Origin: Pseudonocardia sp. C8
Lineage (GTDB): Bacteria > Actinomycetota > Actinomycetes > Mycobacteriales > Pseudonocardiaceae
NCBI RefSeq assembly: GCF_014267175.1
Contig: NZ_JACMTR010000002.1
Coordinates: 694,001-758,000, forward strand
Direction of reading: 5' to 3'
Length of the DNA stretch: 64,000 nucleotides
A program made the position numbers and the translations under genes. Positions within the stretch are counted from its first letter, which is position 1; each line of letters starts with the position of its first letter. Shown in pieces: positions 1-64,000 of the stretch. The notes below the pieces were generated by a model that saw only the letters and a program-made list of their open reading frames with translations, did not search any database and was not told where the DNA came from.

Positions 1-549
1 CAGCCCGCACCACCGGTCCGCGGCCACCCGCAACCCGTCGGGCTCCCGGGAGCGGGGCAGGCGCCGCGACCACCACGGCACCCCGATCGCGTCCCCGCGG
101 CCCGGGTCCTGCACCGCGATCGCGGCCACCGTCAGCAGCGCCGCCATCCCCGGAAGCAGGGCCGGCTCCGGGGCCGACGTCACGTCCTGCAGCAGGGCCG
201 CCGCGCCGGGCGCGGGTACCACCCGGCCGGCCGGGGCTCCCGCGAGGAGCGCAGGCGGATCGCGCACCGGCACCGCGGCGAGCAGCACCGCGGCCGGCCA
301 GGCGAGTGCCGGCAGCGTGGCCAGCGAGACCCCGACGTCGGCGGTGACCACCCCGGCGCGCAGCGCGCGGGCCGCGGCCCGGTGGCCGTCCCGGCCCACC
401 CCCAGGACGACGGCCGCCGCCACGACCACCCCGGCCACGGCGGCCGCGGTCGCGAGCGGGCCCGGCAGCGCGGCGAGGAGTGCGGCGAGGGGGAGCACCA
501 CGGCGGCCACGGCGGCGCCCGCGGCCACCACCAGCGGTGATCCGCGCAC
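1..549 (-). CDS. Integral membrane protein, 3' end cut by the window edge
   Basis: The 183 visible codons start at a GTG three bases after the stop of the upstream secreted-protein gene, so the two are very likely cotranscribed. At least four hydrophobic stretches rich in Ala, Val and Leu are visible (roughly residues 5-27, 32-50, 75-98 and 140-155), so it is a polytopic membrane protein. I recognise no catalytic motif and no family. The C-terminus lies outside the window. Its pairing with an exported partner suggests an envelope function, but that is only inference. Confidence 0.6.
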   Translation of the reverse strand, partial: MRGSPLVVAAGAAVAAVVLPLAALLAALPGPLATAAAVAGVVVAAAVVLGVGRDGHRAAARALRAGVVTADVGVSLATLPALAWPAAVLLAAVPVRDPPALLAGAPAGRVVPAPGAAALLQDVTSAPEPALLPGMAALLTVAAIAVQDPGRGDAIGVPWWSRRLPRSREPDGLRVAADRWCGL

Positions 550-552
550 CGC

Positions 553-1452
553 TCAGCTCCCGCGCGCCGTGGGCACGGTGAACTCGCACGAGCGCAGCTC
601 GCCGCCGGACCGATAGTCGACGAAGAGCCGGTAGCTGCCCGCGGCGGGCACCGACGCGGTGAACGCGATCCCGGGACCGGCGCGGTCGTCCGGCCGGGCC
701 CCGGTGACCTCCGGCGTCGCAGGGAACCGGGCGAGGTCGCCCTGCCGGACCGCCGTCATCAGGCCGAACGCGCCGCCGTCGACCGGTTCGAGATCGGTGA
801 CCGGGGCGCCGTCCCGGCCGACGGTCACGTAGAGCCGGGACCGCCCGCCGGGCAGCAGCGCGCCGTCCACCCGGACCTGCTGGTCGCCGGTGCCGCACCG
901 GCCGGAGCGGTCCTCCGCCGGGAACTGGAACGCCCCGTAGGGGCCGGGGACGTGCAGGTCGGCGCCCAGGTCGACGCGGGGGCCGCCGGTCGGGGTGAAC
1001 CCGGCGTAGAGCCGCCACACGCCCTCGCCGGGGAAGGTCACCGGGGCCCGCCACACGCCGTCCGGGCCGCGGGTGGCACGCAGCCGGGTGTAGCCGGCGA
1101 CGTCGCGCCGGATCACCGCGACGTCCATCGCCGGCGATCCGTCACCGGGCGTGTCGAAGCCGGTCACCGGCCGGCCGTCCGAGCCGGTGACGGTGAACGC
1201 GACCTCGGCCGGCTTCCGCCAGGGGTACACCAGGCGCGCCGGGGACAGCGTGTAGCCGGCCGCCGTGCTCAGGACGCCACCCGGCTCGGCGGCGGCCGCC
1301 TCCCGGGTGGACGCCGGGAGCACCTCGTCGTCGTCGGCGGTCGCGAGCGTGGCGGTCGCGCTCCCCGCGGTCCAGGCCCCGGTGAGGACGAGCACCGACG
1401 CGGCGGCGAACGCGGCGAGCCGGGCGGTGGCCGATCCCGCGCTGCGCGCCAT
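553..1452 (-). CDS. Exported protein of unknown function with N-terminal signal/anchor
   Basis: A 299-residue protein. The reading frame is open well upstream, but ATG 1452 follows a GGGGAGG-like ribosome site and begins with a basic stretch and a hydrophobic segment (about residues 11-33), typical of a signal peptide or N-terminal anchor. There is no lipobox cysteine. The rest looks like a beta-rich extracellular domain with only two cysteines (around CGTGDQ and RSCEF), which could form a disulfide. It is followed within three bases by a membrane-protein gene and is divergent from the alpha/beta hydrolase. The family is not recognised. Confidence 0.65.
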   Translation of the reverse strand: MARSAGSATARLAAFAAASVLVLTGAWTAGSATATLATADDDEVLPASTREAAAAEPGGVLSTAAGYTLSPARLVYPWRKPAEVAFTVTGSDGRPVTGFDTPGDGSPAMDVAVIRRDVAGYTRLRATRGPDGVWRAPVTFPGEGVWRLYAGFTPTGGPRVDLGADLHVPGPYGAFQFPAEDRSGRCGTGDQQVRVDGALLPGGRSRLYVTVGRDGAPVTDLEPVDGGAFGLMTAVRQGDLARFPATPEVTGARPDDRAGPGIAFTASVPAAGSYRLFVDYRSGGELRSCEFTVPTARGS

Positions 1453-1605
1453 GTGCCCTCCCCGTCCTCTCGGTGTCACCCCGGTACAACGCCCGAACGG
1501 CGATCTCGTTGCGCTCCGTGTACACCCGGACGCGCCGGGTGAGTGCTGCGAGACGGAGGCCATGGTGGCCGCTCCTCGCGGCCGCCGGCACGTCATGCTG
1601 GGGGA

Positions 1606-2598
1606 ATGGCCGCCGTGACGACGCTTCCCGTTCACCCGCCCGCCACCCGGCCCGGCCGGGGAGCCGGGGCGGCGGCGGAGCCGCGCCTTGCCGACCCCGC
1701 CACGCTCGGGCCGCTGCCGCCCGAGCAGCCGCCGTGGCCGGGACGGACGGTCACCGCGGGCGGGGTCGCGCTGCACGTCCGGGAGACCCCCGGCGACGGC
1801 GCCGCCGAGGCGGTCTACGTGCACGGGCTGGCCGGCTCGGCGACCAACTGGACCGACCTGGCGGGGCTGCTCGGGACGCGCGCGGCCGGCCTGTCGGTCG
1901 ACCTGCCCGGGTTCGGCCTGTCCGAGCCGACGGTGTCCCGCGACTTCACCCCGGACGGCATGGCCGACGCGCTGCTGTGCTGGCTCGCCGGCCGCGGCCG
2001 GCCCGTGCACCTGGTCGGCAACTCGCTGGGCGGGCTGATCGCCATGACGGTCGCCGCCCGCCGTCCGGAGCTCGTGCGGTCGCTGGCCCTGGTGTCGCCG
2101 GCGATGCCGGACCTGCGGCCCGACCCGCGCCGGTTCTCCGACCCGCGGATCGCGCTCGCCATGGTGCCGGTCCTGGGGCGGGGTGCCCGGCGCGCGCTGG
2201 CCGCCGAGCCGCTGCGCAGCCGGGCCGAGCGGATCGTGAAGGTCTGCTTCGCCGACCCGCGGCGCGGCTCCGAGCGCCGGCTGGAGGAGCTGGTCGCCGA
2301 GCACGCGCACCGGGCGACGCTGCCGTGGGCGGCCGAGGCGACCGACGCCGCCACCCGCGGCCTGCTCGCGCTGTGGGCCGGCCGGGCGGTGTGGCAGCGG
2401 GCCGCGCGGGTGCGGGTGCCGTCGCTGGTGCTGTGGGGTGCGCAGGACCGGGTCGTGTCCCCGCGGCTGGCCCGGCGCACCGCGGCGGCGCTGCCGGACG
2501 CGCGGCTGCTGGTGCTGCCCCGCGCCGGGCACGTCCCGCAGATCGAGCGGCCCGAGGACGTCGCCCGCGCGGTGGCCGGGCTGTGGGACGAGACGTGA
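1606..2598 (+). CDS. Alpha/beta hydrolase
   Basis: A 330-residue alpha/beta-fold hydrolase. The nucleophile elbow GNSLGG places the catalytic Ser at residue 140. The acid is Asp281 in GAQDRVV, and the catalytic His is residue 309 in RAGHVPQ, giving the complete triad in the usual order. An oxyanion-type HG motif lies upstream (VHGLAG). ATG 1606 was chosen because the fold begins shortly after it; the frame is open 21 codons further upstream. The substrate is unknown; lipase/esterase or haloalkane-type activities are all possible. In M. tuberculosis lipV (Rv3203), also an alpha/beta hydrolase, sits in the same neighbourhood, but orthology is not established here. Confidence 0.88.
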   Translation: MAAVTTLPVHPPATRPGRGAGAAAEPRLADPATLGPLPPEQPPWPGRTVTAGGVALHVRETPGDGAAEAVYVHGLAGSATNWTDLAGLLGTRAAGLSVDLPGFGLSEPTVSRDFTPDGMADALLCWLAGRGRPVHLVGNSLGGLIAMTVAARRPELVRSLALVSPAMPDLRPDPRRFSDPRIALAMVPVLGRGARRALAAEPLRSRAERIVKVCFADPRRGSERRLEELVAEHAHRATLPWAAEATDAATRGLLALWAGRAVWQRAARVRVPSLVLWGAQDRVVSPRLARRTAAALPDARLLVLPRAGHVPQIERPEDVARAVAGLWDET

Positions 2599-2678
2599 CC
2601 CCGTCGTCGGGGAAGATGGAGCGCGCACCGCGCGTTGAGACGCCCGAGACCCCGAGATCTTCTCAAGGAGTGGACGAG

Positions 2679-3851
2679 ATGGCGCTACCGCCACTGGTGG
2701 AGCCGGCTGCCGAGCTCACCAAGGACGAGGTCGAGCGGTACAGCCGCCACCTCATCATCCCGGACGTCGGGATGGACGGGCAGAAGCGGCTGAAGAACGC
2801 CAAGATCCTGGTCGTCGGTGCCGGCGGGCTGGGTTCGCCGGCCCTGCTGTACCTGGCCGCGGCCGGCGTGGGCACGCTCGGCATCGTCGAGTTCGACGTC
2901 GTCGACGAGTCCAACCTGCAGCGCCAGGTCATCCACGGCGGGTCCGACGTGGGCCGGCCGAAGGCGGAGTCGGCTCGCGACTCGATCCGCGAGGTGAACC
3001 CGTTCGTCGAGGTCCGGCTGCACAACGAGCGGCTGACCAGCGAGAACGTCCTCGACGTGTTCCGGGACTACGACCTGATCCTGGACGGCACCGACAACTT
3101 CGCCACCCGCTACCTGGTGAACGACGCCGCGGTGCTGCTCGGCAAGCCGTACGTCTGGGGCTCGATCTTCCGGTTCGAGGGCCAGGCCTCGGTGTTCTGG
3201 GAGGACGCCCCGAACGGGCAGGGCCTCAACTACCGCGACCTGTACCCGGAGCCCCCGCCGCCCGGGATGGTCCCGTCCTGCGCCGAGGGCGGCGTGCTGG
3301 GGGTGCTGTGCGCGTCGATCGGCTCGATCATGGTGAACGAGGCGATCAAGCTGGTGACCGGGATCGGCGAGCCCCTGCTCGGCCGTCTGGTGATCTACGA
3401 CGCCCTGGAGACCACGTGGCGCCAGGTGAGGATCCGCAAGGACCCGGACACCCCGAAGATCACCGAGCTGATCGACTACGAGGCGTTCTGCGGCACCGTC
3501 ACCCAGGAGGCCCAGGACGCGGCGGCCGGCAACACGATCACCGTCGGCGAGCTCAAGCAGATGATCGACGCGGGCAAGGACTTCCAGCTCATCGACGTCC
3601 GCGAGCCGCACGAGTACGAGATCGTGAGCATCCCGGGCGCCCGGCTGATCCCCAAGGACCGGATCCTGTCCGGCGAGGCGCTGGCCGAGATCTCGCAGGA
3701 CAAGCCGGTCGTGCTGCACTGCAAGTCCGGTGGCCGCTCCGCGGAGGCACTCGCCGCGCTGCACCGGGCCGGTTTCTCCGACGCCGTGCACGTCGGTGGT
3801 GGCGTGCTGTCCTGGGTCAAGCAGATCGACCCGTCGCAGCCGACCTACTGA
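2679..3851 (+). CDS. moeZ: Adenylyltransferase/sulfurtransferase MoeZ
   Basis: A 390-residue fusion of an E1-like ThiF/MoeB adenylyltransferase domain and a C-terminal rhodanese domain. It activates the C-terminus of small sulfur-carrier proteins (MoaD, CysO and ThiS types) and thiolates them for molybdopterin, cysteine or thiamine synthesis. The nucleotide motif GAGGLG is at residues 47-52. The rhodanese active-site Cys is residue 348 in LHCKSGGRS. The CxxC zinc pairs of E. coli MoeB are missing between the domains, as in mycobacterial MoeZ. AAGGAG at 2665-2670 fixes the ATG start. It is the first gene of the segment collinear with Rv3206c-Rv3193c, and it could serve the molybdopterin nitrate reductase encoded at 13 kb. 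Confidence 0.95.
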   Translation: MALPPLVEPAAELTKDEVERYSRHLIIPDVGMDGQKRLKNAKILVVGAGGLGSPALLYLAAAGVGTLGIVEFDVVDESNLQRQVIHGGSDVGRPKAESARDSIREVNPFVEVRLHNERLTSENVLDVFRDYDLILDGTDNFATRYLVNDAAVLLGKPYVWGSIFRFEGQASVFWEDAPNGQGLNYRDLYPEPPPPGMVPSCAEGGVLGVLCASIGSIMVNEAIKLVTGIGEPLLGRLVIYDALETTWRQVRIRKDPDTPKITELIDYEAFCGTVTQEAQDAAAGNTITVGELKQMIDAGKDFQLIDVREPHEYEIVSIPGARLIPKDRILSGEALAEISQDKPVVLHCKSGGRSAEALAALHRAGFSDAVHVGGGVLSWVKQIDPSQPTY

Positions 3852-3872
3852 CGCGTCCCGCGACGACCGCAC

Positions 3873-3907
3873 ACGGCCGCCGTCCCGCATGCCGGGACGG
3901 CGGCCGT
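3873..3907 (+). terminator. Hairpin terminator after moeZ
   Basis: Perfect 15-bp GC-rich inverted repeat (arms 3873-3887 and 3893-3907, five-base loop) starting 21 bases after the moeZ stop. It has no U tract, as is common for actinobacterial hairpin terminators. Confidence 0.6.
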
Positions 3908-4089
3908 CGTCACTCACGGTGAGTGGCCGCCCGTTGACTGGGCGTTTGGCCCGGTTCTGATGGGCCGCTCGGGTGGTCGGCCCCCGTTCGTCCTCGAAAA
4001 ACCGCCGTGCGGCGAAACATGACCACCGACCGTCGCGACATCTCCATGCACGCCGGCGGCCGGCGGACGAGGTGGGCGGGGAGGTCCCG

Positions 4090-6816
4090 GTGGACGAACC
4101 GGTGCGCAGCTGCGCCCTGGAGGGGTGCGACGAGCCGGTCGAGCCGGTACACGGACGTCCGCAACGCCTCTACTGTTCCGCCGCGCACCGCCTGGCGGCC
4201 CGCCGCATCCGCCGGGACGCCGCCCGGGCCGCCGTGGACGCGCAGCTCGCCGAGACCCTGCCGTGGTTGCGCGAGCCGCACCTGGACGGGGCAGGTGGGG
4301 CCGCCGGTCCTGGAACCCGTGGGGCCGACGGGGCCACCGGGTCCGGAGTCGGCGGGGCCGGCACCGGCGCGGCCGGCGCACCCGGTGCCGGCGGGGCCGT
4401 CGCGACGGGCCGGGCCGGGCCGGCCCGTGCAGCCGGCACGGCCGCGGTGCCCGAGGACGGCCGGGGCGTCGCCCGGGTGCGCGGGGTGCGAGGTCCCGCG
4501 TCGCGGCCCGGCGGAGCCGGCGCGTTCCGCGGAACGCGGTCCGACCCCCGCCACCCGGCCCCGCGACTGCGGAGACCGCGCACCCTGTTGCAGCACCGTC
4601 GCAGCCTCGCGCTGGTCGCGGCGACCGCGGTCCTGCTCGGTGGGTACGCGCTGACCGCGGGGCCGGCCGACGTCGAACCCCCGGCCACGCAGGAACGCTC
4701 CGTGGACGACTGGGCCGGCCAGGCCCGCGTCGCGCTGAGCTCCCTGGACGAGCAGCTGGGCTCGCTGGAGCGCGCCGAGCAGGCCTGGCAGCGCTCGCCG
4801 TACGCGGGTCGGGACCGCCCGGCCGAGCTCGTGCGGCTGGAGCAGCGGCGCGCCACGCTCGTCCAGCAGCGGGCCGCGCTGACCTCCCAGCTCGACGCCT
4901 ACGCGGCCCGGCCGGCGGTGGCCGACGAGCTCGCGCTGGCCGAGCAGCAGCTCGTCGAGCTGGAGGAGATCGTGGCCGAGCTGCCGCCGCCGGCGCGGCG
5001 GACCGTCGACCAGGTCGCCGCCGCGATCTCGCTCGAGGAGCAGCGCGACCTGCGGGCCCGGCGGCGGGATGCGTGCGCCGACGAGCTGAAGGCGATCGAC
5101 GACGGCGTGGAGCGGGCCCGGCGCGCGCCGCTGCCGGTGGACCGGTCCGGCACCGAGAAGGTGTCCGGCGACGTGCTCGCCCTCGCGCGCGGTGACGCAC
5201 CCTCGGCTCCGGAGCCGGCTGTGCCGCGGCGATCCCCGCAGGTCCTGGCCGGCGGCCGGGGCACCACCGGTGACCGGGAGCGGGACGACGTCGGCACCAG
5301 CGGCCCGCCGGACCCGCGCGGGCCCGTCGACGAGACGGTCCCGCGGGCCGAGGGACCGCAGGGTGCGTCGGCCCGCGGCCCGGGGAGTGCCCCGGCCGCG
5401 TCGGGGAACGCACGGGACGGAGAGCCCGGGAGCGCGGCGGGGGCCGTGGCCCGGCCGGGGGAGACCCTGGGGCGCGCGGCGTCCGACGCCGCCGACGGCG
5501 TCGCGTCGCTGACCGGTGCCCGCTCGGGTGAGCCCGGCAGGGACGCCGGGACGCGCCGGACCGACGGTGCCCGTCGGCCGGACGCGGGCCGGGCCGGGGC
5601 CGGGCCCGGAGAGAAGCCAGGTGCCGCGCGGGACGCCGGAGACCGCGCACGCAAGCCCGCTGAACGGGCTCGTGGAGCCGGGGACGCGGTGGTCCGTGGG
5701 GTGGGCGACACCGTCCGAGGAGCCGGAGACACCGTTGCCGGAGTGGGGGACACCGTGCGACCGGCCCCGGCCCCGACTCGTCGGGGCGGGGACACGGCGC
5801 GTCGGGGAGGCACCGGAGGCGACGCACCTCGCCGGGGCGGGGGCGGCGCGGCCGGGAACGCAGCCCGTGAGGTCGGTGACGCCGCCGGCGGGCTGGGACG
5901 GACCGTCGACGGTATCGCCGGCGGTGTGACCGGTGCCGGGGCGGACAGCCGCCGGGAACGATCGTCCGGCGCGGAGCGCGCTGTGCAGGACGACGGCCGC
6001 GCCGGTAGGCGAGGTGGCGACTCCGAGTCCCGGCGCGGCACCGATGGCCGGGGTGGCGACTCGGGGTCCCGGCGCGGCACGGACGGCCGGGGTGGGAACC
6101 CGGAACCGCGGCGCGGAACGGACGCTCGCGAGAAGGAAGCCAGGTCGGAGGAGCGCCGGACCCGGAACCGTGACGCGGCTGCCCGGCCCGGCACCCGCGA
6201 GGAGCGGACCGGCTCGGACTCCCGTCGTACCCGGTCCCGGTCGGAGGACCGCCGCTCCGGGGCGGACGGTGCCGGCCCCCGGTCGGAGGGCCGGGGTACC
6301 GGATCCGGCTCCGAGACCGGCCGGTCCGGATCGGGAGCGGGGGAGCGCGGCGGAGGCAGCCGGGCTGCGGAGGCGTCACGTGCCGCGTCCCGCAGTGTTG
6401 CCGGCGCCGTCGCCCGGCCCTACGTCGAGGCGGCGATGGGTGAGGAAGCGGCCGCCGCCGTGCTCGCCGAGGTGGACCGGCAGGCCGCCGCGGAGACGGC
6501 CCGCCGGGGCGGTGACGGCTCGTCCCGGAGCGATGCGGACGGGCGCGATTCGCGAGGGTCCGGGTCGAGCGGGCGCGACGCGGACCGGAACGCCTCGGGC
6601 GAGTCCGGCCGCGCGGAGTCGAGCGACACCAGCGGTGCACGCAGCAGCCGGTCGGGCCGCGACGGCCCTGGTGGCGGTGGGTCCGGCCGCGCGGAGTCGA
6701 GCGACACCAGCGACGCGCGCAGCACCGAATCGAGCCGCACCGGCCCGGATGGCGACAAGTCGGGCAGCGACCGGGGCGACAGGGGAAGCAGCACCTCCGC
6801 GGACACCGGTAGCTGA
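4090..6816 (+). CDS. Zinc-ribbon / single-TM / coiled-coil protein with a giant disordered tail
   Basis: A 908-residue protein. The N-terminus has a cysteine motif resembling a small zinc ribbon (CALEGC about residues 8-13, then LYCSAAHR). A Gly/Ala/Pro-rich linker follows, then a hydrophobic segment at about 170-190 preceded by RR, then a heptad-like Leu/Gln/Glu coiled coil at about 195-340. From about 345 to the end it is Arg/Gly/Ser/Asp low complexity with tandem repeats. GTG 4090 was chosen because a GGGGAGG sequence precedes it and the upstream frame does not look coding; ATG 3973 is the alternative. The zinc motif would be cytoplasmic and the long tail outside if the TM is real. Function unknown. 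The opposite strand is also open here because of extreme GC and the Arg/Gly codons. Confidence 0.7.
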   Translation: MDEPVRSCALEGCDEPVEPVHGRPQRLYCSAAHRLAARRIRRDAARAAVDAQLAETLPWLREPHLDGAGGAAGPGTRGADGATGSGVGGAGTGAAGAPGAGGAVATGRAGPARAAGTAAVPEDGRGVARVRGVRGPASRPGGAGAFRGTRSDPRHPAPRLRRPRTLLQHRRSLALVAATAVLLGGYALTAGPADVEPPATQERSVDDWAGQARVALSSLDEQLGSLERAEQAWQRSPYAGRDRPAELVRLEQRRATLVQQRAALTSQLDAYAARPAVADELALAEQQLVELEEIVAELPPPARRTVDQVAAAISLEEQRDLRARRRDACADELKAIDDGVERARRAPLPVDRSGTEKVSGDVLALARGDAPSAPEPAVPRRSPQVLAGGRGTTGDRERDDVGTSGPPDPRGPVDETVPRAEGPQGASARGPGSAPAASGNARDGEPGSAAGAVARPGETLGRAASDAADGVASLTGARSGEPGRDAGTRRTDGARRPDAGRAGAGPGEKPGAARDAGDRARKPAERARGAGDAVVRGVGDTVRGAGDTVAGVGDTVRPAPAPTRRGGDTARRGGTGGDAPRRGGGGAAGNAAREVGDAAGGLGRTVDGIAGGVTGAGADSRRERSSGAERAVQDDGRAGRRGGDSESRRGTDGRGGDSGSRRGTDGRGGNPEPRRGTDAREKEARSEERRTRNRDAAARPGTREERTGSDSRRTRSRSEDRRSGADGAGPRSEGRGTGSGSETGRSGSGAGERGGGSRAAEASRAASRSVAGAVARPYVEAAMGEEAAAAVLAEVDRQAAAETARRGGDGSSRSDADGRDSRGSGSSGRDADRNASGESGRAESSDTSGARSSRSGRDGPGGGGSGRAESSDTSDARSTESSRTGPDGDKSGSDRGDRGSSTSADTGS
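6010..6126 (+). repeat. Three 39-bp in-frame tandem repeats
   Basis: Three successive 39-bp units (6010-6048, 6049-6087, 6088-6126) encode 13-residue repeats based on RGGDSGSRRGTDG in the disordered tail of the zinc-ribbon protein. A separate pair of near-identical segments encoding GRAESSDTS begins at 6604 and 6682, 78 bp apart. Confidence 0.85.
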
Positions 6817-6925
6817 CCGGACGTGGCCGTCCGGTGGACGCCGTCACCCGATCGTGATATCAGCACCGGGTCGTTCTGGCGTGGCGCGGTCGGGGCCACG
6901 CGCTCACGCAGGTACCGTCCCCGCC

Positions 6926-7753
6926 GTGACCGCAGCCCGCACGCTCGCCACCGCGCCGGCCGCGAGCGCTCTGCCCGAGCACGTGCGCGTCGCGTTCGGC
7001 GTGCGCGACACCGCCCCACGTCCCGTGGTGTGGGCGGGACAGCGGGCCTGGCAGTGCGACGACGTGCTGCTCCGCCCCGTCTCGGACCACGTCGTCGCGG
7101 CCTGGTCGGCGACCGTCCTGGAGAACCTCGAGGTCGACGGTGTCCGGCTGGCCCGCCCGGTCCGCTCCAGCGACGGCCGCTGGGTGGTCGGCGGGTGGGC
7201 CGCGTCCCGCTACGTGCCCGGCGCGCCCGAACCCCGACACGACGAGGTCGTGGCCGCGTCGCTGCGCCTGCACGCCGCGACCTCGACCGTCCTGCGTCCC
7301 CGGCTGCTCGACGACCGCGACGACCTGCTGTCCCGTTCGGCGGCCGCCGCGTTCGGCGAGCGGAAGCTGGACCTGCACCCGGAGACCGGCGGCCGGCTGT
7401 TCGGCGAGCTGGCCGCGCACCGGCGGACGATCCGCCTCACCCCGCAGGTCGTGCACGGCGAGCTGTTCGGCGCGATGCTGTTCGACCCGACCGGCCGTCC
7501 GGCCGTGCTCGACCTGGTGCCGTTCTGGCGGCCGGCCGAGTGGGCGGCAGCCGTCGTCGTCGTGGACGCCGTCGCCTGGGGCGGCGCCGACGAGGACCTG
7601 ATCGAGCGCTGGTCCGAGCTGCCGGAGTGGCCGCAGTCGCTGCTGCGTGCGGTGCTGTACCGGCTCGCGCTGCACGCCCAGCACCCGGACGCGACCGCCG
7701 AGTCGCTGGCCGGGATCGAGCGCGTCGCCGGGCTGGTCAGCCGGCGGATCTGA
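6926..7753 (+). CDS. TIGR02569 family actinobacterial protein (Rv3205c-like)
   Basis: A 275-residue protein with the recognisable family pattern: LPEHVRVAFGV near the start, RPVRSSDGRWVVGGWAASRYVPG, and VHGELFGAMLFDPTGRPAVLDLVPFWRP in the C-terminal half. The latter resembles the HxD and metal-binding loop region of aminoglycoside-phosphotransferase-like folds, although the catalytic Asp is replaced (HGE). Its biochemical role is not known. It lies near moeZ as Rv3205c does near Rv3206c, which supports orthology. GTG 6926 is chosen because the family alignment begins just after it. Five bases separate its stop from the start of the epimerase-like gene. Confidence 0.85.
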   Translation: MTAARTLATAPAASALPEHVRVAFGVRDTAPRPVVWAGQRAWQCDDVLLRPVSDHVVAAWSATVLENLEVDGVRLARPVRSSDGRWVVGGWAASRYVPGAPEPRHDEVVAASLRLHAATSTVLRPRLLDDRDDLLSRSAAAAFGERKLDLHPETGGRLFGELAAHRRTIRLTPQVVHGELFGAMLFDPTGRPAVLDLVPFWRPAEWAAAVVVVDAVAWGGADEDLIERWSELPEWPQSLLRAVLYRLALHAQHPDATAESLAGIERVAGLVSRRI

Positions 7754-7758
7754 CGCTC

Positions 7759-8559
7759 GTGTCCCTGCTGCTGACCGGTGCCGCCGGGAACATGGGGGCG
7801 CTGCTGCGGCCCCGGCTCGCCCGCGCGGACCGAACGCTGCGCCTGCTCGACACCACCCCGCTCACCGCCGGTGCGGGGGAGGAGGCCGTGACCGGGTCGG
7901 TGACCGACCCGGACGTCGTGGCCGCGGCGGTCGCGGGCGCGGACGCGGTCGTCCACCTCGCCGGGATCAGCGGTGAGGCGGGCTGGGACGAGATCCTGGA
8001 GGTCAACGTCGCCGGCACCCGGACGGTGCTGAACGCGGCGGTCGCCGCCGGTGTCCGGACCGTGGTCCTGGCGTCCAGCAACCATGCCGCCGGCTTCCGC
8101 ACCCGGGACGACGGCGTCCCGCTCCCGGCGACGGTCGAGCAGGCCCCGGACACCTACTACGGCTGGAGCAAGGCCGCGACGGAGGGGCTGGGACGGCTGT
8201 ACCACGAGCGGTTCGGGCTCACCGTGGTCAGCCTGCGGATCGGCACCTGCTTCGAGAAGCCGGCGGGCGCCCGCGCCCTGGCGACCTGGCTGTCCCCGGA
8301 CGATGCCGCCCGGCTGGTCGGGGCCGCGATCGACCCGTCGACCCGCGGCCACCACGTCGTCTGGGGGATCTCGGCGAACACCCGTCGCTGGTGGTCGCTC
8401 GCCGAGGGCGCCGCGATCGGGTTCCGTCCCCGCGACGACGCCGAGGCGTACGCCGCGGAGATCCTCGCCGGCGGCCCGGAGCCGGACCCGGCGGATCCCG
8501 TGCACCACCGGGTCGGCGGTGGGTTCTGCGACGTCCCGCTCGGCGCGCCGATGCACTGA
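7759..8559 (+). CDS. NAD-dependent SDR similar to uronate dehydrogenase
   Basis: A 266-residue extended short-chain dehydrogenase. The N-terminal nucleotide motif TGAAGNMG and the catalytic YYGWSK are present. Several blocks match hexuronate dehydrogenases (Udh, EC 1.1.1.203): VVHLAGIS, the SNH triplet, RIGTC, TWLS, VVWGISANTRRWWS and GFRPRDDAEAY. Udh oxidises galacturonate or glucuronate to the aldarolactone. GTG 7759 overlaps no other start and gives the typical length. No other uronate-pathway gene is nearby, so the substrate is inferred from family signatures only. Translation is probably coupled to the TIGR02569 gene just upstream. Confidence 0.8.
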   Translation: MSLLLTGAAGNMGALLRPRLARADRTLRLLDTTPLTAGAGEEAVTGSVTDPDVVAAAVAGADAVVHLAGISGEAGWDEILEVNVAGTRTVLNAAVAAGVRTVVLASSNHAAGFRTRDDGVPLPATVEQAPDTYYGWSKAATEGLGRLYHERFGLTVVSLRIGTCFEKPAGARALATWLSPDDAARLVGAAIDPSTRGHHVVWGISANTRRWWSLAEGAAIGFRPRDDAEAYAAEILAGGPEPDPADPVHHRVGGGFCDVPLGAPMH

Positions 8560-8642
8560 CAGCGGAGATCTCGCGCCGCCCCACGGGCGCGCTGCGGTGA
8601 TCGCCACGTGCCCGGGCGACGGTGGGCGCTTGGAGGCGGCCG

Positions 8643-9927
8643 TCAGGCCGCGGTGGCGGGGCGGGGTTGGTGGCGTGGTTGTTGCAGGGGGTCGATCCAG
8701 CGGGGTGGGACGAACTCCGGTAGCCCGTCGCGGATCCGGACGATCCATCCGGGGTGGTGCAGCAGCCGGTGGTGCAGCTTGCACACCATCACCGTGTTCG
8801 ACAGTGCGGTCGGTCCGTCGATCTCCCACGGGACGATGTGGTGCACCTCGCACCAGGACGGGGGCCGGTCACAGCCGGGGTGGGCGCAGCCGCGGTCGCG
8901 GGCGGTGACCGCGCGGCGTAGCCCGTCCGGGATGGTGCGTGTGGCCCGGCCGATGTCGAGGGGTTGGCCGGCGCCGTTCATCACGATCGGCACGACGGCG
9001 GCGTCGCAGGCCAGCATCCGCAGGTTCTCCGGGGTGAGCCGGCCGCCGAAGTCCAGCAGCGCGCCCGTCGCCCGGTGCTGCAGGTCCTCCAGCCCGATCA
9101 GCACGTTCAGCATCGGGCGCCGCCCACCGGTCTCGGGCAGCTCCCCGCGCTCGAGGGACCTGCGCGCACAGGTCGGCCAGGGCGTCGGCCTGGCGTTGTT
9201 CGGGGCGGCGGTCGTCGAGGTGGTCCCGCGGCGCGGCCAGCGCGTCGACGGCGGCGGCGATCGCGTCGAACCGGGCCGCGTCGTCGAACCGGCCGCTGAT
9301 CCGGCCCCCGGACCCGTCGCGGTGGGCGACCACCGTGAGCGTGTTCACCGACGGGGGCGGGGCGTCGTCGGGGGCCGGGCCATCCTGGTCGAGGGCCTCG
9401 ATCAACCGGCGGGCCCAGGTGTGCAGCTCGGAGGGGTTGTACACGCAGGCGTGCTCGGCGATCTCGGCTTCGGCCGCGGCCAGCCGCTCCGGGGACACCC
9501 GCCGTGCCGCATGCGAGTCCAGCACGGAGGCGATCACGTCCACGTGCCGCAGCCCGATCCGGCCCTCGGCGAACCGCTGCGCGGTCGCCGGCAACCGCGG
9601 CGGCTGCACGCCGCCATCCAACCCGGTACGCGGATGCACCTGCTCGGCCGCCCGGGTGCGGCGCCGCGCCTCCGAACGCTCCCAGTTCAGCAGGTCCGCC
9701 AACCCCGCCGCCGGGGTGCGGTAGCCGCGCTCGGCGAACGTGCCCCGCCGCTCCAGGGCGCCGATGGTGGCCACGGTGACCCGGTCCAGGCGGCGGACCG
9801 CGCCCTCGCACAGGGTCAGCACCGACAGCAGCTCGTCATCGGAGGCAGCCGGGCCCGCGGCCTCGTCGAGTGCGGCGATCGCCTCGGTGAGCAGGCGGTG
9901 CGCGGCGGCGAGCCGGTCGCTAGGCAT
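8643..9927 (-). pseudogene. 13E12/DUF222-type HNH endonuclease gene, frameshifted
   Basis: The upstream frame (ATG 9927) encodes the DUF222 helical domain (LTEAIAALDEA, VATIGALERRGTFAERGYRTPAAGLADLL). The downstream frame, ending at 8643, encodes the conserved IGLEDLQHRATGALLDFGGRL block and the HNH nuclease motif (GCDRPPSWCEVHHIVPW, then NTVMVCKLHHRLLHH). The frames join near 9155-9159, where one extra C in a GTCCCTC run breaks QV-LERGELPETGGRRP. Removing one base would give an intact protein of about 427 residues. It may be a real decayed copy or an assembly error. The promoter holds a LexA box and an IS481-type element lies just upstream. Confidence 0.85.
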
Positions 9928-9934
9928 GCCCTCA

Positions 9935-9956
9935 TTCTATTCGAACATGTGTTTGA
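9935..9956 (-). promoter_or_regulatory. LexA (SOS) box and -10 of the HNH gene
   Basis: TCGAACATGTGTTTGA at 9941-9956 (plus strand) matches the actinobacterial LexA box TCGAAC-N4-GTTYGA. On the minus strand a TAGAAT -10 element (9940-9935) directly follows it, placing transcription start at or just before ATG 9927, so the mRNA would be almost leaderless. LexA bound here would cover the core promoter. DNA-damage control of 13E12 family genes is established in mycobacteria. Confidence 0.75.
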
Positions 9957-9970
9957 TCGACTGTCCGTCG

Positions 9971-9985
9971 CCGCAGGTCGACGAC
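9971..9985 (+). repeat. Left target-site duplication of the IS481-type element
   Basis: CCGCAGGTCGACGAC, identical to 11433-11447 and directly abutting the left terminal inverted repeat. A 15-bp duplication is at the long end of the range known for the IS481 family. Confidence 0.9.
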
Positions 9986-11432
9986 TGTCATGTCTCAGGA
10001 CATCGGTGACGGTCCTGTGTCAGGACATCGGTGACGCTGTGGGTGTTGTTGGTGGTGACACTTCCGTCGTGAGGCTGTGGCGGTGGCCGCCCATGACCCC
10101 ATCGACCCTCGTGTCCGCCTCGCGATCTCGCAGTGGCCTGATGACGCGCCGCGGGGGGCGGTTTCGACGTTCTGCATCGAGCACAACATCTCGCGCAAGT
10201 CGTTCTATGAGCTGCGGAAGCGCGCTCGCGTTGACGGGCCCGCAGCAGTGCTCGTGCCCAGGTCCAGGCGTCCGGGATCGAGTCCGTCGAAGCTGACCGA
10301 GCAGGTCAAGGCCCACGCTGTTGCGGTGCGGGCCGCGCTTGAAGCGTCCGGTCTGGACCACGGCCCGATCAGTGTTCACGAGAAGATGTGCGCGATGGGC
10401 CTGGGATCGGTGCCCTCGACGGCGTCGTTGGCAAGGATCTTCCGTGAGGCCGGTGTCGCCCGACGCGAGCCGCGTAAGAAGCCCCGCTCGGCGTGGCGGC
10501 GGTTCGTCTACCCGGCGCCGAACGCGTGCTGGCAGCTCGATGCCACCGAGTACGTGCTGACCGGCGGTCGCAAGTGCGTGATCTTCCAGCTCATCGACGA
10601 CCATTCCCGCTACGCGCTTGCCTTTCACGCCGCGGCCGGTGAGACCGCCAAGGACGCGATCGCGGTCTTCGACAAGGCCGTGGCCGCCCACGGCGTGCCG
10701 CAACGGCTGCTGTCGGACAATGGGCTCGCGCTCAACCCGTCGCGACGGGGCATGGTCGGCCGGCTCGTGGCACATGTCGCCGCACTGGGCACCGAGGCGA
10801 TCACCGGCAAGCCGCACAAGCCGACCACCCAGGGCAAGAACGAACGCTTCCACCAGACCCTGTTCCGCTACCTCGACAAGCAGCCGCTGGCCGCCACACT
10901 CGCCGAGCTCCAGGCCCAGATCGACGCGTTCGACCACCTCTACAACTCCGAGCGCCCTCACCAGGGGCTGCCCGGACGGATCACACCGCTGGCTGCGTGG
11001 GAGGCCACTGCCAAGGCCGACCCACCCCGCCCGAAGCCGGACCGGCCCGTCTACCGGCCACCGGCCCCCGTCGTGGCGCCCCGGCCGACCCCGCCCGCAG
11101 ACCTGCCCGCCGGCACACGGCTGAGAACGGTGAACTCCGCCGGAGTCCTCTACCTCGACAAGGTGCACTACAAGATCGGCGGCGAGCACGCGTTCGGACA
11201 GGTCCTCATCGTCACCGACGGAGACCAACCAGGCGACAAGATCATCGTCACCGACCTCGACGGCGAGATCCTCGTCGAGCGAACCCGACCCGCTCCCGGC
11301 ATCCGCTACGTCGGCAACGGCCGCCCCCGCGGAAGACGCCCGAAGAACCCGGGAACGTCACCGAAGTCCTGACACATCAACCGTCACCGATGTCCTGATG
11401 CAGAGCTGTCACCCATGTCCTGAGACATCACA
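9986..11432 (+). mobile_element. IS481-family insertion sequence, apparently intact
   Basis: A 1447-bp element. The termini are imperfect inverted repeats: TGTCATGTCTCAGGACAT at 9986-10003 against the complement of 11415-11432 (17 of 18 identical). It is flanked by perfect 15-bp direct repeats (9971-9985 and 11433-11447), so insertion is recent. One full-length DDE transposase gene fills it. Inside the ends, 16-bp copies of TCAGGACATCGGTGAC recur, two on the left (9995-10010, 10020-10035) and three inverted on the right (11357-11372, 11383-11398, 11408-11423), spaced 25-26 bp. These are likely transposase binding sites, and the innermost right copy includes the transposase stop codon. The element sits just upstream of the HNH gene promoter. 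Confidence 0.92.
10077..11372 (+). CDS. IS481 family transposase
   Basis: A 431-residue DDE transposase. An N-terminal helix-turn-helix region (FCIEHNISRKSFYELRKRAR) precedes the rve-type integrase core. The catalytic triad is visible as Asp in QLDATEY, Asp in LLSDNG and Glu in GKNERFHQTL, with the usual NSERPHQGLPG motif downstream. A C-terminal Pro-rich linker and a small beta domain follow. GTG 10077 starts within the left end region; another GTG lies slightly upstream. No frameshift or internal stop was seen, so the enzyme should be functional. Confidence 0.93.
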   Translation: MAVAAHDPIDPRVRLAISQWPDDAPRGAVSTFCIEHNISRKSFYELRKRARVDGPAAVLVPRSRRPGSSPSKLTEQVKAHAVAVRAALEASGLDHGPISVHEKMCAMGLGSVPSTASLARIFREAGVARREPRKKPRSAWRRFVYPAPNACWQLDATEYVLTGGRKCVIFQLIDDHSRYALAFHAAAGETAKDAIAVFDKAVAAHGVPQRLLSDNGLALNPSRRGMVGRLVAHVAALGTEAITGKPHKPTTQGKNERFHQTLFRYLDKQPLAATLAELQAQIDAFDHLYNSERPHQGLPGRITPLAAWEATAKADPPRPKPDRPVYRPPAPVVAPRPTPPADLPAGTRLRTVNSAGVLYLDKVHYKIGGEHAFGQVLIVTDGDQPGDKIIVTDLDGEILVERTRPAPGIRYVGNGRPRGRRPKNPGTSPKS

Positions 11433-11447
11433 CCGCAGGTCGACGAC
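11433..11447 (+). repeat. Right target-site duplication of the IS481-type element
   Basis: CCGCAGGTCGACGAC, a perfect copy of 9971-9985 immediately after the right terminal inverted repeat. Confidence 0.9.
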
Positions 11448-11544
11448 CGTTCGGCGACGCCAGGTGCGACGTCGAGCAGCGGCGGGACGGCCGTCGCGGG
11501 GAGCCGGAAGGGCCGCGCCTTCTCACACGGTGCCCCACCCCCGT

Positions 11545-11571
11545 GTGAGCGAAGCGTTTCGGGCCTGTCAC
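11545..11571 (+). promoter_or_regulatory. GlnR-type box upstream of narK
   Basis: Read on the minus strand the site is GTGAC-N6-GAAAC-N6-CTCAC, three consecutive half-sites with 11-bp spacing that fit the actinobacterial GlnR consensus gTnAC-n6-GaAAC repeated. It lies 75 bases upstream of the narK start, with a possible -10 (TAGCGT, 11603-11608) between. GlnR is the global nitrogen regulator that activates nitrate assimilation in Streptomyces and mycobacteria, which fits the genes downstream. The fourth half-site is not evident. Confidence 0.6.
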
Positions 11572-11645
11572 GCGGGGCCACCCGCCGGAAACGAGCGCTC
11601 CCTAGCGTCGTCGGCGACCTGCACCCCGGCGATCAGGAGAACCCG

Positions 11646-13013
11646 TTGACCACCACCGCTGACCCCGGCCGTCGTTCCGGCGGCCGCTGGATCGAGCACT
11701 GGGACCCCGAGGACGACGGCTTCTGGGAACGCACCGGCCGCAGGATCGCGAACCGCAACCTCTGGCAGTCGATCTTCTCCGAGCACATCGGGTTCTCGGT
11801 GTGGACCATGTGGTCGGTCCTCGTGCTGTTCATGGGCCCCGAGTACGGGATCGACGCCGCCCAGAAGTTCTTCCTCGTGGCCGTGCCGACGCTCGTCGGC
11901 GCGGTCCTGCGGCTGCCGTACACGTTCGCGGTGGCCCGCTTCGGCGGCCGCAACTGGACGGTCTTCTCCGCGGCACTGCTGATCGTCCCGCTGGCCCTGG
12001 CGCTGGTCGTCATGGAGCCGGGCGTCTCGTACGCGACGCTGCTGGCCGTCGGCGCGGTCGCCGGTGTCGGCGGCGGCAACTTCGCCTCGTCGATGGCCAA
12101 CATCAACGCGTTCTTCCCCGAGCGGAGCAAGGGCTGGGCGCTGGGGCTGAACGCCGGCGGCGGCAACCTCGGCGTCCCCGTCGTCCAGCTGCTGGGCCTG
12201 CTGGTGATCGCGGTGCTCGGCGCCGGTCAGCCGCGGGTGCTGATCGCGCTCTACCTCCCGCTGGTGATCGCCTCCGCGGTGCTGGCGTGGCTGCGGATGG
12301 ACAACATCGCCGCCATGACGAACGACGCCGGCGCCTTCACCGAGGCCTGCCGGGACCGGCAGACGTGGATCATGTCGTTCCTCTACGTCGGCACCTTCGG
12401 CTCGTTCATCGGGTACTCGTTCGCCTTCGGGCTGGTGCTGCAGAACCAGTTCGAGCGCACCCCGCTGCAGGCCGCCGCGGTCACCTTCATCGGACCGCTG
12501 ATCGGGTCGCTGATCCGCCCGGTCGGCGGGAAGCTGGCCGACCGCTACGGCGGCGCGGCCGTCACGCTGTGGAACTTCGCCGGCATGGCCGTGGCCACCG
12601 CGATCATCATCGCCGCGTCCGGTGCGCGGTCGCTCGCGGTCTTCACGCTCGGCTTCATCCTGCTGTTCACGCTGTCCGGCATCGGCAACGGCTCGACCTA
12701 CAAGATGATCCCGGCGATCTTCACCGGGCGGGCCCGGGTCGCCATCGCCGACGGCGCCGACCGGGAGGCCGAGCTCGGCACGGCCCGGAGGCTGTCCGGC
12801 GCGGTGATCGGCATCGCCGGTGCGGTCGGGGCGCTGGGCGGGCTGTTCATCAACCTGGCGTTCCGCCAGTCGTTCCTGACCGTGCAGTCCGGCACACCGG
12901 CGTTCTGGGCCTTCCTCGCCTTCTACCTGGTGTGCATCGGCGTCACGTGGGCGGTGTACCTGCGACCGAAGCAGGTCTCCGTCCCGGGCGGCGCGGCGCT
13001 CGCGCGGGTCTGA
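11646..13013 (+). CDS. narK: Nitrate/nitrite transporter, NarK-type MFS
   Basis: A 455-residue major facilitator protein with about twelve hydrophobic segments. NarK/NasA signatures are visible: the Gly-rich nitrate signature GVGGGNFASSMANINAFFPERSKGWALGLNAGGGNLGV and the second half motif LSGIGNGSTYKMIPAIF. It moves nitrate in and/or nitrite out across the cytoplasmic membrane. The start is TTG 11646, supported by AGGAGA at 11636-11641 with five-base spacing. The next gene, nitrate reductase, begins three bases after its stop. A GlnR-type box lies upstream, so expression should rise under nitrogen limitation. Confidence 0.93.
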   Translation: MTTTADPGRRSGGRWIEHWDPEDDGFWERTGRRIANRNLWQSIFSEHIGFSVWTMWSVLVLFMGPEYGIDAAQKFFLVAVPTLVGAVLRLPYTFAVARFGGRNWTVFSAALLIVPLALALVVMEPGVSYATLLAVGAVAGVGGGNFASSMANINAFFPERSKGWALGLNAGGGNLGVPVVQLLGLLVIAVLGAGQPRVLIALYLPLVIASAVLAWLRMDNIAAMTNDAGAFTEACRDRQTWIMSFLYVGTFGSFIGYSFAFGLVLQNQFERTPLQAAAVTFIGPLIGSLIRPVGGKLADRYGGAAVTLWNFAGMAVATAIIIAASGARSLAVFTLGFILLFTLSGIGNGSTYKMIPAIFTGRARVAIADGADREAELGTARRLSGAVIGIAGAVGALGGLFINLAFRQSFLTVQSGTPAFWAFLAFYLVCIGVTWAVYLRPKQVSVPGGAALARV

Positions 13014-13015
13014 GC

Positions 13016-15142
13016 GTGGCGCCCGAGCAGGACCGGACCGCCACCCACTGCCCGTACTGCGCGCTGCAGTGCGGGCAGTGGGTGAGCCCGACCCGTGAGG
13101 TCGACGCCCGCGAGTTCCCGACCAACGCCGGGGGGATGTGCCAGAAGGGCTGGACCTCCTCTGCTCTGCTCACCCATCCGCACCGGCTGATGTCCCCGCT
13201 GGTCAGGGACTCGCGGGCGGACGGGTTCCGGGAGACCGACTGGGACACCGCGCTGGGCGGGGTCGCCGCGCGGCTGGCCGCGCTGCGTGCCGAGCACGGA
13301 CCGGATTCGGTCGCCGTCTTCGGCGCGGGCGGGCTGACCAACGAGAAGGCCTACCTGCTCGGCAAGTTCGCCCGGGTCGCGCTGGGCACCTCGCAGATCG
13401 ACTACAACGGCCGGTTCTGCATGTCCTCGGCGGCCGCCGCCGGGAACCGCGCGTTCGGGGTGGACCGCGGGCTGCCGTTCCCGGTGACCGACCTGGACTC
13501 GGCCGAGCTCGTCGTGCTCGCCGGCGCGAACGTCGCCGAGACGATGCCGCCGCTGATGGCGCACCTGACCACGGCGCGGCTCGTCGTGATCGACCCGCGG
13601 CGCACCCCGACCGCGGAGCGCGCGATCGCCTCCGGCGGCCTGCACCTGGCGCCGCGGCCGGGCACCGACCTGGCGCTGGCGCTGGGGATGCTGCACGTCG
13701 CCGTGGTCGAGGGGCTCCTGGACACCGCCTACCTGGACGACCGCACGACCGGGTTCGACGACGTCTGGCGGGTCGCGTCGCAGTGGTGGCCCGAACGCGC
13801 GGAGCGGGTCTGCGGTGTCGCCGCCTCCGACATGCGGACCGTGGTGCGCTGGCTGGCCCGGACCCGGCGGCGCTACGTCCTCACCGCGCGCGGTGCCGAG
13901 CAGCACGCGCACGGCGTCGACACGGTGTCGGCCTGGATCAACCTGTCACTGGCACTCGGCCTGCCGGGACGTGCCGGCTCCGGCTTCGGGACGATCACCG
14001 GGCAGGGCAACGGGCAGGGCGGGCGCGAGCACGGGCAGAAGTCCGACCAGCTGCCCGGCTACCGGCACATCACCGACCCGGCCGCGCGGGCGCACGTCGC
14101 CTCGGTGTGGGGCGTCCCCGAGGTGTCGCTGCCCGGGCCCGGCCGCAGCGCGGTCGAGCTGCTCGATGCGCTCGGCCGTCCCGGCGGGCCCCGGGCCCTG
14201 CTGGTGTTCGGCTCCAACGTGCTGGTCTCCGCCCCGGATGCGCGCGCCGTCGCCGACCGCCTGGACGCGCTGGACCTCCTGGTCGTCGCGGACGTCCTGC
14301 CCGGCGAGACGGCGTCGCGGGCCGACGTCGTGCTGCCGGTGGCCCAGTGGGCCGAGGAGGAGGGCACGATGACCAACCTGGAGGGCCGGGTGCTGCGCCG
14401 CCGCCGCGCACTGTCCCCGCCGCCGGGTGTCCGCACCGACCTCGAGGTGATCTCCGGGCTGGCTACGGCGCTGGACGCGCCGGGGGAGTTCCCGGCGGAC
14501 CCGGAGGCCGTGTTCGACGAGCTGCGCCGGGCCTCGTCCGGCGGGATCGCCGACTACACCGGCGTCACCTACCCCCGCCTGGACGCCGGTGAGGCACTGC
14601 ACTGGCCGTGCCCGGCCGAGGACCATCCGGGGACGCCGCGGCTGTTCACCGAGCGGTTCGCCCGTCCCGACGGCCGGGCCCGGATGGTGCCGGTGGACCA
14701 CGTCGAGCCGGACGAGGACGTCGACGCCTGCTTCCCGCTGCGCGTCACCACCGGGCGGGTCCTCGTGCACTACCAGTCCGGCGCGCAGACCCGCCGGGTC
14801 GCCGAGCTGGCGGACGCGTCCCCGGAGGTGTTCGTCGAGGTACACCCGGACACCGCGGCCCGGCACGGCCTCGCCGACGGCGACCTCGCCGACGTGACCT
14901 CCCGCCGCGGGACGACGACGGCGCGGGTCCGCTGCGTGCCCTCGCTGCGGCCGGACACGCTGTTCCTGCCGTTCCACTTCGGTGGCGCCGGTGCGGCGAA
15001 CAACGTCACGAACCCGGCGCTGGACCCGGTGAGCCGGATGCCGGAGTTCAAGGTTGCCGCGGTGCGGCTGGAGCCGGCCCGCGCCGATGCAGCCGTGCTC
15101 CCCGGAGGGCCGTCCCCGGCCGCGGCGACGAACTCCCGCTGA
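13016..15142 (+). CDS. Assimilatory nitrate reductase catalytic subunit (molybdopterin, 4Fe-4S)
   Basis: A 708-residue cytoplasmic molybdopterin oxidoreductase that reduces nitrate to nitrite. The N-terminal 4Fe-4S ligands are Cys12, Cys15, Cys19 (CPYCALQCG) and Cys42 (GMCQKGW). Further family blocks are YNGRFCMSSAAAAGNRAFG, the bis-MGD binding GQGNGQGGREHGQKSDQLPGYR, and a C-terminal molybdopterin dinucleotide-binding domain (FPLRVTTGRVLVHYQSGAQTRR). The length suits the Nas/NarB type rather than respiratory NarG (about 1200). It begins three bases after narK. Codons 49-53 use TCT GCT and contain one copy of the 25-bp motif described separately. Confidence 0.93.
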   Translation: MAPEQDRTATHCPYCALQCGQWVSPTREVDAREFPTNAGGMCQKGWTSSALLTHPHRLMSPLVRDSRADGFRETDWDTALGGVAARLAALRAEHGPDSVAVFGAGGLTNEKAYLLGKFARVALGTSQIDYNGRFCMSSAAAAGNRAFGVDRGLPFPVTDLDSAELVVLAGANVAETMPPLMAHLTTARLVVIDPRRTPTAERAIASGGLHLAPRPGTDLALALGMLHVAVVEGLLDTAYLDDRTTGFDDVWRVASQWWPERAERVCGVAASDMRTVVRWLARTRRRYVLTARGAEQHAHGVDTVSAWINLSLALGLPGRAGSGFGTITGQGNGQGGREHGQKSDQLPGYRHITDPAARAHVASVWGVPEVSLPGPGRSAVELLDALGRPGGPRALLVFGSNVLVSAPDARAVADRLDALDLLVVADVLPGETASRADVVLPVAQWAEEEGTMTNLEGRVLRRRRALSPPPGVRTDLEVISGLATALDAPGEFPADPEAVFDELRRASSGGIADYTGVTYPRLDAGEALHWPCPAEDHPGTPRLFTERFARPDGRARMVPVDHVEPDEDVDACFPLRVTTGRVLVHYQSGAQTRRVAELADASPEVFVEVHPDTAARHGLADGDLADVTSRRGTTTARVRCVPSLRPDTLFLPFHFGGAGAANNVTNPALDPVSRMPEFKVAAVRLEPARADAAVLPGGPSPAAATNSR
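13160..13184 (+). repeat. 25-bp composite motif, copy 1 (inside nitrate reductase)
   Basis: TCTGCTCTGCTCACC, then CATC, then CGCACC. It falls in frame as Ser-Ala-Leu-Leu-Thr and uses TCT and GCT codons. The same two blocks with the same four-base gap occur at 22634, 23031 (inverted) and 42126. Confidence 0.75.
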
Positions 15143-15173
15143 CCGGCCCGGACACACCCCACCGGACCCGCAG

Positions 15174-15235
15174 ACGCTCACCGAACCGGGCGTCGCTCAC
15201 GCGATCGCGCGAGCGACGCCCGGTTCCGTGAGCGT
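15174..15235 (+). terminator. Long hairpin after nitrate reductase
   Basis: Inverted repeat with 25-bp arms (15174-15198 and 15211-15235, one mismatch) around a 12-base loop that itself contains GCGATCGC. It probably ends the narK-nitrate reductase transcript. The first 14 bases, ACGCTCACCGAACC, recur in a hairpin near 57.6 kb, so this may belong to a dispersed repeat family used as terminators. Confidence 0.65.
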
Positions 15236-15336
15236 TCCCGGGCGCGCGTGTACCGAGCGGCCGGGGAGCGCGCCGCGACCGGCGTCACTGCCCAGTGCCC
15301 GTCTCACGGGTGCCGGGTGCCGAGAATGAGCGCCTT

Positions 15337-15373
15337 GTAACCGCCCTGTCATCGCGGGTCGCAGGTCCGTAAC
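15337..15373 (+). promoter_or_regulatory. Possible GlnR-like region before the nitrite reductase operon
   Basis: GTAAC at 15337-15341 and GTCAT at 15348-15352 are spaced 11 bp apart, and another GTAAC lies at 15369. This resembles the GTNAC half-site periodicity of GlnR boxes, but no GAAAC partner is clear. It is 25-60 bases upstream of the next gene. Confidence 0.3.
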
Positions 15374-15397
15374 GGCGCGTTCCTACCGTCGGTGGCC

Positions 15398-16828
15398 ATG
15401 AGCAGGCGTGTGGTGGTGATCGGGCACGGCATGGTCGGCTCCCGGTTCGCCGAGGAGATCCGGCGGCGCGACCCGGACGGCGAGCGGGTGACCCTGACCG
15501 TCCTCGGTGCCGAGCCGTTCCCGGCGTACAACCGGGTGCTGCTGTCCACCGTGCTCGCCGGTGGGTTGCGCCCCGGCATGGTCGCGCTCCCGGCGGTCGA
15601 CGGGGTCGAGGTGCACCTCGGGGTCGCCGCGACCGGGATCGACCGGGCGGCGCGCGTCGTGCACGGCGACGACGGCACCGCCCACCCCTACGACGAGCTC
15701 GTCCTCGCCACCGGTTGCCGCGCCTGGCTGCCGCCGATCGACGGCCTGGGCGACGACGGCGTCCCCGCACCCGGGGTGAGCCTGTTCCGCGACCTGGACG
15801 ACTGCGACCGCATCGGTGCCGCGGCCGTGCCCGGGGCCCGGATCGCCGTCGTCGGCGGCGGCCTGCTCGGTGTCGAGGCCGCGCGCGGGCTGACCGGCCG
15901 CGGTGTCGCCGTCACCCTCGTGCACCCGTGCATGCACCTCATGGAACGCCAGCTCGACATGGAGGCCGGTGACGTCCTGGCCGACGCGTTGCGCGGGCTC
16001 GGGGTCGACGTCCGGTGCGGGGTCGGCGCCAAGGCCTGGGACCCGGCCACCGGCCTGGACTGCGACGACGGCAGCCGGATCGCCGCGGACGCCGTCGTCG
16101 TCGCCGCGGGGGTCCGCGCGAACACCGAGCTCGCCGTGGCCGCCGGCCTCGCCGTCGGCGAGGGGATCCTCGTCGACGACCGCCTCGCCACCGACGACGG
16201 CCGCGTCCACGCGATCGGCGACTGCGCGCAGCACCCGCACGCCGCCGCCGGGCTGGTCCAGTCCGGCTGGGAGCAGGCCGCGGTGCTGGCCGACCTGCTC
16301 ACCGGGACCGACCCGGCGGCCCGCTACCGCGGGACCCGGCCGGTCACCCGGCTGAAGGCGACCGGTGTGGACCTGGCCGCGGTCGGGGACGTGGCGGCCG
16401 GCGACGAGCAGCTCCGGTTCTCCGACCCGCGGCGCGGTCGCTACGGGGTCCTCGCGTTGCGCGACGACCGCGTCGTCGGCGCCGTGCTGATGGGCCTGCC
16501 CGACGCCGCCGCGACCATCACGGGCCTCTACGACTCCGGCGCGCCCGCCCCGGAGGACCGGCTGGCGCTGCTGCTCGGCCGGGCCCTGCCCGGCGAGGCC
16601 ACGCCGGCCGCCGACCCGGTGCGCCTGCCCGGGTCCGCGATCGTCTGCCGCTGCAACAGCGTCACCAAGAACGCGCTGGTCACCGCGTGGCGCGCCGGCG
16701 CGACCGACGTCGACGCGCTGTCCCGCCGCACCCGCGCCGGCACCGGCTGTGGCGGCTGCCGGGACGCCGTCTGCGGGATCCGCGACTGGCTGGCAGAGGC
16801 CGACCCGCCGCAGGAGGACGCGGCATGA
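15398..16828 (+). CDS. FAD/NAD(P)-dependent oxidoreductase with C-terminal BFD 2Fe-2S domain
   Basis: A 476-residue Pyr_redox_2 flavoprotein (GHGMVGSRF near residue 10; second dinucleotide site VVGGGLLGVEAA; FAD motif AIGDCAQH). It ends in a bacterioferritin-associated-ferredoxin-like domain with ligands Cys417, Cys419, Cys451 and Cys454 (CRCN ... GTGCGGC). It resembles the N-terminal half of NirB and the electron-transfer subunit of assimilatory nitrate reductases, so it probably passes electrons from NAD(P)H to the nitrate reductase encoded just upstream. GTG 15392 is an alternative start. Its stop overlaps the upstream in-frame ATG of nirB, so the two are cotranscribed. Confidence 0.87.
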   Translation: MSRRVVVIGHGMVGSRFAEEIRRRDPDGERVTLTVLGAEPFPAYNRVLLSTVLAGGLRPGMVALPAVDGVEVHLGVAATGIDRAARVVHGDDGTAHPYDELVLATGCRAWLPPIDGLGDDGVPAPGVSLFRDLDDCDRIGAAAVPGARIAVVGGGLLGVEAARGLTGRGVAVTLVHPCMHLMERQLDMEAGDVLADALRGLGVDVRCGVGAKAWDPATGLDCDDGSRIAADAVVVAAGVRANTELAVAAGLAVGEGILVDDRLATDDGRVHAIGDCAQHPHAAAGLVQSGWEQAAVLADLLTGTDPAARYRGTRPVTRLKATGVDLAAVGDVAAGDEQLRFSDPRRGRYGVLALRDDRVVGAVLMGLPDAAATITGLYDSGAPAPEDRLALLLGRALPGEATPAADPVRLPGSAIVCRCNSVTKNALVTAWRAGATDVDALSRRTRAGTGCGGCRDAVCGIRDWLAEADPPQEDAA

Positions 16829-16839
16829 GAGGGGAGCAC

Positions 16840-19371
16840 ATGAACCGTCTGGTGGTGGTCGGGAACGGCATGGTCGGGCACCGGCTCGTGTCCGCGCTGC
16901 GCGACCGGGACCCGGCAGGCGAGTGGCGGATCACCGTCCTCGGCGAGGAGACCCGCCGGGCCTACGACCGGGTCGCGCTGTCGTCCTACGTGGACGGGCG
17001 CTCCGAGGAGGAGCTGCGGCTCGACGACGACGACCTGCACGGCGACCCGCTCGTCGACTACCACCTGGGCGACGCCGTCACCGGGATCGACCGGGACGCC
17101 CGCCGGGTGACGACCGCGTCCGGCCGCACCCTCGGCTACGACGCCCTGGTGCTCGCCACCGGCTCGTACCCGTTCGTCCCGCCGGTCGAGGGCCGGGACC
17201 TGCCCGGCTGCTTCGTCTACCGCACCCTCGACGACCTCGACGCGATCAAGGAGGCGGCCGCGGCGGCGGTCGCGACGACGGCGCCCGGCCGTCGCTCGGC
17301 GGTCGTCGTCGGCGGCGGGCTGCTCGGCCTGGAGGCGGCCCGCGCGATGCGGCTGCTGGGGCTGTCCCCGCAGGTCGTCGAGATCGCGCCGCGGCTGATG
17401 CCGGTCCAGGTCGACGAGGGCGGCGGGGCGCTGCTGCGCCGGCTGGTGACCGAGCAGGGCATCGCGGTGCGCACCGGGGTGTCGCTGACCGGGGTCGCCG
17501 ACGACCGCGGCCGGCTGGTCGCGACGCTGTCCGACGGCGTGGAGCTGGACGCCGACCTCGTCGTGTTCTCCGCCGGCATCCGGGCCGCCGACCAGCTGGC
17601 CCGGGCCTGCGACCTGCCGGTGGGGGAGCGGGGCGGGGTGCTGGTCGACGACCGCTGCCGCACCCCCGACGAGCACGTGTGGGCGATCGGGGAGTGCGCC
17701 GCCCTGGAGGGCCGGACCTACGGGCTGGTCGCGCCCGGGTACGCGATGGCCGAGGTCGTCGCCGACCGGTTGCTCGGCGGGCGGGCGCGGATGACCCCCG
17801 AGGAGCTGGACATGTCGACCCAGCTCAAGCTGCTGGGGGTCGACGTCGCCAGCTTCGGGGACGCGCACGCCTCCACCGAGGGCGCGCTGGAGATCGTCGT
17901 GAACGACCCGGTCGCCGGCACCTACTCGAAGCTGGTGGTGAGCGACGACGCGTCCACCCTGCTCGGCGGGGTGCTGGTCGGGGACGCGTCCCGGTACGGC
18001 TCGCTGCGGCCCCTGGTGGGCGCACCGCTCCCCGACGACCCGGTCACGCTCATCTCGAAGGGCGGCGCCGAGCCGGACGCGTCCGCGCTGCCGGACTCCG
18101 CGCAGATCTGCTCCTGCAACGCGGTCACCAAGGGCGACCTGTGCGCCGCGATCGACGGCGGTGCGCACGACGTGCCCGCGCTCAAGGCCTGCACCCGGGC
18201 CGGAACGACCTGCGGGTCCTGCGTCCCGGCCCTGAAACGGATCCTGGAGCAGCAGGGCGTGGAGGTGTCGACGGCGCTCTGCGAGCACTTCGACCGGCCC
18301 CGGGCCGAGCTGTTCGAGATCGTCGCGGGTGCGGGGATCACGTCGTTCTCCGCGCTGATCTCCCGGTACGGCCGCGGCACCGGCTGCGACATCTGCAAGC
18401 CGGCCGTCGCCTCGATCCTCGCCTCGCTGGGCAACGGGCACGTCCTCGACGGCGAGCAGGCCTCGCTGCAGGACACCAACGACCACTTCCTGGCGAACCT
18501 GCAGCGCAACGGCACCTACTCGGTGGTCCCGCGGATCCCGGGCGGCGAGGTCACCCCGGAGGGCCTGATCGTCATCGGCGAGGTCGCCCGGGACTTCGGG
18601 CTCTACACGAAGATCACCGGCGGGCAGCGGATCGACATGTTCGGCGCCCGGGTGGAGGACCTGCCTGCGATCTGGGCGCGCCTGGTCGACGCCGGGTTCG
18701 AGTCCGGGCACGCGTACGGCAAGTCGCTGCGCACGGTGAAGTCCTGTGTCGGGACGACCTGGTGCCGGTACGGGGTGCAGGACTCGGTCGGGATGGCCGT
18801 CGAGCTGGAGCTGCGGTACCGCGGGCTGCGGAGCCCGCACAAGCTCAAGGCCGGGGTGTCGGGGTGCGCCCGGGAGTGCGCGGAGGCCCGGTCCAAGGAC
18901 TTCGGGGTGATCGCGACCGAGACCGGGTGGAACCTCTACGTCGGCGGCAACGGCGGGTTCACCCCGAGGCACGCCGAGCTGCTGGTCTCCGACGTGGACT
19001 CGGCGACGCTGATCCGGACGATCGACCGGTTCCTCATGTTCTACGTCCGCACCGCCGACCGGCTCCAGCGCACCGCGCCGTGGATCGAGGCGATGGACGG
19101 CGGCCTCGACCACCTGCGGTCGGTGATCGTCGACGATGCGCTCGGCATCTGCGCCGAGCTGGATGCCGCGATGGCCCGGCACGTGGCGTCCTACACCGAC
19201 GAGTGGGCCGGGGTGCTGAACGACCCCGACAAGCTCGCCCGCTTCGTCTCGTTCGTCAACGCGCCGGGTGCGCCCGACCCGACCATCCGGTTCGTCGAGG
19301 AACGGGGACAGCAGGTCCCGGCCCCCGGCGAACCCGTGCTCATCGGACTCCCGGAGGTGGCCGCGCGATGA
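16840..19371 (+). CDS. nirB: Nitrite reductase [NAD(P)H] large subunit NirB
   Basis: An 843-residue siroheme/4Fe-4S nitrite reductase that reduces nitrite to ammonium in the cytoplasm. The order is: FAD/NAD(P)H module (VVGNGMVGHRLV, VVGGGLLGLEAA, AIGECAALEG), two BFD-type 2Fe-2S segments (CSCN ... TTCGSC and GTGCDIC), then the sulfite/nitrite reductase half-domains. Siroheme-cluster ligands are Cys636-x5-Cys642 and Cys676-x3-Cys680. ATG 16840 is preferred over ATG 16825 because AGGGGAG precedes it at good spacing. nirD follows with a four-base overlap. The siroheme it needs fits the chelatase and HemD-like genes downstream. Confidence 0.96.
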   Translation: MNRLVVVGNGMVGHRLVSALRDRDPAGEWRITVLGEETRRAYDRVALSSYVDGRSEEELRLDDDDLHGDPLVDYHLGDAVTGIDRDARRVTTASGRTLGYDALVLATGSYPFVPPVEGRDLPGCFVYRTLDDLDAIKEAAAAAVATTAPGRRSAVVVGGGLLGLEAARAMRLLGLSPQVVEIAPRLMPVQVDEGGGALLRRLVTEQGIAVRTGVSLTGVADDRGRLVATLSDGVELDADLVVFSAGIRAADQLARACDLPVGERGGVLVDDRCRTPDEHVWAIGECAALEGRTYGLVAPGYAMAEVVADRLLGGRARMTPEELDMSTQLKLLGVDVASFGDAHASTEGALEIVVNDPVAGTYSKLVVSDDASTLLGGVLVGDASRYGSLRPLVGAPLPDDPVTLISKGGAEPDASALPDSAQICSCNAVTKGDLCAAIDGGAHDVPALKACTRAGTTCGSCVPALKRILEQQGVEVSTALCEHFDRPRAELFEIVAGAGITSFSALISRYGRGTGCDICKPAVASILASLGNGHVLDGEQASLQDTNDHFLANLQRNGTYSVVPRIPGGEVTPEGLIVIGEVARDFGLYTKITGGQRIDMFGARVEDLPAIWARLVDAGFESGHAYGKSLRTVKSCVGTTWCRYGVQDSVGMAVELELRYRGLRSPHKLKAGVSGCARECAEARSKDFGVIATETGWNLYVGGNGGFTPRHAELLVSDVDSATLIRTIDRFLMFYVRTADRLQRTAPWIEAMDGGLDHLRSVIVDDALGICAELDAAMARHVASYTDEWAGVLNDPDKLARFVSFVNAPGAPDPTIRFVEERGQQVPAPGEPVLIGLPEVAAR

Positions 19372-19763
19372 CCGCCCGGCTCGACACGTCCGTCATGGCA
19401 GGAGCCCCCACCACGCCCGCCGCCGCCGGCGAGGACCCGGCCGGCTGGCTGACCGTCTGCCCGGTCGAGGCGCTGCTGCCCGGCCGCGGCGCCGCGGCGC
19501 TGGTCGGCGACGTGCAGGTGGCGTTGTTCCGGCTCGCCGACGGCGCGCTGCACGCGGTCGGCAACATCGACCCGTTCACCGGCGCCGGCGTCATCTCCCG
19601 GGGCCTGGTCGGCGACCGGGCCGGGGAGCCGACCGTCGCGTCGCCGATCCACAAGCAGGTGTTCGCGTTGCGCGACGGCCGCTGCCTCGACGACGACGGT
19701 GTGAGCCTGCCCGCGTTCGCCGTGCGGGCCGTGGGCGGGAACGTCCAGGTCGGGCTACGGTGA
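19368..19763 (+). CDS. nirD: Nitrite reductase small subunit NirD
   Basis: A 131-residue Rieske-fold protein (WLTVCPVEALLPGRGAAALV at the start; VASPIHKQVFALRDGRCLDD at the end) that lacks the Cys-His cluster ligands of true Rieske proteins, as expected for NirD. It completes the NAD(P)H nitrite reductase with NirB. ATG 19368 overlaps the nirB stop (ATGA), implying translational coupling. Confidence 0.94.
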   Translation: MTARLDTSVMAGAPTTPAAAGEDPAGWLTVCPVEALLPGRGAAALVGDVQVALFRLADGALHAVGNIDPFTGAGVISRGLVGDRAGEPTVASPIHKQVFALRDGRCLDDDGVSLPAFAVRAVGGNVQVGLR

Positions 19764-19822
19764 AGGTGGTCCCCGCCGCCGAGCGCGGCCGTCGGCGACC
19801 GACCGCCAGGAACGGAGGACCG

Positions 19823-21022
19823 GTGACCCGATCCGCCGCACGCGATGTCCACGACGAGACCGGACCGGAGCCCGACGCGCAGCCGGTCCCGCCGCTGGCC
19901 GGGTTCACGGTCGGCATCACCGCCGCCCGGCGGGCCGAGGAGCTCGCCACGATGCTGGAGCGCCGCGGCGCGACCGTGCAGCACGGTCCCGCGCTGCGGA
20001 TCGTCGCCCTCGCCGACGACGAGCGCCTGGAGCGGCGCACCCGCGAGCTCGTCGCCGCGCCGCCGGACGTCACCGTCGCCACGACCGGGATCGGCTACCG
20101 CGGCTGGATCGAGGCCGCGGAGGGGTGGGGGCTCGGCGAGGACCTCCTCGCCGCGCTCGGCCGGTCCGAGATGCTGGCCCGCGGCCCGAAGGCCCGCGGC
20201 GCGATCCGGGCGTCCGGCCTGGTCGACGCCTGGTCGCCGGAGTCCGAGTCCACCGCCGAGGTGCTGGAGCACCTGCTGGAACGCGGGGTGGAGGGCCGGC
20301 GCATCGCCGTGCAGCTGCACGGGGAGCCGCTGCCCGACGTCGTCGAGGCGCTGGAGCTGGCCGGCGCCGAGGTCGTCACCGTGCCGGTGTACCGGTGGGC
20401 GCCGCCGCTGGACCTCGGCCCGCTGGACCGGCTGATCGACGCCACGCTCGCCGGCGGGATCGACGTCCTGTCCTTCACCAGCGCGCCCGCCGCGGCCGGG
20501 ATCCTCGCCCGGGCCGCCGAGCGCGGGCTGCGCGAGGAGCTGCTGGACGCGCTGCGGGGCCCGGTCCTGGCGCTGTGTGTCGGGCCGGTGACGGCGGCAC
20601 CGCTGGACACCCTCGACGTCCCGACCGTGCAACCGCAGCGGTCACGGCTCGGTGCCATGGTGCGGACCTGCGAGTCCGCCGCACCGGCCCGGGCGCGCCG
20701 GATCCCGGTGGCCGGGCACGTGCTGGAGCTGCGCGGGCACGCCGTGCTCGTCGACGGCAGGCTGTGCCCGCTCCCGCCGACGCCGATGGCCCTGCTGCGG
20801 GTGCTGGCCCGCCGCCCCGGCCGGGTGGTCTCCCGCGCGGAGCTGCTCGCCGCGCAGGGTGGTGCCGGTGACGAGCACGCCGTCGAGAACGTGATCGCCC
20901 GGCTGCGCGCCGCGCTCGGCGTTCCCGACCTGGTGCAGACCGTCGTGCGCCGCGGGTACCGGCTCGCGCTGGAACCCGGGCAGGGCGGGCACTGCGTCGA
21001 CACCGCGGGGGACGAGCGATGA
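19823..21022 (+). CDS. Uroporphyrinogen-III synthase fused to an OmpR-type winged helix
   Basis: A 399-residue two-domain protein. Residues about 30-290 form a HemD domain (LAGFTVGITAARRAEELATMLERRGATV; VLSFTSAPAAAGI). Residues about 300-390 form a winged-helix DNA-binding domain (LCPLPPTPMALLRVLARRPGRVVSRAELL; ENVIARLRAALG; VQTVVRRGYRLAL). It corresponds to Rv0260c, which lies beside nirBD-related genes in M. tuberculosis. It could supply uroporphyrinogen III for siroheme, act as a regulator of the nitrite operon, or both; the sequence does not decide. GTG 19823 follows GGAGG (19814-19818). The next gene overlaps its stop by four bases. Confidence 0.9.
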   Translation: MTRSAARDVHDETGPEPDAQPVPPLAGFTVGITAARRAEELATMLERRGATVQHGPALRIVALADDERLERRTRELVAAPPDVTVATTGIGYRGWIEAAEGWGLGEDLLAALGRSEMLARGPKARGAIRASGLVDAWSPESESTAEVLEHLLERGVEGRRIAVQLHGEPLPDVVEALELAGAEVVTVPVYRWAPPLDLGPLDRLIDATLAGGIDVLSFTSAPAAAGILARAAERGLREELLDALRGPVLALCVGPVTAAPLDTLDVPTVQPQRSRLGAMVRTCESAAPARARRIPVAGHVLELRGHAVLVDGRLCPLPPTPMALLRVLARRPGRVVSRAELLAAQGGAGDEHAVENVIARLRAALGVPDLVQTVVRRGYRLALEPGQGGHCVDTAGDER

Positions 21023-21741
21023 CCCGTCCCGATCCCGGGCCGCCGCTGCTGCTGGTGGCGCACGGGTCGCGGTCCGACGCCGCCGACGCCGTCGTCCGGT
21101 CGCTGGCCTCGGCCGTCGCCGCGCACGGCCCGCGGGTGGAGACCTGCTACGTCGACGTCCGCGGGCCGAAGGTCGTCGACGCGGTCACCGCGCTGCAGGA
21201 CGAGGGGTACGACGGCGCCGTCGTCGTCCCGGCGTTCCTGGCGGCCGGCTACCACGTGCGCACGGACCTCCCGGCCCAGCTCGCCGAGGCCGGCGCCGAC
21301 CCGCGCCGGTTCCGCACGACGCCCGCACTGGGACCCGACCCGCTGCTCGCCTCCGCCGCGCTGGACCGGCTGCGGGCGGCCGGGTACCGGGCCGGGGACA
21401 CCGTCGTGCTGGCCGCGGCCGGGTCGTCCGACCCGTCCGCGGTCGACCAGGTCCGGCAGGCAGCCGGCCTGCTGTCCCCGCTGGTCGGCGGCCGGGTGCG
21501 GGTCGGGTTCGCCGCCACCGGGACCCCGGCCGTGCCCGCGCTGGTCGAGGGCCTGCGCTCCGCCGGGGCGGACCGGGTGGCGGTGGCGTCCTGGCTGCTC
21601 GCGCCCGGGGTGTTCCAGGACCGGCTGCGCGGGTGCGGCGCCGACGTGGTCGGCGACCCGCTCGGCGTGCACGACGACGTCGTGCGGGCCGTGCTGGACC
21701 GCTACGCCGCCGGGGCCGCCGACATCGGGCGCGCAGCCTGA
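21019..21741 (+). CDS. Sirohydrochlorin chelatase, CbiX/SirB type
   Basis: A 240-residue protein with tandem CbiX-like halves. The chelatase motif LLLVAHGSRSDAAD with the metal-binding His is near residue 15, and the second half carries AGYHVRTDLP. It inserts Fe2+ (or Co2+) into sirohydrochlorin; next to nirBD, iron insertion to give siroheme is the likely job. It overlaps the HemD-like gene (ATGA) and resembles Rv0259c. Confidence 0.9.
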   Translation: MTRPDPGPPLLLVAHGSRSDAADAVVRSLASAVAAHGPRVETCYVDVRGPKVVDAVTALQDEGYDGAVVVPAFLAAGYHVRTDLPAQLAEAGADPRRFRTTPALGPDPLLASAALDRLRAAGYRAGDTVVLAAAGSSDPSAVDQVRQAAGLLSPLVGGRVRVGFAATGTPAVPALVEGLRSAGADRVAVASWLLAPGVFQDRLRGCGADVVGDPLGVHDDVVRAVLDRYAAGAADIGRAA

Positions 21742-21767
21742 GCGTGGGCGTGCGCGGCCGGGTGAGC

Positions 21768-23039
21768 ATGGCCCCTCCGGGGCTGGTGGACCGGCTGCGG
21801 GCCGCCGGCTGCGTGTTCGCCGAGGACGAGGCCGCGCTGCTCGCCGCGGCCGCCACCGGTGCCGCGCTCGACGATCTGGTCCGGCGCCGGGTCGCGGGCG
21901 AGCCACTCGAGCACCTGCTCGGCCGGGTCGCGTTCGACGGGCGCACGGTCCGGGTGACGCCGGGGGTGTTCGTCCCGCGCCGCCGCTCCGAGGCGCTCGT
22001 GCACGCCGCCGTCGCGCTGCTGCGCCCCGGCGCGGTGGTCGTGGACCTGTGCTGCGGGTGCGGGGCGCTCGGCCTCGCCGTCGCCCGCCGCGTGCCGGTG
22101 GAGCTGCACGCCGCGGACGTCGACCCGGCCGCCACCGACTGCGCCGCGACCAACCTCGCCGGTGTCGGCACGGTGCACACCGGTGATCTGTTCGACGCAC
22201 TGCCGGCGTCGCTGCGCGGCCGGGTCGACGTGCTCGTCGCGAACACGCCGTACGTGCCGGCGGCCGCGATCGCGGACATGCCCCCGGAGGCCCGCTGCCA
22301 CGAACCGCGGACCGCCCTCGACGGCGGCGCCGACGGCCTCGACCCCGCCCGCCGGGTCGCCGCCGGCGCGCCGCGCTGGCTGGCACCCGGCGGGACCGTG
22401 CTGATCGAGACCGGTGCGTCCCAGGCCCCCGTGCTCGCGGCGGTGCTCGCCGGGCACGGGCTCGCCCCGACGACCGGGAGCGACGACGAGCGCGCCGCGA
22501 CCTGGGTCGCGGCTCGCCCCGACGACCGGGAGCGACGACGAGCGCGCCGCGACCTGGGTCGCGGGCCGCGCACCGCGCTGAACTGCAGATTCCCGGCCAC
22601 GGGCGGCGCGGGACAGGGGGCGTCCGGCGTCTGTTTGCTCTGCTCACCGTGGCGCACCACCCCCCGTATCGGCATCCGGGCGTCTCGGCCGCCGGGGCGG
22701 GGCGCAGGTCGAGTTGCACGCTTCCGCCCCGCTCGCGGCGGGATCGTGCCGATGATGTGCGGGGCGTCCGTCGATCAGCACCGTGTCGCCCGTGTCGGGG
22801 CGGAAACGTGCGTGCCGGCGCGGGCCCGGGGGTCGATCAGCACGCTTCTGCCGTCGCTGGGGCGTATGCGTGCGTACCGGCAGCCGGCTCGACATCGATC
22901 AGCACGTTCTCGTCGTCGGTGCGACCCGAGCGTGCCTGTCGGTTCGGGACCGGGAGTCGACCAACACGTTCTCGCCGTCGGCGGGGCGGGATCGTGCCTA
23001 CCGATGATCGAGGGCGCCGATCGCACCCCCGGTGCGTAG
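21768..23039 (+). CDS. PrmC-related N5-glutamine methyltransferase, C-terminus frameshifted by a duplication
   Basis: Residues 1 to about 248 form an intact SAM methyltransferase of the PrmC/HemK-related group (TIGR03704 type): an RVAGEPLEHLLG N-terminal helix, VVDLCCGCGALGLAVA for SAM, and NTPYVP in place of NPPY. A perfect 52-bp tandem duplication (22459-22510 and 22511-22562) shifts the frame after TWVA. Without it the gene would end GRAPR-stop at 22579-22581. As it stands the frame runs on through a repeat array to TAG 23037, adding about 175 residues of non-conserved, Arg-rich sequence. The fold may survive, but the tail is almost certainly not selected. GTG 21744 is an alternative start. 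Confidence 0.75.
   Translation: MAPPGLVDRLRAAGCVFAEDEAALLAAAATGAALDDLVRRRVAGEPLEHLLGRVAFDGRTVRVTPGVFVPRRRSEALVHAAVALLRPGAVVVDLCCGCGALGLAVARRVPVELHAADVDPAATDCAATNLAGVGTVHTGDLFDALPASLRGRVDVLVANTPYVPAAAIADMPPEARCHEPRTALDGGADGLDPARRVAAGAPRWLAPGGTVLIETGASQAPVLAAVLAGHGLAPTTGSDDERAATWVAARPDDRERRRARRDLGRGPRTALNCRFPATGGAGQGASGVCLLCSPWRTTPRIGIRASRPPGRGAGRVARFRPARGGIVPMMCGASVDQHRVARVGAETCVPARARGSISTLLPSLGRMRAYRQPARHRSARSRRRCDPSVPVGSGPGVDQHVLAVGGAGSCLPMIEGADRTPGA
22459..22562 (+). repeat. Perfect 52-bp tandem duplication in a methyltransferase gene
   Basis: Units 22459-22510 and 22511-22562 are identical. The length is not a multiple of three, so the second unit shifts the reading frame of the PrmC-like gene. 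Perfect identity suggests a recent event or an assembly duplication. Confidence 0.9.
22634..22658 (+). repeat. 25-bp composite motif, copy 2 (left bound of repeat array)
   Basis: TTTGCTCTGCTCACC, then GTGG, then CGCACC. It is the inverted partner of 23031-23055, so together they look like terminal inverted repeats of a 422-bp element. Confidence 0.75.
22708..23017 (+). repeat. Five degenerate tandem repeats with an exact 62-bp period
   Basis: Units begin at 22708, 22770, 22832, 22894 and 22956, each exactly 62 bp long. The first part is best conserved (GTCGATCAGCACG, then TTCTCGCCGTCG), and CGTGC recurs at about position 38-42, complementary to the GCACG near the start, so each unit could form a stem. 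The remainder drifts. Since 62 is not a multiple of three, no single protein repeat is encoded. The array is bounded by inverted copies of the 25-bp motif. Too divergent for CRISPR; closest in style to mycobacterial MIRU-type arrays. Confidence 0.75.
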
Positions 23040-23055
23040 AGGTGAGCAGAGCAAA
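23031..23055 (-). repeat. 25-bp composite motif, copy 3 (right bound of repeat array, inverted)
   Basis: Read on the minus strand: TTTGCTCTGCTCACC, then TCTA, then CGCACC. It pairs with 22634-22658 across the 62-bp repeat array. The stop codon of the extended methyltransferase frame lies in its four-base gap. Confidence 0.75.
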
Positions 23056-23151
23056 GGGGCACGCCGACCCGGCCCGGCCCGGACCCGACTCTGCCCGGAC
23101 CCGACTCCGACCCTGCCCGGCCCGGCTCCGCGGCCACCCGACGCCCGGTCC

Positions 23152-23433
23152 TCAGCGGCGGCGGTGCTCCCTCGGCAGCCGTCCGTCGACCATCAGCACG
23201 CCCTCGGCGCGCAGCCGCGCCGCCTGCTCCCCGGCCAGGTGCGGGGCGGCGCGGCCGTCCGAGCGCAGCACCCGGTGCCAGGGCAGGTCGTGGCCGTCCT
23301 CGGCGAGGATCCGGCCGACCAGCCGGGCCGAGCGCAACCCGGCCAGCTCGGCGACCTCGCCGTAGCTGAGGGTCTGGCCCGGCGGGATCGCGGCGACGAC
23401 CTCGCGCACCCGTTCCACCGTCTGCTCGTCCAC
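23152..23433 (-). CDS. Alkyltransferase-like (ATL) DNA-binding protein
   Basis: A 93-residue MGMT-C-domain-only protein (VREVVAAIPPGQTLSYGEVAELAG, ARLVGRIL). The alkyl-acceptor PCHRV of O6-alkylguanine transferases reads PWHRV, with Trp52 in place of Cys. It therefore cannot dealkylate DNA itself, and should bind O6-alkylguanine and hand the lesion to nucleotide excision repair, as known for ATL proteins. GTG 23433 follows GGGAGG. It is divergent from adnA as Rv3204 is near adnAB, which places it in a DNA-repair neighbourhood. Confidence 0.9.
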   Translation of the reverse strand: MDEQTVERVREVVAAIPPGQTLSYGEVAELAGLRSARLVGRILAEDGHDLPWHRVLRSDGRAAPHLAGEQAARLRAEGVLMVDGRLPREHRRR

Positions 23434-23497
23434 GTCCGGATCCTCCCGCCGGGCGGCCCCGGGTGTCACTGTCGGGGGCCCGTGGTCGAATCGGTGC

Positions 23498-26400
23498 ATG
23501 TCCCGGACGACCGCCGAGCAGGTGTCGCCGCGACTGGTGCGCGCGGATCCGCGGCCGGTCCCGGCGCGGGAGTGGTCCGGCGCCGCGGAGCGGGTCCTCG
23601 CGCACGACCGCGGGCCGCTGCGGGTGCTCGGGGGTCCGGGGACGGGCAAGACCAGCCTGCTGCTCGACGCGATCGTCCGCCGGGTCCGCGAGGGTGCCCC
23701 GCCGGGGTCGGTGCTGCTGCTCGTCGGCGGCCGCCGGGCCGCGGAGGAGCTGCGCGGCCGGCTCACCACGCTGCTCACCGCGGGCGGGGGCGAGCTCGCC
23801 GGGGACTTCGGCGTCCGGACGACCCGGGAGATGCTGGTCCGGACGGTGCACTCGTACGCGTTCGGGGTGCTGCGGCTGCACGCGGCGCGGCACGAGGACC
23901 CGCCGCCGCGGCTGCTGGCGTCCGCGGAGCAGGACGTCGTGGTCCGCGAGCTGCTCGCCGGGGAGATCGAGAACTGGAACGGCAGCGTCCCCGGCTCGGG
24001 CTGGCCGGAGCGGCTCGACCCGGCGCTCGGCCTGCCCGGGTTCGCCACCGAGCTGCGCGAGCTGCTGCTGCGGGCCGCGGAACGCGGGCTGGGCCCGGCG
24101 GAGCTCGCCGAGCTGGGGGAGCGGCACGGCCGCGACGAGTGGGTGGCGGCGGCCCGCTTCTTCCGCACCTACGAGGAGGTCACCCTGCTCCGCGGTGCCG
24201 CGGGCAGGGGTGCCCCGCAGGCCACGGCGCCGGCGCTGGACTCCGCCGAGCTGGTCGCGGCCGCGCTGGACGTCCTCGCCGCCGATCCCGGGCTGCGCGA
24301 CCAGGAGCGGCAGCGGGTCCGGCACCTGCTGGTCGACGACGCCCAGGACCTCGACCCGCAGCAGATGGAGCTGGTCGCGACGCTCGCCGCGGATGCCGAG
24401 TCCACGCTGCTCGCCGGTGACCCGGACCAGGCGGTCCTGACGTTCCGGGGTGCCGACCCGCAGGGGCTGACGGCGATCGAGGCCCCCACCGAGCTGCTGA
24501 CCGTCGACCACCGGCAGACCCCGGAGGTGCGGACGGCCGGGCTGCGGGTGGCGGAGAAGCTGCCCGGCGCGGGCCGGACCCGCACCCGCCGGGGGCCGGG
24601 CGACGTCGCGGCCGGACCGGACGCCGCGGGGACGGCGGCCGGCGCGCCCGGGTCGGACACCGCACGGGCGGCGGCCGGCGCGGGCGGGTCGGACACCGCG
24701 GGGCCGGCGGCCGGCACGGGTGGGTCGGACGCGGCCGGGTCCGGCGACGCCGTCCAGGTCCGGGTGTTCGGCTCCCCGTCCGCGGAGGCCGGGTGGATCG
24801 CCGACCGGCTGCGCCGGGCCCACCTGGTCGACGGTGTCCCGTGGTCGGAGATGGCGGTGCTGTCCCGCTCGGCCCGCCGCACCCTGCCCGCGCTGCGCCG
24901 GGCGCTGGCCGCGGCCGGGGTCCCGATCGCGGCCCCGCCGGACGAGGTGCCGTTGCCCCGGCAGCCGGCCGTCGTGCCGCTGCTGCTGGTCCTGCGGGCG
25001 GCCGCGCGGCCGTCGTCGATCGACGCCGACCTGGCCACCTCGCTGCTCACCTCACCGCTGGGCGGCGGCGACCCGATGCGGATGCGCCGGCTGCGCCGCG
25101 GGTTGCTGCGGATGCACGCCGCCGCCGGGCACGACGTCCGGGTCTTCGCCGACGACGAGCCGCCCGAGCCCGGCGAGGCGGACCCGGCGGAGGCGAGCAG
25201 CGATCCGCTGCTGGTGGAGATGCTGCGCGAGGCGGTCGCGGGCCGGCCCGACCCGCTGGTGATGCTGTCCCCGGCCGAGGCGGCCCCGATGCGCGATGTC
25301 GGGCGGCTCCTCGACACGGCGGCCCGCTCGATCGCGGCCGGCGACTCGGTGGAGGAGACGCTGTGGAAGGTGTGGCGCCGCACCGGCCTGGCGCGGCGGT
25401 GGAGCGAGGCCAGCGCCCGCGGCGGCCCGGGTGGGGCGGCCGCCGACCGGGATCTCGATGCGGTCCTGGCCCTGTTCGACGCGGCGGCCCGCTACACCGA
25501 CCGGTTGCCCGGCGCCGACGTCGGCGGGTTCCTCGAGTACCTCGCCGACCAGCAGCTGCCCGGGGAGACGCTCGCCCCGCAGGCGCTGCGCGGCGGCGCC
25601 GTCGAGCTGCTCACCGCGCACGCGGCGCGGGGTCGCGAGTGGACGGTCGTCGCCGTCCCGGGGGTGCAGGAGGGGCTCTGGCCGGACCTGCGGCTGCGGG
25701 GCAGCCTGCTCGGCCACGAACGGCTCGTGGACCTCGTCGGCGGTGTCGCCGAACCGGACTCGGCCGTGTCCCGCACGGCGCCGCTGCTCGCCGAGGAGCG
25801 GCGGCTGTTCTACGTCGCGTGCACCCGGGCCCGGTCGACGCTGCTGGTCAGCGCGGTGCAGGGGGAGGACGAGCAGCCCTCCCGGTTCCTCGACGAGCTC
25901 GACCCCCGCCCGGCCGACGCCGCCGAGGCCCGCCCCGTGCACCGCCCCGAGCGCTCGCTGGTGATGGCCGAGCTCGTCGGCGAGCTGCGCCGCGCGGTCA
26001 CCGCACCGGACCACGGCGACCCGGCCAAGGCGGCACGACGGCGGCGGGCGGCGACCCAGCTGGCCCGGCTCGCCGCCGACGGTGTCCCCGGTGCGCACCC
26101 CGACGACTGGTACGGCCTCGCCGAGCTCTCCGACCAGGCCCCGCTGCGGGCCGACGGCGAGCTGGTGCCGATCTCCCCGTCCGACGTCGAGACGATCGCC
26201 GGTTGCCCGCTGCGCTGGGTGCTGTCCCGGCACGGCGGCGACGAGACCGGCGCGCTGTCCGCGGTCACCGGGTCGCTGGTGCACGCCCTGGTGCAGGCGC
26301 GCGCCGCCGGCGCCGACCCGGGCGAGCTGGAGGAGGCGCTGCGCTCGGCGTGGCGCCGCCTCGACACCGGCGCGCCCTGGTTCGGCCGCCGCGAGCTGGC

Positions 26401-27046
26401 GCGGGTCCGGGAAATGCTGGCCGCGTTCGACGACTGGGTCCGCCGCAGCCGCGCGGAGGGGCTGGCGCTGGTCGCCGTCGAGCAGCCCGTCCAGCTCGAC
26501 CTGGAGGGCGATCCGCCGCCGGACGAGCCGGGCGTCGCCGGTGACCTGCCTCCGGAGACCGAGGCGCTCGTGCCGGGCACCGGCGGGTCCGGTGGCGGGG
26601 CCACGCGGGCCGCCCGCCGGATCCGGCTCCGCGGCCGGGTGGACCGCCTCGAGCGCGACGACCAGGGCCGTCCGGTGGTCGTCGACGTCAAGACCGGGAA
26701 GACGGCGACGTCGGCCCGGGCGGCGGCCGAGCACCACCAGCTCGCCGTCTACCAGCTCGCGGCGTCCCTGGGCGCGTTCGACGAGCTCGTCGGCGCCGGG
26801 GTCGAGCCGGGCGGGGCGAGGTTGCTGTTCCTGGCCGACCGGAAGGCCGGCGGCGAGGCGAAGGAACCGAAGCAGCCCCCGCTGCGGCCCGACGAGATGG
26901 GGCACTGGCGAGACGTGCTGATGCGCTGCGCCGAGGACTCGGCCGGTGCGGTGTTCGTGGCCCGGGCCGGGCCGGACTGCGACCGGTGCCCGGTGCGGAC
27001 GAGCTGCCCGGCCGTCGAGACGGGCCGGACCGTCGTGGACGGGTGA
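23498..27046 (+). CDS. adnA: AdnA subunit of the AdnAB helicase-nuclease
   Basis: An 1182-residue UvrD-like motor plus C-terminal RecB-family nuclease. AdnAB resects double-strand breaks in mycobacteria. Walker A is GPGTGKT at 46-52. Walker B reads VDDAQDLD rather than the usual DE-x-QD. The helicase motif LLTAHAARGREW and VACTRARSTLL are present. The nuclease core is GRVDRLERDD ... VVDVKTGK, and iron-sulfur cysteines occur in AGCPLRW and CDRCPVRTSC. A Gly/Ala linker with three 12-residue repeats (about residues 380-415) interrupts the motor. ATG 23498 is used. Unlike in mycobacteria, adnB does not follow directly: three other genes (3.5 kb) lie between. Confidence 0.93.
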   Translation: MSRTTAEQVSPRLVRADPRPVPAREWSGAAERVLAHDRGPLRVLGGPGTGKTSLLLDAIVRRVREGAPPGSVLLLVGGRRAAEELRGRLTTLLTAGGGELAGDFGVRTTREMLVRTVHSYAFGVLRLHAARHEDPPPRLLASAEQDVVVRELLAGEIENWNGSVPGSGWPERLDPALGLPGFATELRELLLRAAERGLGPAELAELGERHGRDEWVAAARFFRTYEEVTLLRGAAGRGAPQATAPALDSAELVAAALDVLAADPGLRDQERQRVRHLLVDDAQDLDPQQMELVATLAADAESTLLAGDPDQAVLTFRGADPQGLTAIEAPTELLTVDHRQTPEVRTAGLRVAEKLPGAGRTRTRRGPGDVAAGPDAAGTAAGAPGSDTARAAAGAGGSDTAGPAAGTGGSDAAGSGDAVQVRVFGSPSAEAGWIADRLRRAHLVDGVPWSEMAVLSRSARRTLPALRRALAAAGVPIAAPPDEVPLPRQPAVVPLLLVLRAAARPSSIDADLATSLLTSPLGGGDPMRMRRLRRGLLRMHAAAGHDVRVFADDEPPEPGEADPAEASSDPLLVEMLREAVAGRPDPLVMLSPAEAAPMRDVGRLLDTAARSIAAGDSVEETLWKVWRRTGLARRWSEASARGGPGGAAADRDLDAVLALFDAAARYTDRLPGADVGGFLEYLADQQLPGETLAPQALRGGAVELLTAHAARGREWTVVAVPGVQEGLWPDLRLRGSLLGHERLVDLVGGVAEPDSAVSRTAPLLAEERRLFYVACTRARSTLLVSAVQGEDEQPSRFLDELDPRPADAAEARPVHRPERSLVMAELVGELRRAVTAPDHGDPAKAARRRRAATQLARLAADGVPGAHPDDWYGLAELSDQAPLRADGELVPISPSDVETIAGCPLRWVLSRHGGDETGALSAVTGSLVHALVQARAAGADPGELEEALRSAWRRLDTGAPWFGRRELARVREMLAAFDDWVRRSRAEGLALVAVEQPVQLDLEGDPPPDEPGVAGDLPPETEALVPGTGGSGGGATRAARRIRLRGRVDRLERDDQGRPVVVDVKTGKTATSARAAAEHHQLAVYQLAASLGAFDELVGAGVEPGGARLLFLADRKAGGEAKEPKQPPLRPDEMGHWRDVLMRCAEDSAGAVFVARAGPDCDRCPVRTSCPAVETGRTVVDG
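24635..24742 (+). repeat. Three 36-bp in-frame repeats in adnA
   Basis: Three 36-bp units encode AAGAPGSDTARA, AAGAGGSDTAGP and AAGTGGSDAAGS in a linker of AdnA. The repeats suggest slippage-driven growth of a flexible loop. Confidence 0.85.
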
Positions 27047-27109
27047 GCGCCGGCGGACCCGGCCCGGCAGCCGACTCGTGGGAACCCGGCGGCCGATCCG
27101 GTCGGCGGG

Positions 27110-27949
27110 TCAGCCGATCCCCAGCGCCCCGGCCAGCCGCGCCAGGTCCTCCTCCGGTTCCCGCATCCCCGCCGTGATCACCTGCGCGCAGACGTGGTCG
27201 GCACCGGCGGCGAGGTGCTCGTCGAGCCGGGCCGCGACCTGCTCGGGGGCGCCGTGAGCGACGAGGGCGTCGATCAGGGCGTCGCTGCCACCGCCGGCGA
27301 GGTCGTCGTCGGACCAGCCGAGACGCTCCAGGTTGGTCGTGTAGTTCCGCAGCCCCAGGTACGGCTTCTGCACCGCCGGCCGGCCGAGCGCGCGGGCCGC
27401 CTCCGGGTCGGTGTCGAGGACCACCTTGTGCTCCGGCGCGAGCAACACCCCGGAGCCGAGCCGCTCGCGAGCGAGCCGGGTGTGCTCGGGCGTCGTCAGG
27501 TAGGGGTGCGCGCCGGCCGACCGCTCCCGGGCCAGGTCCAGCACCTTCGGACCGAGCGCCGCGAGGACACGCGCGTCGTCCGGCACCCCCGCGTCGTCGA
27601 GCCGGTCCAGGTAGTCGACGAGGGTGGCGAAGGGCCGCCGGTAGTCGCTGGTCGCCTCCGGGTGCCCGACCCCGATGCCGAGGAGGAACCGGTCCGGGTG
27701 CCGCCCGGCGATCCGGTGGTACGACGGCGCGACCTCGTCCGCGGGCGCCGACCAGACGTTGACGATGCCGGTCGCGACGACCAGAGACGACGTCGCGTCC
27801 AGCAGCGACTCGGCCAGCTCCAGGTCCCCCGGCGGGGACCCGCCGATCCACACCGCGGTGAACCCGAGCGTCTCGATCCGCTTCGCCAGGTCGGGGGTGA
27901 GGGCGGACGCGTGCCGCCAGATGCCGTAGCGACCGAGTGAGGGAGTCAT
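27110..27949 (-). CDS. LLM-class F420-dependent oxidoreductase (TIGR03620 type)
   Basis: A 279-residue luciferase-like TIM-barrel protein (LGRYGIWRHASALTPDLAKRIETLGFTAVWIGGSP; VVATGIVNVWS; HPDRFLLGIGVGHPE). The pattern matches the F420-using TIGR03620 subfamily, known mostly from F420-producing actinobacteria. The substrate is unknown. ATG 27949 begins just before the first conserved strand. It lies convergent to adnA and divergent to serS, within the block that separates adnA from adnB. Confidence 0.85.
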   Translation of the reverse strand: MTPSLGRYGIWRHASALTPDLAKRIETLGFTAVWIGGSPPGDLELAESLLDATSSLVVATGIVNVWSAPADEVAPSYHRIAGRHPDRFLLGIGVGHPEATSDYRRPFATLVDYLDRLDDAGVPDDARVLAALGPKVLDLARERSAGAHPYLTTPEHTRLARERLGSGVLLAPEHKVVLDTDPEAARALGRPAVQKPYLGLRNYTTNLERLGWSDDDLAGGGSDALIDALVAHGAPEQVAARLDEHLAAGADHVCAQVITAGMREPEEDLARLAGALGIG

Positions 27950-28028
27950 GTCCACCACTACCTCCGGACGGTCCCGATCATTCCCGGTTCTAGGATGGCC
28001 ACCCCCGACACGAGAGGCTGGGCGTGCA

Positions 28029-29279
28029 GTGATCGACCTGAAGGCGGCCCGACAGGACCCGGAGCGGTTCCGCACGGCGTTGTCCCGGCGGGGCGCGTCC
28101 GCGGACTTCGACGCGCTGCTGGAGGTCGACGTCCGCTGGCGGGAGCTCACCGACCGCGTCGGCGGCCTCCGCGCCGCGCAGAAGCAGCGGCCCAAGGGCA
28201 AGCCGACCCCGGAGCAGGTGGAGCAGTTCAAGCAGGAGAAGGACGAGCTGCGCGCCGCCGAGGAGGAGCTGGCCGCGGCCGACACCGAGCGGGCCGAGCT
28301 GCTCGCCCGGATCCCGAACCTGCCCGACCCGACCGCCGCCGACGGGATGGCCGAGGAGGACGCGGTCACCGTCCGGACGTGGGGCGAGCGGCCCTCGTTC
28401 GACTTCCCGCCCAAGGACCACCTGGACCTCGGCTCGCCGACCGGCTGGGTGGACATGGCCCGCGGTGCCCGGATGGCCGGGTCGCGGTTCGCCTACCGGA
28501 TCGGCGACGTGGCGCTGCTCGAGCTCGCCCTGTTCCGCTACGTCATCGACAAGCTGGTGGGGGAGGGCTTCGTGCCCGTCCTCGGGCCGGTGCTGTCGAA
28601 CGAGCGGACGATGTACGGCACCGGGTTCCTCCCGACCGAGGAGTCGAACCTCTACCAGCTGGAGAAGGACGGTCTGTACCTGACGGGCACGTCCGAGGTG
28701 GCGCTCGCCGGCATCCACATGGACGAGATCGTCGACGTCGAGACCCTGCCGGCCCGCTACGTGGCCTTCTCGACGAACTTCCGTCGCGAGGCCGGGGCGG
28801 CGGGCAAGGACACCAAGGGCATGTTCCGGGTGCACCAGTTCGACAAGGTCGAGATGTACGTCTACTGCCTGCCCGAGGACTCGAAGGACGTCCACGAGCA
28901 GCTCCTCGCGCACGAGGAGTCGATCGTGCAGGAGCTGGGGCTGCCGTACCGGGTGCAGAACATCGCCGTCGGCGACCTCGGGAACCCGGCCGCGAAGAAG
29001 TACGACATCGAGGCCTGGTTCCCCGTCCAGGAGCGCTACCGCGAGATCACCTCCTGCTCCAACACCACCGACTACCAGGCCCGGCGGCTGAACATCCGGT
29101 TCCGCCGGGAGGCGAACGCCCCGACCGAGAACGTCCACACGCTCAACGGGACCGGCGCCACGGCCCGCGCGATGCTCGCGATCATGGAGAACTTCCAGGA
29201 CGCGAACGGGACCGTCACGGTGCCGGAGGTGCTGCGCCGGCACGGAGCGCCGGCGACGGTCGGCGCGCCGCCGGCCTGA
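28029..29279 (+). CDS. serS: Seryl-tRNA synthetase
   Basis: A 416-residue class II synthetase charging tRNA-Ser. The N-terminal long helical hairpin that grips the tRNA arm is at about 30-100. Motif 2 is visible as FRREAGAAGKDTKGMFRVHQFDKVEMY, the TGTSE loop as LYLTGTSEVALAG, and motif 3 as LNGTGATARAMLAIMENFQ. GTG 28029 matches the usual IDLK beginning. In M. tuberculosis serS is elsewhere (Rv3834c), so its place between adnA and adnB is a local rearrangement. No T-box was seen upstream. Confidence 0.96.
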   Translation: MIDLKAARQDPERFRTALSRRGASADFDALLEVDVRWRELTDRVGGLRAAQKQRPKGKPTPEQVEQFKQEKDELRAAEEELAAADTERAELLARIPNLPDPTAADGMAEEDAVTVRTWGERPSFDFPPKDHLDLGSPTGWVDMARGARMAGSRFAYRIGDVALLELALFRYVIDKLVGEGFVPVLGPVLSNERTMYGTGFLPTEESNLYQLEKDGLYLTGTSEVALAGIHMDEIVDVETLPARYVAFSTNFRREAGAAGKDTKGMFRVHQFDKVEMYVYCLPEDSKDVHEQLLAHEESIVQELGLPYRVQNIAVGDLGNPAAKKYDIEAWFPVQERYREITSCSNTTDYQARRLNIRFRREANAPTENVHTLNGTGATARAMLAIMENFQDANGTVTVPEVLRRHGAPATVGAPPA

Positions 29280-29381
29280 CCCGTCACCCGGACGGGTGGA
29301 CGCTTACTCCTGGTGACCGTGGGGAACAACCCCGCCGCCGGCCGAGCCGTTGGATCTTGTGTGGACCGAACGGGGAGTGCT

Positions 29382-30521
29382 GTGCCCGGGTACCGGCCCG
29401 GGGAGTTGCCGGTCGTTCCGCGGGTGCCGCGGGGCGACGGGCCGCACGAGCGTCCGGTCCCACCGACCATGCCGGTCCGTGTCCCTCCGGCCCCACCGAC
29501 CGCACCCGTGGTCCGCGCGACTCCGGTCAGGGTCCGACCGGATCCGCGCTCGCGCCGCCGTCCCCGCGCGGAGCGCCGCCGGGAGCGCAGGGACCACCGC
29601 CGCGCCCGGCGCGACGAGCAGCGCGCCCGCACCGAACACCGGCGCGCGCAGCGGCGGGAACGCCGCCGCGAACGGCGGCAGCGCCGCTCCGGCCTCGGGC
29701 GCCGGATCGCGCACGGCGCCGGGGCGATGACGCTCGTGCTCGTCGCCCTCGCCGGGGTGGCCTGGACCGTCTTCGCCCCGCCCGGGCTCCCGGGCGGAAG
29801 CGATCCGGACGCGTCCGCGCTCGCCAACAAGGTCCCGCCGCCGCCCCCGCTGCCGCCGCCGCCGGGATGGCGCCCGGTCGGTGGCGACGAGTTCAACGGC
29901 ACCGGCGTCGACGGGGCCACCTGGAGCACCTACAACTCGGTCGGCGGGTTCGGCCACGGCCTGCGCAGGCCGTCGGCGGTCGGGGTGCGGGACGGGCTGC
30001 TCACGATCACCGCACGCCCGCGGGCCGAGGGCGGCGGCGTGTCCGGCGGGATCGCGATGCACACCGGGCGGCTGCACGGGCGCTGGGAGTTCCGCGCCCG
30101 CACCGACCGCGGCACCGGCTTCAGCCCGGCGATCCTGCTGTGGCCGGACTCCGAGCGGTTCCCGCACGACGGCGAGCTGGACATGATGGAGATCCCCTAC
30201 GGCGACCGGCGGGCCGCCACGGCGTTCGTGCACTACGGCGCGGAGAACCACGTGCTGTCCACCGAGGCGCCCGGGGACTTCACCCAGTGGCACACCTTCG
30301 CGCTGGAGTGGCTGCCGGAGCGGATCACCTGGTACGTCGACGGCCAGAAGCGGTGGGAGATCACCGACCGCCGCGCGATCCCGACCAAGCCGATGCACCT
30401 GTGCATCCAGCTCGACCAGGGCCCGTCCGAGAAGTGGATCCCGGGCCCGGACGCGACGACCCCGGACCAGGTCCGGTTGCAGGTGGACTGGGCGCGGATC
30501 TCCGCACCCGTGCGCCGCTGA
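29382..30521 (+). CDS. Membrane-anchored glycoside hydrolase family 16 protein
   Basis: A 379-residue protein. A cytoplasmic, extremely Arg-rich N-terminus (about residues 35-105) precedes one TM helix (MTLVLVALAGVAWTVFA, about 115-135), then a Pro-rich stalk and a GH16 beta-jelly-roll domain. The catalytic signature GELDMMEI (ExDxxE) with its two glutamates is intact, flanked by GRWEFRAR and ITWYVDGQ. GH16 enzymes act on beta-1,3/1,4-glucans, agar, carrageenan or similar polymers outside the cell; which one is unclear. GTG 29382 follows GGGGAG; GTG 29313 would add 23 residues. It sits between serS and adnB. Confidence 0.88.
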   Translation: MPGYRPGELPVVPRVPRGDGPHERPVPPTMPVRVPPAPPTAPVVRATPVRVRPDPRSRRRPRAERRRERRDHRRARRDEQRARTEHRRAQRRERRRERRQRRSGLGRRIAHGAGAMTLVLVALAGVAWTVFAPPGLPGGSDPDASALANKVPPPPPLPPPPGWRPVGGDEFNGTGVDGATWSTYNSVGGFGHGLRRPSAVGVRDGLLTITARPRAEGGGVSGGIAMHTGRLHGRWEFRARTDRGTGFSPAILLWPDSERFPHDGELDMMEIPYGDRRAATAFVHYGAENHVLSTEAPGDFTQWHTFALEWLPERITWYVDGQKRWEITDRRAIPTKPMHLCIQLDQGPSEKWIPGPDATTPDQVRLQVDWARISAPVRR

Positions 30522-30577
30522 AGCACCCCGGCCGGCCCCGGAGCCGGCTGTCGGAGCGGCCCGGTACAACGGTGCGC

Positions 30578-33500
30578 ATGGACCCGACCCCCGCCGAGCT
30601 CGCCACCGCGCTCGGCCTGCACCCGCCGACCGAGGAGCAGGCCGCGGTGATCGCCGCGCCGGCCGGCCCGGCGCTGGTCGTCGCGGGGGCGGGGGCGGGC
30701 AAGACGGAGACGATGGCGGCCCGCGTCGTCTGGCTGGTCGCCACCGGGCGGGTGCTGCCCGAGCAGGTCCTCGGCCTCACGTTCACCCGCAAGGCCGCCC
30801 AGCAGCTCGGCACCCGCGTCCGCTCCCGGCTGCGCCGGCTCGCCGGGTCCCGCCTGCTCGACGACCTCGACCCGGGCGGCTCCCGGAGGGCGGCACTGCT
30901 GGCCGGGGAGCCGACCGTGTCGACGTACCACGCCTACGCCGGGCGGCTGGTCGGTGAGCACGCGCTGCGGCTGCCGGCCGAACCGGCGAACCGGCTGCTG
31001 AGCCCCACCGCGGCCTGGCAGCTCGCGCACCGGGTCGTCTCCACCTGGGCCGCCGACCTGGAGGTCGACCGGGTGCCGGCGACCGTCACCGGCTACCTGC
31101 TCGCGCTGGCCGGCGAGCTGGGCGAGCACCTGGCCGAGCCGGCCGGCGTCGAGCGGCTCGCCGCCCGGATGCTCCCGGTGCTCGAGCACGCCCCGCCCGG
31201 CAAGCGGCAGCGCGCCGAACCGTCCGCCGGGTACAAGGCGCGGATCGCCGGGCAGCGGATGCGGCTGGAGCTGCTGCCGCTGGTGGCGGAGTTCGCCCGG
31301 CGCAAGCAGGCCGAGCAGGCGATGGACTTCTCCGACCAGATGGCGCTCGCCGCCCGGATCGCCGAGGCCGACCCGGAGGTCGGGCGGATCGAGCGGGGCC
31401 AGTACCGGGCGGTGCTGCTCGACGAGTACCAGGACACCGGGCACGCCCAGCGGGTGCTGCTGCGCGCCCTCTACGGCGTCCCGCCCGGCCTGGCGCCGGA
31501 CCCGGAACCCGATGACGGGCACCGGTCGGTCACCGCCGTCGGCGACCCCTGCCAGTCGATCTACGGCTGGCGCGGGGCCAGCGCCGGGAACCTCGCCCGG
31601 TTCCGCACCGACTTCCCGACCGGGCGCGGCGACCCGGCGCCGGTGCACGGCCTGCTGACCAGCTTCCGCAACCCGGCCGAGGTGCTGGCGCTGGCCAACC
31701 GCGTCTCCGAACCCCTCCGGACCGCGCCCGGCTCCGTACGGGTCGGTGAGCTGCGTCCGCTCGACGGGGCCGGGCCCGGCGACGTCCGGGTCGCGCTGCT
31801 GCCCGATGTCGCCGCCGAGATCGACTGGCTGGCGGACGGGATCGCCACCCGGTGGCACGCCGACGCCGAGGACGGCGGTGACCCGCCGACCGCGGCGGTG
31901 CTGGTCCGCCGCCGCTCGGACATGGACGCGATCGCGGCCGCGCTGCGTGACCGGCACGTCCCGGTCGAGGTGGTGGGGCTCGGTGGGCTGCTGTCCACCC
32001 CCGAGGTCCGCGACCTCGTCTCCGCGCTGCGGGTGGTGTCCGACCCGCTGGCCGGGCCCGCCGCCGTCCGGCTGCTGACCGGCCCGCGCTGGCGGCTCGG
32101 GATCGCCGACCTGGCCGCGCTGTGGCAGCGGGCCCGCGAGCTGGTCCCGGCCCGCCCGGCCCGCCCCGGCCCGCTCACCGCGGCCGATCTCGCGCTCGGG
32201 GCGCTGCCGGGGGAGCACGCCGAGCAGGCCGGCCTGGTCGACGCGCTCGACGACCCGGGCGAGCCGGACCGCTACTCGCCGGCCGGGTTCGACCGGATCC
32301 GGCGGATCGGGCGCGAGCTGTCCCAGCTGCGGGCCCGCGCGGCGGCACCGCTGACCGACCTCGTCGCCGACGTCGAGCGCACCCTGCTGCTCGACGTCGA
32401 GACGACCGCCCGGCCCGGCCCGACCGGGCGGGCGCACCTGGACGCGTTCGCCGACGTCGTCGCCGAGTTCGCGGCCGGCGCGGACGTGCCGTCGCTGCCC
32501 GCGCTGCTGGACTACCTCGACACCGCCGAGCAGGCCGAGGAGGGTCTCACCCCGGGCGAGGTCGAGGTCGCGCCGGACCGGGTGCAGATCCTCACCGTGC
32601 ACGCCGCGAAGGGCCTCGAGTGGGAGGTCGTCGCCGTCCCGCACCTGGTGGCACAGGTCTTCCCCGGCCGCAAGATGTCCGGCAGCTGGCTCAAGGACCC
32701 CTCCGAGCTGCCGGTCCCGCTGCGCGGCGACGCCGACGACCTCCCCGGGCTCGACCTCCCGCCGCCCGGCGCGGACCGCAAGGAGGTCGAGAAGGCCCTC
32801 GACGACCACGACGCGGCCCTCGACGAGCGCAGGCTCGCCGAGGAGCGCCGGCTGTTCTACGTGGCGTTGACCCGGGCGGAGCGGACGCTGCTCGCGTCCG
32901 GGCACCGGTGGCCGGCGACCGGGGAGCGGCCCAAGGAGCCGTCGGTGTTCCTCACCGAGCTCGCCGAGATCCTGGAGGGCCCGGGCGGCTCCGAGGTCGG
33001 CGTGCTGGAGGCGTGGGCGCCACCGCCGGAGGCCGACACCGGCAACCCGGCGCTCGGGGTCGAGCGCACCGCGCAGTGGCCGCCGGACCCGTTCGGGGAC
33101 CGCGCCGGCGACGTCCGCACCGGCGCCGACCTGGTGCGGGCCGCGTTGCGGGCCCGGAGGCCGAAGCGCCCGCGGCGGGCGTCCGCCGACCAGCTCGCCC
33201 TGGAGCTCCCCGACCCGGAGCCCGCCCCGGCCGGTGGTGACGACGCCGGAGGGGACGCCGGTGACGACCCCGAGGGCTGGGCGGCCGACGTCGACGTCCT
33301 GCTCGCCGAGCGCGCCGCCGCCGCGGACCGGCCGACCGTGGCGCTGCCGGGCCGCCTGTCGGTGAGCCGGCTGGTCGAGCTCGCCGACGACCCGGACGCG
33401 CTGGCCGTCCGGCTCCGCCGCCCGGTGCCGGTGCCGCCGAACCCGCACGCCCGCCGCGGCACCGCGTTCCACGCCTGGCTGGAGCAGCGGTTCGGCGCGG

Positions 33501-33949
33501 AACGGCTGCTCGACCTCGACGAGCTGCCCGGCGCGGCCGACGAGTCCGCGGCCTCCGGGTCCGACGCCGCCGACCTGGCCGAGCTGCAGGCCGCGTTCGA
33601 GGCGTCCGAGTGGGCGGACCGCCGGCCGGTGGACGTCGAGGTGGCCTTCGAGACCGTGCTCGCCGGGGTCGCGGTCCGGGGCCGGATGGACGCCGTGTTC
33701 GCCGACCCGGACGGCGGCTGGACCGTGGTCGACTGGAAGACCGGGAGCCCGCCGGGCCCCGACCGGGAGCACGCCGTCGGGGTGCAGCTGGCCGCCTACC
33801 GGCTGGCGTGGGCGGCGTTGCAGGGGGTGTCGCCGGAGCGGGTCCGGGCGGCGTTCCACTACGTGCGCGACGGCGTCACGCTGCGGCCCGCCGACCTGCT
33901 GGACGTCGACCGGCTGCAGCAGCTGGTCGCGGGGGTGCCGGCGGGTTAG
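30578..33949 (+). CDS. adnB: AdnB subunit of the AdnAB helicase-nuclease
   Basis: An 1123-residue UvrD/RecB-type protein, the lead motor of AdnAB. The Q-motif region is PTEEQAAVIAA, Walker A is GAGAGKT at 37-43, Walker B is VLLDEYQDTGH, then [31 protein letters not shown] and FYVALTRAERTLL. The C-terminal nuclease shows HAWLEQRFG, GRMDAVFADPDGG and VVDWKTG. The iron-sulfur cysteine cluster seen in AdnA is not evident. ATG 30578 is used. It should assemble with AdnA (23.5 kb) although the genes are not adjacent. Confidence 0.94.
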   Translation: MDPTPAELATALGLHPPTEEQAAVIAAPAGPALVVAGAGAGKTETMAARVVWLVATGRVLPEQVLGLTFTRKAAQQLGTRVRSRLRRLAGSRLLDDLDPGGSRRAALLAGEPTVSTYHAYAGRLVGEHALRLPAEPANRLLSPTAAWQLAHRVVSTWAADLEVDRVPATVTGYLLALAGELGEHLAEPAGVERLAARMLPVLEHAPPGKRQRAEPSAGYKARIAGQRMRLELLPLVAEFARRKQAEQAMDFSDQMALAARIAEADPEVGRIERGQYRAVLLDEYQDTGHAQRVLLRALYGVPPGLAPDPEPDDGHRSVTAVGDPCQSIYGWRGASAGNLARFRTDFPTGRGDPAPVHGLLTSFRNPAEVLALANRVSEPLRTAPGSVRVGELRPLDGAGPGDVRVALLPDVAAEIDWLADGIATRWHADAEDGGDPPTAAVLVRRRSDMDAIAAALRDRHVPVEVVGLGGLLSTPEVRDLVSALRVVSDPLAGPAAVRLLTGPRWRLGIADLAALWQRARELVPARPARPGPLTAADLALGALPGEHAEQAGLVDALDDPGEPDRYSPAGFDRIRRIGRELSQLRARAAAPLTDLVADVERTLLLDVETTARPGPTGRAHLDAFADVVAEFAAGADVPSLPALLDYLDTAEQAEEGLTPGEVEVAPDRVQILTVHAAKGLEWEVVAVPHLVAQVFPGRKMSGSWLKDPSELPVPLRGDADDLPGLDLPPPGADRKEVEKALDDHDAALDERRLAEERRLFYVALTRAERTLLASGHRWPATGERPKEPSVFLTELAEILEGPGGSEVGVLEAWAPPPEADTGNPALGVERTAQWPPDPFGDRAGDVRTGADLVRAALRARRPKRPRRASADQLALELPDPEPAPAGGDDAGGDAGDDPEGWAADVDVLLAERAAAADRPTVALPGRLSVSRLVELADDPDALAVRLRRPVPVPPNPHARRGTAFHAWLEQRFGAERLLDLDELPGAADESAASGSDAADLAELQAAFEASEWADRRPVDVEVAFETVLAGVAVRGRMDAVFADPDGGWTVVDWKTGSPPGPDREHAVGVQLAAYRLAWAALQGVSPERVRAAFHYVRDGVTLRPADLLDVDRLQQLVAGVPAG

Positions 33950-33960
33950 CAGGGCCCGGA

Positions 33961-34008
33961 CGCCCGCGAGCCCGCGCCCGGGATGTCCGGGACGCGGGCT
34001 CGCGGGCG
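33961..34008. terminator. Bidirectional hairpin between adnB and the acetate-type symporter
   Basis: Near-perfect 21-22-bp inverted repeat (33961-33981 and 33987-34008, one bulged base) in the gap between convergent genes, so it can end both transcripts. Confidence 0.65.
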
Positions 34009-34023
34009 CGTACGGCGGAGAGG

Positions 34024-35640
34024 TCAGTGCGAGATGGCCTTCTCCACCCCCGTGCCGGTGAGGGACCGCACCTCCATCTCGGCGGCCTTGTCCTCGTCAG
34101 CGCGTTCCTTGGACAGCACGGTGCCGAGGTAGCCGAGCAGGAACGAGAGCGGGATCGACACCAGGCCCGGGTTCTTCAGCGGGAACAGCGCGAAGTCCGC
34201 GCTCGGGATCATCGCGCTCTCGGCGCCGGACACCGCGGGCGAGAAGATGATCAGAACGAGGCAGATGCTCAGCCCGCCGTACATGCTCCACAGCGCACCG
34301 GTGGTGTTGAACCGCTTCCAGAACAGCGAGTACAGGATCGTCGGGAGGTTCGCCGAGGCCGCGACGGCGAACGCCAGCGCGACCAGGAAGGCGATGTTCT
34401 GGCCGAGCGCGGCGATGCCGCCCACGATCGCCAGCGCACCGATCACCAGGACGGTGATCCGGGCGACCCGGACCTCACCGTCCGGGTCCAGCTGGCCGTG
34501 CTTGATGATGTTCGCGTAGACGTCGTGCGCGAACGACGCCGACGCCGTGATCGTCAGGCCGGCCACGACGGCGAGGATGGTCGCGAAGGCCACCGCGGAG
34601 ATCACGCCGAGCAGGATCGGGCCGCCCAGGGTGAACGCGAGCAGCGGCGCCGCGGAGTTCTCCTCGCCCGGCGCGTTCGAGATCGTCTCCGCGCCGCCGG
34701 GCACCATCGCGGCCGCGCCGTAGCCGATCACGAGCGAGAGCAGGTAGAAGAGGCCGATCAGCCAGATGGCCCACTCGACGGACTTCCGGGCCTCCTTGGC
34801 GGTGGGCACCGTGTAGAACCGCATGAGGACGTGCGGCAGCCCCGCGGTGCCCAGGACCAGGGCGAAGGACAGCGAGACGAAGTCCAGCTTGGTGGTGGTG
34901 CTCGTCCCGTACTGCAGGCCCGGCTCGAGCAGGGCCTGCCCGTCCGGCGACTTCGAGGCCGCCTCACCGAGGAGCGCGGAGAGGTTGAAGCCGAACAGGG
35001 CCAGTGCCCACACCGTCATCACGATGGCGCCGGCGATCAGCAGCGTCGCCTTGACGATCTGCACCCAGGTGGTGCCCCGCATGCCGCCGACCAGCACGTA
35101 GATGAGCATGACGACGCCGACCACCGCGACGACGAGTCCCTGGGCGAACGCACCGGAGACGTTGAGCAGCAGGGCGACCAGGCCACCGGCCCCCGCCATC
35201 TGGGCGATCAGGTAGAACAGCGACACCGCGAGCGTGGACACGGCCGCCGCGGCCCGCACCGGTTCCCGGCGCATCCGGAAGGCCAGCACGTCGCCCATCG
35301 TGAACTTGCCGGTGTTGCGCAGCAGCTCCGCGACGAGCAGCAGCGCCACCAGCCAGGCGACCAGGAAGCCGATCGAGTAGAGGAACCCGTCGTAGCCGTT
35401 CACGGCGATCGCCCCGGCGATGCCCAGGAACGACGCGGCCGAGAGGTAGTCCCCGGCGATGGCCAGGCCGTTCTGCGGCCCGGTGAAGCCGCCACCGGCG
35501 ACGTAGTAGTCCGAGGCGCTGCGGGTGGCCTGCCGGCTGACGTAGAGCACGATCGCCAGCGTCACCACGACGAACGCCGCGAAGATCGAGATGTTGAGGA
35601 CCGGGCTGCTGCCGACGATCCCCTGGGCCAGCACGGTCAT
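34024..35640 (-). CDS. Sodium/solute symporter, ActP-like (acetate/monocarboxylate)
   Basis: A 538-residue SSS-family transporter with about 13 hydrophobic segments. Family features: SASDYYVAGGGFTGPQNGLAIAGDYLSAASFLG near residue 40-75, MGLPHVL-type segment GTAGLPHVLMRFYTVPTAKEARKSV, and FAVAASANLPTILYSLFWKRF. It probably imports acetate or a related carboxylate with Na+ or H+. Its ATG overlaps the stop of the upstream DUF485 gene, the standard yjcH-actP arrangement. Confidence 0.9.
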   Translation of the reverse strand: MTVLAQGIVGSSPVLNISIFAAFVVVTLAIVLYVSRQATRSASDYYVAGGGFTGPQNGLAIAGDYLSAASFLGIAGAIAVNGYDGFLYSIGFLVAWLVALLLVAELLRNTGKFTMGDVLAFRMRREPVRAAAAVSTLAVSLFYLIAQMAGAGGLVALLLNVSGAFAQGLVVAVVGVVMLIYVLVGGMRGTTWVQIVKATLLIAGAIVMTVWALALFGFNLSALLGEAASKSPDGQALLEPGLQYGTSTTTKLDFVSLSFALVLGTAGLPHVLMRFYTVPTAKEARKSVEWAIWLIGLFYLLSLVIGYGAAAMVPGGAETISNAPGEENSAAPLLAFTLGGPILLGVISAVAFATILAVVAGLTITASASFAHDVYANIIKHGQLDPDGEVRVARITVLVIGALAIVGGIAALGQNIAFLVALAFAVAASANLPTILYSLFWKRFNTTGALWSMYGGLSICLVLIIFSPAVSGAESAMIPSADFALFPLKNPGLVSIPLSFLLGYLGTVLSKERADEDKAAEMEVRSLTGTGVEKAISH

Positions 35641-35990
35641 CGCTTCGTGCTCCTCTCGGCTTCCTCACGGATCTTCGAGCTGAGCGGGTCCAGCGAGCGG
35701 TCCGCGAACCGGACGTAGAAGATCGTGATCGCGAACGTGGACACGATCTGCAGCAGCCCGAAGATCAGGCCGATGTTGATGTTCCCCAGTACCCGGATCG
35801 ACATGAAGCCGGGCGCGAAGCTGGCCAGCAGCACGTACAGCAGGTACCAGACGAGGAACGCCGCCGTGACGGGGAAGACGAACCCCCGGAGCCGCTTGCG
35901 CAGCTGCTGGAAGTCGCTGCCTGCCTGGATGGCCCGCCAGTCGGGCACCCCCGGTGGGGGCCCTCCGGTGCCTTCGGATTCGGTACCCAT
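35637..35990 (-). CDS. DUF485 membrane protein partner of the symporter
   Basis: A 117-residue protein with two TM helices (about 45-67 and 80-103) and the DUF485 pattern FQQLRKRLRGFVFPVTAAFLVWYLLYVLLASFAPGFMS. YjcH-type proteins accompany ActP symporters; their role is not established. ATG 35990 is preceded by AAGGAGG. It overlaps actP by four bases. Confidence 0.88.
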   Translation of the reverse strand: MGTESEGTGGPPPGVPDWRAIQAGSDFQQLRKRLRGFVFPVTAAFLVWYLLYVLLASFAPGFMSIRVLGNINIGLIFGLLQIVSTFAITIFYVRFADRSLDPLSSKIREEAERSTKR

Positions 35991-36174
35991 CTCTGCCTCC
36001 TTGCATCTCCCGCGCGCGGTCTCGGGGTGCGCCCAGGAAAGTTGCTCGTCGCCGCGGGCGGAACCCAACAGACGGTCACGATTCGGACAGTGAGGCCGGT
36101 GGCCGACGATCGGCGGGTGGATCACGTCAGGACACGACGAACGGTCTTGACAACGGCCGTACTACCTCACTCGG
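35991..36174. other. Intergenic region upstream of the DUF485-actP pair
   Basis: Leader and presumed promoter of the DUF485-symporter pair on the minus strand, with AAGGAGG just before the start. No convincing -35/-10 pair or palindromic operator could be identified. The LytTR regulator encoded at 38.3 kb could act here, but no LytTR-type direct repeats are obvious. Confidence 0.35.
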
Positions 36175-37839
36175 TTACTCACGATCCGCCAGATGGAGCC
36201 GCAGCATCGTATCCTCCGCCGCGGACGGAACGTGATCGACCAGTGACATGACGATCATGACGAGGAATGCCAGCGGGACCGACCACAGTGCCGGTCGGGT
36301 GAGCAGCATGCCGACCGTTCCGCCGAGCCCCAGCGCGGTGTTCAGTCCCATGGCTCCCACCGAACAGACCAGCCCGGCGACCATGCCGGCGCCCGCGCCG
36401 CGGGCCGTCAGCCGGCTCCACCACAGGCCCAGGACCAGCAGCGGGCAGAACGTCGACGCCGCGACGGTGAACGCCGACGTGACCGCGGCGCTGACGTCCA
36501 CCCGCACCATCAGCAGCGCCGCCGGGAGCACGGCCACCGACGCGGCCAGCGCGGTGAGCCGGAGCCGGCGCAGCCCGGACGGCATGAGGTCGTGCGCGAG
36601 CGCCCCGGACAGCGCCAGGAGCAGGCCGAGCGAGGTGGCCAGGAACGCGGCGAACGCCCCCGCGGTGAGCAGGGCGGTGAGCACGGCCGCCGTCCCGCCG
36701 CCGGTGACCCGGCCGGGCAGCGTGACAACCGCGGTGTCGGTGCCCTGGGACAGGTAGAGCTCCGGGGTGAGCACCGTCCCGAGCAGGCCGTAGACGATCG
36801 TGAACAGGTAGAAGGTGCCCAGCAGCGCGACGGTGATCGCCGCCGTGCGGCGCGCGCTGCGACCGTCCGGGCTGGTGTGGAACCGGACGATGATGTGCGG
36901 CAGCCCCATCGTGCCGAGCGCGGTGGCGACGAGCACCGACCAGGTCGCCAGCAGCGGCGTCGAGTTCGCCGTGCCGAGCAGCGGCAGCGCCCAGTCCGCG
37001 CCGCCGGGCACCGGCAGCGACGCCCCGCCGCCGAGATCGGGCACCGCGGCGCCCCGGGGGAACAGCCAGACCTGGTCCGCGCGGGCCCGGTGCGGCCCGG
37101 GGGCCAGCTCGGCGGGCACACCGTCGATCGCGACGGCGGTCGGTTCGGTGAGCACCAGCTCGGTGTCGAGCCGGAAGTCGACCGGTGTCTCCCGGGCGAA
37201 GTGGGTGAACTCGGGCGGCGCGACCAGCTCGGCGCGCAGCGACGGCCCGGCGAGCAGCAGCAGCCAGATCGCCGGTCCGGCGAACAGCAGCAGCTTGAGC
37301 GCGAACTGGAACGCCTGGACGTAGGTGGCCGCCCGCATCCCGCCGAGGGCGAGCGTGACGCCGACGGCCAGCCCGGACACGACGACGCCCACCCAGTAGT
37401 CCACACCGGACACCAGGGTGAGCAGCTGGCCGGCCGCGACGATCTGCGGGACCAGGTAGAGCCCCGCGATCACCACGACGACGACCGCGCAGAACCGGCG
37501 CAGCGCCCGCGACCCCAGCCGGGCCTCGGCGAAACCGGGCACGGTCAGCGCCCCGCTGCGCCGCATCGGGGCCGCCACCAGGGCCAGCATCAGCAGGTAC
37601 CCCGCGGTGAACCCGACCGGGTACCAGAGCGCCCCGGTGCCCTCCTTGATCACCAGGCCCGCGACGCCGAGGAACGAGGCCGCCGACAGGTACTCCCCGG
37701 AGACGGCGGCGGCGTTGAGCATCGGCGAGGTCCGCCGGGAGGCGACCAGGAAGTCCGACGTGGTGCGCATCGCGGCGACGCCGCGGGCCCCGATCAGCAC
37801 GGTGACCAGGACCAGCGCGACGACGGCGGCGCCGGTCAC
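36175..37839 (-). CDS. Second sodium/solute symporter, paralog of the ActP-like protein
   Basis: A 554-residue SSS transporter with the same landmarks as its neighbour: TTSDFLVASRRTSPMLNAAAVSGEYLSAASFLG, a GTMGLPHIIVRFHTSPDGRSARRT segment, and FTVAASTFCPLLVLGLWWSRL. A roughly 90-residue hydrophilic insert (about residues 175-265) lies between transmembrane helices. GTG 37839 overlaps the stop of the small membrane protein upstream. It is the last gene of a four-gene operon with a LytS/LytTR two-component system, so its transcription or substrate is probably linked to that signal. The substrate is unknown. Confidence 0.87.
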   Translation of the reverse strand: MTGAAVVALVLVTVLIGARGVAAMRTTSDFLVASRRTSPMLNAAAVSGEYLSAASFLGVAGLVIKEGTGALWYPVGFTAGYLLMLALVAAPMRRSGALTVPGFAEARLGSRALRRFCAVVVVVIAGLYLVPQIVAAGQLLTLVSGVDYWVGVVVSGLAVGVTLALGGMRAATYVQAFQFALKLLLFAGPAIWLLLLAGPSLRAELVAPPEFTHFARETPVDFRLDTELVLTEPTAVAIDGVPAELAPGPHRARADQVWLFPRGAAVPDLGGGASLPVPGGADWALPLLGTANSTPLLATWSVLVATALGTMGLPHIIVRFHTSPDGRSARRTAAITVALLGTFYLFTIVYGLLGTVLTPELYLSQGTDTAVVTLPGRVTGGGTAAVLTALLTAGAFAAFLATSLGLLLALSGALAHDLMPSGLRRLRLTALAASVAVLPAALLMVRVDVSAAVTSAFTVAASTFCPLLVLGLWWSRLTARGAGAGMVAGLVCSVGAMGLNTALGLGGTVGMLLTRPALWSVPLAFLVMIVMSLVDHVPSAAEDTMLRLHLADRE

Positions 37840-38309
37840 GGTGCGGGTGCCGGGAGCCCACCCGGCCCGTCGCCCGGCCGCTCGTCCTGCCCGGCCGGCG
37901 CCGCCCGCCCGTTCCGCCGGACGGGCGTCCCGCGGTCCTCCCGCGCGGTCCGGGCCGCCCGGTCGTCCCGCTCCACCCGCTCGGCCCCGCGCAGGTGCCA
38001 CCACGCCAGCCCGGCCAGCAGCGGGTACGGCACCCAGGCCACCAGGATCCAGCCCAGCGGCAGCCCGCCCACCCGCCACCCGGTGAGCCCCGGGACCGCG
38101 TGCAGCAGCACCGGCAGGCCGAGCAGCAGCACCGCACCGCAGGTCAGGGTGACCGCCACCCGGCGCAGCTGGGCCCGGCGGATCGTGCGGGCCTGCGCGG
38201 CACGCCCCGGTTCGAGCACCGGCTCCGGCACCGGACGCGCGCCCGGCGTGCGGGAGCGGCCGCCGGGCTCCGGCGGCGCGGTCACGGCGACCCGGCGCGG
38301 GCGGTTCAC
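37836..38309 (-). CDS. Small two-TM protein in DUF485 position
   Basis: A 157-residue protein with basic ends and two hydrophobic helices (about 53-70 and 80-100; VALTLTCGAVLLLGLPVLLH-like and LGWILVAWVPYPLLAGLAWW). It sits where DUF485 proteins sit before SSS transporters, overlapping both neighbours by four bases (GTGA). The sequence has diverged from typical DUF485, so membership is inferred from position and topology. Confidence 0.65.
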   Translation of the reverse strand: MNRPRRVAVTAPPEPGGRSRTPGARPVPEPVLEPGRAAQARTIRRAQLRRVAVTLTCGAVLLLGLPVLLHAVPGLTGWRVGGLPLGWILVAWVPYPLLAGLAWWHLRGAERVERDDRAARTAREDRGTPVRRNGRAAPAGQDERPGDGPGGLPAPAP

Positions 38310-39136
38310 GAGCGGCCCCGCCCCCGGCCCGCGCCGCCCGGGTCGCCGAGGGCGCCGGACGTCGCCGCAGCCAGCAGCTGGTCGCGCAGGTCGCGGGCGT
38401 GCCGGCGGCTGACCGGGACGTCACCGGCGTCGGTGTGGGCGAGCAGGCCGCCCCCGGCGTCGCTGCGCAGCTCCCGCACCGCCGGCAGGTGCACCAGGAA
38501 GCTGCGGTGCACCCGGACGAACCGGTGCGCGGCCCAGTGCTCCTCCAGCCGGGACAGCGGGATGCGGACCAGGTGCGAGCCGGTCGGGGTGTGCAGCCGG
38601 ACGTAGTCGCCATGGGCCTCGGCGAACCGGACGTCCTCGCGGCGGACGTAGCGGGTCCGCCCGGCGAGCTCCACCGGCAGCACCCCGAGCTCGTCGACCC
38701 GGGGGACGGGCGGCGCGGTCTCGCCCACCGGTGCGGGCGCGGCCGCGCTCGCGGTGCGGCCGGCGCGGGCCCGGTGCACTCGGGCCAGCGCGTCGGCCAG
38801 CCGGTCGGCGCCGACCGGCTTGAGCAGGTAGTCGACCGCGCCCAGGCCGTAGGCGGCGACGGCGTGCTCCTCGAACGCGGTCACGAACACGATCTCCGGC
38901 GGCTCTGCCATCGCCGCCAGGACACCGCCCAGCTCGAGACCGTCCATCCCGGGCATCGTGATGTCGAGGAACACCGCGTCGAACCCGCCGGCCGGGATGG
39001 CGCGCAGCGCCTCGACGGCGTCGCCGGCCCGGGCGACCGCGCCCACGTCCGGGGCGTCGGCGAGCAGCGCGCAGAGCTCGTCGAGGGCGGGGGCGACGTC
39101 GTCGACCGCCAGGACGCGCAGCGGGGCGGGGGTCAT
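38306..39136 (-). CDS. LytTR-family response regulator
   Basis: A 276-residue regulator. The receiver domain is at 1-120 (AVDDVAPALDEL, phospho-acceptor Asp in VFLDITMPGMDG, VTAFEEHAV, DYLLKPV). The LytTR DNA-binding domain is at about 165-260 (RTRYVRREDVRFAEAHGDYVRLHT; FVRVHRSFLVHLPAVREL). It is translationally coupled to the histidine kinase (ATGA) and to the small membrane protein downstream. It likely regulates one or both SSS transporter units. Confidence 0.9.
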   Translation of the reverse strand: MTPAPLRVLAVDDVAPALDELCALLADAPDVGAVARAGDAVEALRAIPAGGFDAVFLDITMPGMDGLELGGVLAAMAEPPEIVFVTAFEEHAVAAYGLGAVDYLLKPVGADRLADALARVHRARAGRTASAAAPAPVGETAPPVPRVDELGVLPVELAGRTRYVRREDVRFAEAHGDYVRLHTPTGSHLVRIPLSRLEEHWAAHRFVRVHRSFLVHLPAVRELRSDAGGGLLAHTDAGDVPVSRRHARDLRDQLLAAATSGALGDPGGAGRGRGRS

Positions 39137-40239
39137 GCGAGCACCCCCGGCTGGAAGCGCGGGATCCGCAGCACGATCCGGGTGCCCGCGCCCGGTGCGG
39201 TCTCGATGACCAGGCCGTGTTCCGGGCCGTACACCGCACGCAACCGCCGGTCGACGTTCACCAGCGCCAGCCCGGCGCCCTCGGCCGTGCCGGCCAGCAC
39301 CGCGCGGGCGTGCTCCGGGGACATGCCCGGTCCGTCGTCGTCGACCGCGATCACGCAGACGTCGCCCTCGGCTTCCCCACTGACCTGCACCAGCCCCCCG
39401 TCCGCGGTCCGCTCGACCCCGTGCTGCACGGCGTTCTCCACGAGCGGCTGCAGCGCCAGCACCGGCACCGGCACCGGCAGCACCTCGGGTGCCACCCGGA
39501 CCTGCACGCGCAGCCGGTCGCCGAGCACGGCGCGGGCCAGCGTCAGGTAGGCCTCGACCGACCGGAACTCGCCGGCCAGCGACGTGTAGTCGCCCCGGGC
39601 CGCGAGCGAGTGCCGGATGAACTCGGCGAACGTCTCCAGCAGGTCCCGGGCCCGCGCGGGATCGGAGCGCACGAAGGACGCGATCGTGGTGAGCGCGTTG
39701 TAGACGAAGTGCGGCGAGATCTGGGCACGCAGCTCGCGCAGGCGGGCGGTCTCGGCCTCGGCGGCACCGTCCTCCAGCCGGGCCCGCTCGAGCGCGTCGG
39801 CGGTGAACCCGGCGATCCGGCGGGCCGCGGCGAGCGGGACACCACCGAGCACCAGCACCGGGGACTCCGGCCCGGGGTCGGCGCCCAGCGGGAGCGCCAC
39901 CAGGTCCCCCTCGGCCCGCCGCCTGCCACACGCACGCAGGCCGAGCGCGATGCCCTCGTCCCGGTCCGCACCCCACCACGTCGCCGGGAAACCGGGCTGC
40001 AGCAGGCCGGCGGCGTCGGCGCCGCACAGCCCGGCGAGCCGGCGCAGGGCCTCCACGGCGGCCGGCGACCCGGCCGGTTCGCGCAGCCCCTCGGCGACCG
40101 CGACCCCGGCCTCGAGGACCTCCGCCGGGCCGGTGGGGGCGGCCACCGGTGACCGGAACCGGCCGGTCAGCCGGGGGCGCAGCGAGGTGCGGGAGCCGGA
40201 CGCGCGCGCACGACGTTCGGGGTCCTCCTCGGCCGGCAC
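39133..40239 (-). CDS. LytS-type sensor histidine kinase with GAF-like domain
   Basis: A 368-residue kinase without transmembrane segments. The first 150 residues look GAF-like (VEALRRLAGLCGADAAGLLQPG). The His_kinase block LRAQISPHFVYNALTTIASFVRSDP carries the phospho-accepting His, and the HATPase domain follows (LQPLVENAVQHG, DDGPGMSPE, GAGLALVNVDRRL). Lack of the LytS membrane domain suggests a cytoplasmic signal, perhaps a carboxylate or redox cue tied to the transporter. GTG 40239 gives a compact protein. Confidence 0.87.
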   Translation of the reverse strand: MPAEEDPERRARASGSRTSLRPRLTGRFRSPVAAPTGPAEVLEAGVAVAEGLREPAGSPAAVEALRRLAGLCGADAAGLLQPGFPATWWGADRDEGIALGLRACGRRRAEGDLVALPLGADPGPESPVLVLGGVPLAAARRIAGFTADALERARLEDGAAEAETARLRELRAQISPHFVYNALTTIASFVRSDPARARDLLETFAEFIRHSLAARGDYTSLAGEFRSVEAYLTLARAVLGDRLRVQVRVAPEVLPVPVPVLALQPLVENAVQHGVERTADGGLVQVSGEAEGDVCVIAVDDDGPGMSPEHARAVLAGTAEGAGLALVNVDRRLRAVYGPEHGLVIETAPGAGTRIVLRIPRFQPGVLA

Positions 40240-40299
40240 CTGGTCAGGATAGGGCCCGAGGCGCCCGTCCCGCGGCCCGTGGGCGTTAGCCTGCCGCAC

Positions 40300-41355
40300 G
40301 TGATCCGCTCCTCCCGCCTTGCCGCCCACGACCTCCAGGTCGCGGGTGCGCTGCGGATGCCCGACGCGCCGTCGAGCCCGGTCCGCTCCCTGACGGTCCG
40401 GCTGCTGATCGCGGTGTTCGCGCTCGCGACGACGACGATGATCGTCTACTTCGGGCGGGACGGCTACCTGGACAACAACGGCGCCGGCGAGATCTCGCTG
40501 CTCGACGCGCTGTACTACGCCACCGTGTCGCTGTCGACGACCGGTTACGGCGACATCGTCCCGGTCAGCACGACGGCCCGGACGATCAACATCGCCGTGA
40601 TCACCCCGCTGCGGGTGCTGTTCCTGATCGTTCTCGTCGGGACGACCGTCGAGCTGCTCACCGAGCGCTCCCGGCAGGCGTTCCGGACCCAGCGCTGGAG
40701 GTCGCGCGTGCGCGAGCACACCGTCGTCGTCGGATACGGCACCAAGGGCCGGGCCGCGGTGGAGACCCTGCTGGGCGACGGCGTCGAGCCGGAGAAGATC
40801 GTCGTGGTGGACACCGACCGGTCGCGGCTCGACGTCGCGTCCGGGATGGGCCTGGTGACCGTCTCCGGCAACGCGACCCGGTCGGCCGTGCTGCGGATCG
40901 CCGGGGTGCAGCAGGCGACGACGCTGATCGTCGCCCTGGACCGGGACGACACCGCCGTGCTGGTGACGCTGACCGCGCGCGAGCAGTCCCGGACGGTCTC
41001 GATCATCGCCGCGGTCCGCGAGGCGGAGAACGTGCACCTGCTGCGGCAGTCCGGCGCGAGCTCGGTGATCGTCTCCGACGAGACGGCGGGCCGGCTGCTC
41101 GGCGTGGCGACGCGGTCCCCGGCCGTCGTCGAGGTGATGGAGGACCTGCTCACCCCGGACGCCGGGTTCGCCATCACCCAGCGCCCGGTCGAGCCGGCCG
41201 AGGTGGGCGGTTCGCCGCGGCACCTGCCCGACATCGTGCTGGGCGTGGTCCGGGGCGACAAGCTCTACCGGGTCGACTCGCCGGCGGTGGACGCCCTCGA
41301 ACGCGGCGACCAGCTGCTCTACGTGCGGAAGGCCACACCGCCCGACGAACCGTGA
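40300..41355 (+). CDS. Potassium channel with TrkA-N (RCK) domain, Rv3200c-like
   Basis: A 351-residue two-TM ion channel. TM1 is at about 32-52, the pore helix and selectivity filter are STTGYGDIVP at about 79-88, and TM2 is at about 95-115. A Rossmann RCK/TrkA-N domain follows (HTVVVGYGTKGRAAVETLL; VVVDTDRSRLDVASGMGLVTVSGNA) with a C-terminal ligand domain. It conducts K+ under nucleotide or ion control. GTG 40300 was preferred over GTG 40279. It corresponds to Rv3200c, which in mycobacteria follows adnB directly; here block C intervenes. Confidence 0.9.
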   Translation: MIRSSRLAAHDLQVAGALRMPDAPSSPVRSLTVRLLIAVFALATTTMIVYFGRDGYLDNNGAGEISLLDALYYATVSLSTTGYGDIVPVSTTARTINIAVITPLRVLFLIVLVGTTVELLTERSRQAFRTQRWRSRVREHTVVVGYGTKGRAAVETLLGDGVEPEKIVVVDTDRSRLDVASGMGLVTVSGNATRSAVLRIAGVQQATTLIVALDRDDTAVLVTLTAREQSRTVSIIAAVREAENVHLLRQSGASSVIVSDETAGRLLGVATRSPAVVEVMEDLLTPDAGFAITQRPVEPAEVGGSPRHLPDIVLGVVRGDKLYRVDSPAVDALERGDQLLYVRKATPPDEP

Positions 41356-41363
41356 GCATCGTC

Positions 41364-41386
41364 TTGACCTGAAGTCAGCTCCAGGT
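41364..41386 (+). promoter_or_regulatory. MerR-type operator before the split transketolase
   Basis: TTGACC (41364-41369) overlaps a 20-bp imperfect palindrome, ACCTGAAGTCAGCTCCAGGT (41367-41386), 15 bases before the ATG at 41401. This layout, a dyad between a TTGACC -35 and a distant -10, is typical of MerR-family (SoxR-like) promoters. No merR gene lies in the window. Confidence 0.5.
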
Positions 41387-41400
41387 CGCACGGTGGTCGC

Positions 41401-42120
41401 ATGACTCCTTCCACCACACATCCGCCGGCGACCACCGGCACCGGGTACGCCGCGCTGCCCCGGCTGATGGCCCGGATGACCGGCGACGAGAAGCACGAAC
41501 CCGCGGCGACGTCCACCCTGGACGTCCTGTGGGTCCTCCACGACCGGGTCCTGCGCGTCGACCCCGCGCACGCCGACGACCCGGACCGCGACCGGCTCCT
41601 GGTCTCGAAGGGGCACGGCCCGATGGCGCTCTACGCCGTCCTGGCCGCGAAGGGCTTCCTCGACCCGGGCGCCCTCGACGGGTTCGCGGGGTTCGGATCG
41701 AGCCTCGGGCAGCACCCGGACCGCACGCTGGTCCCGGGCGTCGAGATCTCGTCCGGCTCGCTCGGGCACGGCCTCGGGCTCGCCGTCGGGACCGCACTCG
41801 GGCTGCGGCTCGCAGCCCGCCCGGCACGCACCGTCGTCCTGCTCGGCGACGCCGAGCTCGACGAGGGCTCCAACGCCGAGGCGATCCAGTACGCCGGCCG
41901 GGCCCGGCTCGACCGGCTCACCGCCGTCGTGATCGACAACGCGTCGGCGTCGCACGGCTGGCCCGGCGGGATCGCCGCCCGGTTCGCCGTCGAGGGGTGG
42001 GCGACCGTCGACACCGACGGCCGTGACCACGACGAGCTGTACCGCGCGTTCACCGCACCGCACGAGGGCCGCCCGCTGGCCGTCGTCGCCCACGTCGAGC
42101 CGAAGGGGAGCCCCCGATGA
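41401..42120 (+). CDS. Transketolase N-terminal (ThDP-binding) subunit
   Basis: A 239-residue protein equal to the pyrophosphate-binding half of transketolase: RLLVSKGHGPMALYAVLAAKGF, SGSLGHGLGLAVGTALG, and the ThDP/Mg motif as LGDAELDEGSNAEAIQYAGRARLDRLTAVVIDN. It should pair with the next gene to form a split transketolase-like enzyme. A MerR-like dyad lies in its promoter. Sugar substrates are not determinable from sequence. Confidence 0.87.
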   Translation: MTPSTTHPPATTGTGYAALPRLMARMTGDEKHEPAATSTLDVLWVLHDRVLRVDPAHADDPDRDRLLVSKGHGPMALYAVLAAKGFLDPGALDGFAGFGSSLGQHPDRTLVPGVEISSGSLGHGLGLAVGTALGLRLAARPARTVVLLGDAELDEGSNAEAIQYAGRARLDRLTAVVIDNASASHGWPGGIAARFAVEGWATVDTDGRDHDELYRAFTAPHEGRPLAVVAHVEPKGSPR

Positions 42121-43034
42121 CCGTGTCTGCTCTGCTCACCGCCACGCACCGCCCCGCTGACCAGCGGGAACGCTTCTACCAGCTGCTGCCGGAGCTGCTC
42201 GCGTCCGACCCGCGGGCGGTCGCGCTGCTCGCCGACATCGGCGCCGGCTACGTCGACCTGCCGGACGCCGTCGCCGACCGGGTGATCAACCTCGGTATCC
42301 GCGAGCAGCTGCTCGTCTCCGCGGCGGGCGGGCTCGCGCTCACCGGGATGCGCCCGGTCGTGCACACGTTCGCGCCGTTCCTCGTCGAGCGGCCCTACGA
42401 GCAGCTCAAGCTCGACCTCGGCCACCAGGACGTGGGCGCGCTGCTGGTGTCCGCGGGCGCGTCCTACGACATGGCAGCCGCGGGGGAGACCCACTTCGGC
42501 TCCCGCGACGTCGCCCTGCTCGACACCCTCGACGGCTGGACCGTGCACACGCCCGGGCACGCCGACGAGGCCGAGGCGCAGCTCCGGTCCGCGCTGCCCG
42601 GCGACGACCGGGTCTACGTCCGGCTCTCCGGCGCCTCCAACGCGGTCCCGCACGGCACCGGTCCCGGCATGGCGGTGCTGCGGCGCGGGAGCCGGGGCAC
42701 GGTCGTCGCCGTGGGCCCGCTCGCCGACCGGACCCTCACCGCGGTCTCCGACCTCGACGTCACGGTGCTCTACGCGCCGACGGTCCGCCCGTTCGACGCC
42801 GCCACCCTGCGGGCGACCCTGACCGCACCGGACGTCGTGCTGGTCGAGCCCTACCTGGCCGGCACCTCGGTGCCGCACGCGACCGCGGCGCTGTCCGGGG
42901 TGCGGCACCGGGTGCTGGGGCTCGGGGTCGGGCACGCGGAGCTGCGCCGCTACGGCCGGCCGGCAGACCACGACGCCGCGCACGGCCTGGACGTCGCCGG
43001 GATCCGGCGGTCGGTGCGCGAGTTCCTCTCGTAG
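42117..43034 (+). CDS. Transketolase C-terminal subunit
   Basis: A 305-residue protein containing the Pyr domain (RAVALLADIGAGYVDLPDAVADRVINLGIREQLLVSAAGGLALTGMRPVVHTFAPF, with the Glu of NLGIREQ that activates ThDP) and the C-terminal transketolase domain. It overlaps its partner by four bases (ATGA). Codons 4-8 carry one copy of the 25-bp motif, with TCT GCT codons. Confidence 0.87.
   Translation: MTVSALLTATHRPADQRERFYQLLPELLASDPRAVALLADIGAGYVDLPDAVADRVINLGIREQLLVSAAGGLALTGMRPVVHTFAPFLVERPYEQLKLDLGHQDVGALLVSAGASYDMAAAGETHFGSRDVALLDTLDGWTVHTPGHADEAEAQLRSALPGDDRVYVRLSGASNAVPHGTGPGMAVLRRGSRGTVVAVGPLADRTLTAVSDLDVTVLYAPTVRPFDAATLRATLTAPDVVLVEPYLAGTSVPHATAALSGVRHRVLGLGVGHAELRRYGRPADHDAAHGLDVAGIRRSVREFLS
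42126..42150 (+). repeat. 25-bp composite motif, copy 4 (inside transketolase subunit)
   Basis: TCTGCTCTGCTCACC, then GCCA, then CGCACC, beginning nine bases after the start codon of the C-terminal transketolase subunit. It is in frame as Ser-Ala-Leu-Leu-Thr, with the same five codons as copy 1. Confidence 0.75.
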
Positions 43035-43045
43035 GCTCGGCGGCC

Positions 43046-43909
43046 GTGCGCCTCGCCACCTGGAACGTGAACTCGGCGAAGTCCCGGCTGCCCCGCCTGC
43101 TGCCGTGGCTCGACGAACGGCAGCCGGACGTCGTCTGCCTGCAGGAGACCAAGCTCTCCGACGACGACTTCGCCGCCGCGTTCCACGAGGCACTGGCCGC
43201 GCGCGGCTACGCGGTCGCGCACCATGGCCAGGGCCGGTGGAACGGCGTGGCGCTGCTGTCCCGGGCCGGGCTCGACGACGTCGTCCGCGGGCTCCCGGAC
43301 GAGCCCGTCTTCACCGAGGGCGGCCTGGTCCGGCCGGACGCCCGCGCGGTCACCGCGACCTGCGGCGGCCTGCGGGTGTCCTCGGTGTACGTCCCGAACG
43401 GCCGGGAGCCCGCCGACCCGCACTACGTCTACAAGCTGCGCTGGCTCGCCGCGCTGCGCGACATGGTCGCCGCGGGCGACCCGGCGGCGTCGGTGGTGGC
43501 CGGGGACATGAACATCGCCCCGACCGACGACGACGTCTGGAACCGCCCGGCCTTCGACGGATCCACCCACGTCACCCCGGACGAGCGCGCGGCGCTGGCC
43601 GCGCTCCGGGGTGCGGGTCTGCGGGACGTCCTGCGCGAGCGCTGGCCCGACGAGCGGGTGTTCACCTACTGGGACTACCGTGCCGGCCGGTTCCACCAGG
43701 ACCAGGGCATGCGGATCGACCTCGTACTGGCCGGGGACGGCCCCGCGGGCCGGCGTGCGGCGGTGTGGGTGGACCGGAAGGCACGGAAGGGGAAGGCCCC
43801 GAGCGACCACGCGCCGGTGGTGCTCGACCTCGACGAGGCCCCCGACGGTGACATCGGCCCCGTCGTTCCGCCGCCGTCGACTCCGGCGCCGCTGGTCCGA
43901 AAGAAGTAG
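43046..43909 (+). CDS. xthA: Exodeoxyribonuclease III
   Basis: A 287-residue EEP-family AP endonuclease/3'-5' exonuclease. Motifs: LATWNVNSAKSRLPRLLPWL with the catalytic Asn, VCLQETKL (metal Glu), VVAGDMNIAPTDDDVW (Asp/Asn pair), TYWDYRAGRFHQDQGMRIDLVLA, and the C-terminal SDHAPVVLDL (Asp-His). It removes abasic sites and 3' blocks during base excision repair. GTG 43046 precedes the first strand directly. Confidence 0.94.
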   Translation: MRLATWNVNSAKSRLPRLLPWLDERQPDVVCLQETKLSDDDFAAAFHEALAARGYAVAHHGQGRWNGVALLSRAGLDDVVRGLPDEPVFTEGGLVRPDARAVTATCGGLRVSSVYVPNGREPADPHYVYKLRWLAALRDMVAAGDPAASVVAGDMNIAPTDDDVWNRPAFDGSTHVTPDERAALAALRGAGLRDVLRERWPDERVFTYWDYRAGRFHQDQGMRIDLVLAGDGPAGRRAAVWVDRKARKGKAPSDHAPVVLDLDEAPDGDIGPVVPPPSTPAPLVRKK

Positions 43910-44012
43910 CCGTTCGCCGCCGTACACCGTTGGAGTGTGTGGTTCGAGTTGCAACGGTCCCGTTCACCCTGATAGCCCAACGCACGTGGACCGCAACCCC
44001 CGGGGGATGACT

Positions 44013-44996
44013 ATGAACACCAACCGCATCGGCCGCACGGTCGGCGCCTCCGTCGCGGCGTGCGCGCTCGTCGGGCTGACCGCCTGTGGCGGCGAGACGC
44101 CGCAGGTCCCGAACATCCCGACGCAGCTCCCGCAGATTCCGGGCGTCGGCGACCCGCGCCAGGCGTTCGGTGACGCGCACCAGAAGGCGCTCGGCCTGGC
44201 CGCGCTGGGCGGGGTCGGCATGGAGCAGGGCGTCGGCCAGCAGGTCAAGGACCTCGCGCCGCAGGTGCAGGCCGAGGGGCAGCAGCTGAACGAGCGGATG
44301 CGCGGGCTGGCGTCGTCGGTCGGCGTCACGCTGCCGGACCAGGTCTCTCCCGAGGTCCAGGCCCAGGTGGACGACCTCAAGGCCCGCACCGGTGAGCAGT
44401 TCGACCAGGGCTGGCTGCAGGCCGCGCAGCAGCAGGTCGGCCAGCTGAACGAGCAGGCCCAGGGCCTGCTGAACGTGCCCGGCCTGCCGCCGGAGCAGGT
44501 GGAGCAGGCCCGCGGGCAGGTGACGAAGCTCGGTGAGCTGAAGACCAAGCTGGACGAGGCCGCCGCCGCGGCCGGTGCCGGCACGCCGGGTGGCGAGGGC
44601 GGCAACGCCGCCGGCGCTCCCGGCGAGGGCGGCGCGCCCGGTGAGGGTGGCGCTCCCGGCGAGGGCGGTGCCGCCGGCGAGGGTGGCGCCGGTGAGGGCG
44701 GCGCCGCCGGTGAGGGCGGCGCGGCCGGCCAGGGCGGCGCGGGCAGCGGCTCCGGCGAGGGCGGCCAGGCGGCCGGGCCCGAGGCGGGCGCCGGCGGTGC
44801 CGGTGGGGCCGGCGGCGCCGGTTCCGAGGGCTCCGGCAGCGGCTCCGGCCAGGGCAGCGCTCCGGCCGTCGACGCCGGCACCGGCGGCCAGGCCGCCTCG
44901 TCGACCGACGCGGTGCTGCCGGCCGCGCTCGGTGGCGCCGGCGTGCTCCTGCTCGCGGCCGGCCTCGTCCGGCTGCTGCGCCGCTCGCGCGCGTGA
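44013..44996 (+). CDS. DUF4142 lipoprotein with Gly-rich stalk and sortase-like C-terminal signal
   Basis: A 327-residue exported protein. The signal peptide ends in a lipobox (VGLTAC, Cys25). Residues about 45-185 form a DUF4142 helical domain (FGDAHQKALGLAALGGVGMEQ; GEQFDQGWLQAAQQQVGQLNEQ). A Gly/Glu/Ala-rich repetitive stalk built on GEGGA follows (about 195-285). The end resembles a cell-wall sorting signal: STDAVLPAALGG, a hydrophobic span, then RLLRRSRA. LPAAL is not a classic LPxTG. The next gene, a class F sortase, overlaps it by four bases, so it is the obvious substrate candidate. ATG 44007 is an alternative start. Confidence 0.8.
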   Translation: MNTNRIGRTVGASVAACALVGLTACGGETPQVPNIPTQLPQIPGVGDPRQAFGDAHQKALGLAALGGVGMEQGVGQQVKDLAPQVQAEGQQLNERMRGLASSVGVTLPDQVSPEVQAQVDDLKARTGEQFDQGWLQAAQQQVGQLNEQAQGLLNVPGLPPEQVEQARGQVTKLGELKTKLDEAAAAAGAGTPGGEGGNAAGAPGEGGAPGEGGAPGEGGAAGEGGAGEGGAAGEGGAAGQGGAGSGSGEGGQAAGPEAGAGGAGGAGGAGSEGSGSGSGQGSAPAVDAGTGGQAASSTDAVLPAALGGAGVLLLAAGLVRLLRRSRA

Positions 44997-45907
44997 CGCA
45001 CCGGCGCCGGCACCCGCAGGACGGACTCCGGGGAGCGGCTGCACTGCTGCTCGCCGGGGTCGGCCTGCTGGGTTCCGGCGCCGGGATCGCGCTCCAGGAC
45101 GGTCCGCGGGTCGTCGCCGAGGAGCTCGGGACCGTGCCGGCGGCCTCGTCCGGCCCGGACCTGGTGCGAACCGCCCCGGCCTCCCGGGTGCTGCCCGTCC
45201 TCGTGCCACCGGACCCGACCGGTGGGGAGCTCGCCGCCGGGGCACCTCCGGGCGGCCCCGCAGCGGGCCCCGCCGCCCCGCAGGACGGCGCGGTCGACCC
45301 CGCCGAGGCCGCACGGTTGCTGCCGGGCCCCGGCGGCCCGGGCCCCGCGTCCCCGCCCCCGCGCCTCGCCGGGCCGGCCCCGATCGCCCCTGCGGAGCCG
45401 TGGACGGTCTCACCGGTCTACCCGCTCGCCACACCCGAGCCGGTCGCGCCGCCGTCGCCGGTCGTCCCCGCGGTGCTCGAGCTCCCGGCCCGCGGGATCA
45501 CCGCACCGGTCGAGCAGGTCGGCACCGGCCCGAACGGCGGCATGGTCGTCCCCGAGCAGGTCCGGCACGTCGGCTGGTGGGCACCCGGTGTCCTGCCGGG
45601 GGGAGCGGCGGGCAGCGCGGTGGTCGCCGGGCACGTCGACTCGCGCACCCAGGGCGTCGGTGTCCTGTCGGTGCTGCCGCAGCTCACCGTCGGGGAACCG
45701 GTCGTCGTCCGGGCCGCGGACGGCCGCCCCGTGACCTACCGGGTCGCCGCGCGCCGCGCGTACGGCAAGTACGACCTGCCGCGGGACGTGTTCCGGCGCG
45801 ACGGCCCCCCGCAGCTCGTCCTCATCACCTGTGGCGGGGTCTTCGACCCGGCCACACGCAGCTACGACTCGAACATCGTCGTCTACGCCGTCCCCGAGCC
45901 CGCCTGA
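44993..45907 (+). CDS. Class F sortase
   Basis: A 304-residue membrane-anchored sortase. An N-terminal TM helix is at about 13-33, a long Pro/Ala/Gly-rich linker runs to about 155, and the catalytic domain follows (RGITAPVEQVGTGPNGGMVVPEQVRHVGWWAPGVLPG). The catalytic triad is His214 (VVAGHVDS), Cys280 (LVLITCGG) and Arg289 (ATRSYDSNIVVYA). The LITCGG context is typical of actinobacterial class F. Class F sortases have few proven substrates; the upstream DUF4142 lipoprotein, which overlaps this gene, is the best local candidate. Confidence 0.9.
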   Translation: MTHRRRHPQDGLRGAAALLLAGVGLLGSGAGIALQDGPRVVAEELGTVPAASSGPDLVRTAPASRVLPVLVPPDPTGGELAAGAPPGGPAAGPAAPQDGAVDPAEAARLLPGPGGPGPASPPPRLAGPAPIAPAEPWTVSPVYPLATPEPVAPPSPVVPAVLELPARGITAPVEQVGTGPNGGMVVPEQVRHVGWWAPGVLPGGAAGSAVVAGHVDSRTQGVGVLSVLPQLTVGEPVVVRAADGRPVTYRVAARRAYGKYDLPRDVFRRDGPPQLVLITCGGVFDPATRSYDSNIVVYAVPEPA

Positions 45908-46093
45908 TCCGGCGGGCGCCGTCCAGCGCCCCACCCCGTCGACATGCAGCCCGGCGCGAATTGTCGATCTCCGGACGACCGGAAGCGAGGACGGGCGAGA
46001 AGCGGCGCTGGGCGGCGGCCGCACCACCGAGCGCGGCGCGGGCAGGCCGGTACCCGCGTGAGGGCCGGCCGCCCACCGCCTACGCTGGCCCGC

Positions 46094-47398
46094 GTGAGCA
46101 GCACCGTCACCGATTCCGACCAGCACACCGCCGAGGCCCCGGAGTTCGCGGCCGTCCGGGAGGCCGCCCAGCGCGCCCGGGCCGCCGCCCCGGCCGTCCG
46201 CGCCGCGGCCGCCGGGACGGTCGACGAGGTGCTCCGCGCCGCCGCCGCGCTGATCCGCGACCGCGCCCCCGAGCTGCTCGACGTCAACGCCGCCGACGTC
46301 GAGACCGCCCGGCGCAACGGCATGGCCGAGGGCCTGCTCGACCGGCTCCGGCTGACCGAGGAGCGCCTCGCCGGGATCGCGAGCCAGCTCGAGGTGCTCG
46401 CCGCGACCCCCGAGCCGCCGACCGAGTGGCCGGTCCGCACCCTGGAGACCGGGGAGCGGGTGTTCGAGCGGCGCATCCCGGTCGGCGTCATCGGCGCGGT
46501 GTTCGAGGCGCGGCCCAACGTGACCGTCGACGTCGCCTCCCAGGTGCTCAAGGCCCGCAGCGCCGCCGTGCTGCGCACCGGTGCGGCCGCGCTCGGCAGC
46601 GCGACCGCGCTCGTCGAGGGGGTGCTGCGACCCGCGCTGGCCGAGGCGGGGCTCCCGGAGGCGGCCGTGCAGCTCGTCCCGCTGCCCGGGCACGCCGGCG
46701 CCGAGGCCCTGGTCGGGCTGCCGGACCTGGTGCCGCTGGTCGTGGTCCGCGGCTCCGGGGAGGTCACCCGCAAGCTGTCGGTGCTGGGGGCCACCGCGGG
46801 CACCCGCGTCCTCGCGCACGCCGACGGCGGCGGCGTCCTCTACCTGGACGCGTCCGCCACCGAGGCCGACGTGACCCGGCTGGTCACCGAGTCCACCGAC
46901 CGGCTGGGCGTCTGCAACCGGCTGAACCTGCTGCTCGTCGACCGGCCGGTCTACGACACGCTGCTGCCGGTCGCGAAGGCCGCGCTGGACGCCCGCGGCA
47001 TCGCGCTCTCGGAGCCCCCGCACGCCCACCCGCTCGGCCACGAGTGGGCCCTCGACCCCGGGGCGGAGGCGCACGTGACCGTCGCCCCGGTCGACGGCCC
47101 GGACGACGCCGCCGACACCGCCGCCCGCGAGACGTCCGGGCTGGCCGCGACGATCTGCGCGTCCGACGAGGCCGTGGCGCAGCGGTTCATCGATCGCTAC
47201 ACCGGCACCGGCGTGTTCTGGAACGCCCCCTCCCGGCTGCTCGACGGCTACAAGCTCCTCGGTCTGCCCGAGACCGGCATCAACGTCGACCAGACGCCCG
47301 GCCCGCGCGGCCCGGTCACCTACCGTGACCTCGGCCTGCGCCAGTTCGTGGTGCTCCCGCCCGCGGAGATCACGCGGCCCGCCGGGGACGCGGGATAG
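46094..47398 (+). CDS. proA: Gamma-glutamyl phosphate reductase (proline synthesis)
   Basis: A 434-residue NADPH-dependent aldehyde dehydrogenase-fold enzyme reducing glutamyl-5-phosphate to the semialdehyde, step two of proline synthesis. Landmarks: IPVGVIGAVFEARPNVTVDVASQVLKARSAAVLRTG, VPLVVVRGSGEVTRKL, HADGGGVLYLD, the catalytic Cys in TDRLGVCNRLNLLLVD, and the C-terminal DGYKLLGLPETGINVDQTPGPRGPVTYRDL. GTG 46094 gives the normal length. proB is not in the window. Confidence 0.95.
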   Translation: MSSTVTDSDQHTAEAPEFAAVREAAQRARAAAPAVRAAAAGTVDEVLRAAAALIRDRAPELLDVNAADVETARRNGMAEGLLDRLRLTEERLAGIASQLEVLAATPEPPTEWPVRTLETGERVFERRIPVGVIGAVFEARPNVTVDVASQVLKARSAAVLRTGAAALGSATALVEGVLRPALAEAGLPEAAVQLVPLPGHAGAEALVGLPDLVPLVVVRGSGEVTRKLSVLGATAGTRVLAHADGGGVLYLDASATEADVTRLVTESTDRLGVCNRLNLLLVDRPVYDTLLPVAKAALDARGIALSEPPHAHPLGHEWALDPGAEAHVTVAPVDGPDDAADTAARETSGLAATICASDEAVAQRFIDRYTGTGVFWNAPSRLLDGYKLLGLPETGINVDQTPGPRGPVTYRDLGLRQFVVLPPAEITRPAGDAG

Positions 47399-47408
47399 CC
47401 TCGCGGGC

Positions 47409-48737
47409 GTGTCCTTGACCGATGTCGCGACCCCTGCCCTCGAACTGCACCGGGCGACGCTGTCCAACGGGCTGCGCGTCCTCGTCGTGCCGGACCCGGC
47501 CACCCCGGTGGTCGGCGTGTCGGTGCACGTCGACGTCGGCTTCCGGTCCGAACCGGAGGGCCGCACCGGGTTCGCGCACCTGTTCGAGCACCTCATGTTC
47601 CAGGGCAGCGAGAGCCTGGAGAAGCTCGAGCACTTCCGCCAGGTGCAGGCCGCCGGCGGGATCTTCAACGGGTCCACCCACCAGGACTACACCGACTACT
47701 TCGAGGTGCTGCCCGGGGCGGCCCTGGAGCGCGCGCTGTTCCTGGAGGCCGACCGGCTGCGTGCCCCGAAGCTGACTGCCGAGAACCTGCGCAACCAGGT
47801 GGACGTCGTCAAGGAGGAGATCCGGCTCAACGTCCACAACCGCCCGTACGGCGGGTTCCCGTGGATCCTGCTGCCGCCGGTCCTCTACGACACGTTCCCG
47901 AACGCGCACAACGGCTACGGCGACTTCTCCGAGCTGGAGCAGGCGAGCCTGGACGACGCGGCCGCGTTCTTCGACACCTTCTACGCGCCGGGGAACGCGC
48001 TGGTCACCGTGCACGGTGACCTCGGCGAGACCGGTGTGGACGGCACGCTGGCGCTGGTGGAGCGGCACTTCGGGGACATCCCCGCCCGCCCGGTGCCGGA
48101 GCGGCCCTCGTTCGCCGAGCCGGCCCCGGGGAGCGAGCGGCGGCAGTCGGTGACCGACGCGCACGCGCCGCTGCCCGCGCTCGCCCTGGGCTACCGGGTG
48201 CCCGACCCCGCCGCCGACCCCGACGGCTACCTCGCGCACGCGATGCTCGCCTCGGTGCTCACCGACGGCGAGGCCGCCCGCCTGCAGCGCCGCCTGGTGC
48301 ACGCCGACGGGCTGGTCACCGACGTGTCGGCGTCGAACGGGCTGATGGGCGGCCCGTTCGACGCCCGCGACCCGGACACGTTCACGATCACGGCCGTGCA
48401 CCCGGCGGACGTCTCCGCGGACCGGGTGACCGCCGCCGTCGACGAGGAGCTGGACCGGCTCGCGGAGCAGGGCCCCGGCGCGGCCGAGCTGGAACGCCAG
48501 TCCGCCCGCTGGGCGGCCGCACTGCACCGCGAGGACGACCGGGTGATGTACCGGATGCTCGGGCTCGGCGCCCGCGAGCTGCTGTACGGGAAGGCCGAGC
48601 TGGCGCTGGAGCTGCCGTCCCGGCTGGCCGCCCTGACCGGCGACGACGTCGCCGCGGCCGCCGCCCGGCTGCGGTCCGCCGGCCGGGCGGTGCTGACCGT
48701 CGAGCCGGGCTCCGGCGCGAGCGGGGCCGGCGCGTGA
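47409..48737 (+). CDS. M16 zinc metallopeptidase, catalytic partner
   Basis: A 442-residue M16B peptidase. The inverted zinc motif HxxEH is HLFEH at residues 57-61, with the distal Glu in VVKEEIRLNVHNRPYGG. The protein carries the N-terminal catalytic half and a second M16-like domain. It pairs with the following gene, which lacks the zinc motif. Such pairs degrade small peptides or process secreted proteins; no signal peptide was seen, so it is probably cytoplasmic. GTG 47409 lies ten bases after proA. Confidence 0.9.
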   Translation: MSLTDVATPALELHRATLSNGLRVLVVPDPATPVVGVSVHVDVGFRSEPEGRTGFAHLFEHLMFQGSESLEKLEHFRQVQAAGGIFNGSTHQDYTDYFEVLPGAALERALFLEADRLRAPKLTAENLRNQVDVVKEEIRLNVHNRPYGGFPWILLPPVLYDTFPNAHNGYGDFSELEQASLDDAAAFFDTFYAPGNALVTVHGDLGETGVDGTLALVERHFGDIPARPVPERPSFAEPAPGSERRQSVTDAHAPLPALALGYRVPDPAADPDGYLAHAMLASVLTDGEAARLQRRLVHADGLVTDVSASNGLMGGPFDARDPDTFTITAVHPADVSADRVTAAVDEELDRLAEQGPGAAELERQSARWAAALHREDDRVMYRMLGLGARELLYGKAELALELPSRLAALTGDDVAAAAARLRSAGRAVLTVEPGSGASGAGA

Positions 48738-48855
48738 CCCGGCCCGCCCCGCCGCGCGTGGCCCGCCCCGTCCACCCGCCCGCAGCGCCGCGCAGGCCCG
48801 CCGGCCCGGCCGCCTGCCCGACCACCCCGGACCAGCCCGCAGAGGGGAGCACCGC

Positions 48856-50241
48856 GTGACCGCCGCCCGCACGCACCGCAGCGCCGAGGAGATCGGCCGC
48901 ACCGAGCGGGGCCCGCGGGCACTGCCCGCACTCGGGACCACCAAGCAGGTGCCGCTGCCCGACGTCGTCACCGAGACCCTGCCGAACGGGCTGACCGTGC
49001 TCGCAGCCCACCGGCCCGGTGTTCCCCTGGTGGAGGCCGTGCTGCGGATCCCCGCCGCCTCCCCGGAGCCGGCCGCCGACGCCGCGTGGACGGCCGGCGT
49101 CGAGGTGCTCGCCGAGACGATGCTGACCGGGACCGCCGGCCGGGACCGGGTCGGGATCGACGACGACCTCGCCGCCGTCGGCGCGGAGCTGGGCGTCGGC
49201 GTCGACCCGGAGTGGCTGCAGGCCGGCGGGTCCGCGCTGGCGTCCGGGCTGCCGGTCGTGCTCGACGTCCTCGCCGACGTCCTCACCGGGGCCACCCACC
49301 CGGACGACGAGGTGGCCCGCGAACGGGCCCGGCTCGCCGAGCGGATCGCGGTCGCCCGCGCCCAGCCGCGGACCGTGGCCCGGGAGGCGGTGATGCGCAA
49401 GCGGTTCGGCGACCACCCGATCGTCGGCGAGATGCCGACCGCCGAGGCCGTCGCCGCCGTCACCCCGGAGCGGGTCCGCGCGCTGCACGCCGACGTCGTC
49501 GTGCCCGGCGGTGCCCGGCTGGTGCTGGTCGGCGACATCGACCCGGAGACCGCGATCGCCGAGGTGGCCCGCCGGCTCGGTGGCTGGGCTGGGGACCACC
49601 CGGCGCGGCGGCTGTCCGCGCCCCCGCCGCCGCGGCCCGGGGACCTCGAGCTCGTGCACCGCCCCGGCTCGGTGCAGTCCCAGCTGCGGCTCACGGCGCC
49701 GGGCGTGGCCCGCACCGACGAGCGCTACACCGCGTTCCAGCTCGCGAACCTGGTGTTCGGCGGCTACTTCTCGTCGCGCTGGATGGAGAACATCCGCGAG
49801 GACAAGGGCTACACCTACGGCGCCCACTCCGGGCAGGAGTTCGTGCCGGGCGGTGCCGTGCTCGGCCTGGAGACCGACGTCGCGTCGGACGTCACCGCGG
49901 CCGCCCTGCTCGAGACGCGGTACGAGCTCGGGCGGATGGTCGCCGTCCCGCCCACCGACGCCGAGGTCGCCTCGGCCCGCCGCTACGCGGTCGGGTCACT
50001 GCTGATCTCGCTGGACAGCCAGTCGGCACTGGCCGGGACGCTGTCGTCGCTGGACGCGGCCGGCCTGGGCGTCGAGTGGCTGCGGGACCGGCCGCGCCGG
50101 CTCGAGGAGGTCACCACCGAGCAGGTCGCCGAGGCGGCCGCGCAGCTGTTCGCGCCGTCCCGCTTCACCGGGGTGGTCGTCGGTGACGCCGACGTGATCG
50201 GGCCGCGGCTGGCGGCGCTGGGCGGGGTGAGCGGCCCGTGA
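48856..50241 (+). CDS. M16 peptidase-like protein, non-catalytic partner
   Basis: A 461-residue M16 homolog in which HxxEH is absent (the region reads AAWTAGVEVLAETM). It keeps the substrate-binding Arg/Tyr pair of M16 non-catalytic subunits in SSRWMENIREDKGYTYGAHSG. It likely forms a heterodimer with the preceding catalytic protein, as in bacterial M16B pairs. GTG 48856 follows GAGGGGAG. nudC overlaps its end by four bases. Confidence 0.88.
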   Translation: MTAARTHRSAEEIGRTERGPRALPALGTTKQVPLPDVVTETLPNGLTVLAAHRPGVPLVEAVLRIPAASPEPAADAAWTAGVEVLAETMLTGTAGRDRVGIDDDLAAVGAELGVGVDPEWLQAGGSALASGLPVVLDVLADVLTGATHPDDEVARERARLAERIAVARAQPRTVAREAVMRKRFGDHPIVGEMPTAEAVAAVTPERVRALHADVVVPGGARLVLVGDIDPETAIAEVARRLGGWAGDHPARRLSAPPPPRPGDLELVHRPGSVQSQLRLTAPGVARTDERYTAFQLANLVFGGYFSSRWMENIREDKGYTYGAHSGQEFVPGGAVLGLETDVASDVTAAALLETRYELGRMVAVPPTDAEVASARRYAVGSLLISLDSQSALAGTLSSLDAAGLGVEWLRDRPRRLEEVTTEQVAEAAAQLFAPSRFTGVVVGDADVIGPRLAALGGVSGP

Positions 50242-51272
50242 GCCGCCCGCCGTTCACCCTGGCCGGTCCGCCGGTGCTGTCCCGCACCGCACTGGTCCGC
50301 GACGAGGACCGGCGGACCGACCCCGCCTACCTGCGGGACTCGTGGCCGAAGGCCCGGGTCGTGGTCGTCGACGAGGCCGGGCGCACCCCGGTCGACTGGG
50401 AGGTCGGGCCGGGGCGCGCGTTCCGCGAGACGGACGCCGCCGCGTGGGACGCCGCCGCCGGCCGGGGCGGGCACGTCCGCACCCGGGCCGGCACCGATCT
50501 CGCCGCCGAACCGCCCGCCGGGGCGGTCCTGCTCGGCGAGGCCGACGGCGTCCCGTACTGGGCGGTGCGCGGCGAACCCACCGGGACCGCCACCGAGGAG
50601 CCGGGCGAGTGGGCCGACCTGCGGGCGGCCGGGGCGTTCCTCGACCCGCTCGGCGCGGGACTGCTCACCGGCGCCGTCGCGACCCTGAACTGGCACGACC
50701 GGGCCGGGTTCTGCGCCGTCGACGGCACCCGCACCCGCCCGCACCACGCCGGCTGGGCCCGGGTCTGCGAGAACGGCCACGAGGAGTACCCGCGCACCGA
50801 CCCGGCGGTCATCTGCCTGGTGCACGACGGCGCCGACCGCGTCCTGCTCGCCCGCCAGCCGGTGTGGCCGGTCGGCCGGTACTCGGTGCTCGCCGGGTTC
50901 GTCGAGTCCGGGGAGTCGCTGGAGGCGTGCGTGCGCCGCGAGGTCGCCGAGGAGGTCGGCCTCGACGTCACGGACATCACCTACCTGGGCAGCCAGGCGT
51001 GGCCGTTCCCGCGGTCGCTGATGGTCGGCTTCCACGCGATCGGCGACCCGGACGTGCCGCTGGTGCCCCGGGACGGCGAGATCGCCGACGCCCGGTGGGT
51101 CACCCGGGACCGGCTGCGGGCCGCGCTGGCCCGCGGCGACTGGGGCACCCGCGACGCCCCCGCCGGCCGGGACCACGACGACGACCCGGACGACACCGAC
51201 CCGCTCGTCATGCTCCCGGGATCGGTCTCGATCGCCCGCACCATGCTCGAGTCCTGGGCCGGCTCCGTCTGA
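50238..51272 (+). CDS. nudC: NADH pyrophosphatase NudC
   Basis: A 344-residue Nudix hydrolase cleaving NADH, and probably NAD-capped RNA, to NMN(H) and AMP. The Nudix box is GFVESGESLEACVRREVAEEVG. The NADH-specific motif reads SQAWPFPRS, with Ala for the usual Pro. The zinc ribbon between domains is degenerate (FCAVDG ... VCENGHEEYPRTDP), retaining only part of the four-Cys set. GTG 50238 overlaps the M16 partner stop. It corresponds to Rv3199c and lies beside mycoredoxin and uvrD2 as in mycobacteria. Confidence 0.93.
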   Translation: MSRPPFTLAGPPVLSRTALVRDEDRRTDPAYLRDSWPKARVVVVDEAGRTPVDWEVGPGRAFRETDAAAWDAAAGRGGHVRTRAGTDLAAEPPAGAVLLGEADGVPYWAVRGEPTGTATEEPGEWADLRAAGAFLDPLGAGLLTGAVATLNWHDRAGFCAVDGTRTRPHHAGWARVCENGHEEYPRTDPAVICLVHDGADRVLLARQPVWPVGRYSVLAGFVESGESLEACVRREVAEEVGLDVTDITYLGSQAWPFPRSLMVGFHAIGDPDVPLVPRDGEIADARWVTRDRLRAALARGDWGTRDAPAGRDHDDDPDDTDPLVMLPGSVSIARTMLESWAGSV

Positions 51273-51288
51273 CGGCTCCCCCTCGACC

Positions 51289-51330
51289 GCGACCTCCCCT
51301 CGACCGCGACCCCCTCGACCGCGACCTCCC
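51289..51330 (+). repeat. Short tandem repeats before the nudC/mycoredoxin hairpin
   Basis: Three near-copies of CCTCGACCGCGACC follow the nudC stop directly and abut the 28-bp hairpin. They may be slippage products of the hairpin flank. Confidence 0.6.
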
Positions 51331-51395
51331 CCGGAACACACTCATGGAGCTTTGGTCCCGTGCCACAGGACCAAAGCTCCATGAGTGTGTTCCGG
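51331..51395. terminator. Perfect 28-bp hairpin between convergent nudC and mycoredoxin genes
   Basis: Arms 51331-51358 and 51368-51395 are perfectly complementary around a nine-base loop. The arm is less GC-rich than the surroundings (contains CATGGAGCTTTGGTCC) and has no U tract. The position between converging genes suits a bidirectional terminator; the sequence could be a dispersed genomic repeat. Confidence 0.75.
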
Positions 51396-51436
51396 GCGCC
51401 GCCGATTTCGGCGATGGGCGGTTCCGGGGGGCGAGG

Positions 51437-51676
51437 TCAGATGCCCAGGCGCTGCCGCACCTCGGAGAAGCTCGGATTGGTCGCGACGGACTCGTCGGGG
51501 AACACCACGGTCGGCACGGTGCGGTTCCCACCGTTGGCCTGCTCGACGAACGCGACCGCGTCCGGCTCGCGCTCGATGTCGACCTCGCGGTAGCCGATGC
51601 CGGCCTCGTCGAGCTGGAGCTTCAGCCGGCGGCAGAAGCCGCACCAGCTGGTCGTGTACATGGTCAGGTCCGCCAT
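51437..51676 (-). CDS. mrx1: Mycoredoxin (glutaredoxin-like, CGFC)
   Basis: A 79-residue glutaredoxin-fold protein with the redox motif CGFC at residues 12-15 and the cis-Pro loop TVPTVVF. It matches mycoredoxin-1 (Rv3198A), which reduces mycothiol mixed disulfides, so the organism very probably makes mycothiol. It lies between nudC and uvrD2 exactly as in mycobacteria. Confidence 0.93.
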
Positions 51677-51762
51677 GCCCCCTGCAACGACGGGCGGCGC
51701 CCGGATCTTCCCGGGCGGCGTCCCGGCCGGTGACCGTCGGGGGCGGGTGTCAGGATGGGGCC

Positions 51763-53883
51763 GTGCCGTCCCGAACCACCGCCGCCCGCCCCGCCCGCGC
51801 GTCCCGGACCGGGGCGGCGCCGGCACCGGAGGGCGGCGCAGGCCTGGATCCGGAGCAGCGCGCCGCCGTCACCGCGCCCCGCGGCCCGGTCTGCGTGCTG
51901 GCCGGTGCGGGCACCGGCAAGACCCGCACGATCACCCGCCGGATCGCGCACCTCGTCGGGCAGGGCCACGTCGCGGCCGGTCAGGTCCTCGCCGTCACGT
52001 TCACGGCCCGCGCCGCGGGGGAGCTGCGCACCCGGCTCCGCGCGCTCGACGCGCCCGGCGTGCAGGCCCGCACGTTCCACGCGGCCGCGCTGCGCCAGCT
52101 CCGCTACTTCTGGCCGCAGGTGATCGGCGGCACGCCGTGGCCGCTGGTCGACGGCAAGCTCCGGATGGTCGGGCAGGCCGCAGCCCGGGCGCGGGCCGGC
52201 ACCGACTCGGACGCGTTGCGCGACCTCGCCGCGGAGATCGAGTGGGCGAAGTCGTCGCTGATCGCCCCGGCCGACTACCCGGCCGAGGCGGCCCGGCGCC
52301 GGCGCGACACGCCCGGCCCGGCCGAGCAGGTCGCGGGAGTCTACGCCGGGTACGAGGAGCTCAAGAACGCGGCGGAGCTGCTCGACTTCGACGACCTGCT
52401 GCTGCACACCGCGGTCGCGCTGGAGGAGCACGCCGGGGTCGCCGAGGAGTTCCGTTCCCGGTACCGCTGCTTCGTCGTCGACGAGTACCAGGACGTCACG
52501 CCGCTGCAGCAGCGCCTGCTCGACGCCTGGCTCGGTGACCGCGACGACCTCACCGTCGTCGGCGACGCCAACCAGACGATCTACACCTTCGCCGGTGCGT
52601 CGCCGCGCTACCTGCTGGAGTTCCCGCGCCGCTTCCCCGACGCCACGGTCGTGCGGCTGCAGCGGGACTACCGCTCCACCCCGCAGATCGTCGGGTGCGC
52701 CAACCAGCTCATCGGCTCGGCACGGCACCGCCCGGCCGGGTCCCGGCTGCAGCTGGTCGGCCAGCTCCCGCCCGGCCCGGACCCCGACTTCTCCGAGCAC
52801 GACGACGAGCCCGCCGAGGCCGCCCACGTCGCCGGCCGGATCCTCACCCTGCTCAAGGACGGGACGCCGCCGTCCGAGATCGCGGTCCTGTTCCGGATCA
52901 ACGCCCAGTCCGAGGCGTACGAGCAGGCACTGTCCGACGCCGGCGTCCCCTACCAGGTGCGGGGCGGCGAGCGGTTCTTCGCCCGGCCCGAGGTCCGCCG
53001 GGCGATGATCGCGCTGCGGGCCGCCGCGCCCGAGCAACGGCCGGGCACCGACCTCGTCGACGTCACCCGGGCCGTCCTCGGGGCGCGCGCCGGGCTGACC
53101 GACGAGCCCCCGAAGGGCGCCACCCTGCGTGCCCAGTGGGAGTCGCTGCTCGCGCTGGTCGGCGTGGCCGAGGAGCTCGCCGCGCTCGAGCCGTCGGCCG
53201 ACCTGGCGAAGCTCTGCGCCGAGCTGGACACCCGCGCCGACTCCGCCCAGGCGCCGGTGGTGCAGGGGGTGACGCTGGCGTCGCTGCACGCCGCGAAGGG
53301 CCTGGAGTGGGACGCGGTGTTCCTGGTCGGGCTGGCCGACGGGACGCTGCCGATCGGGCACGCCGGCGACGACGAGCACGCCATCGAGGAGGAACGGCGG
53401 CTGTTCTACGTCGGCGTCACCCGTGCGCGTCGGGTGCTGTCGATGTCGTGGTCGCTGTCGCGGGCGTCCGGCCGGGGGCCGAAGCGGCGCCGGTCCCGGT
53501 TCCTGCACGGCCTGATCCCGGACTCGCACCCGGCGTCCCGGGTCGCGGGGGAGCGCCGTCCCGGCGGGTCCCGGCCCCGCTGCCGGGTGTGCGGGTCGCC
53601 GCTGTTCGGCAGCACCGCGACCAAGCTGACCCGGTGCGACGACTGCCCGTCCGATGTGGACCTGGAGCTGCTGGACCGGCTCAAGCAGTGGCGGGCAGGG
53701 GTGGCGAAGCAGCAGGACGTGCCGGCGTTCGTCGTGCTCACCGACGCGACGCTGACCGCGATCGCCGAGCAGCGCCCGTCCGACCCGTCGGCGCTGGTCG
53801 GGATCCCGGGCATCGGTGCGGCCAAGCTCGACCGGTACGGCGACGAGGTCCTGCGCCTGCTCGCCGAGCACGACGAGCGGTAG
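51763..53883 (+). CDS. uvrD2: UvrD2 helicase with zinc tetracysteine and HRDC domain
   Basis: A 706-residue SF1A helicase. Walker A GAGTGKT is at 48-54, Walker B is [14 protein letters not shown], then [33 protein letters not shown] and [17 protein letters not shown] zinc module with Cys607, Cys610, Cys625 and Cys628 (CRVCG ... CDDC) links to a C-terminal HRDC domain ([17 protein letters not shown]). This arrangement is diagnostic of actinobacterial UvrD2 (Rv3198c), a DNA unwinding enzyme. GTG 51763 is used. Confidence 0.95.
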
Positions 53884-53922
53884 CCCCTCTTCGGTCGGCC
53901 TCCGGTGAACTTCCGGAGAGAC

Positions 53923-53966
53923 TTTCGAAAAACCGGTTGCCGCCGTGTGCGCGGCACTTCTACTGT
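53923..53966 (+). promoter_or_regulatory. whiB7 promoter with AT-rich WhiB7-type site
   Basis: A -35 TTGCCG (53937-53942) and -10 TACTGT (53961-53966) are 18 bp apart. TTTCGAAAAA (53923-53932) lies just upstream of the -35; an AT-rich block at this place is the known recognition element for WhiB7 bound to the primary sigma factor. Positive autoregulation is therefore expected. Confidence 0.7.
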
Positions 53967-54051
53967 CGACGGCACCGGTGGGAGCAGCGCGTTCCCACCC
54001 GTCCTGCGCCGCGCGGGGGACCGCGGGCGGGAGCACGGAGGAGGTGCGGAG

Positions 54052-54306
54052 ATGACCACGATCATGACGGTCGACCGGTCCGGCGCCGCCCTGCCGTGCG
54101 CTCCCGCGACCGTGGTGCCGCACGAGGTCGCCCACGCGGCGATCCCCGCCTCCCGGAAGTTCGGCCTCCGCCGCCGGGCGAGCGCGCTCCGCGTCGCCGT
54201 CACCCCGCTCCGTGCCTGGGGAGAGGTGTCCCCGATCCCGGCCGCGTTCGTCGATGACCACAAGTGCACAGGTGCGTCCGTTCCCGGGCGTCGAGGGGGT
54301 ACCTGA
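54052..54306 (+). CDS. Upstream reading frame in the whiB7 leader (84 codons)
   Basis: A strong GGAGGAGGT (54038-54046) precedes ATG 54052. The 84-residue product has no recognised domain and an Arg-rich centre (KFGLRRRASALRVAVTPLRAWG). It ends 24 bases before a perfect terminator hairpin and 130 bases before whiB7. In mycobacteria and Streptomyces, translation of an upstream frame controls termination in the whiB7/wblC leader, so this is likely a regulatory frame whose stalling lets RNA polymerase through. It is longer than I would expect for such a leader peptide. Confidence 0.6.
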   Translation: MTTIMTVDRSGAALPCAPATVVPHEVAHAAIPASRKFGLRRRASALRVAVTPLRAWGEVSPIPAAFVDDHKCTGASVPGRRGGT

Positions 54307-54330
54307 CCCTCAGCGCTCGCGCCGAGTCCC

Positions 54331-54377
54331 ATCGGGGCCGCGGAACCCACGCACCGGGTTCCGCGGCCCCGATTTTT
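54331..54377 (+). terminator. whiB7 leader attenuator (intrinsic terminator)
   Basis: Perfect 18-bp stem (54331-54348 and 54356-54373), seven-base loop, then five T residues. It lies between the upstream reading frame and whiB7, not at an operon end, so it should act as an attenuator. CCCCGAT at 54230-54236, inside the upstream frame, can pair with ATCGGGG at the start of the stem and might form an antiterminator. Confidence 0.85.
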
Positions 54378-54435
54378 GTGTCCGCAGGTTCCGTCCCGAC
54401 AAGACAGTCCGAGAAATCGATCGAGGAGGTCGATC

Positions 54436-54822
54436 GTGTACGTGCGATCCGCTCCGTGTGACGGCGGAGTGATCCGGAACGAGACCGGTGGCGGCTGCGC
54501 CGGTTCCGACGAGGCGCGGTCGCGGTCCGCACCCGCCCGCCGGTCCGGGCCGCCGTCGGCCCTGCCCTGCCGCAACGGCGACGCGGACCTGTGGTTCGCC
54601 GAGTCGCCCGCCGAGCTGGAGGAGGCCAAGGCGCTCTGCGCGACCTGCCCGGTGCGGGACGCCTGCCTGGCCGGCGCCCTGGACCGCGGCGAGCCGTGGG
54701 GCGTGTGGGGTGGCGAGATCTTCGAGCGTGGCCGGGTGATCCCGCGCAAGCGCCCGAGGGGACGTCCCCGCAAGGCCGACCTGGAGCGCGACCGGGCGTT
54801 CGCCCTGGCCGCCGGCAGCTGA
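54436..54822 (+). CDS. whiB7: WhiB7 antibiotic-resistance regulator
   Basis: A 128-residue WhiB-family iron-sulfur transcription factor. Cluster ligands are Cys45, Cys68, Cys71 and Cys77 (LPCRNGD; LCATCPVRDAC). The turn motif GVWGG is at 89-93, and the AT-hook RGRPRK at 108-113 is diagnostic of WhiB7. It binds the primary sigma factor and turns on intrinsic resistance genes after ribosome-targeting stress. GTG 54436 follows GAGGAGG. Control by the attenuated leader and AT-rich promoter upstream is expected. Confidence 0.95.
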   Translation: MYVRSAPCDGGVIRNETGGGCAGSDEARSRSAPARRSGPPSALPCRNGDADLWFAESPAELEEAKALCATCPVRDACLAGALDRGEPWGVWGGEIFERGRVIPRKRPRGRPRKADLERDRAFALAAGS

Positions 54823-54861
54823 ACCCCGCCCCCGCCCCCGACCGACGAGGAGACGACAGCG

Positions 54862-55110
54862 ATGAACGACCTGACCACGGCACCGATCGCGCGACCGGAG
54901 ACCCCCGGCGCGCACGCCGGCCACCTCGTGAACCAGGAGAACGCGATGACGCTCATCCACGAAGCCCTGGCGAGATCCCATCAGCGGGAGGCGCAACGCG
55001 CGGCGGCCGAGCACCGGCTCGCCCGCCGGCTCACCGCGGGGCGCCGCTGGTCCCGGCTCGCGTCCTGGGCCTCGGCCCGGGCCGAGCGGGCCCGCGCCCG
55101 CGCGCGCTGA
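54862..55110 (+). CDS. Small basic protein of unknown function downstream of whiB7
   Basis: An 82-residue, Arg/Ala-rich protein (MTLIHEALARSHQREAQRAAAEHRLARRL) predicted to be helical. GAGGAGA precedes ATG 54862. Many actinobacteria carry similar small genes; I know no function. It is 39 bases after whiB7 and probably shares its transcript. Confidence 0.65.
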   Translation: MNDLTTAPIARPETPGAHAGHLVNQENAMTLIHEALARSHQREAQRAAAEHRLARRLTAGRRWSRLASWASARAERARARAR

Positions 55111-55127
55111 GGCTCCTGCCGCCGCAC

Positions 55128-55164
55128 CGGTGCCCCGTCCGGACCTGCTCCGGGCGGGGCACCG
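55128..55164. terminator. Hairpin between the small protein and ABC1 kinase genes
   Basis: Inverted repeat with 15-bp arms (55128-55142 and 55150-55164, one mismatch) and seven-base loop between convergent genes. Confidence 0.6.
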
Positions 55165-55176
55165 CCGTGACCGGGG

Positions 55177-56508
55177 TCAGGCGGTCGGTGCGTCCGACTG
55201 GAACATCTCCGGCTGCCACTCGGCGACGATCTCGCGCAGCCGCACCCGGGCGTCGAGCTGGCACAGGATGCCGACCGTCCCCATCGTCACCCGGTGGACC
55301 AGCAGGAACCGGGGCGGCAGGTTCAGCGACCGGCCGATCGCGGCGTCGGGGCTGCGCAGGTCCCCGACCCGCTCGGCCTGCGCCTGCAGCCAGCGGCGGC
55401 TGAAGTGGAACACGTCGTTCTCGAGCGGCTCGGTGAACGGCGCCAGGTAGCCGAGGACCTGCTCCTGCCCGACCCGGGCACCCTCGCGGACGAACCCGGC
55501 CGAGCGCATCAGCGCCATCAGCTCGCCGCCGCGGCCCTCGAGGGCGTACTTGGTCATGGCGACCAGCTCGGGCGGCATGCCGTCGGGCATCCGGGCGACG
55601 GCGCCGAAGTCGAGCACGAGCAGCCGGCCGTCGTCGAGGATGCCGAAGTTGCCCGGGTGCGGATCGGCGTGCAGCAGGTGGGTGCGGTCCGGGGCCGCGT
55701 AGTGGAACCGGGCCAGCTGGTTGCCGGCGTGGTCGCGTTCCTCCCGGGTGCCGTTGCGGATGATCGAGGACAGTGGCCGGCCCTGCACCCATTCGGTGAT
55801 GACGGCCTTCGGTGCCGACCCGACCACGCGCGGGACCTTCACGTCCGGGTCGTCCTCGAAGAACGCGGCGAACTCGCGCTGGTAGGTCGCCTCGTCGCGG
55901 TAGTCGAGCTCCTCCTCCATCCGGCTCCGGAGCTCCTCGATCAGCGGCCGGACCTCCATCCCGGGGACCAGCGGCTGCAGGATCCGGCTCATCCGGCCGA
56001 GCTGGCGCAGGTCCGAGCGCAGCGCCTCCTCGGCGCCGGGGTACTGCACCTTCACGGCGACCTCCCGGCCGTCGCGCTTCCAGACGGCGCGGTGCACCTG
56101 CCCGATGCTGGCCGAGGCGGCCGGCACCTCGTCGAACTCGGCGAAGCGTGACTTCCAGGACCGGCCGAACTGCTGGGTGAGCATGTAGTCCACGTCGGAC
56201 ATCGGCATCGGCGGGGCTGCGGACTGCAGCTTGGTGAGCGCCTCCCGGTACGGCTCGGCGAACTCGTCGGGCACGGCGGCCTCGAACACGGACAGTGCCT
56301 GCCCGAACTTCATCGCGCCGCCCTTGAGCTCGCCGAGCACGGCGAAGAGCTGCTCGGCGCTGCGGGCCGCGAGCTGTGCCGAGATCTCGTCCCGGTCGCC
56401 ACCGGTGAGCCGGCGTCCGAAGCCCGCGGCCGCCCGCCCCGCGACGCCGAGCGGGATGCCGGCGAGCTTGGCGGTACGGGAGGCCGTACGGCGGGGAATG
56501 TCGCTCAC
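55177..56508 (-). CDS. ABC1/UbiB-family atypical kinase (Rv3197-like)
   Basis: A 443-residue ABC1 (ADCK/UbiB) protein. The KxGQ signature occurs as GGAMKFGQALS, the nucleotide loop region as VPAASASIGQVHRAVWKRDGREVAVKVQYPG, the catalytic loop as LLHADPHPGNFGILDDGRLLVLDFGAV. Family members act as ATPases/kinases in lipid or quinone metabolism; the mycobacterial homolog beside whiB7 has been linked to macrolide resistance. GTG 56508 overlaps the stop of the ThiF-like gene (GTGA), so the two are translationally coupled. Confidence 0.9.
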   Translation of the reverse strand: MSDIPRRTASRTAKLAGIPLGVAGRAAAGFGRRLTGGDRDEISAQLAARSAEQLFAVLGELKGGAMKFGQALSVFEAAVPDEFAEPYREALTKLQSAAPPMPMSDVDYMLTQQFGRSWKSRFAEFDEVPAASASIGQVHRAVWKRDGREVAVKVQYPGAEEALRSDLRQLGRMSRILQPLVPGMEVRPLIEELRSRMEEELDYRDEATYQREFAAFFEDDPDVKVPRVVGSAPKAVITEWVQGRPLSSIIRNGTREERDHAGNQLARFHYAAPDRTHLLHADPHPGNFGILDDGRLLVLDFGAVARMPDGMPPELVAMTKYALEGRGGELMALMRSAGFVREGARVGQEQVLGYLAPFTEPLENDVFHFSRRWLQAQAERVGDLRSPDAAIGRSLNLPPRFLLVHRVTMGTVGILCQLDARVRLREIVAEWQPEMFQSDAPTA

Positions 56509-57455
56509 ACCATGATTGTCCACCCCGGGGCGGCCGGCGTGCACGGTGCCGTCGCCCCCGTCACCGCCCCGCACGGGCAGCCGGAACGGGCCCGGACGGG
56601 GTACGGCGTGATCGTCGCGGTGCCGGGGTCGATCTCCAGCTCGGCCGCCCACGACGCGGGCGCCAGACCGCCCCGGACCGGACCGTCCAGTGCGGCCAGC
56701 ACCTGCCCGACGGCGAGGGCCGCGGTCGCCGCGACCACGTGCGGTTCGGCCGTCCGCGGGTCGTGGACCGCCCCGGCACCGGCGTGTCCGGGGCACCGCA
56801 GGCACGGCCCGCGGCCCGGCAGGACCAGCGGCCCGACCACCCCGCGACCGTTGCAGAGCGTGACGACGAGGTGGTCGACGGCCCCGCTCGGCGCGGGCCT
56901 GGGCCCCCCGACGAGGACGACGAGGTCCGGCGGGACCCGCCCGGCCGGCGTGCTGCCGGCCCCGGCGGCGTCGAGCAGGTCGCGCAGCGCGGCCGCGCGG
57001 TCCCGGCCGACGGCGTCCGGGGCGAGCCCGGCGGCGACGTCGGCCGGCCCGGACCGCCCGGTGACCCGCGGGTGCACGTGACCGACCCCGGCCCGGGCCA
57101 GCCCGGTGACGACGCCGACCGCGAGCGGCGAGTCGCCGCGCACCTCCACCAGCGCGGACTCCCGGGCCCGGTGCAGCCGCGCCGCGAGGTCCGGGTCGGC
57201 GAGCATGCCCGCCCGCAGCAGCACGCCGAGCAGCGCGGCGAGCCCCACCCGGTCCGGCCCGGCCGGCGCGCCGGCGAGGAGCTCCACGACCATGGCCGGA
57301 CCCTCGGCGATCCGGTCGAGCGCGGCGAGCGCGGCCGGGGGCAGGTCCTCGAGCACCCGCTCCCGGGCACCGGTGCCGATCCGGCGGGTGCGCCGCCCGG
57401 TCGCGGCCAGGACGTGGTGCGGGGCGACCGCGAGCCGCCGGGGGAGTGGGGTCAT
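56505..57455 (-). CDS. ThiF-like / TOMM leader-binding-like protein (Rv3196-like)
   Basis: A 316-residue protein resembling the ThiF-like, leader-binding partner of azoline cyclodehydratases. A winged-helix-like N-terminus (RVLEDLPPAALAALDRIAEGP) is followed by a Rossmann-like region and zinc cysteines in GRGPCLRCPGH and a C-terminal GCPCGAVTG. The ATP site of E1 enzymes is not evident. No YcaO gene, precursor peptide or dehydrogenase is nearby, so a RiPP role is doubtful. Tight coupling to the ABC1 kinase suggests they work together. Confidence 0.65.
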   Translation of the reverse strand: MTPLPRRLAVAPHHVLAATGRRTRRIGTGARERVLEDLPPAALAALDRIAEGPAMVVELLAGAPAGPDRVGLAALLGVLLRAGMLADPDLAARLHRARESALVEVRGDSPLAVGVVTGLARAGVGHVHPRVTGRSGPADVAAGLAPDAVGRDRAAALRDLLDAAGAGSTPAGRVPPDLVVLVGGPRPAPSGAVDHLVVTLCNGRGVVGPLVLPGRGPCLRCPGHAGAGAVHDPRTAEPHVVAATAALAVGQVLAALDGPVRGGLAPASWAAELEIDPGTATITPYPVRARSGCPCGAVTGATAPCTPAAPGWTIMV

Positions 57456-57830
57456 CGCGCCACGGTGCCGCGGCGGCACCCACGCCGGAGCGGGACCGCC
57501 CCGGACGTTCGCACCAGCAACCGGCGGCCCCACTCGCCCCATCCGCTCACCATCGCGGAACGCTCACCGATCCCGGGAACGCTCCTCCGACCGGCGCACG
57601 CGGGATCGAGCCGCGCGCAGACGAGCCACGCTCACCGAACCGGGCCACGCGCACGGGATCGGGCGAGCGTCGCCGGGTTCGGTGAGCGTCTCCGGAACCG
57701 GTGAGCGTCCGGTGGGCGAGGGCCGCGGGAGCGAGGGCCGGGTGCCGTGTGAGCTGCGGCATCGGCGTGCCGATCACCGGTCCCCGACCGGCGGCTCACC
57801 CCTGCGGGCGCGGCAGCCTACCCTGGGGCC
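57456..57830. other. 375-base intergenic region with repeated ACGCTCACC motifs
   Basis: The region between divergent genes contains several copies of ACGCTCACC or its complement GGTGAGCGT. ACGCTCACCGAACC (57628-57641) pairs with its complement at 57676-57689, and related copies lie near 57559 and 57700. The same 14 bases begin the hairpin at 15174. Promoters for the ThiF-like gene and the M48-like peptidase must be here, but I could not place them. Confidence 0.6.
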
Positions 57831-58433
57831 ATGGCAAGCCCCCCGGTGGAGGTCCGTCGCAGCGCTCGCCGGAAGCGGATGGTCAGTGCCCGACGCGAGG
57901 GTGACCGGGTGGTCGTGTTCATCCCGGGCTGGATGACGGCCGAGCAGGAACGCGACTGGGTCGCCGAGATGGTCAAGCGGATCGAGGCGAGCGAGGCGCG
58001 CCGCCGGTCCCCGGGCCGCCGTGGCGACGACGCGCTGCTGACCCGGGGCCGGGAGCTGTCGGCGCGCTGGTTGGAGGGCCGCCCGGACCCGGTCTCGATC
58101 CGGTGGGTGCCGACGATGCGGACCCGGTGGGCGTCCTGCACGCCGGACGACCGCACCATCCGGATCAGCGAGCGCCTCAAGGACGCACCCGGCTGGGTCG
58201 TCGACTACGTCCTGGTGCACGAGCTCGCGCACCTGCTGTCCGCCGCGCACGACGACGTCTTCTGGTCGTGGGTGTACCGCTACCCGCGGACGGAGCGCGC
58301 GATCGGCTACCTGGAGGGGCTCAACGCCGCGGCGGCGCTGGGCATCACCGGCGTGGACGGCGACGCGGCCACCGACGGCGAGGCCCCGGAGCCCGGGATC
58401 CCGGAGGGCCCGGTGGCGGCAGCGGGGAGCTGA
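57831..58433 (+). CDS. YgjP/M48-type metallopeptidase
   Basis: A 200-residue protein of the DUF45/YgjP kind. The zinc motif HELAH is at VHELAHLLSAAHDDVFW, with the third His in SAAH, and the preceding RTRWASCTPDDRTIRISERLKDAPGWVVDYVLVHELAHL is characteristic. No TM segment was seen, so it is cytoplasmic. The substrate is unknown. It lies in the conserved stretch between the ABC1 kinase and the zincin gene. Confidence 0.87.
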   Translation: MASPPVEVRRSARRKRMVSARREGDRVVVFIPGWMTAEQERDWVAEMVKRIEASEARRRSPGRRGDDALLTRGRELSARWLEGRPDPVSIRWVPTMRTRWASCTPDDRTIRISERLKDAPGWVVDYVLVHELAHLLSAAHDDVFWSWVYRYPRTERAIGYLEGLNAAAALGITGVDGDAATDGEAPEPGIPEGPVAAAGS

Positions 58434-58460
58434 GGCCGCGCCACCCCGGGGCGGCCGGGG

Positions 58461-60023
58461 TCAGCGATCGCGGCCGTTCCCGTCCTCGTCCGGGGTCTCG
58501 CCGGAGCGGCCGCCGCCGGAACCGGAGGATCCGGAGGGGCCCGACCCGGAGTCCGTGCTCCCGGAGTCCGCCTTCCCCTGCTCCGCGTCGGCCGCCATCT
58601 GCCGTTCGAGCGCGGCCATCGGGTCGTCCGGCACCTCGCCCGCGGACGCGCCGCGGACGAACGCCTCGGGCGCGTCCAGGTCCTCCGCCGACGGGATGAG
58701 GTCCGGGTGCGCCCAGATCGCGTCCCGGCCGTCGACGCCCCGGGCGTCACCGAGCTGCTTCCACAGCTCGGCCGCGGCCCGCAGCCGCCGCGGCCGCAGC
58801 TCCAGCCCGACGATCGTCGCGAACGCCTGCTCGGCCGGACCGCCGGAGGCCCGGCGCCGCCGCATCGTCTCGCGCATCGCCTGCGCACCGGGGAGCCGCT
58901 CGGCCAGCGCCTCGGCGACGACGGTGTCCACCCAGCCCTCGATGAGCGCGAGCAGCGTCTCCAGCCGGGCCAGCGCGGCCTTCTGCTCCGGGGTGTCCTC
59001 CGGCTCGAACATGCCGGACTGCATGGCCTCCTGGATCGACTCCGGGTTGGACGGGTCGATCCCGCGGGCCAGCTCCTCGATCCGGGAGGTGTCGACGGTG
59101 ATGCCGCGGGCGTAGTCCTCCACCGCCCCGAGCAGCCGCTCCCGCAGCCAGTGCACGTGGGTGAACAGCCGCTGGTGCGCGGCCTCGCGCGCGGCGAGGT
59201 AGAGGGTGACCTCGCCGGCCGGGCGGTCGAGACCCTCGGTGAACCGGCCGATCGCCTCGGGCAGCAGCGCCGTCGTCCGTTCCGGGCCGACCGGGATGCC
59301 GAGCTCGGTGGAGGTCAGCACCTCCTTGCCGAGCTGGGCCAGTCCCTGGCCGAGCTGGCTGCCGAACGCCATCCCGCCCATCTGGCCGAGCATCGCCATC
59401 ATCGGGCCGGCCGCGTTGCGGACCTCCTCGGGAAGGCCGTCGACCCAGGCCGAGGACAGCCGCCGGGCCACCGGGTCGCACAGCCGCTTCCAGGTCGGCA
59501 TGCCGGCGCGCACCCAGTCGCTGGGCGTCCACGCCTGCACCTCGCCGCCGGCGAACGGGAACGCCGTCGCCGGGTCCAGCCACAGCTCGGCGAGCCGGAC
59601 GGCCTCGGTCACGGCGCGGCGCTGGTCGTCGGTGAGCGACGACGTCGTCTGCGCCAGCTGCTGGGTGGCGATCTGCGCGGCCAGGTCGTAGTTGACCGGG
59701 CCGTCGTCGCCGGAACCGGTGCCGGCCTGCGAGAGCATCTGGCCGAGCTGGGACAGCATCTGCCCGAGCTGGCTCATGTCGAACTGGCCGCCGCCGGGCA
59801 TCCCGGGCATGCCCGGCATGCCGAACGCCGCGAACGGGTTCTGCTGCGGGCCCTGCTCCCCGCCGGACGCCGGGTCCCCGGAGGCCGGGTGGGAGCCGAA
59901 CCCGAACGGGTCCTTCGGACCCTCGGGCTCGCCGCCCGTGCCACCGTTGCCGCCCTTGCCCGACGAGTCGTCCTTGTCGCGGTCGCGGTCGGCGGGGCCG
60001 AAGCCGAACGGGGTGTCACTCAT
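58461..60023 (-). CDS. Zincin-like protein, DUF2342 family (Rv3195-like)
   Basis: A 520-residue protein. The first 110 residues are Gly/Pro/Met/Gln-rich and disordered. The DUF2342/zincin_2 domain follows (LWLDPATAFPFAGGEVQAWTPSDWVRAGMPTWKRL; EVTLYLAAREAAHQRLFTHVHWLRERLL; ALIEGWVDTVVAEAL). The usual HExxH is not obvious, so catalysis is uncertain. ATG 60023 is preferred over the upstream GTG at 60032. The C-terminus is Ser/Gly-rich. Orthologs are universal in this mycobacterial neighbourhood. Confidence 0.88.
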   Translation of the reverse strand: MSDTPFGFGPADRDRDKDDSSGKGGNGGTGGEPEGPKDPFGFGSHPASGDPASGGEQGPQQNPFAAFGMPGMPGMPGGGQFDMSQLGQMLSQLGQMLSQAGTGSGDDGPVNYDLAAQIATQQLAQTTSSLTDDQRRAVTEAVRLAELWLDPATAFPFAGGEVQAWTPSDWVRAGMPTWKRLCDPVARRLSSAWVDGLPEEVRNAAGPMMAMLGQMGGMAFGSQLGQGLAQLGKEVLTSTELGIPVGPERTTALLPEAIGRFTEGLDRPAGEVTLYLAAREAAHQRLFTHVHWLRERLLGAVEDYARGITVDTSRIEELARGIDPSNPESIQEAMQSGMFEPEDTPEQKAALARLETLLALIEGWVDTVVAEALAERLPGAQAMRETMRRRRASGGPAEQAFATIVGLELRPRRLRAAAELWKQLGDARGVDGRDAIWAHPDLIPSAEDLDAPEAFVRGASAGEVPDDPMAALERQMAADAEQGKADSGSTDSGSGPSGSSGSGGGRSGETPDEDGNGRDR

Positions 60024-60098
60024 GCGGTCCACCGTACGCGGGACCGGCGTGCCGACGCTGCTGGTGACGGCCTGTTCGCCACGGGCGGAGACGGGGCA

Positions 60099-61124
60099 CT
60101 ACGTGCAGGCCGGAGGTGTCCCGCCGGTGTCGAGGGTCCGCAGCGCGGCGACGGCCTCGTCGAGCGTCCCGACCCGCACCAGCCGGAGGCCGTCCGGGGT
60201 GTTCGCGGCCGCCTCGGCGCAGTTGTCGGCCGGGACCAGGAACACCTCCGCGCCGACCTCCTTCGCCTTGATCATCTTGAACGGGATTCCGCTGATCTTC
60301 CCGACCTGGCCCTCCGCGGTGATCGTCCCGGTGCCGGCGACGAAGCGGCCCCCGGTCAGCGGGCCCGGGGTCAGCTTGTCCACCAGCGCCAGGCTGAACA
60401 TGAGGCCGGCCGACGGGCCGCCGACGTCGCCGAGGGAGATCGAGAGCCGCTGGCCCTCGGCGGGCGAGGTCGCGGGGGTGATCCCGAGGAACGCCCGCGC
60501 CGGGTCCTCCGGGTGCGCGGCCGGGGTGACGGTGACCTCGCGCGGGGTGCCGCCGCGGACGACGGACAGGTGCAGCGGCCGTCCGGGGCGGGCGGCGCCG
60601 AGTGCGTCGAGCAGGGCCTGGACCGAGGGGATCGGGGTGCCGGCCACGGCCCGGATCTCGTCGCCCGCCTCGAGCACCCCCGCGGACGGCGACCCCTCGG
60701 TGAGTGCGCCGACCGTCAGCCGGGTCGGCAGGTGCAGGTGGTTGAGCGCGGCGGCCTCGGCGTTCGCGATGGAGCTGTCGAACTCCTGCTGGTTGTTCGC
60801 CGTGACCTGCTCGGGGCTCTGGCCGGGCGGGTAGAGCGACGACCGCGGGGCCAGCCGGTGGGTGCCCGACGCCCAGAGCCCGAGCGCGTGCAGCGGCGTG
60901 ATGCCGTCGGTGACGCCGACGGTGGTCATGTTGAGGTGCCCGCCGGTCGGGTACGTCGGCAGCCCCTCGGCGGACACCACGGGCCGGCCGTTCACCTCAC
61001 CGAGGGTGTCGAACGTCGGGCCGGGCCCGAGCGCGACGACGGGTGCGGGCACCACCGAGCCGACGACGGCGAGGCCCAGCAGCACGAGCAGTGCCGAGAC
61101 CCACGTCGATGATCGAACGCCCAC
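60099..61124 (-). CDS. Secreted PDZ and Lon-like serine protease (Rv3194c/YlbL-like)
   Basis: A 341-residue protein with an N-terminal signal/anchor (about residues 8-30), a PDZ domain (LTVGALTEGSPSAGVLEAGDEIRAVAGTPI) and a C-terminal Lon-type protease domain. The Ser-Lys dyad is visible as GGPSAGLM and GIPFKMIKAKEVGA. It should act on the outer face of the membrane. It is divergent from the UPF0182 gene, as Rv3194c lies beside Rv3193c. Confidence 0.91.
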   Translation of the reverse strand: MGVRSSTWVSALLVLLGLAVVGSVVPAPVVALGPGPTFDTLGEVNGRPVVSAEGLPTYPTGGHLNMTTVGVTDGITPLHALGLWASGTHRLAPRSSLYPPGQSPEQVTANNQQEFDSSIANAEAAALNHLHLPTRLTVGALTEGSPSAGVLEAGDEIRAVAGTPIPSVQALLDALGAARPGRPLHLSVVRGGTPREVTVTPAAHPEDPARAFLGITPATSPAEGQRLSISLGDVGGPSAGLMFSLALVDKLTPGPLTGGRFVAGTGTITAEGQVGKISGIPFKMIKAKEVGAEVFLVPADNCAEAAANTPDGLRLVRVGTLDEAVAALRTLDTGGTPPACT

Positions 61125-61329
61125 GCGCGCACCCTACGGACGCCGGCGCCGGTCACCGCCCGCGACCCCGCGGATCCCGGTTTGTCCGGTGTAGGGTTTC
61201 CGTCCGGTGGGCGCGCCGGGACGCAACCGGGAACTCACGGCCCCTCCGTAGAGTTGGATCGGGAGAACCGCGCCGTCGCTCCCCGCCGGCCGTGTCTTCC
61301 GTGTCGTACCCGAGCTGTGGAGCGTGCCC

Positions 61330-64000
61330 GTGTCGTCCATGCGGCCCCCTGTGGGAGCGCCGTCGCTGACCCGCCGAACCCGGATCCTCCTGGCCGCCGC
61401 GGGCGTCCTCGTCGTGCTCCTGCTCGGCGGTTCGCGGCTGCTGAACTTCTACGTCGACTACCTGTGGTTCGGCGAGGTCGGCTTCCGGAGCGTGCAGCTC
61501 ACCCGGCTGTTCACCCAGATCGTGCTGTTCGGCGTGGTCGGGCTGGTGGTCGGCGGCCTGATCGCGCTGACACTGTGGCTGGCCTACCGGTACCGCCCGG
61601 TGTTCGTCCCGGTCTCCGGCTCGGACGACCCGGTCGCCCGGTACCGGACGTCGATCATCCAGCGCCCGTGGCTGTTCGGGGTCGGCGTCCCCGTCGTCAT
61701 CGGCGTGATCGCCGGCCTGGCGGCCCCCGTGCAGTGGCAGACCGTCCAGCTGTTCCTGCACGGCACGCCGTTCGGGAAGGTCGACCCGGAGTTCGGCAAC
61801 GACATCGCGTTCTACGCCTTCACGCTGCCGTTCCTGCGGATGGTGCTGAACTGGCTGTTCGTCGCCGTCGCGATCTGCTTCGTGCTGGCGCTGGTGGCGC
61901 ACTACATCTTCGGCGGGATCCGGCTCACCGGCCGGTCCGGCTTCGTCTCGACGGCCGCGCGGGCCCAGCTGGCCGTGCTGGCCGGCGTGTTCGTGCTGCT
62001 CAAGGCCGTCGCGTACTGGTTCGACCGGTACGACCTGCTGTGGTCGAACCGCAACGCCCCGACGTTCTACGGGGCCACCTACACCGACCTCAACGCGGTG
62101 CTGCCCGCCAAGCTGATCCTGCTGATCATCGCGGTGGTCTGCGCGCTGGCCTTCTTCGTCGCCGCGTTCCGGCAGAACCTGCAGATCCCGGCCGTCGCCG
62201 TCGTCATGCTGCTGATCTCGTCGATCCTGGTCGGCACGGCGTTCCCGCTGGTCCTGCAGCAGTTCGTGGTCGCCCCGAACGCGAACGAGCGCGAGGCGCC
62301 CTCGATCGAGCGGAACATCGCCGCGACCCGGGACGCGTTCGGCATCGGGCGCGACAAGGTCGACATCCGCCCGTACGCCGGCGAGTCGCAGGCGACGCCC
62401 GGCCAGGTCCGGGCGGAGACCGACACCATCCCGAACATCCGGCTGCTCGACCCGGGCAAGCTGAACCGCACGTTCACCCAGCTCCAGCAGCGCCGCAACT
62501 TCTACGGCTTCGCGCCGAACCTGGACATCGACCGCTACTCGATCGACGGCCGGACCCAGGACTACATCGTCGCGGCCCGCGAGATGGACGCCAACGCCCT
62601 GGTCGGCAACCAGCAGGACTGGATCAACCGGCACCTGGTGTACACGCACGGCAACGGGATCGTCGCCGCGCCGGCCAACCAGATCAACGCCGCGCTCGAG
62701 GACGCGGGCGGGCAGGGCGGCCTGCCGCGGTTCACCGTCTCGGACACCCAGACCCGGGGCCGGATCCCGGTCCAGCAGCCCCGCATCTACTACGGCGAGC
62801 TGCTGGACAACCAGTACTCGATCGTCGGCGCCGAGCCCGGCACCGCGCCCCGCGAGTACGACTCCGACGAGGCGCAGTACACCTACACCGGTGCGGGCGG
62901 CGTCCCGATCGGCGGGATCTTCGACCGGGCCGTCTTCGCGCTGGCCTACGGCGAGCGGAACATCCTGTTCAACAGCTCGATCAACGACCAGTCGAAGATC
63001 ATGTACGTCCGGAACCCGCGGGACCGGGTGCAGGCCGTGGCCCCGTGGCTGAAGCTGGACAACGACCCGTACCCGGCGGTCGTCGACGGCCGGGTCCAGT
63101 GGATCGTCGACGGCTACACCACGCTGCAGGACTACCCGTACGCCGAGCGCGTCCCGCTGGGGGAGACGACCGCCGACTCCCGGATCGGGCCGGGCGGCCA
63201 GCAGCTGCCGAACGAGACCGTCAGCTACCTGCGCAACTCGGTCAAGGCCACGGTCGACGCCTACGACGGCACCGTGAAGCTCTACGCCTTCGACGAGTCC
63301 GACCCGGTCCTGCAGACCTGGCAGAAGGCCTTCCCGGGCACCGTCGAGCCGCGCTCGGCGATCACCCCGGCGCTGCAGGCGCACCTGCGGTACCCGGAGG
63401 ACCAGTTCAAGGTCCAGCGCGAGCTGCTGACCCGCTACCACGTCGACAACCCGGGCGAGTTCTTCTCGACCGTCTCGTTCTGGGACGTCCCGTCCGACCC
63501 GACCGTGCAGGGCGGCAACGGCGGCACGCAGAACGCGCAGCCGCCGTACTACGTCTACGCCGGGCTCCCCGGCCAGCAGGGGCCCTCGTTCCAGCTCACC
63601 AGCGCCCTGGTGAGCCTGCGGCGGCAGTTCCTGGCGTCCTACGTCTCGGCCAGCTCCGACCCGGACACCTACGGGAAGATCACCGTGTTGGAGTTGCCGA
63701 ACGAGACGCAGACGCTCGGCCCGCAGCAGGTCCAGGCCCAGTTCCTCGGCTCGCCCGAGGTGTCCCAGGAGCTGAACCTGCTCCGGCAGAACCAGACCAC
63801 GATCGACTACGGCAACCTGCTCACCCTCCCGGTGGCCGGCGGGCTGCTCTACGTCGAGCCGGTCTACATCGAGCGGGCCGGGCAGGACTCGTCGTACCCG
63901 CAGCTGGCCCGCGTCCTGGTGAGCTACGGCGGCCGGGTCGGCTACGACGCCGGCCTGTCCGCAGCCCTGGACGAGGTGTTCGGCGCCGGTGCCGGTGCGG
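61330..64000 (+). CDS. UPF0182 large membrane protein (Rv3193c-like), 3' end cut
   Basis: 890 codons are visible to the window edge without a stop; UPF0182 proteins are about 1000 residues. Seven or so TM helices occupy the first 320 residues (LLAAAGVLVVLLLGGSRLL; the NFYVDYLWFGEVGFRSV motif; VGVPVVIGVIAGLAAPVQW). A large extracytoplasmic domain follows (RNIAATRDAFGIGRDKV; NRHLVYTHGNGIVAAPANQIN; PRIYYGELLDNQYSIVGAEPG). Function unknown. GTG 61330 or ATG 61339 may be the start. Confidence 0.93.
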   Translation, partial: MSSMRPPVGAPSLTRRTRILLAAAGVLVVLLLGGSRLLNFYVDYLWFGEVGFRSVQLTRLFTQIVLFGVVGLVVGGLIALTLWLAYRYRPVFVPVSGSDDPVARYRTSIIQRPWLFGVGVPVVIGVIAGLAAPVQWQTVQLFLHGTPFGKVDPEFGNDIAFYAFTLPFLRMVLNWLFVAVAICFVLALVAHYIFGGIRLTGRSGFVSTAARAQLAVLAGVFVLLKAVAYWFDRYDLLWSNRNAPTFYGATYTDLNAVLPAKLILLIIAVVCALAFFVAAFRQNLQIPAVAVVMLLISSILVGTAFPLVLQQFVVAPNANEREAPSIERNIAATRDAFGIGRDKVDIRPYAGESQATPGQVRAETDTIPNIRLLDPGKLNRTFTQLQQRRNFYGFAPNLDIDRYSIDGRTQDYIVAAREMDANALVGNQQDWINRHLVYTHGNGIVAAPANQINAALEDAGGQGGLPRFTVSDTQTRGRIPVQQPRIYYGELLDNQYSIVGAEPGTAPREYDSDEAQYTYTGAGGVPIGGIFDRAVFALAYGERNILFNSSINDQSKIMYVRNPRDRVQAVAPWLKLDNDPYPAVVDGRVQWIVDGYTTLQDYPYAERVPLGETTADSRIGPGGQQLPNETVSYLRNSVKATVDAYDGTVKLYAFDESDPVLQTWQKAFPGTVEPRSAITPALQAHLRYPEDQFKVQRELLTRYHVDNPGEFFSTVSFWDVPSDPTVQGGNGGTQNAQPPYYVYAGLPGQQGPSFQLTSALVSLRRQFLASYVSASSDPDTYGKITVLELPNETQTLGPQQVQAQFLGSPEVSQELNLLRQNQTTIDYGNLLTLPVAGGLLYVEPVYIERAGQDSSYPQLARVLVSYGGRVGYDAGLSAALDEVFGAGAGA

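Follow-up and report, generated by a model that had tools for sequence, protein, structure and literature searches.

A dispersed 25-bp chromosomal site in Pseudonocardia and other actinobacteria, with an XRE regulator as its likely binding partner

Why should an asymmetric 25-bp word recur four times in a short stretch of the Pseudonocardia sp. C8 chromosome, twice within unrelated genes? The first-pass annotation of this stretch (64 kb in all, here called the window) had proposed that selection acts on the nucleic acid and had offered four candidate roles for the word. We here argue, at a probability that we put slightly below 0.6, that it represents a conserved set of chromosomal sites, likely bound by a Cro/C1-type (XRE) regulator that probably represses the gene encoding it and, wherever facing pairs of sites lie at gene ends, would bring transcription to a halt.

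Copies of the word and selection on the DNA

All four copies were recovered in their places and on their strands, with 0 mismatches to TYTGCTCTGCTCACCNNNNCGCACC, and the reported invariance of 20 of the 25 positions among them was borne out. The copies were the following:

13160..13184, plus strand: single site inside a nitrate-reductase-type molybdopterin oxidoreductase gene
22634..22658, plus strand: left arm of a facing pair between a HemK-like methyltransferase gene and an MGMT-like gene
23031..23055, minus strand: right arm of the HemK/MGMT facing pair, with the TTTG ends outward
42126..42150, plus strand: single site at the start of a transketolase pyrimidine-domain gene (Met-Thr-Val-Ser-Ala-Leu-Leu-Thr)

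The window held no fifth copy even when up to 3 mismatches to TYTGCTCTGCTCACCNNNNCGCACC were allowed, and the number of copies expected by chance was 0.01 (mean of 100 shuffles). Pfam analysis, run on the window proteins and the XRE protein only, identified the hosts of the intragenic copies as a molybdopterin oxidoreductase (13160) and a transketolase pyrimidine-binding-domain protein (42126). The codons under the 13160 site were TCT GCT CTG CTC ACC CAT CCG CAC C, and the TCT GCT pair was indeed unusual, as had been remarked, because T-ending codons made up only 3.1% and 1.6% of the two frames. It was also confirmed that the inverted pair 22634/23031 encloses a repeat array, the unit of which matched the genome at 38 places when up to 3 mismatches were allowed, compared with 1 for the reversed control. 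Since several of these matches lay distant from the 25-bp motif and were spaced in multiples of 62 bp, the array was taken as a separate family and not as part of the motif family.

A scan of the complete genome, allowing up to 3 mismatches, gave 21 motif matches against 0 for a reversed-pattern control, an excess that does not favour a reading of the copies as coincidence, and 12 of the 15 exact cores fell inside 94 kb of the 6.1-Mb contig. Across ten genomes that were tabulated, the asymmetric copies were likewise dispersed and numbered from 8 to 34 matches in each. The constraint across species approximated TTTGCTCTG-NNN-ACC-NNNN-CGCANC; the fixed CTC of the two-block word as first described is local only.

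Related Pseudonocardia carried sites in corresponding places, with positions common to four species. The 13160 site had its counterpart at the same place in genomes G026 and G053, and the HemK/MGMT junction carried a facing pair in these same two genomes, two direct copies in G037 and one copy seen in G043. When 43 nitrate reductase matches had been reduced to 30 loci for comparison by codon alignment, the NasA site was present in 7, and comparison of these 7 clade genomes with the 23 other orthologs showed that the motif had been gained through base substitution, with no gap. The orthologs beyond the clade had different codons as well as different residues at the motif, so that coincidence was not upheld here either. 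The residues at the start of the transketolase gene varied (SALLT, FALHT, FALLT) under a DNA word that was kept, and G002, G026, G037, G042, G046 and G053 had the 42126 word, exact or nearly so, in this position; it was found in none of the other 8 of 15 loci (G041 included), where the gene starts align poorly and in one case not at all. Because the NasA motif arose by substitution without a gap in 7 of 30 orthologs, selection, as judged from these sequences, acts on the DNA, and the proposal that it concerns nucleic acid instead of protein gained support both from the ortholog codons and residues and from the word that is kept while residues change. Chance was ruled out by the window shuffles and the genome control and, with the orthologs differing as described, we find it scarcely credible that chance or codon usage produced the repeats.

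An XRE regulator gene as candidate partner

A gene for an XRE regulator was located 45 kb to the left of the window, within the same site cluster. Its protein, 235 aa long, scored 41.9 bits for HTH_3, above the curated cut-off of 23, and the predicted structure had high confidence for the HTH domain and was poor for the middle of the protein (pLDDT about 50). Foldseek aligned the model best with HipB and control proteins, with the similarity confined to the HTH (lowest E 1.2e-3), and PADLOC, NCBIfam and PDB sequence searches also matched only the HTH, with none above the NCBIfam cut-off.

An ortholog of this XRE gene was found in 20 of 60 Pseudonocardia genomes, distributed as 14 of the 18 genomes with at least four motif matches in the per-genome summary table versus 6 of the 42 others (Fisher p 4e-6, a value that ignores kinship). 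The motif-rich genomes with no XRE match were G005, G006 (72% complete), G046 and G051, and the XRE-carrying genomes with 0 or 1 canonical motif match were G012, G023, G028, G035, G036 and G050. Among 18 genomes of other genera, which had been chosen for carrying the motif, 17 had a strong XRE ortholog (E 2.6e-68 to 1.7e-63) and one, Catellatospora, had none. In G046 the XRE gene was missing from the syntenic interval, and five of the six sites that could be paired with those of G026 fitted the consensus worse, the sixth equally well; G041 had neither motif nor XRE gene.

The 37 XRE loci, one from each of the 20 Pseudonocardia and 17 other-genus genomes, were also inspected for the word itself. 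The 1-kb stretch upstream of the XRE gene held exact TTTGCTCTG in 31 of them (14/20 in Pseudonocardia, not picked by motif, and 17/17 in the others; facing in 28), the 1-kb stretch downstream in 0 of 37. Facing pairs at this position were found in three genera, namely Pseudonocardia, Micromonospora and Actinoplanes. The remaining six promoters carried either the one-base variant TCTGCTCTG (G053) or a changed word, which may be called a dialect (G012, G023, G035, G036 and G050). The changed word of G012 occurred at two more places within 100 kb, one of them as a facing pair, with 0 matches for the canonical word and 0 for the reversed control; that of G036 was seen at the XRE promoter alone in the 200 kb searched. 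When the strongest inverted repeat in each promoter was sought without reference to the word, only 25 of the 37 promoters scored above 20 shuffles. Since the promoter pair of Pseudonocardia faces dapE as well, dapE could be an alternative target of this pair. The names dapE, hemB, gabT, AEC transporter, CobN and MarR are our presumptive assignments from the protein sequences.

Sites were concentrated around the XRE gene in 7 of 10 genomes and showed no clustering in 3, and all other site loci lay within 150 kb of it in both G002 (6/6) and G026 (6/6). For this analysis one contig per genome was used (thereby leaving out 4 of 22 matches in G001 and 1 of 35 in G043), sites within 1.5 kb were merged and the promoter pair was left out; the matches for G043, G047 and G059 came from a different scan than those of the other genomes.

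Pair geometry, placement at gene ends and competing explanations

Neighbouring sites within 250 bp of each other, as collected from 85 loci, were facing in 40 cases, back-to-back in 0 and in tandem in 21; all 40 of the 40 inverted neighbours thus faced each other with TTTG outward. The spacing between arm starts in G001 was typically 65–66 bp. Some pair spacers elsewhere comprised hundreds of bases. For the placement relative to genes, 80 of 83 stretches were used (L085, L092 and L142 being left out as chance-like) and 14 of 92 clusters were dropped at locus edges, leaving 78. Of these, 49 were intergenic (16.6 expected) and 29 were inside genes as predicted by a crude gene caller. Convergent junctions held 20 of the 78 (3.4 expected) and were also favoured among gaps, with 20 of 49 clusters against 21% of gap bases (p 0.001).

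Could the XRE protein instead nucleate or anchor a chromosome domain of 100–250 kb around its own gene, like ParB on parS or MatP on matS, with gene-end placement simply doing least harm? The clustering in 7 of 10 genomes and the intragenic sites retained at the expense of residues agree with such a role, and ParABS and MatP-matS likewise have copies clustered close to where their binding protein is encoded, partly inside genes. However, three genomes have pairs spread across the chromosome, convergent junctions are preferred even among gaps and the word changes quickly between species, which parS is not known to do. The asymmetric, often paired site and the XRE type of the protein also differ from those two systems, and we consider a domain organiser unlikely.

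The strict outward-TTTG polarity (40 to 0) and the lineage-typical spacing might also suggest a small mobile repeat of the REPIN or MITE kind, bounded by the 25-bp words as terminal inverted repeats; the XRE gene would then simply lie nearby or help to mobilise it. In agreement with this, Actinoplanes subtropicus had three copies of 171–180 bp that were 97–99% identical, and in G041 the AEC-gabT gap was shorter and without the pair. REPIN/RAYT systems consist of short repeats in facing pairs with a variable spacer and one associated gene, features that are all shared here. However, Y1_Tnp was found in 0 of the 12 motif-rich genomes tested, making REPIN/RAYT unlikely, and its only occurrences among 32 genomes tested were in four with 0 motif matches (G003, G008, G014 and G019). 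Compared with REPIN/RAYT repeats (PMC3116915), the absence of a Y1 transposase from those 12 genomes and an XRE regulator as the associated gene are differences. Transposon ends were dismissed after the ORFs between the arms of two wide pairs (0.8 and 1.3 kb) had been examined by eye with no transposase recognised; furthermore, the NasA copy came without an insertion, and single and tandem copies were common. A mobile repeat hence seems rather improbable as the explanation. One lineage carries copies that look mobile.

A third explanation would have the pairs act as RNA hairpins, serving as terminators or processing signals with no dedicated protein. Facing pairs can form long stems, their convergent gene-end placement would suit such a function, and arms agreed more within pairs than across pairs of the same genome at variable positions (0.75 vs 0.67; 0/2000 shuffles), with flanks lengthening the palindrome slightly beyond shuffled flanks (2.1 vs 1.6 bases; 1/2000). 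Against this, the constant positions agreed at 0.95 within pairs while the variable ones frequently differed, lone intragenic copies cannot pair, spacers reach the lengths given above and no Rfam family was found at the sites (8 loci and the window). We judge RNA hairpins to be very improbable.

We grouped 289 ORFs near the sites in a search for a shared target gene, and among the 25 of 38 groups listed none exceeded four species labels. CobN-like, MarR-like (1.8 to 2.7 kb from sites), ABC-ATPase and some two-member groups span genera. A weak target gene common to genera may exist. Viral contigs gave 0 matches to one exact motif pattern, and the sites lie in a region of the same gene order across several species, with temperate-phage carriage not indicated. 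An open-literature search did not retrieve TTTGCTCTGCTCACC, the listed matches to two 11-mers of the motif were unrelated by title, and no comparable system was among the matches listed.

Of the four roles first suggested, a protein-binding site fits best, so that the original interpretation is supported in part; a recombination or mobile-repeat role was weakened by the absent Y1 transposase and the NasA copy without a gap. A small-RNA target is unlikely, fitting poorly with facing pairs, tandem arrays and sites on both strands.

A possible chromosomal counterpart of phage stoperators

Palindromic sites occupied by dimers are the rule for XRE proteins, a point against the reading proposed here. 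The regulator studied here, with an N-terminal helix-turn-helix and a conserved C-terminal region as its presumed architecture, would bind dispersed asymmetric sites, probably reading three blocks (TTTGCTCTG, ACC and CGCACC) that follow one another turn by turn along one face of the DNA. It would repress its own gene via the upstream pair, and the facing pairs at gene ends would block RNA polymerase. Direct binding, autoregulation and polymerase blocking are here what we infer from the sequences. C-proteins and HipB, the fold neighbours of the regulator, have few operators, at their own promoter. The HTH_3 fold and a likely autoregulation through paired sites are shared with these proteins, in contrast to the 8 to 34 matches that each of the ten tabulated genomes held here.

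In PMC9283540 and PMC6550527, sites across a genome that stop elongation when bound by a repressor are described for mycobacteriophages, where L5-type phages have an HTH immunity repressor and some 20–30 dispersed asymmetric stoperators of 13 bp, which occupy short gaps between genes as well as the region upstream of the repressor gene and whose word differs among relatives along with the repressor. Measured against these accounts, the present system is similar in having one HTH regulator with many dispersed asymmetric sites per genome, mainly intergenic and with one at the regulator's own promoter, and a word that varies with the regulator between relatives; it differs in its location on a host chromosome and not a phage genome, its 25-bp site, its facing pairs and its partly intragenic sites, and it is not known to have a role in immunity. 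The likeness drawn here concerns site arrangement and HTH class. The stoperator device has so far been described in phages, and by this analogy we propose that it likely also operates on a host chromosome.

More tentatively, and perhaps somewhat against the odds, some actinobacteria may have a chromosomal stoperator network, in which one XRE regulator would serve a 100–250 kb neighbourhood of its own gene (elsewhere the whole chromosome) by means of asymmetric 25-bp barriers that face each other at gene ends and inside genes, with regulator and word changing together quickly into lineage dialects. An unnamed XRE protein family herewith gains a predicted target. If the network is true, one could use the natural dialects of many species to test how a protein evolves jointly with its target word, and a host chromosome would be seen to link transcription termination, genome neighbourhood and the co-evolution of a regulator with its sites.

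Occurrence of the word in the genome and among other bacteria

The first-pass annotation had placed four copies of a 25-bp two-block word in the window, and four copies of TYTGCTCTGCTCACC-N4-CGCACC were indeed present at 13160-13184, 22634-22658, 23031-23055 and 42126-42150, with 0 mismatches (0.01 in shuffles) and with no fifth copy in the window at up to 3 mismatches. The search for further copies that it had proposed gave 21 matches in the whole genome (two contigs, 6.24 Mb) at up to 3 mismatches, and 0 with the reversed pattern. Twelve of the 15 exact occurrences of TGCTCTGCTCACC were found within C2:642266-736140 (94 kb of 6.1 Mb), with the right part of this site cluster being covered by the window. 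At up to 2 mismatches, 25 of 60 Pseudonocardia genomes contained at least one match and 18 at least four, with the reversed pattern giving 0 in each of the 60. When a looser pattern was run on eight genomes, the reversed control gave one match each in G001 (P. endophytica) and G042 and none in the remaining six. In 84,980 species genomes scanned for exact matches, 83 stretches came up; among the 80 listed, 74 carry Pseudonocardia, Micromonospora or Actinoplanes names. Viral contigs gave no match to an exact pattern. The constraint across species was approximately TTTGCTCTG-NNN-ACC-NNNN-CGCANC. One copy (locus L056) carried a tandem 10-bp expansion of ACCGATACGC; this is compatible with the word being read from one face of the DNA, turn after turn. 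At three Actinoplanes subtropicus loci (L099, L112, L115) the pair was seen inside a repeat of 171-180 bp; its copies share 97-99% identity, and it looks mobile.

Selection on the DNA and positions kept among relatives

It had also been proposed that selection acts on the DNA or RNA of the sites found inside genes, where T-ending codons were said to be uncommon; they indeed make up 3.1% and 1.6% in the two window frames. Codons were compared in 30 of 43 nitrate reductase matches. Seven clade genomes had (TCT, GCT or GGC)-(GCT or GCA)-CTG-CTC-(ACC, one GCC). In the other 23, aligned without gaps and including G047 and G059, which carry the motif elsewhere in their genomes, GCT was absent from the second codon and ACC from the fifth. 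Residues shifted together with the DNA, being His or Gln in motif genomes and Glu or Asp in most others. At the transketolase start, the word was kept in 7 of 15 loci with varying residues. These two genes together argue for selection on DNA; a few sites are kept within conserved genes.

Sites were found at the same places in the window's genome (G000), G026, G053 and G043, namely in a GNAT-type gene, the XRE-dapE gap, the AEC-gabT gap, the nitrate reductase gene and the HemK-MGMT gap, with the transketolase-start site found in the first three of these and also in G002. The sites themselves were kept, with spacers between paired sites largely unalignable by eye; G000 and G026 do, however, have one hairpin unit of the HemK-MGMT spacer in common. 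In G041, close to this clade, gene order was kept and the AEC-gabT gap was shorter, and genome searches found neither sites nor the XRE gene, the small gene that adjoins the dapE pair elsewhere.

At the HemK-MGMT junction, 52 bp are duplicated in tandem at the end of the HemK-like gene (22461-22564). This shifts the frame, and the ORF therefore extends to 23037, taking in the first of the paired sites. An array of imperfect hairpin units (GATCAGCACGTTCTCGCCGTCG...) occupies 22700-23005; related matches to the unit number 38 genome-wide, with several spaced at multiples of 62 bp, and the AEC-gabT gap also contains similar sequence. This array is independent of the 25-bp word. Elsewhere, P. oceani and P. 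hydrocarbonoxydans shared a facing pair (L136 and L067) near one gene, which we take to be radical-SAM-like; in P. hydrocarbonoxydans the right arm was weaker and XRE was undetected in the genome. In Micromonospora as well as in Pseudonocardia, a MarR-like ORF was seen at a distance of 1.8 to 2.7 kb from sites (L119, L122, L124, L129).

The XRE gene as candidate partner

The candidate binder, XRE, is a protein of 235 residues. It has an HTH_3 domain, and its conserved C-terminal region (RRYPSHLDTILDP-x-GEWWGDRYGLARPPETF) gave no match in family and domain searches. In its structural model the HTH was confident and the middle poorly modelled; across the HTH the fold neighbours were restriction-modification control proteins and HipB, with no E value falling below 0.001. 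Orthologs were found in 20 of the 60 genus genomes (14 of 18 motif-rich, 6 of 42 others). A strong ortholog was also found in 17 of 18 genomes of other genera, a set picked for carrying the motif and having no motif-free controls, so this figure by itself does not prove an association. Genome searches did not detect XRE in G005, G006 and G051, although sites are present.

The promoters provide stronger evidence for the suggested partnership. Within 1 kb upstream of XRE, exact TTTGCTCTG was found in 31 of 37 loci (14/20 in Pseudonocardia, 17/17 in others), on both strands and facing in 28, and in none of the 37 within 1 kb downstream. Genes adjoining XRE differ from genus to genus (the next gene presumably being dapE-like in Pseudonocardia and others in Micromonospora), and shared neighbourhood thus does not explain the upstream sites. 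When inverted repeats were sought without reference to the word, 20 of 37 loci had one of at least 22 of 25 in the upstream stretch, and no locus had one downstream; the repeat was better than the best of 20 shuffles in 25 of 37. That shuffle result, together with cross-genus gene groups near sites, slightly lowers our confidence in the best explanation.

XRE genomes lacking the canonical word had a different facing repeat, or dialect, at the same upstream spot.

Dialect words upstream of XRE
G012, facing: ATGGCTCTGCGTGGAAATA
G023, facing: ACCGCTCTGCTTACC
G035, facing: TTTGCAGTGCACACC
G036, facing: TTTGCCATGCACACC
G050, facing: TTTGCAGTGNCAGCG

G028 had tandem TTTGCTCTGCCCGC copies, and G039, where the XRE gene looks broken, a single copy. 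In the 200 kb around XRE in G012, its own word occurred at three places including the promoter (five copies, up to 4 mismatches), with the canonical word and the reversed control both giving 0; the G036 word was found at the promoter and nowhere else in 200 kb. No XRE match was found in G046, either genome-wide or in the syntenic interval, and when six of its sites were paired with those of G026, five had a worse consensus fit and one an equal fit in this small sample; G046 may have a dialect of its own. In A. subtropicus (L310), units of the GCTCTGCGCAC type were seen in a long tandem array upstream of the XRE gene.

Arrangement of the sites and comparison with phage stoperators

Among neighbouring sites at most 250 bp apart (85 loci), 40 pairs were facing, with TTTG outward, 21 tandem and 0 back to back. 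Within a pair, the arms agreed at a rate of 0.95 for constant positions and 0.75 for variable ones, the latter being 0.67 when arms were shuffled within the genome, and flanks lengthened the palindrome slightly beyond chance; pairing hence adds a little, but most of the conservation lies in the invariant blocks. Pairs in P. endophytica (L041, L065, L282, L066) mostly had 65-66 bp between arm starts, with spacers unrelated in sequence and left and right arms often differing. Across 80 loci, leaving out locus-edge clusters, 49 of 78 site clusters were intergenic (16.6 expected), 20 of 78 lay at convergent junctions (3.4 expected) and 29 of 78 were within predicted genes.

Seven genomes concentrate sites near XRE and three do not. 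Counting loci within 150 kb of XRE and leaving out the promoter pair, the former were G002 (6/6), G026 (6/6), G037 (10/11), G000 (5/9), G043 (8/21), G001 (4/9) and G042 (3/6), and the latter G047 (1/8), G056 (0/6) and G059 (1/8). The XRE gene lies near the middle of the site cluster in G002, G026 and G037, and inside it but close to its left end in the window's genome (C2:647769-648473).

As described in one source (PMC9283540), a monomer of the L5-type phage repressor binds each asymmetric site, its HTH and its second domain occupying successive grooves, and its sites include promoters and intergenic stoperators that halt elongation depending on orientation; another (PMC6550527) describes a word that varies with the repressor among relatives. 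By analogy, this repressor may serve as the nearest known working model for the XRE system, with likeness in many dispersed asymmetric sites, a site at the regulator's own promoter and mainly intergenic placement, but not in phage origin. On that model, facing pairs bound by XRE would stop polymerase from both sides.
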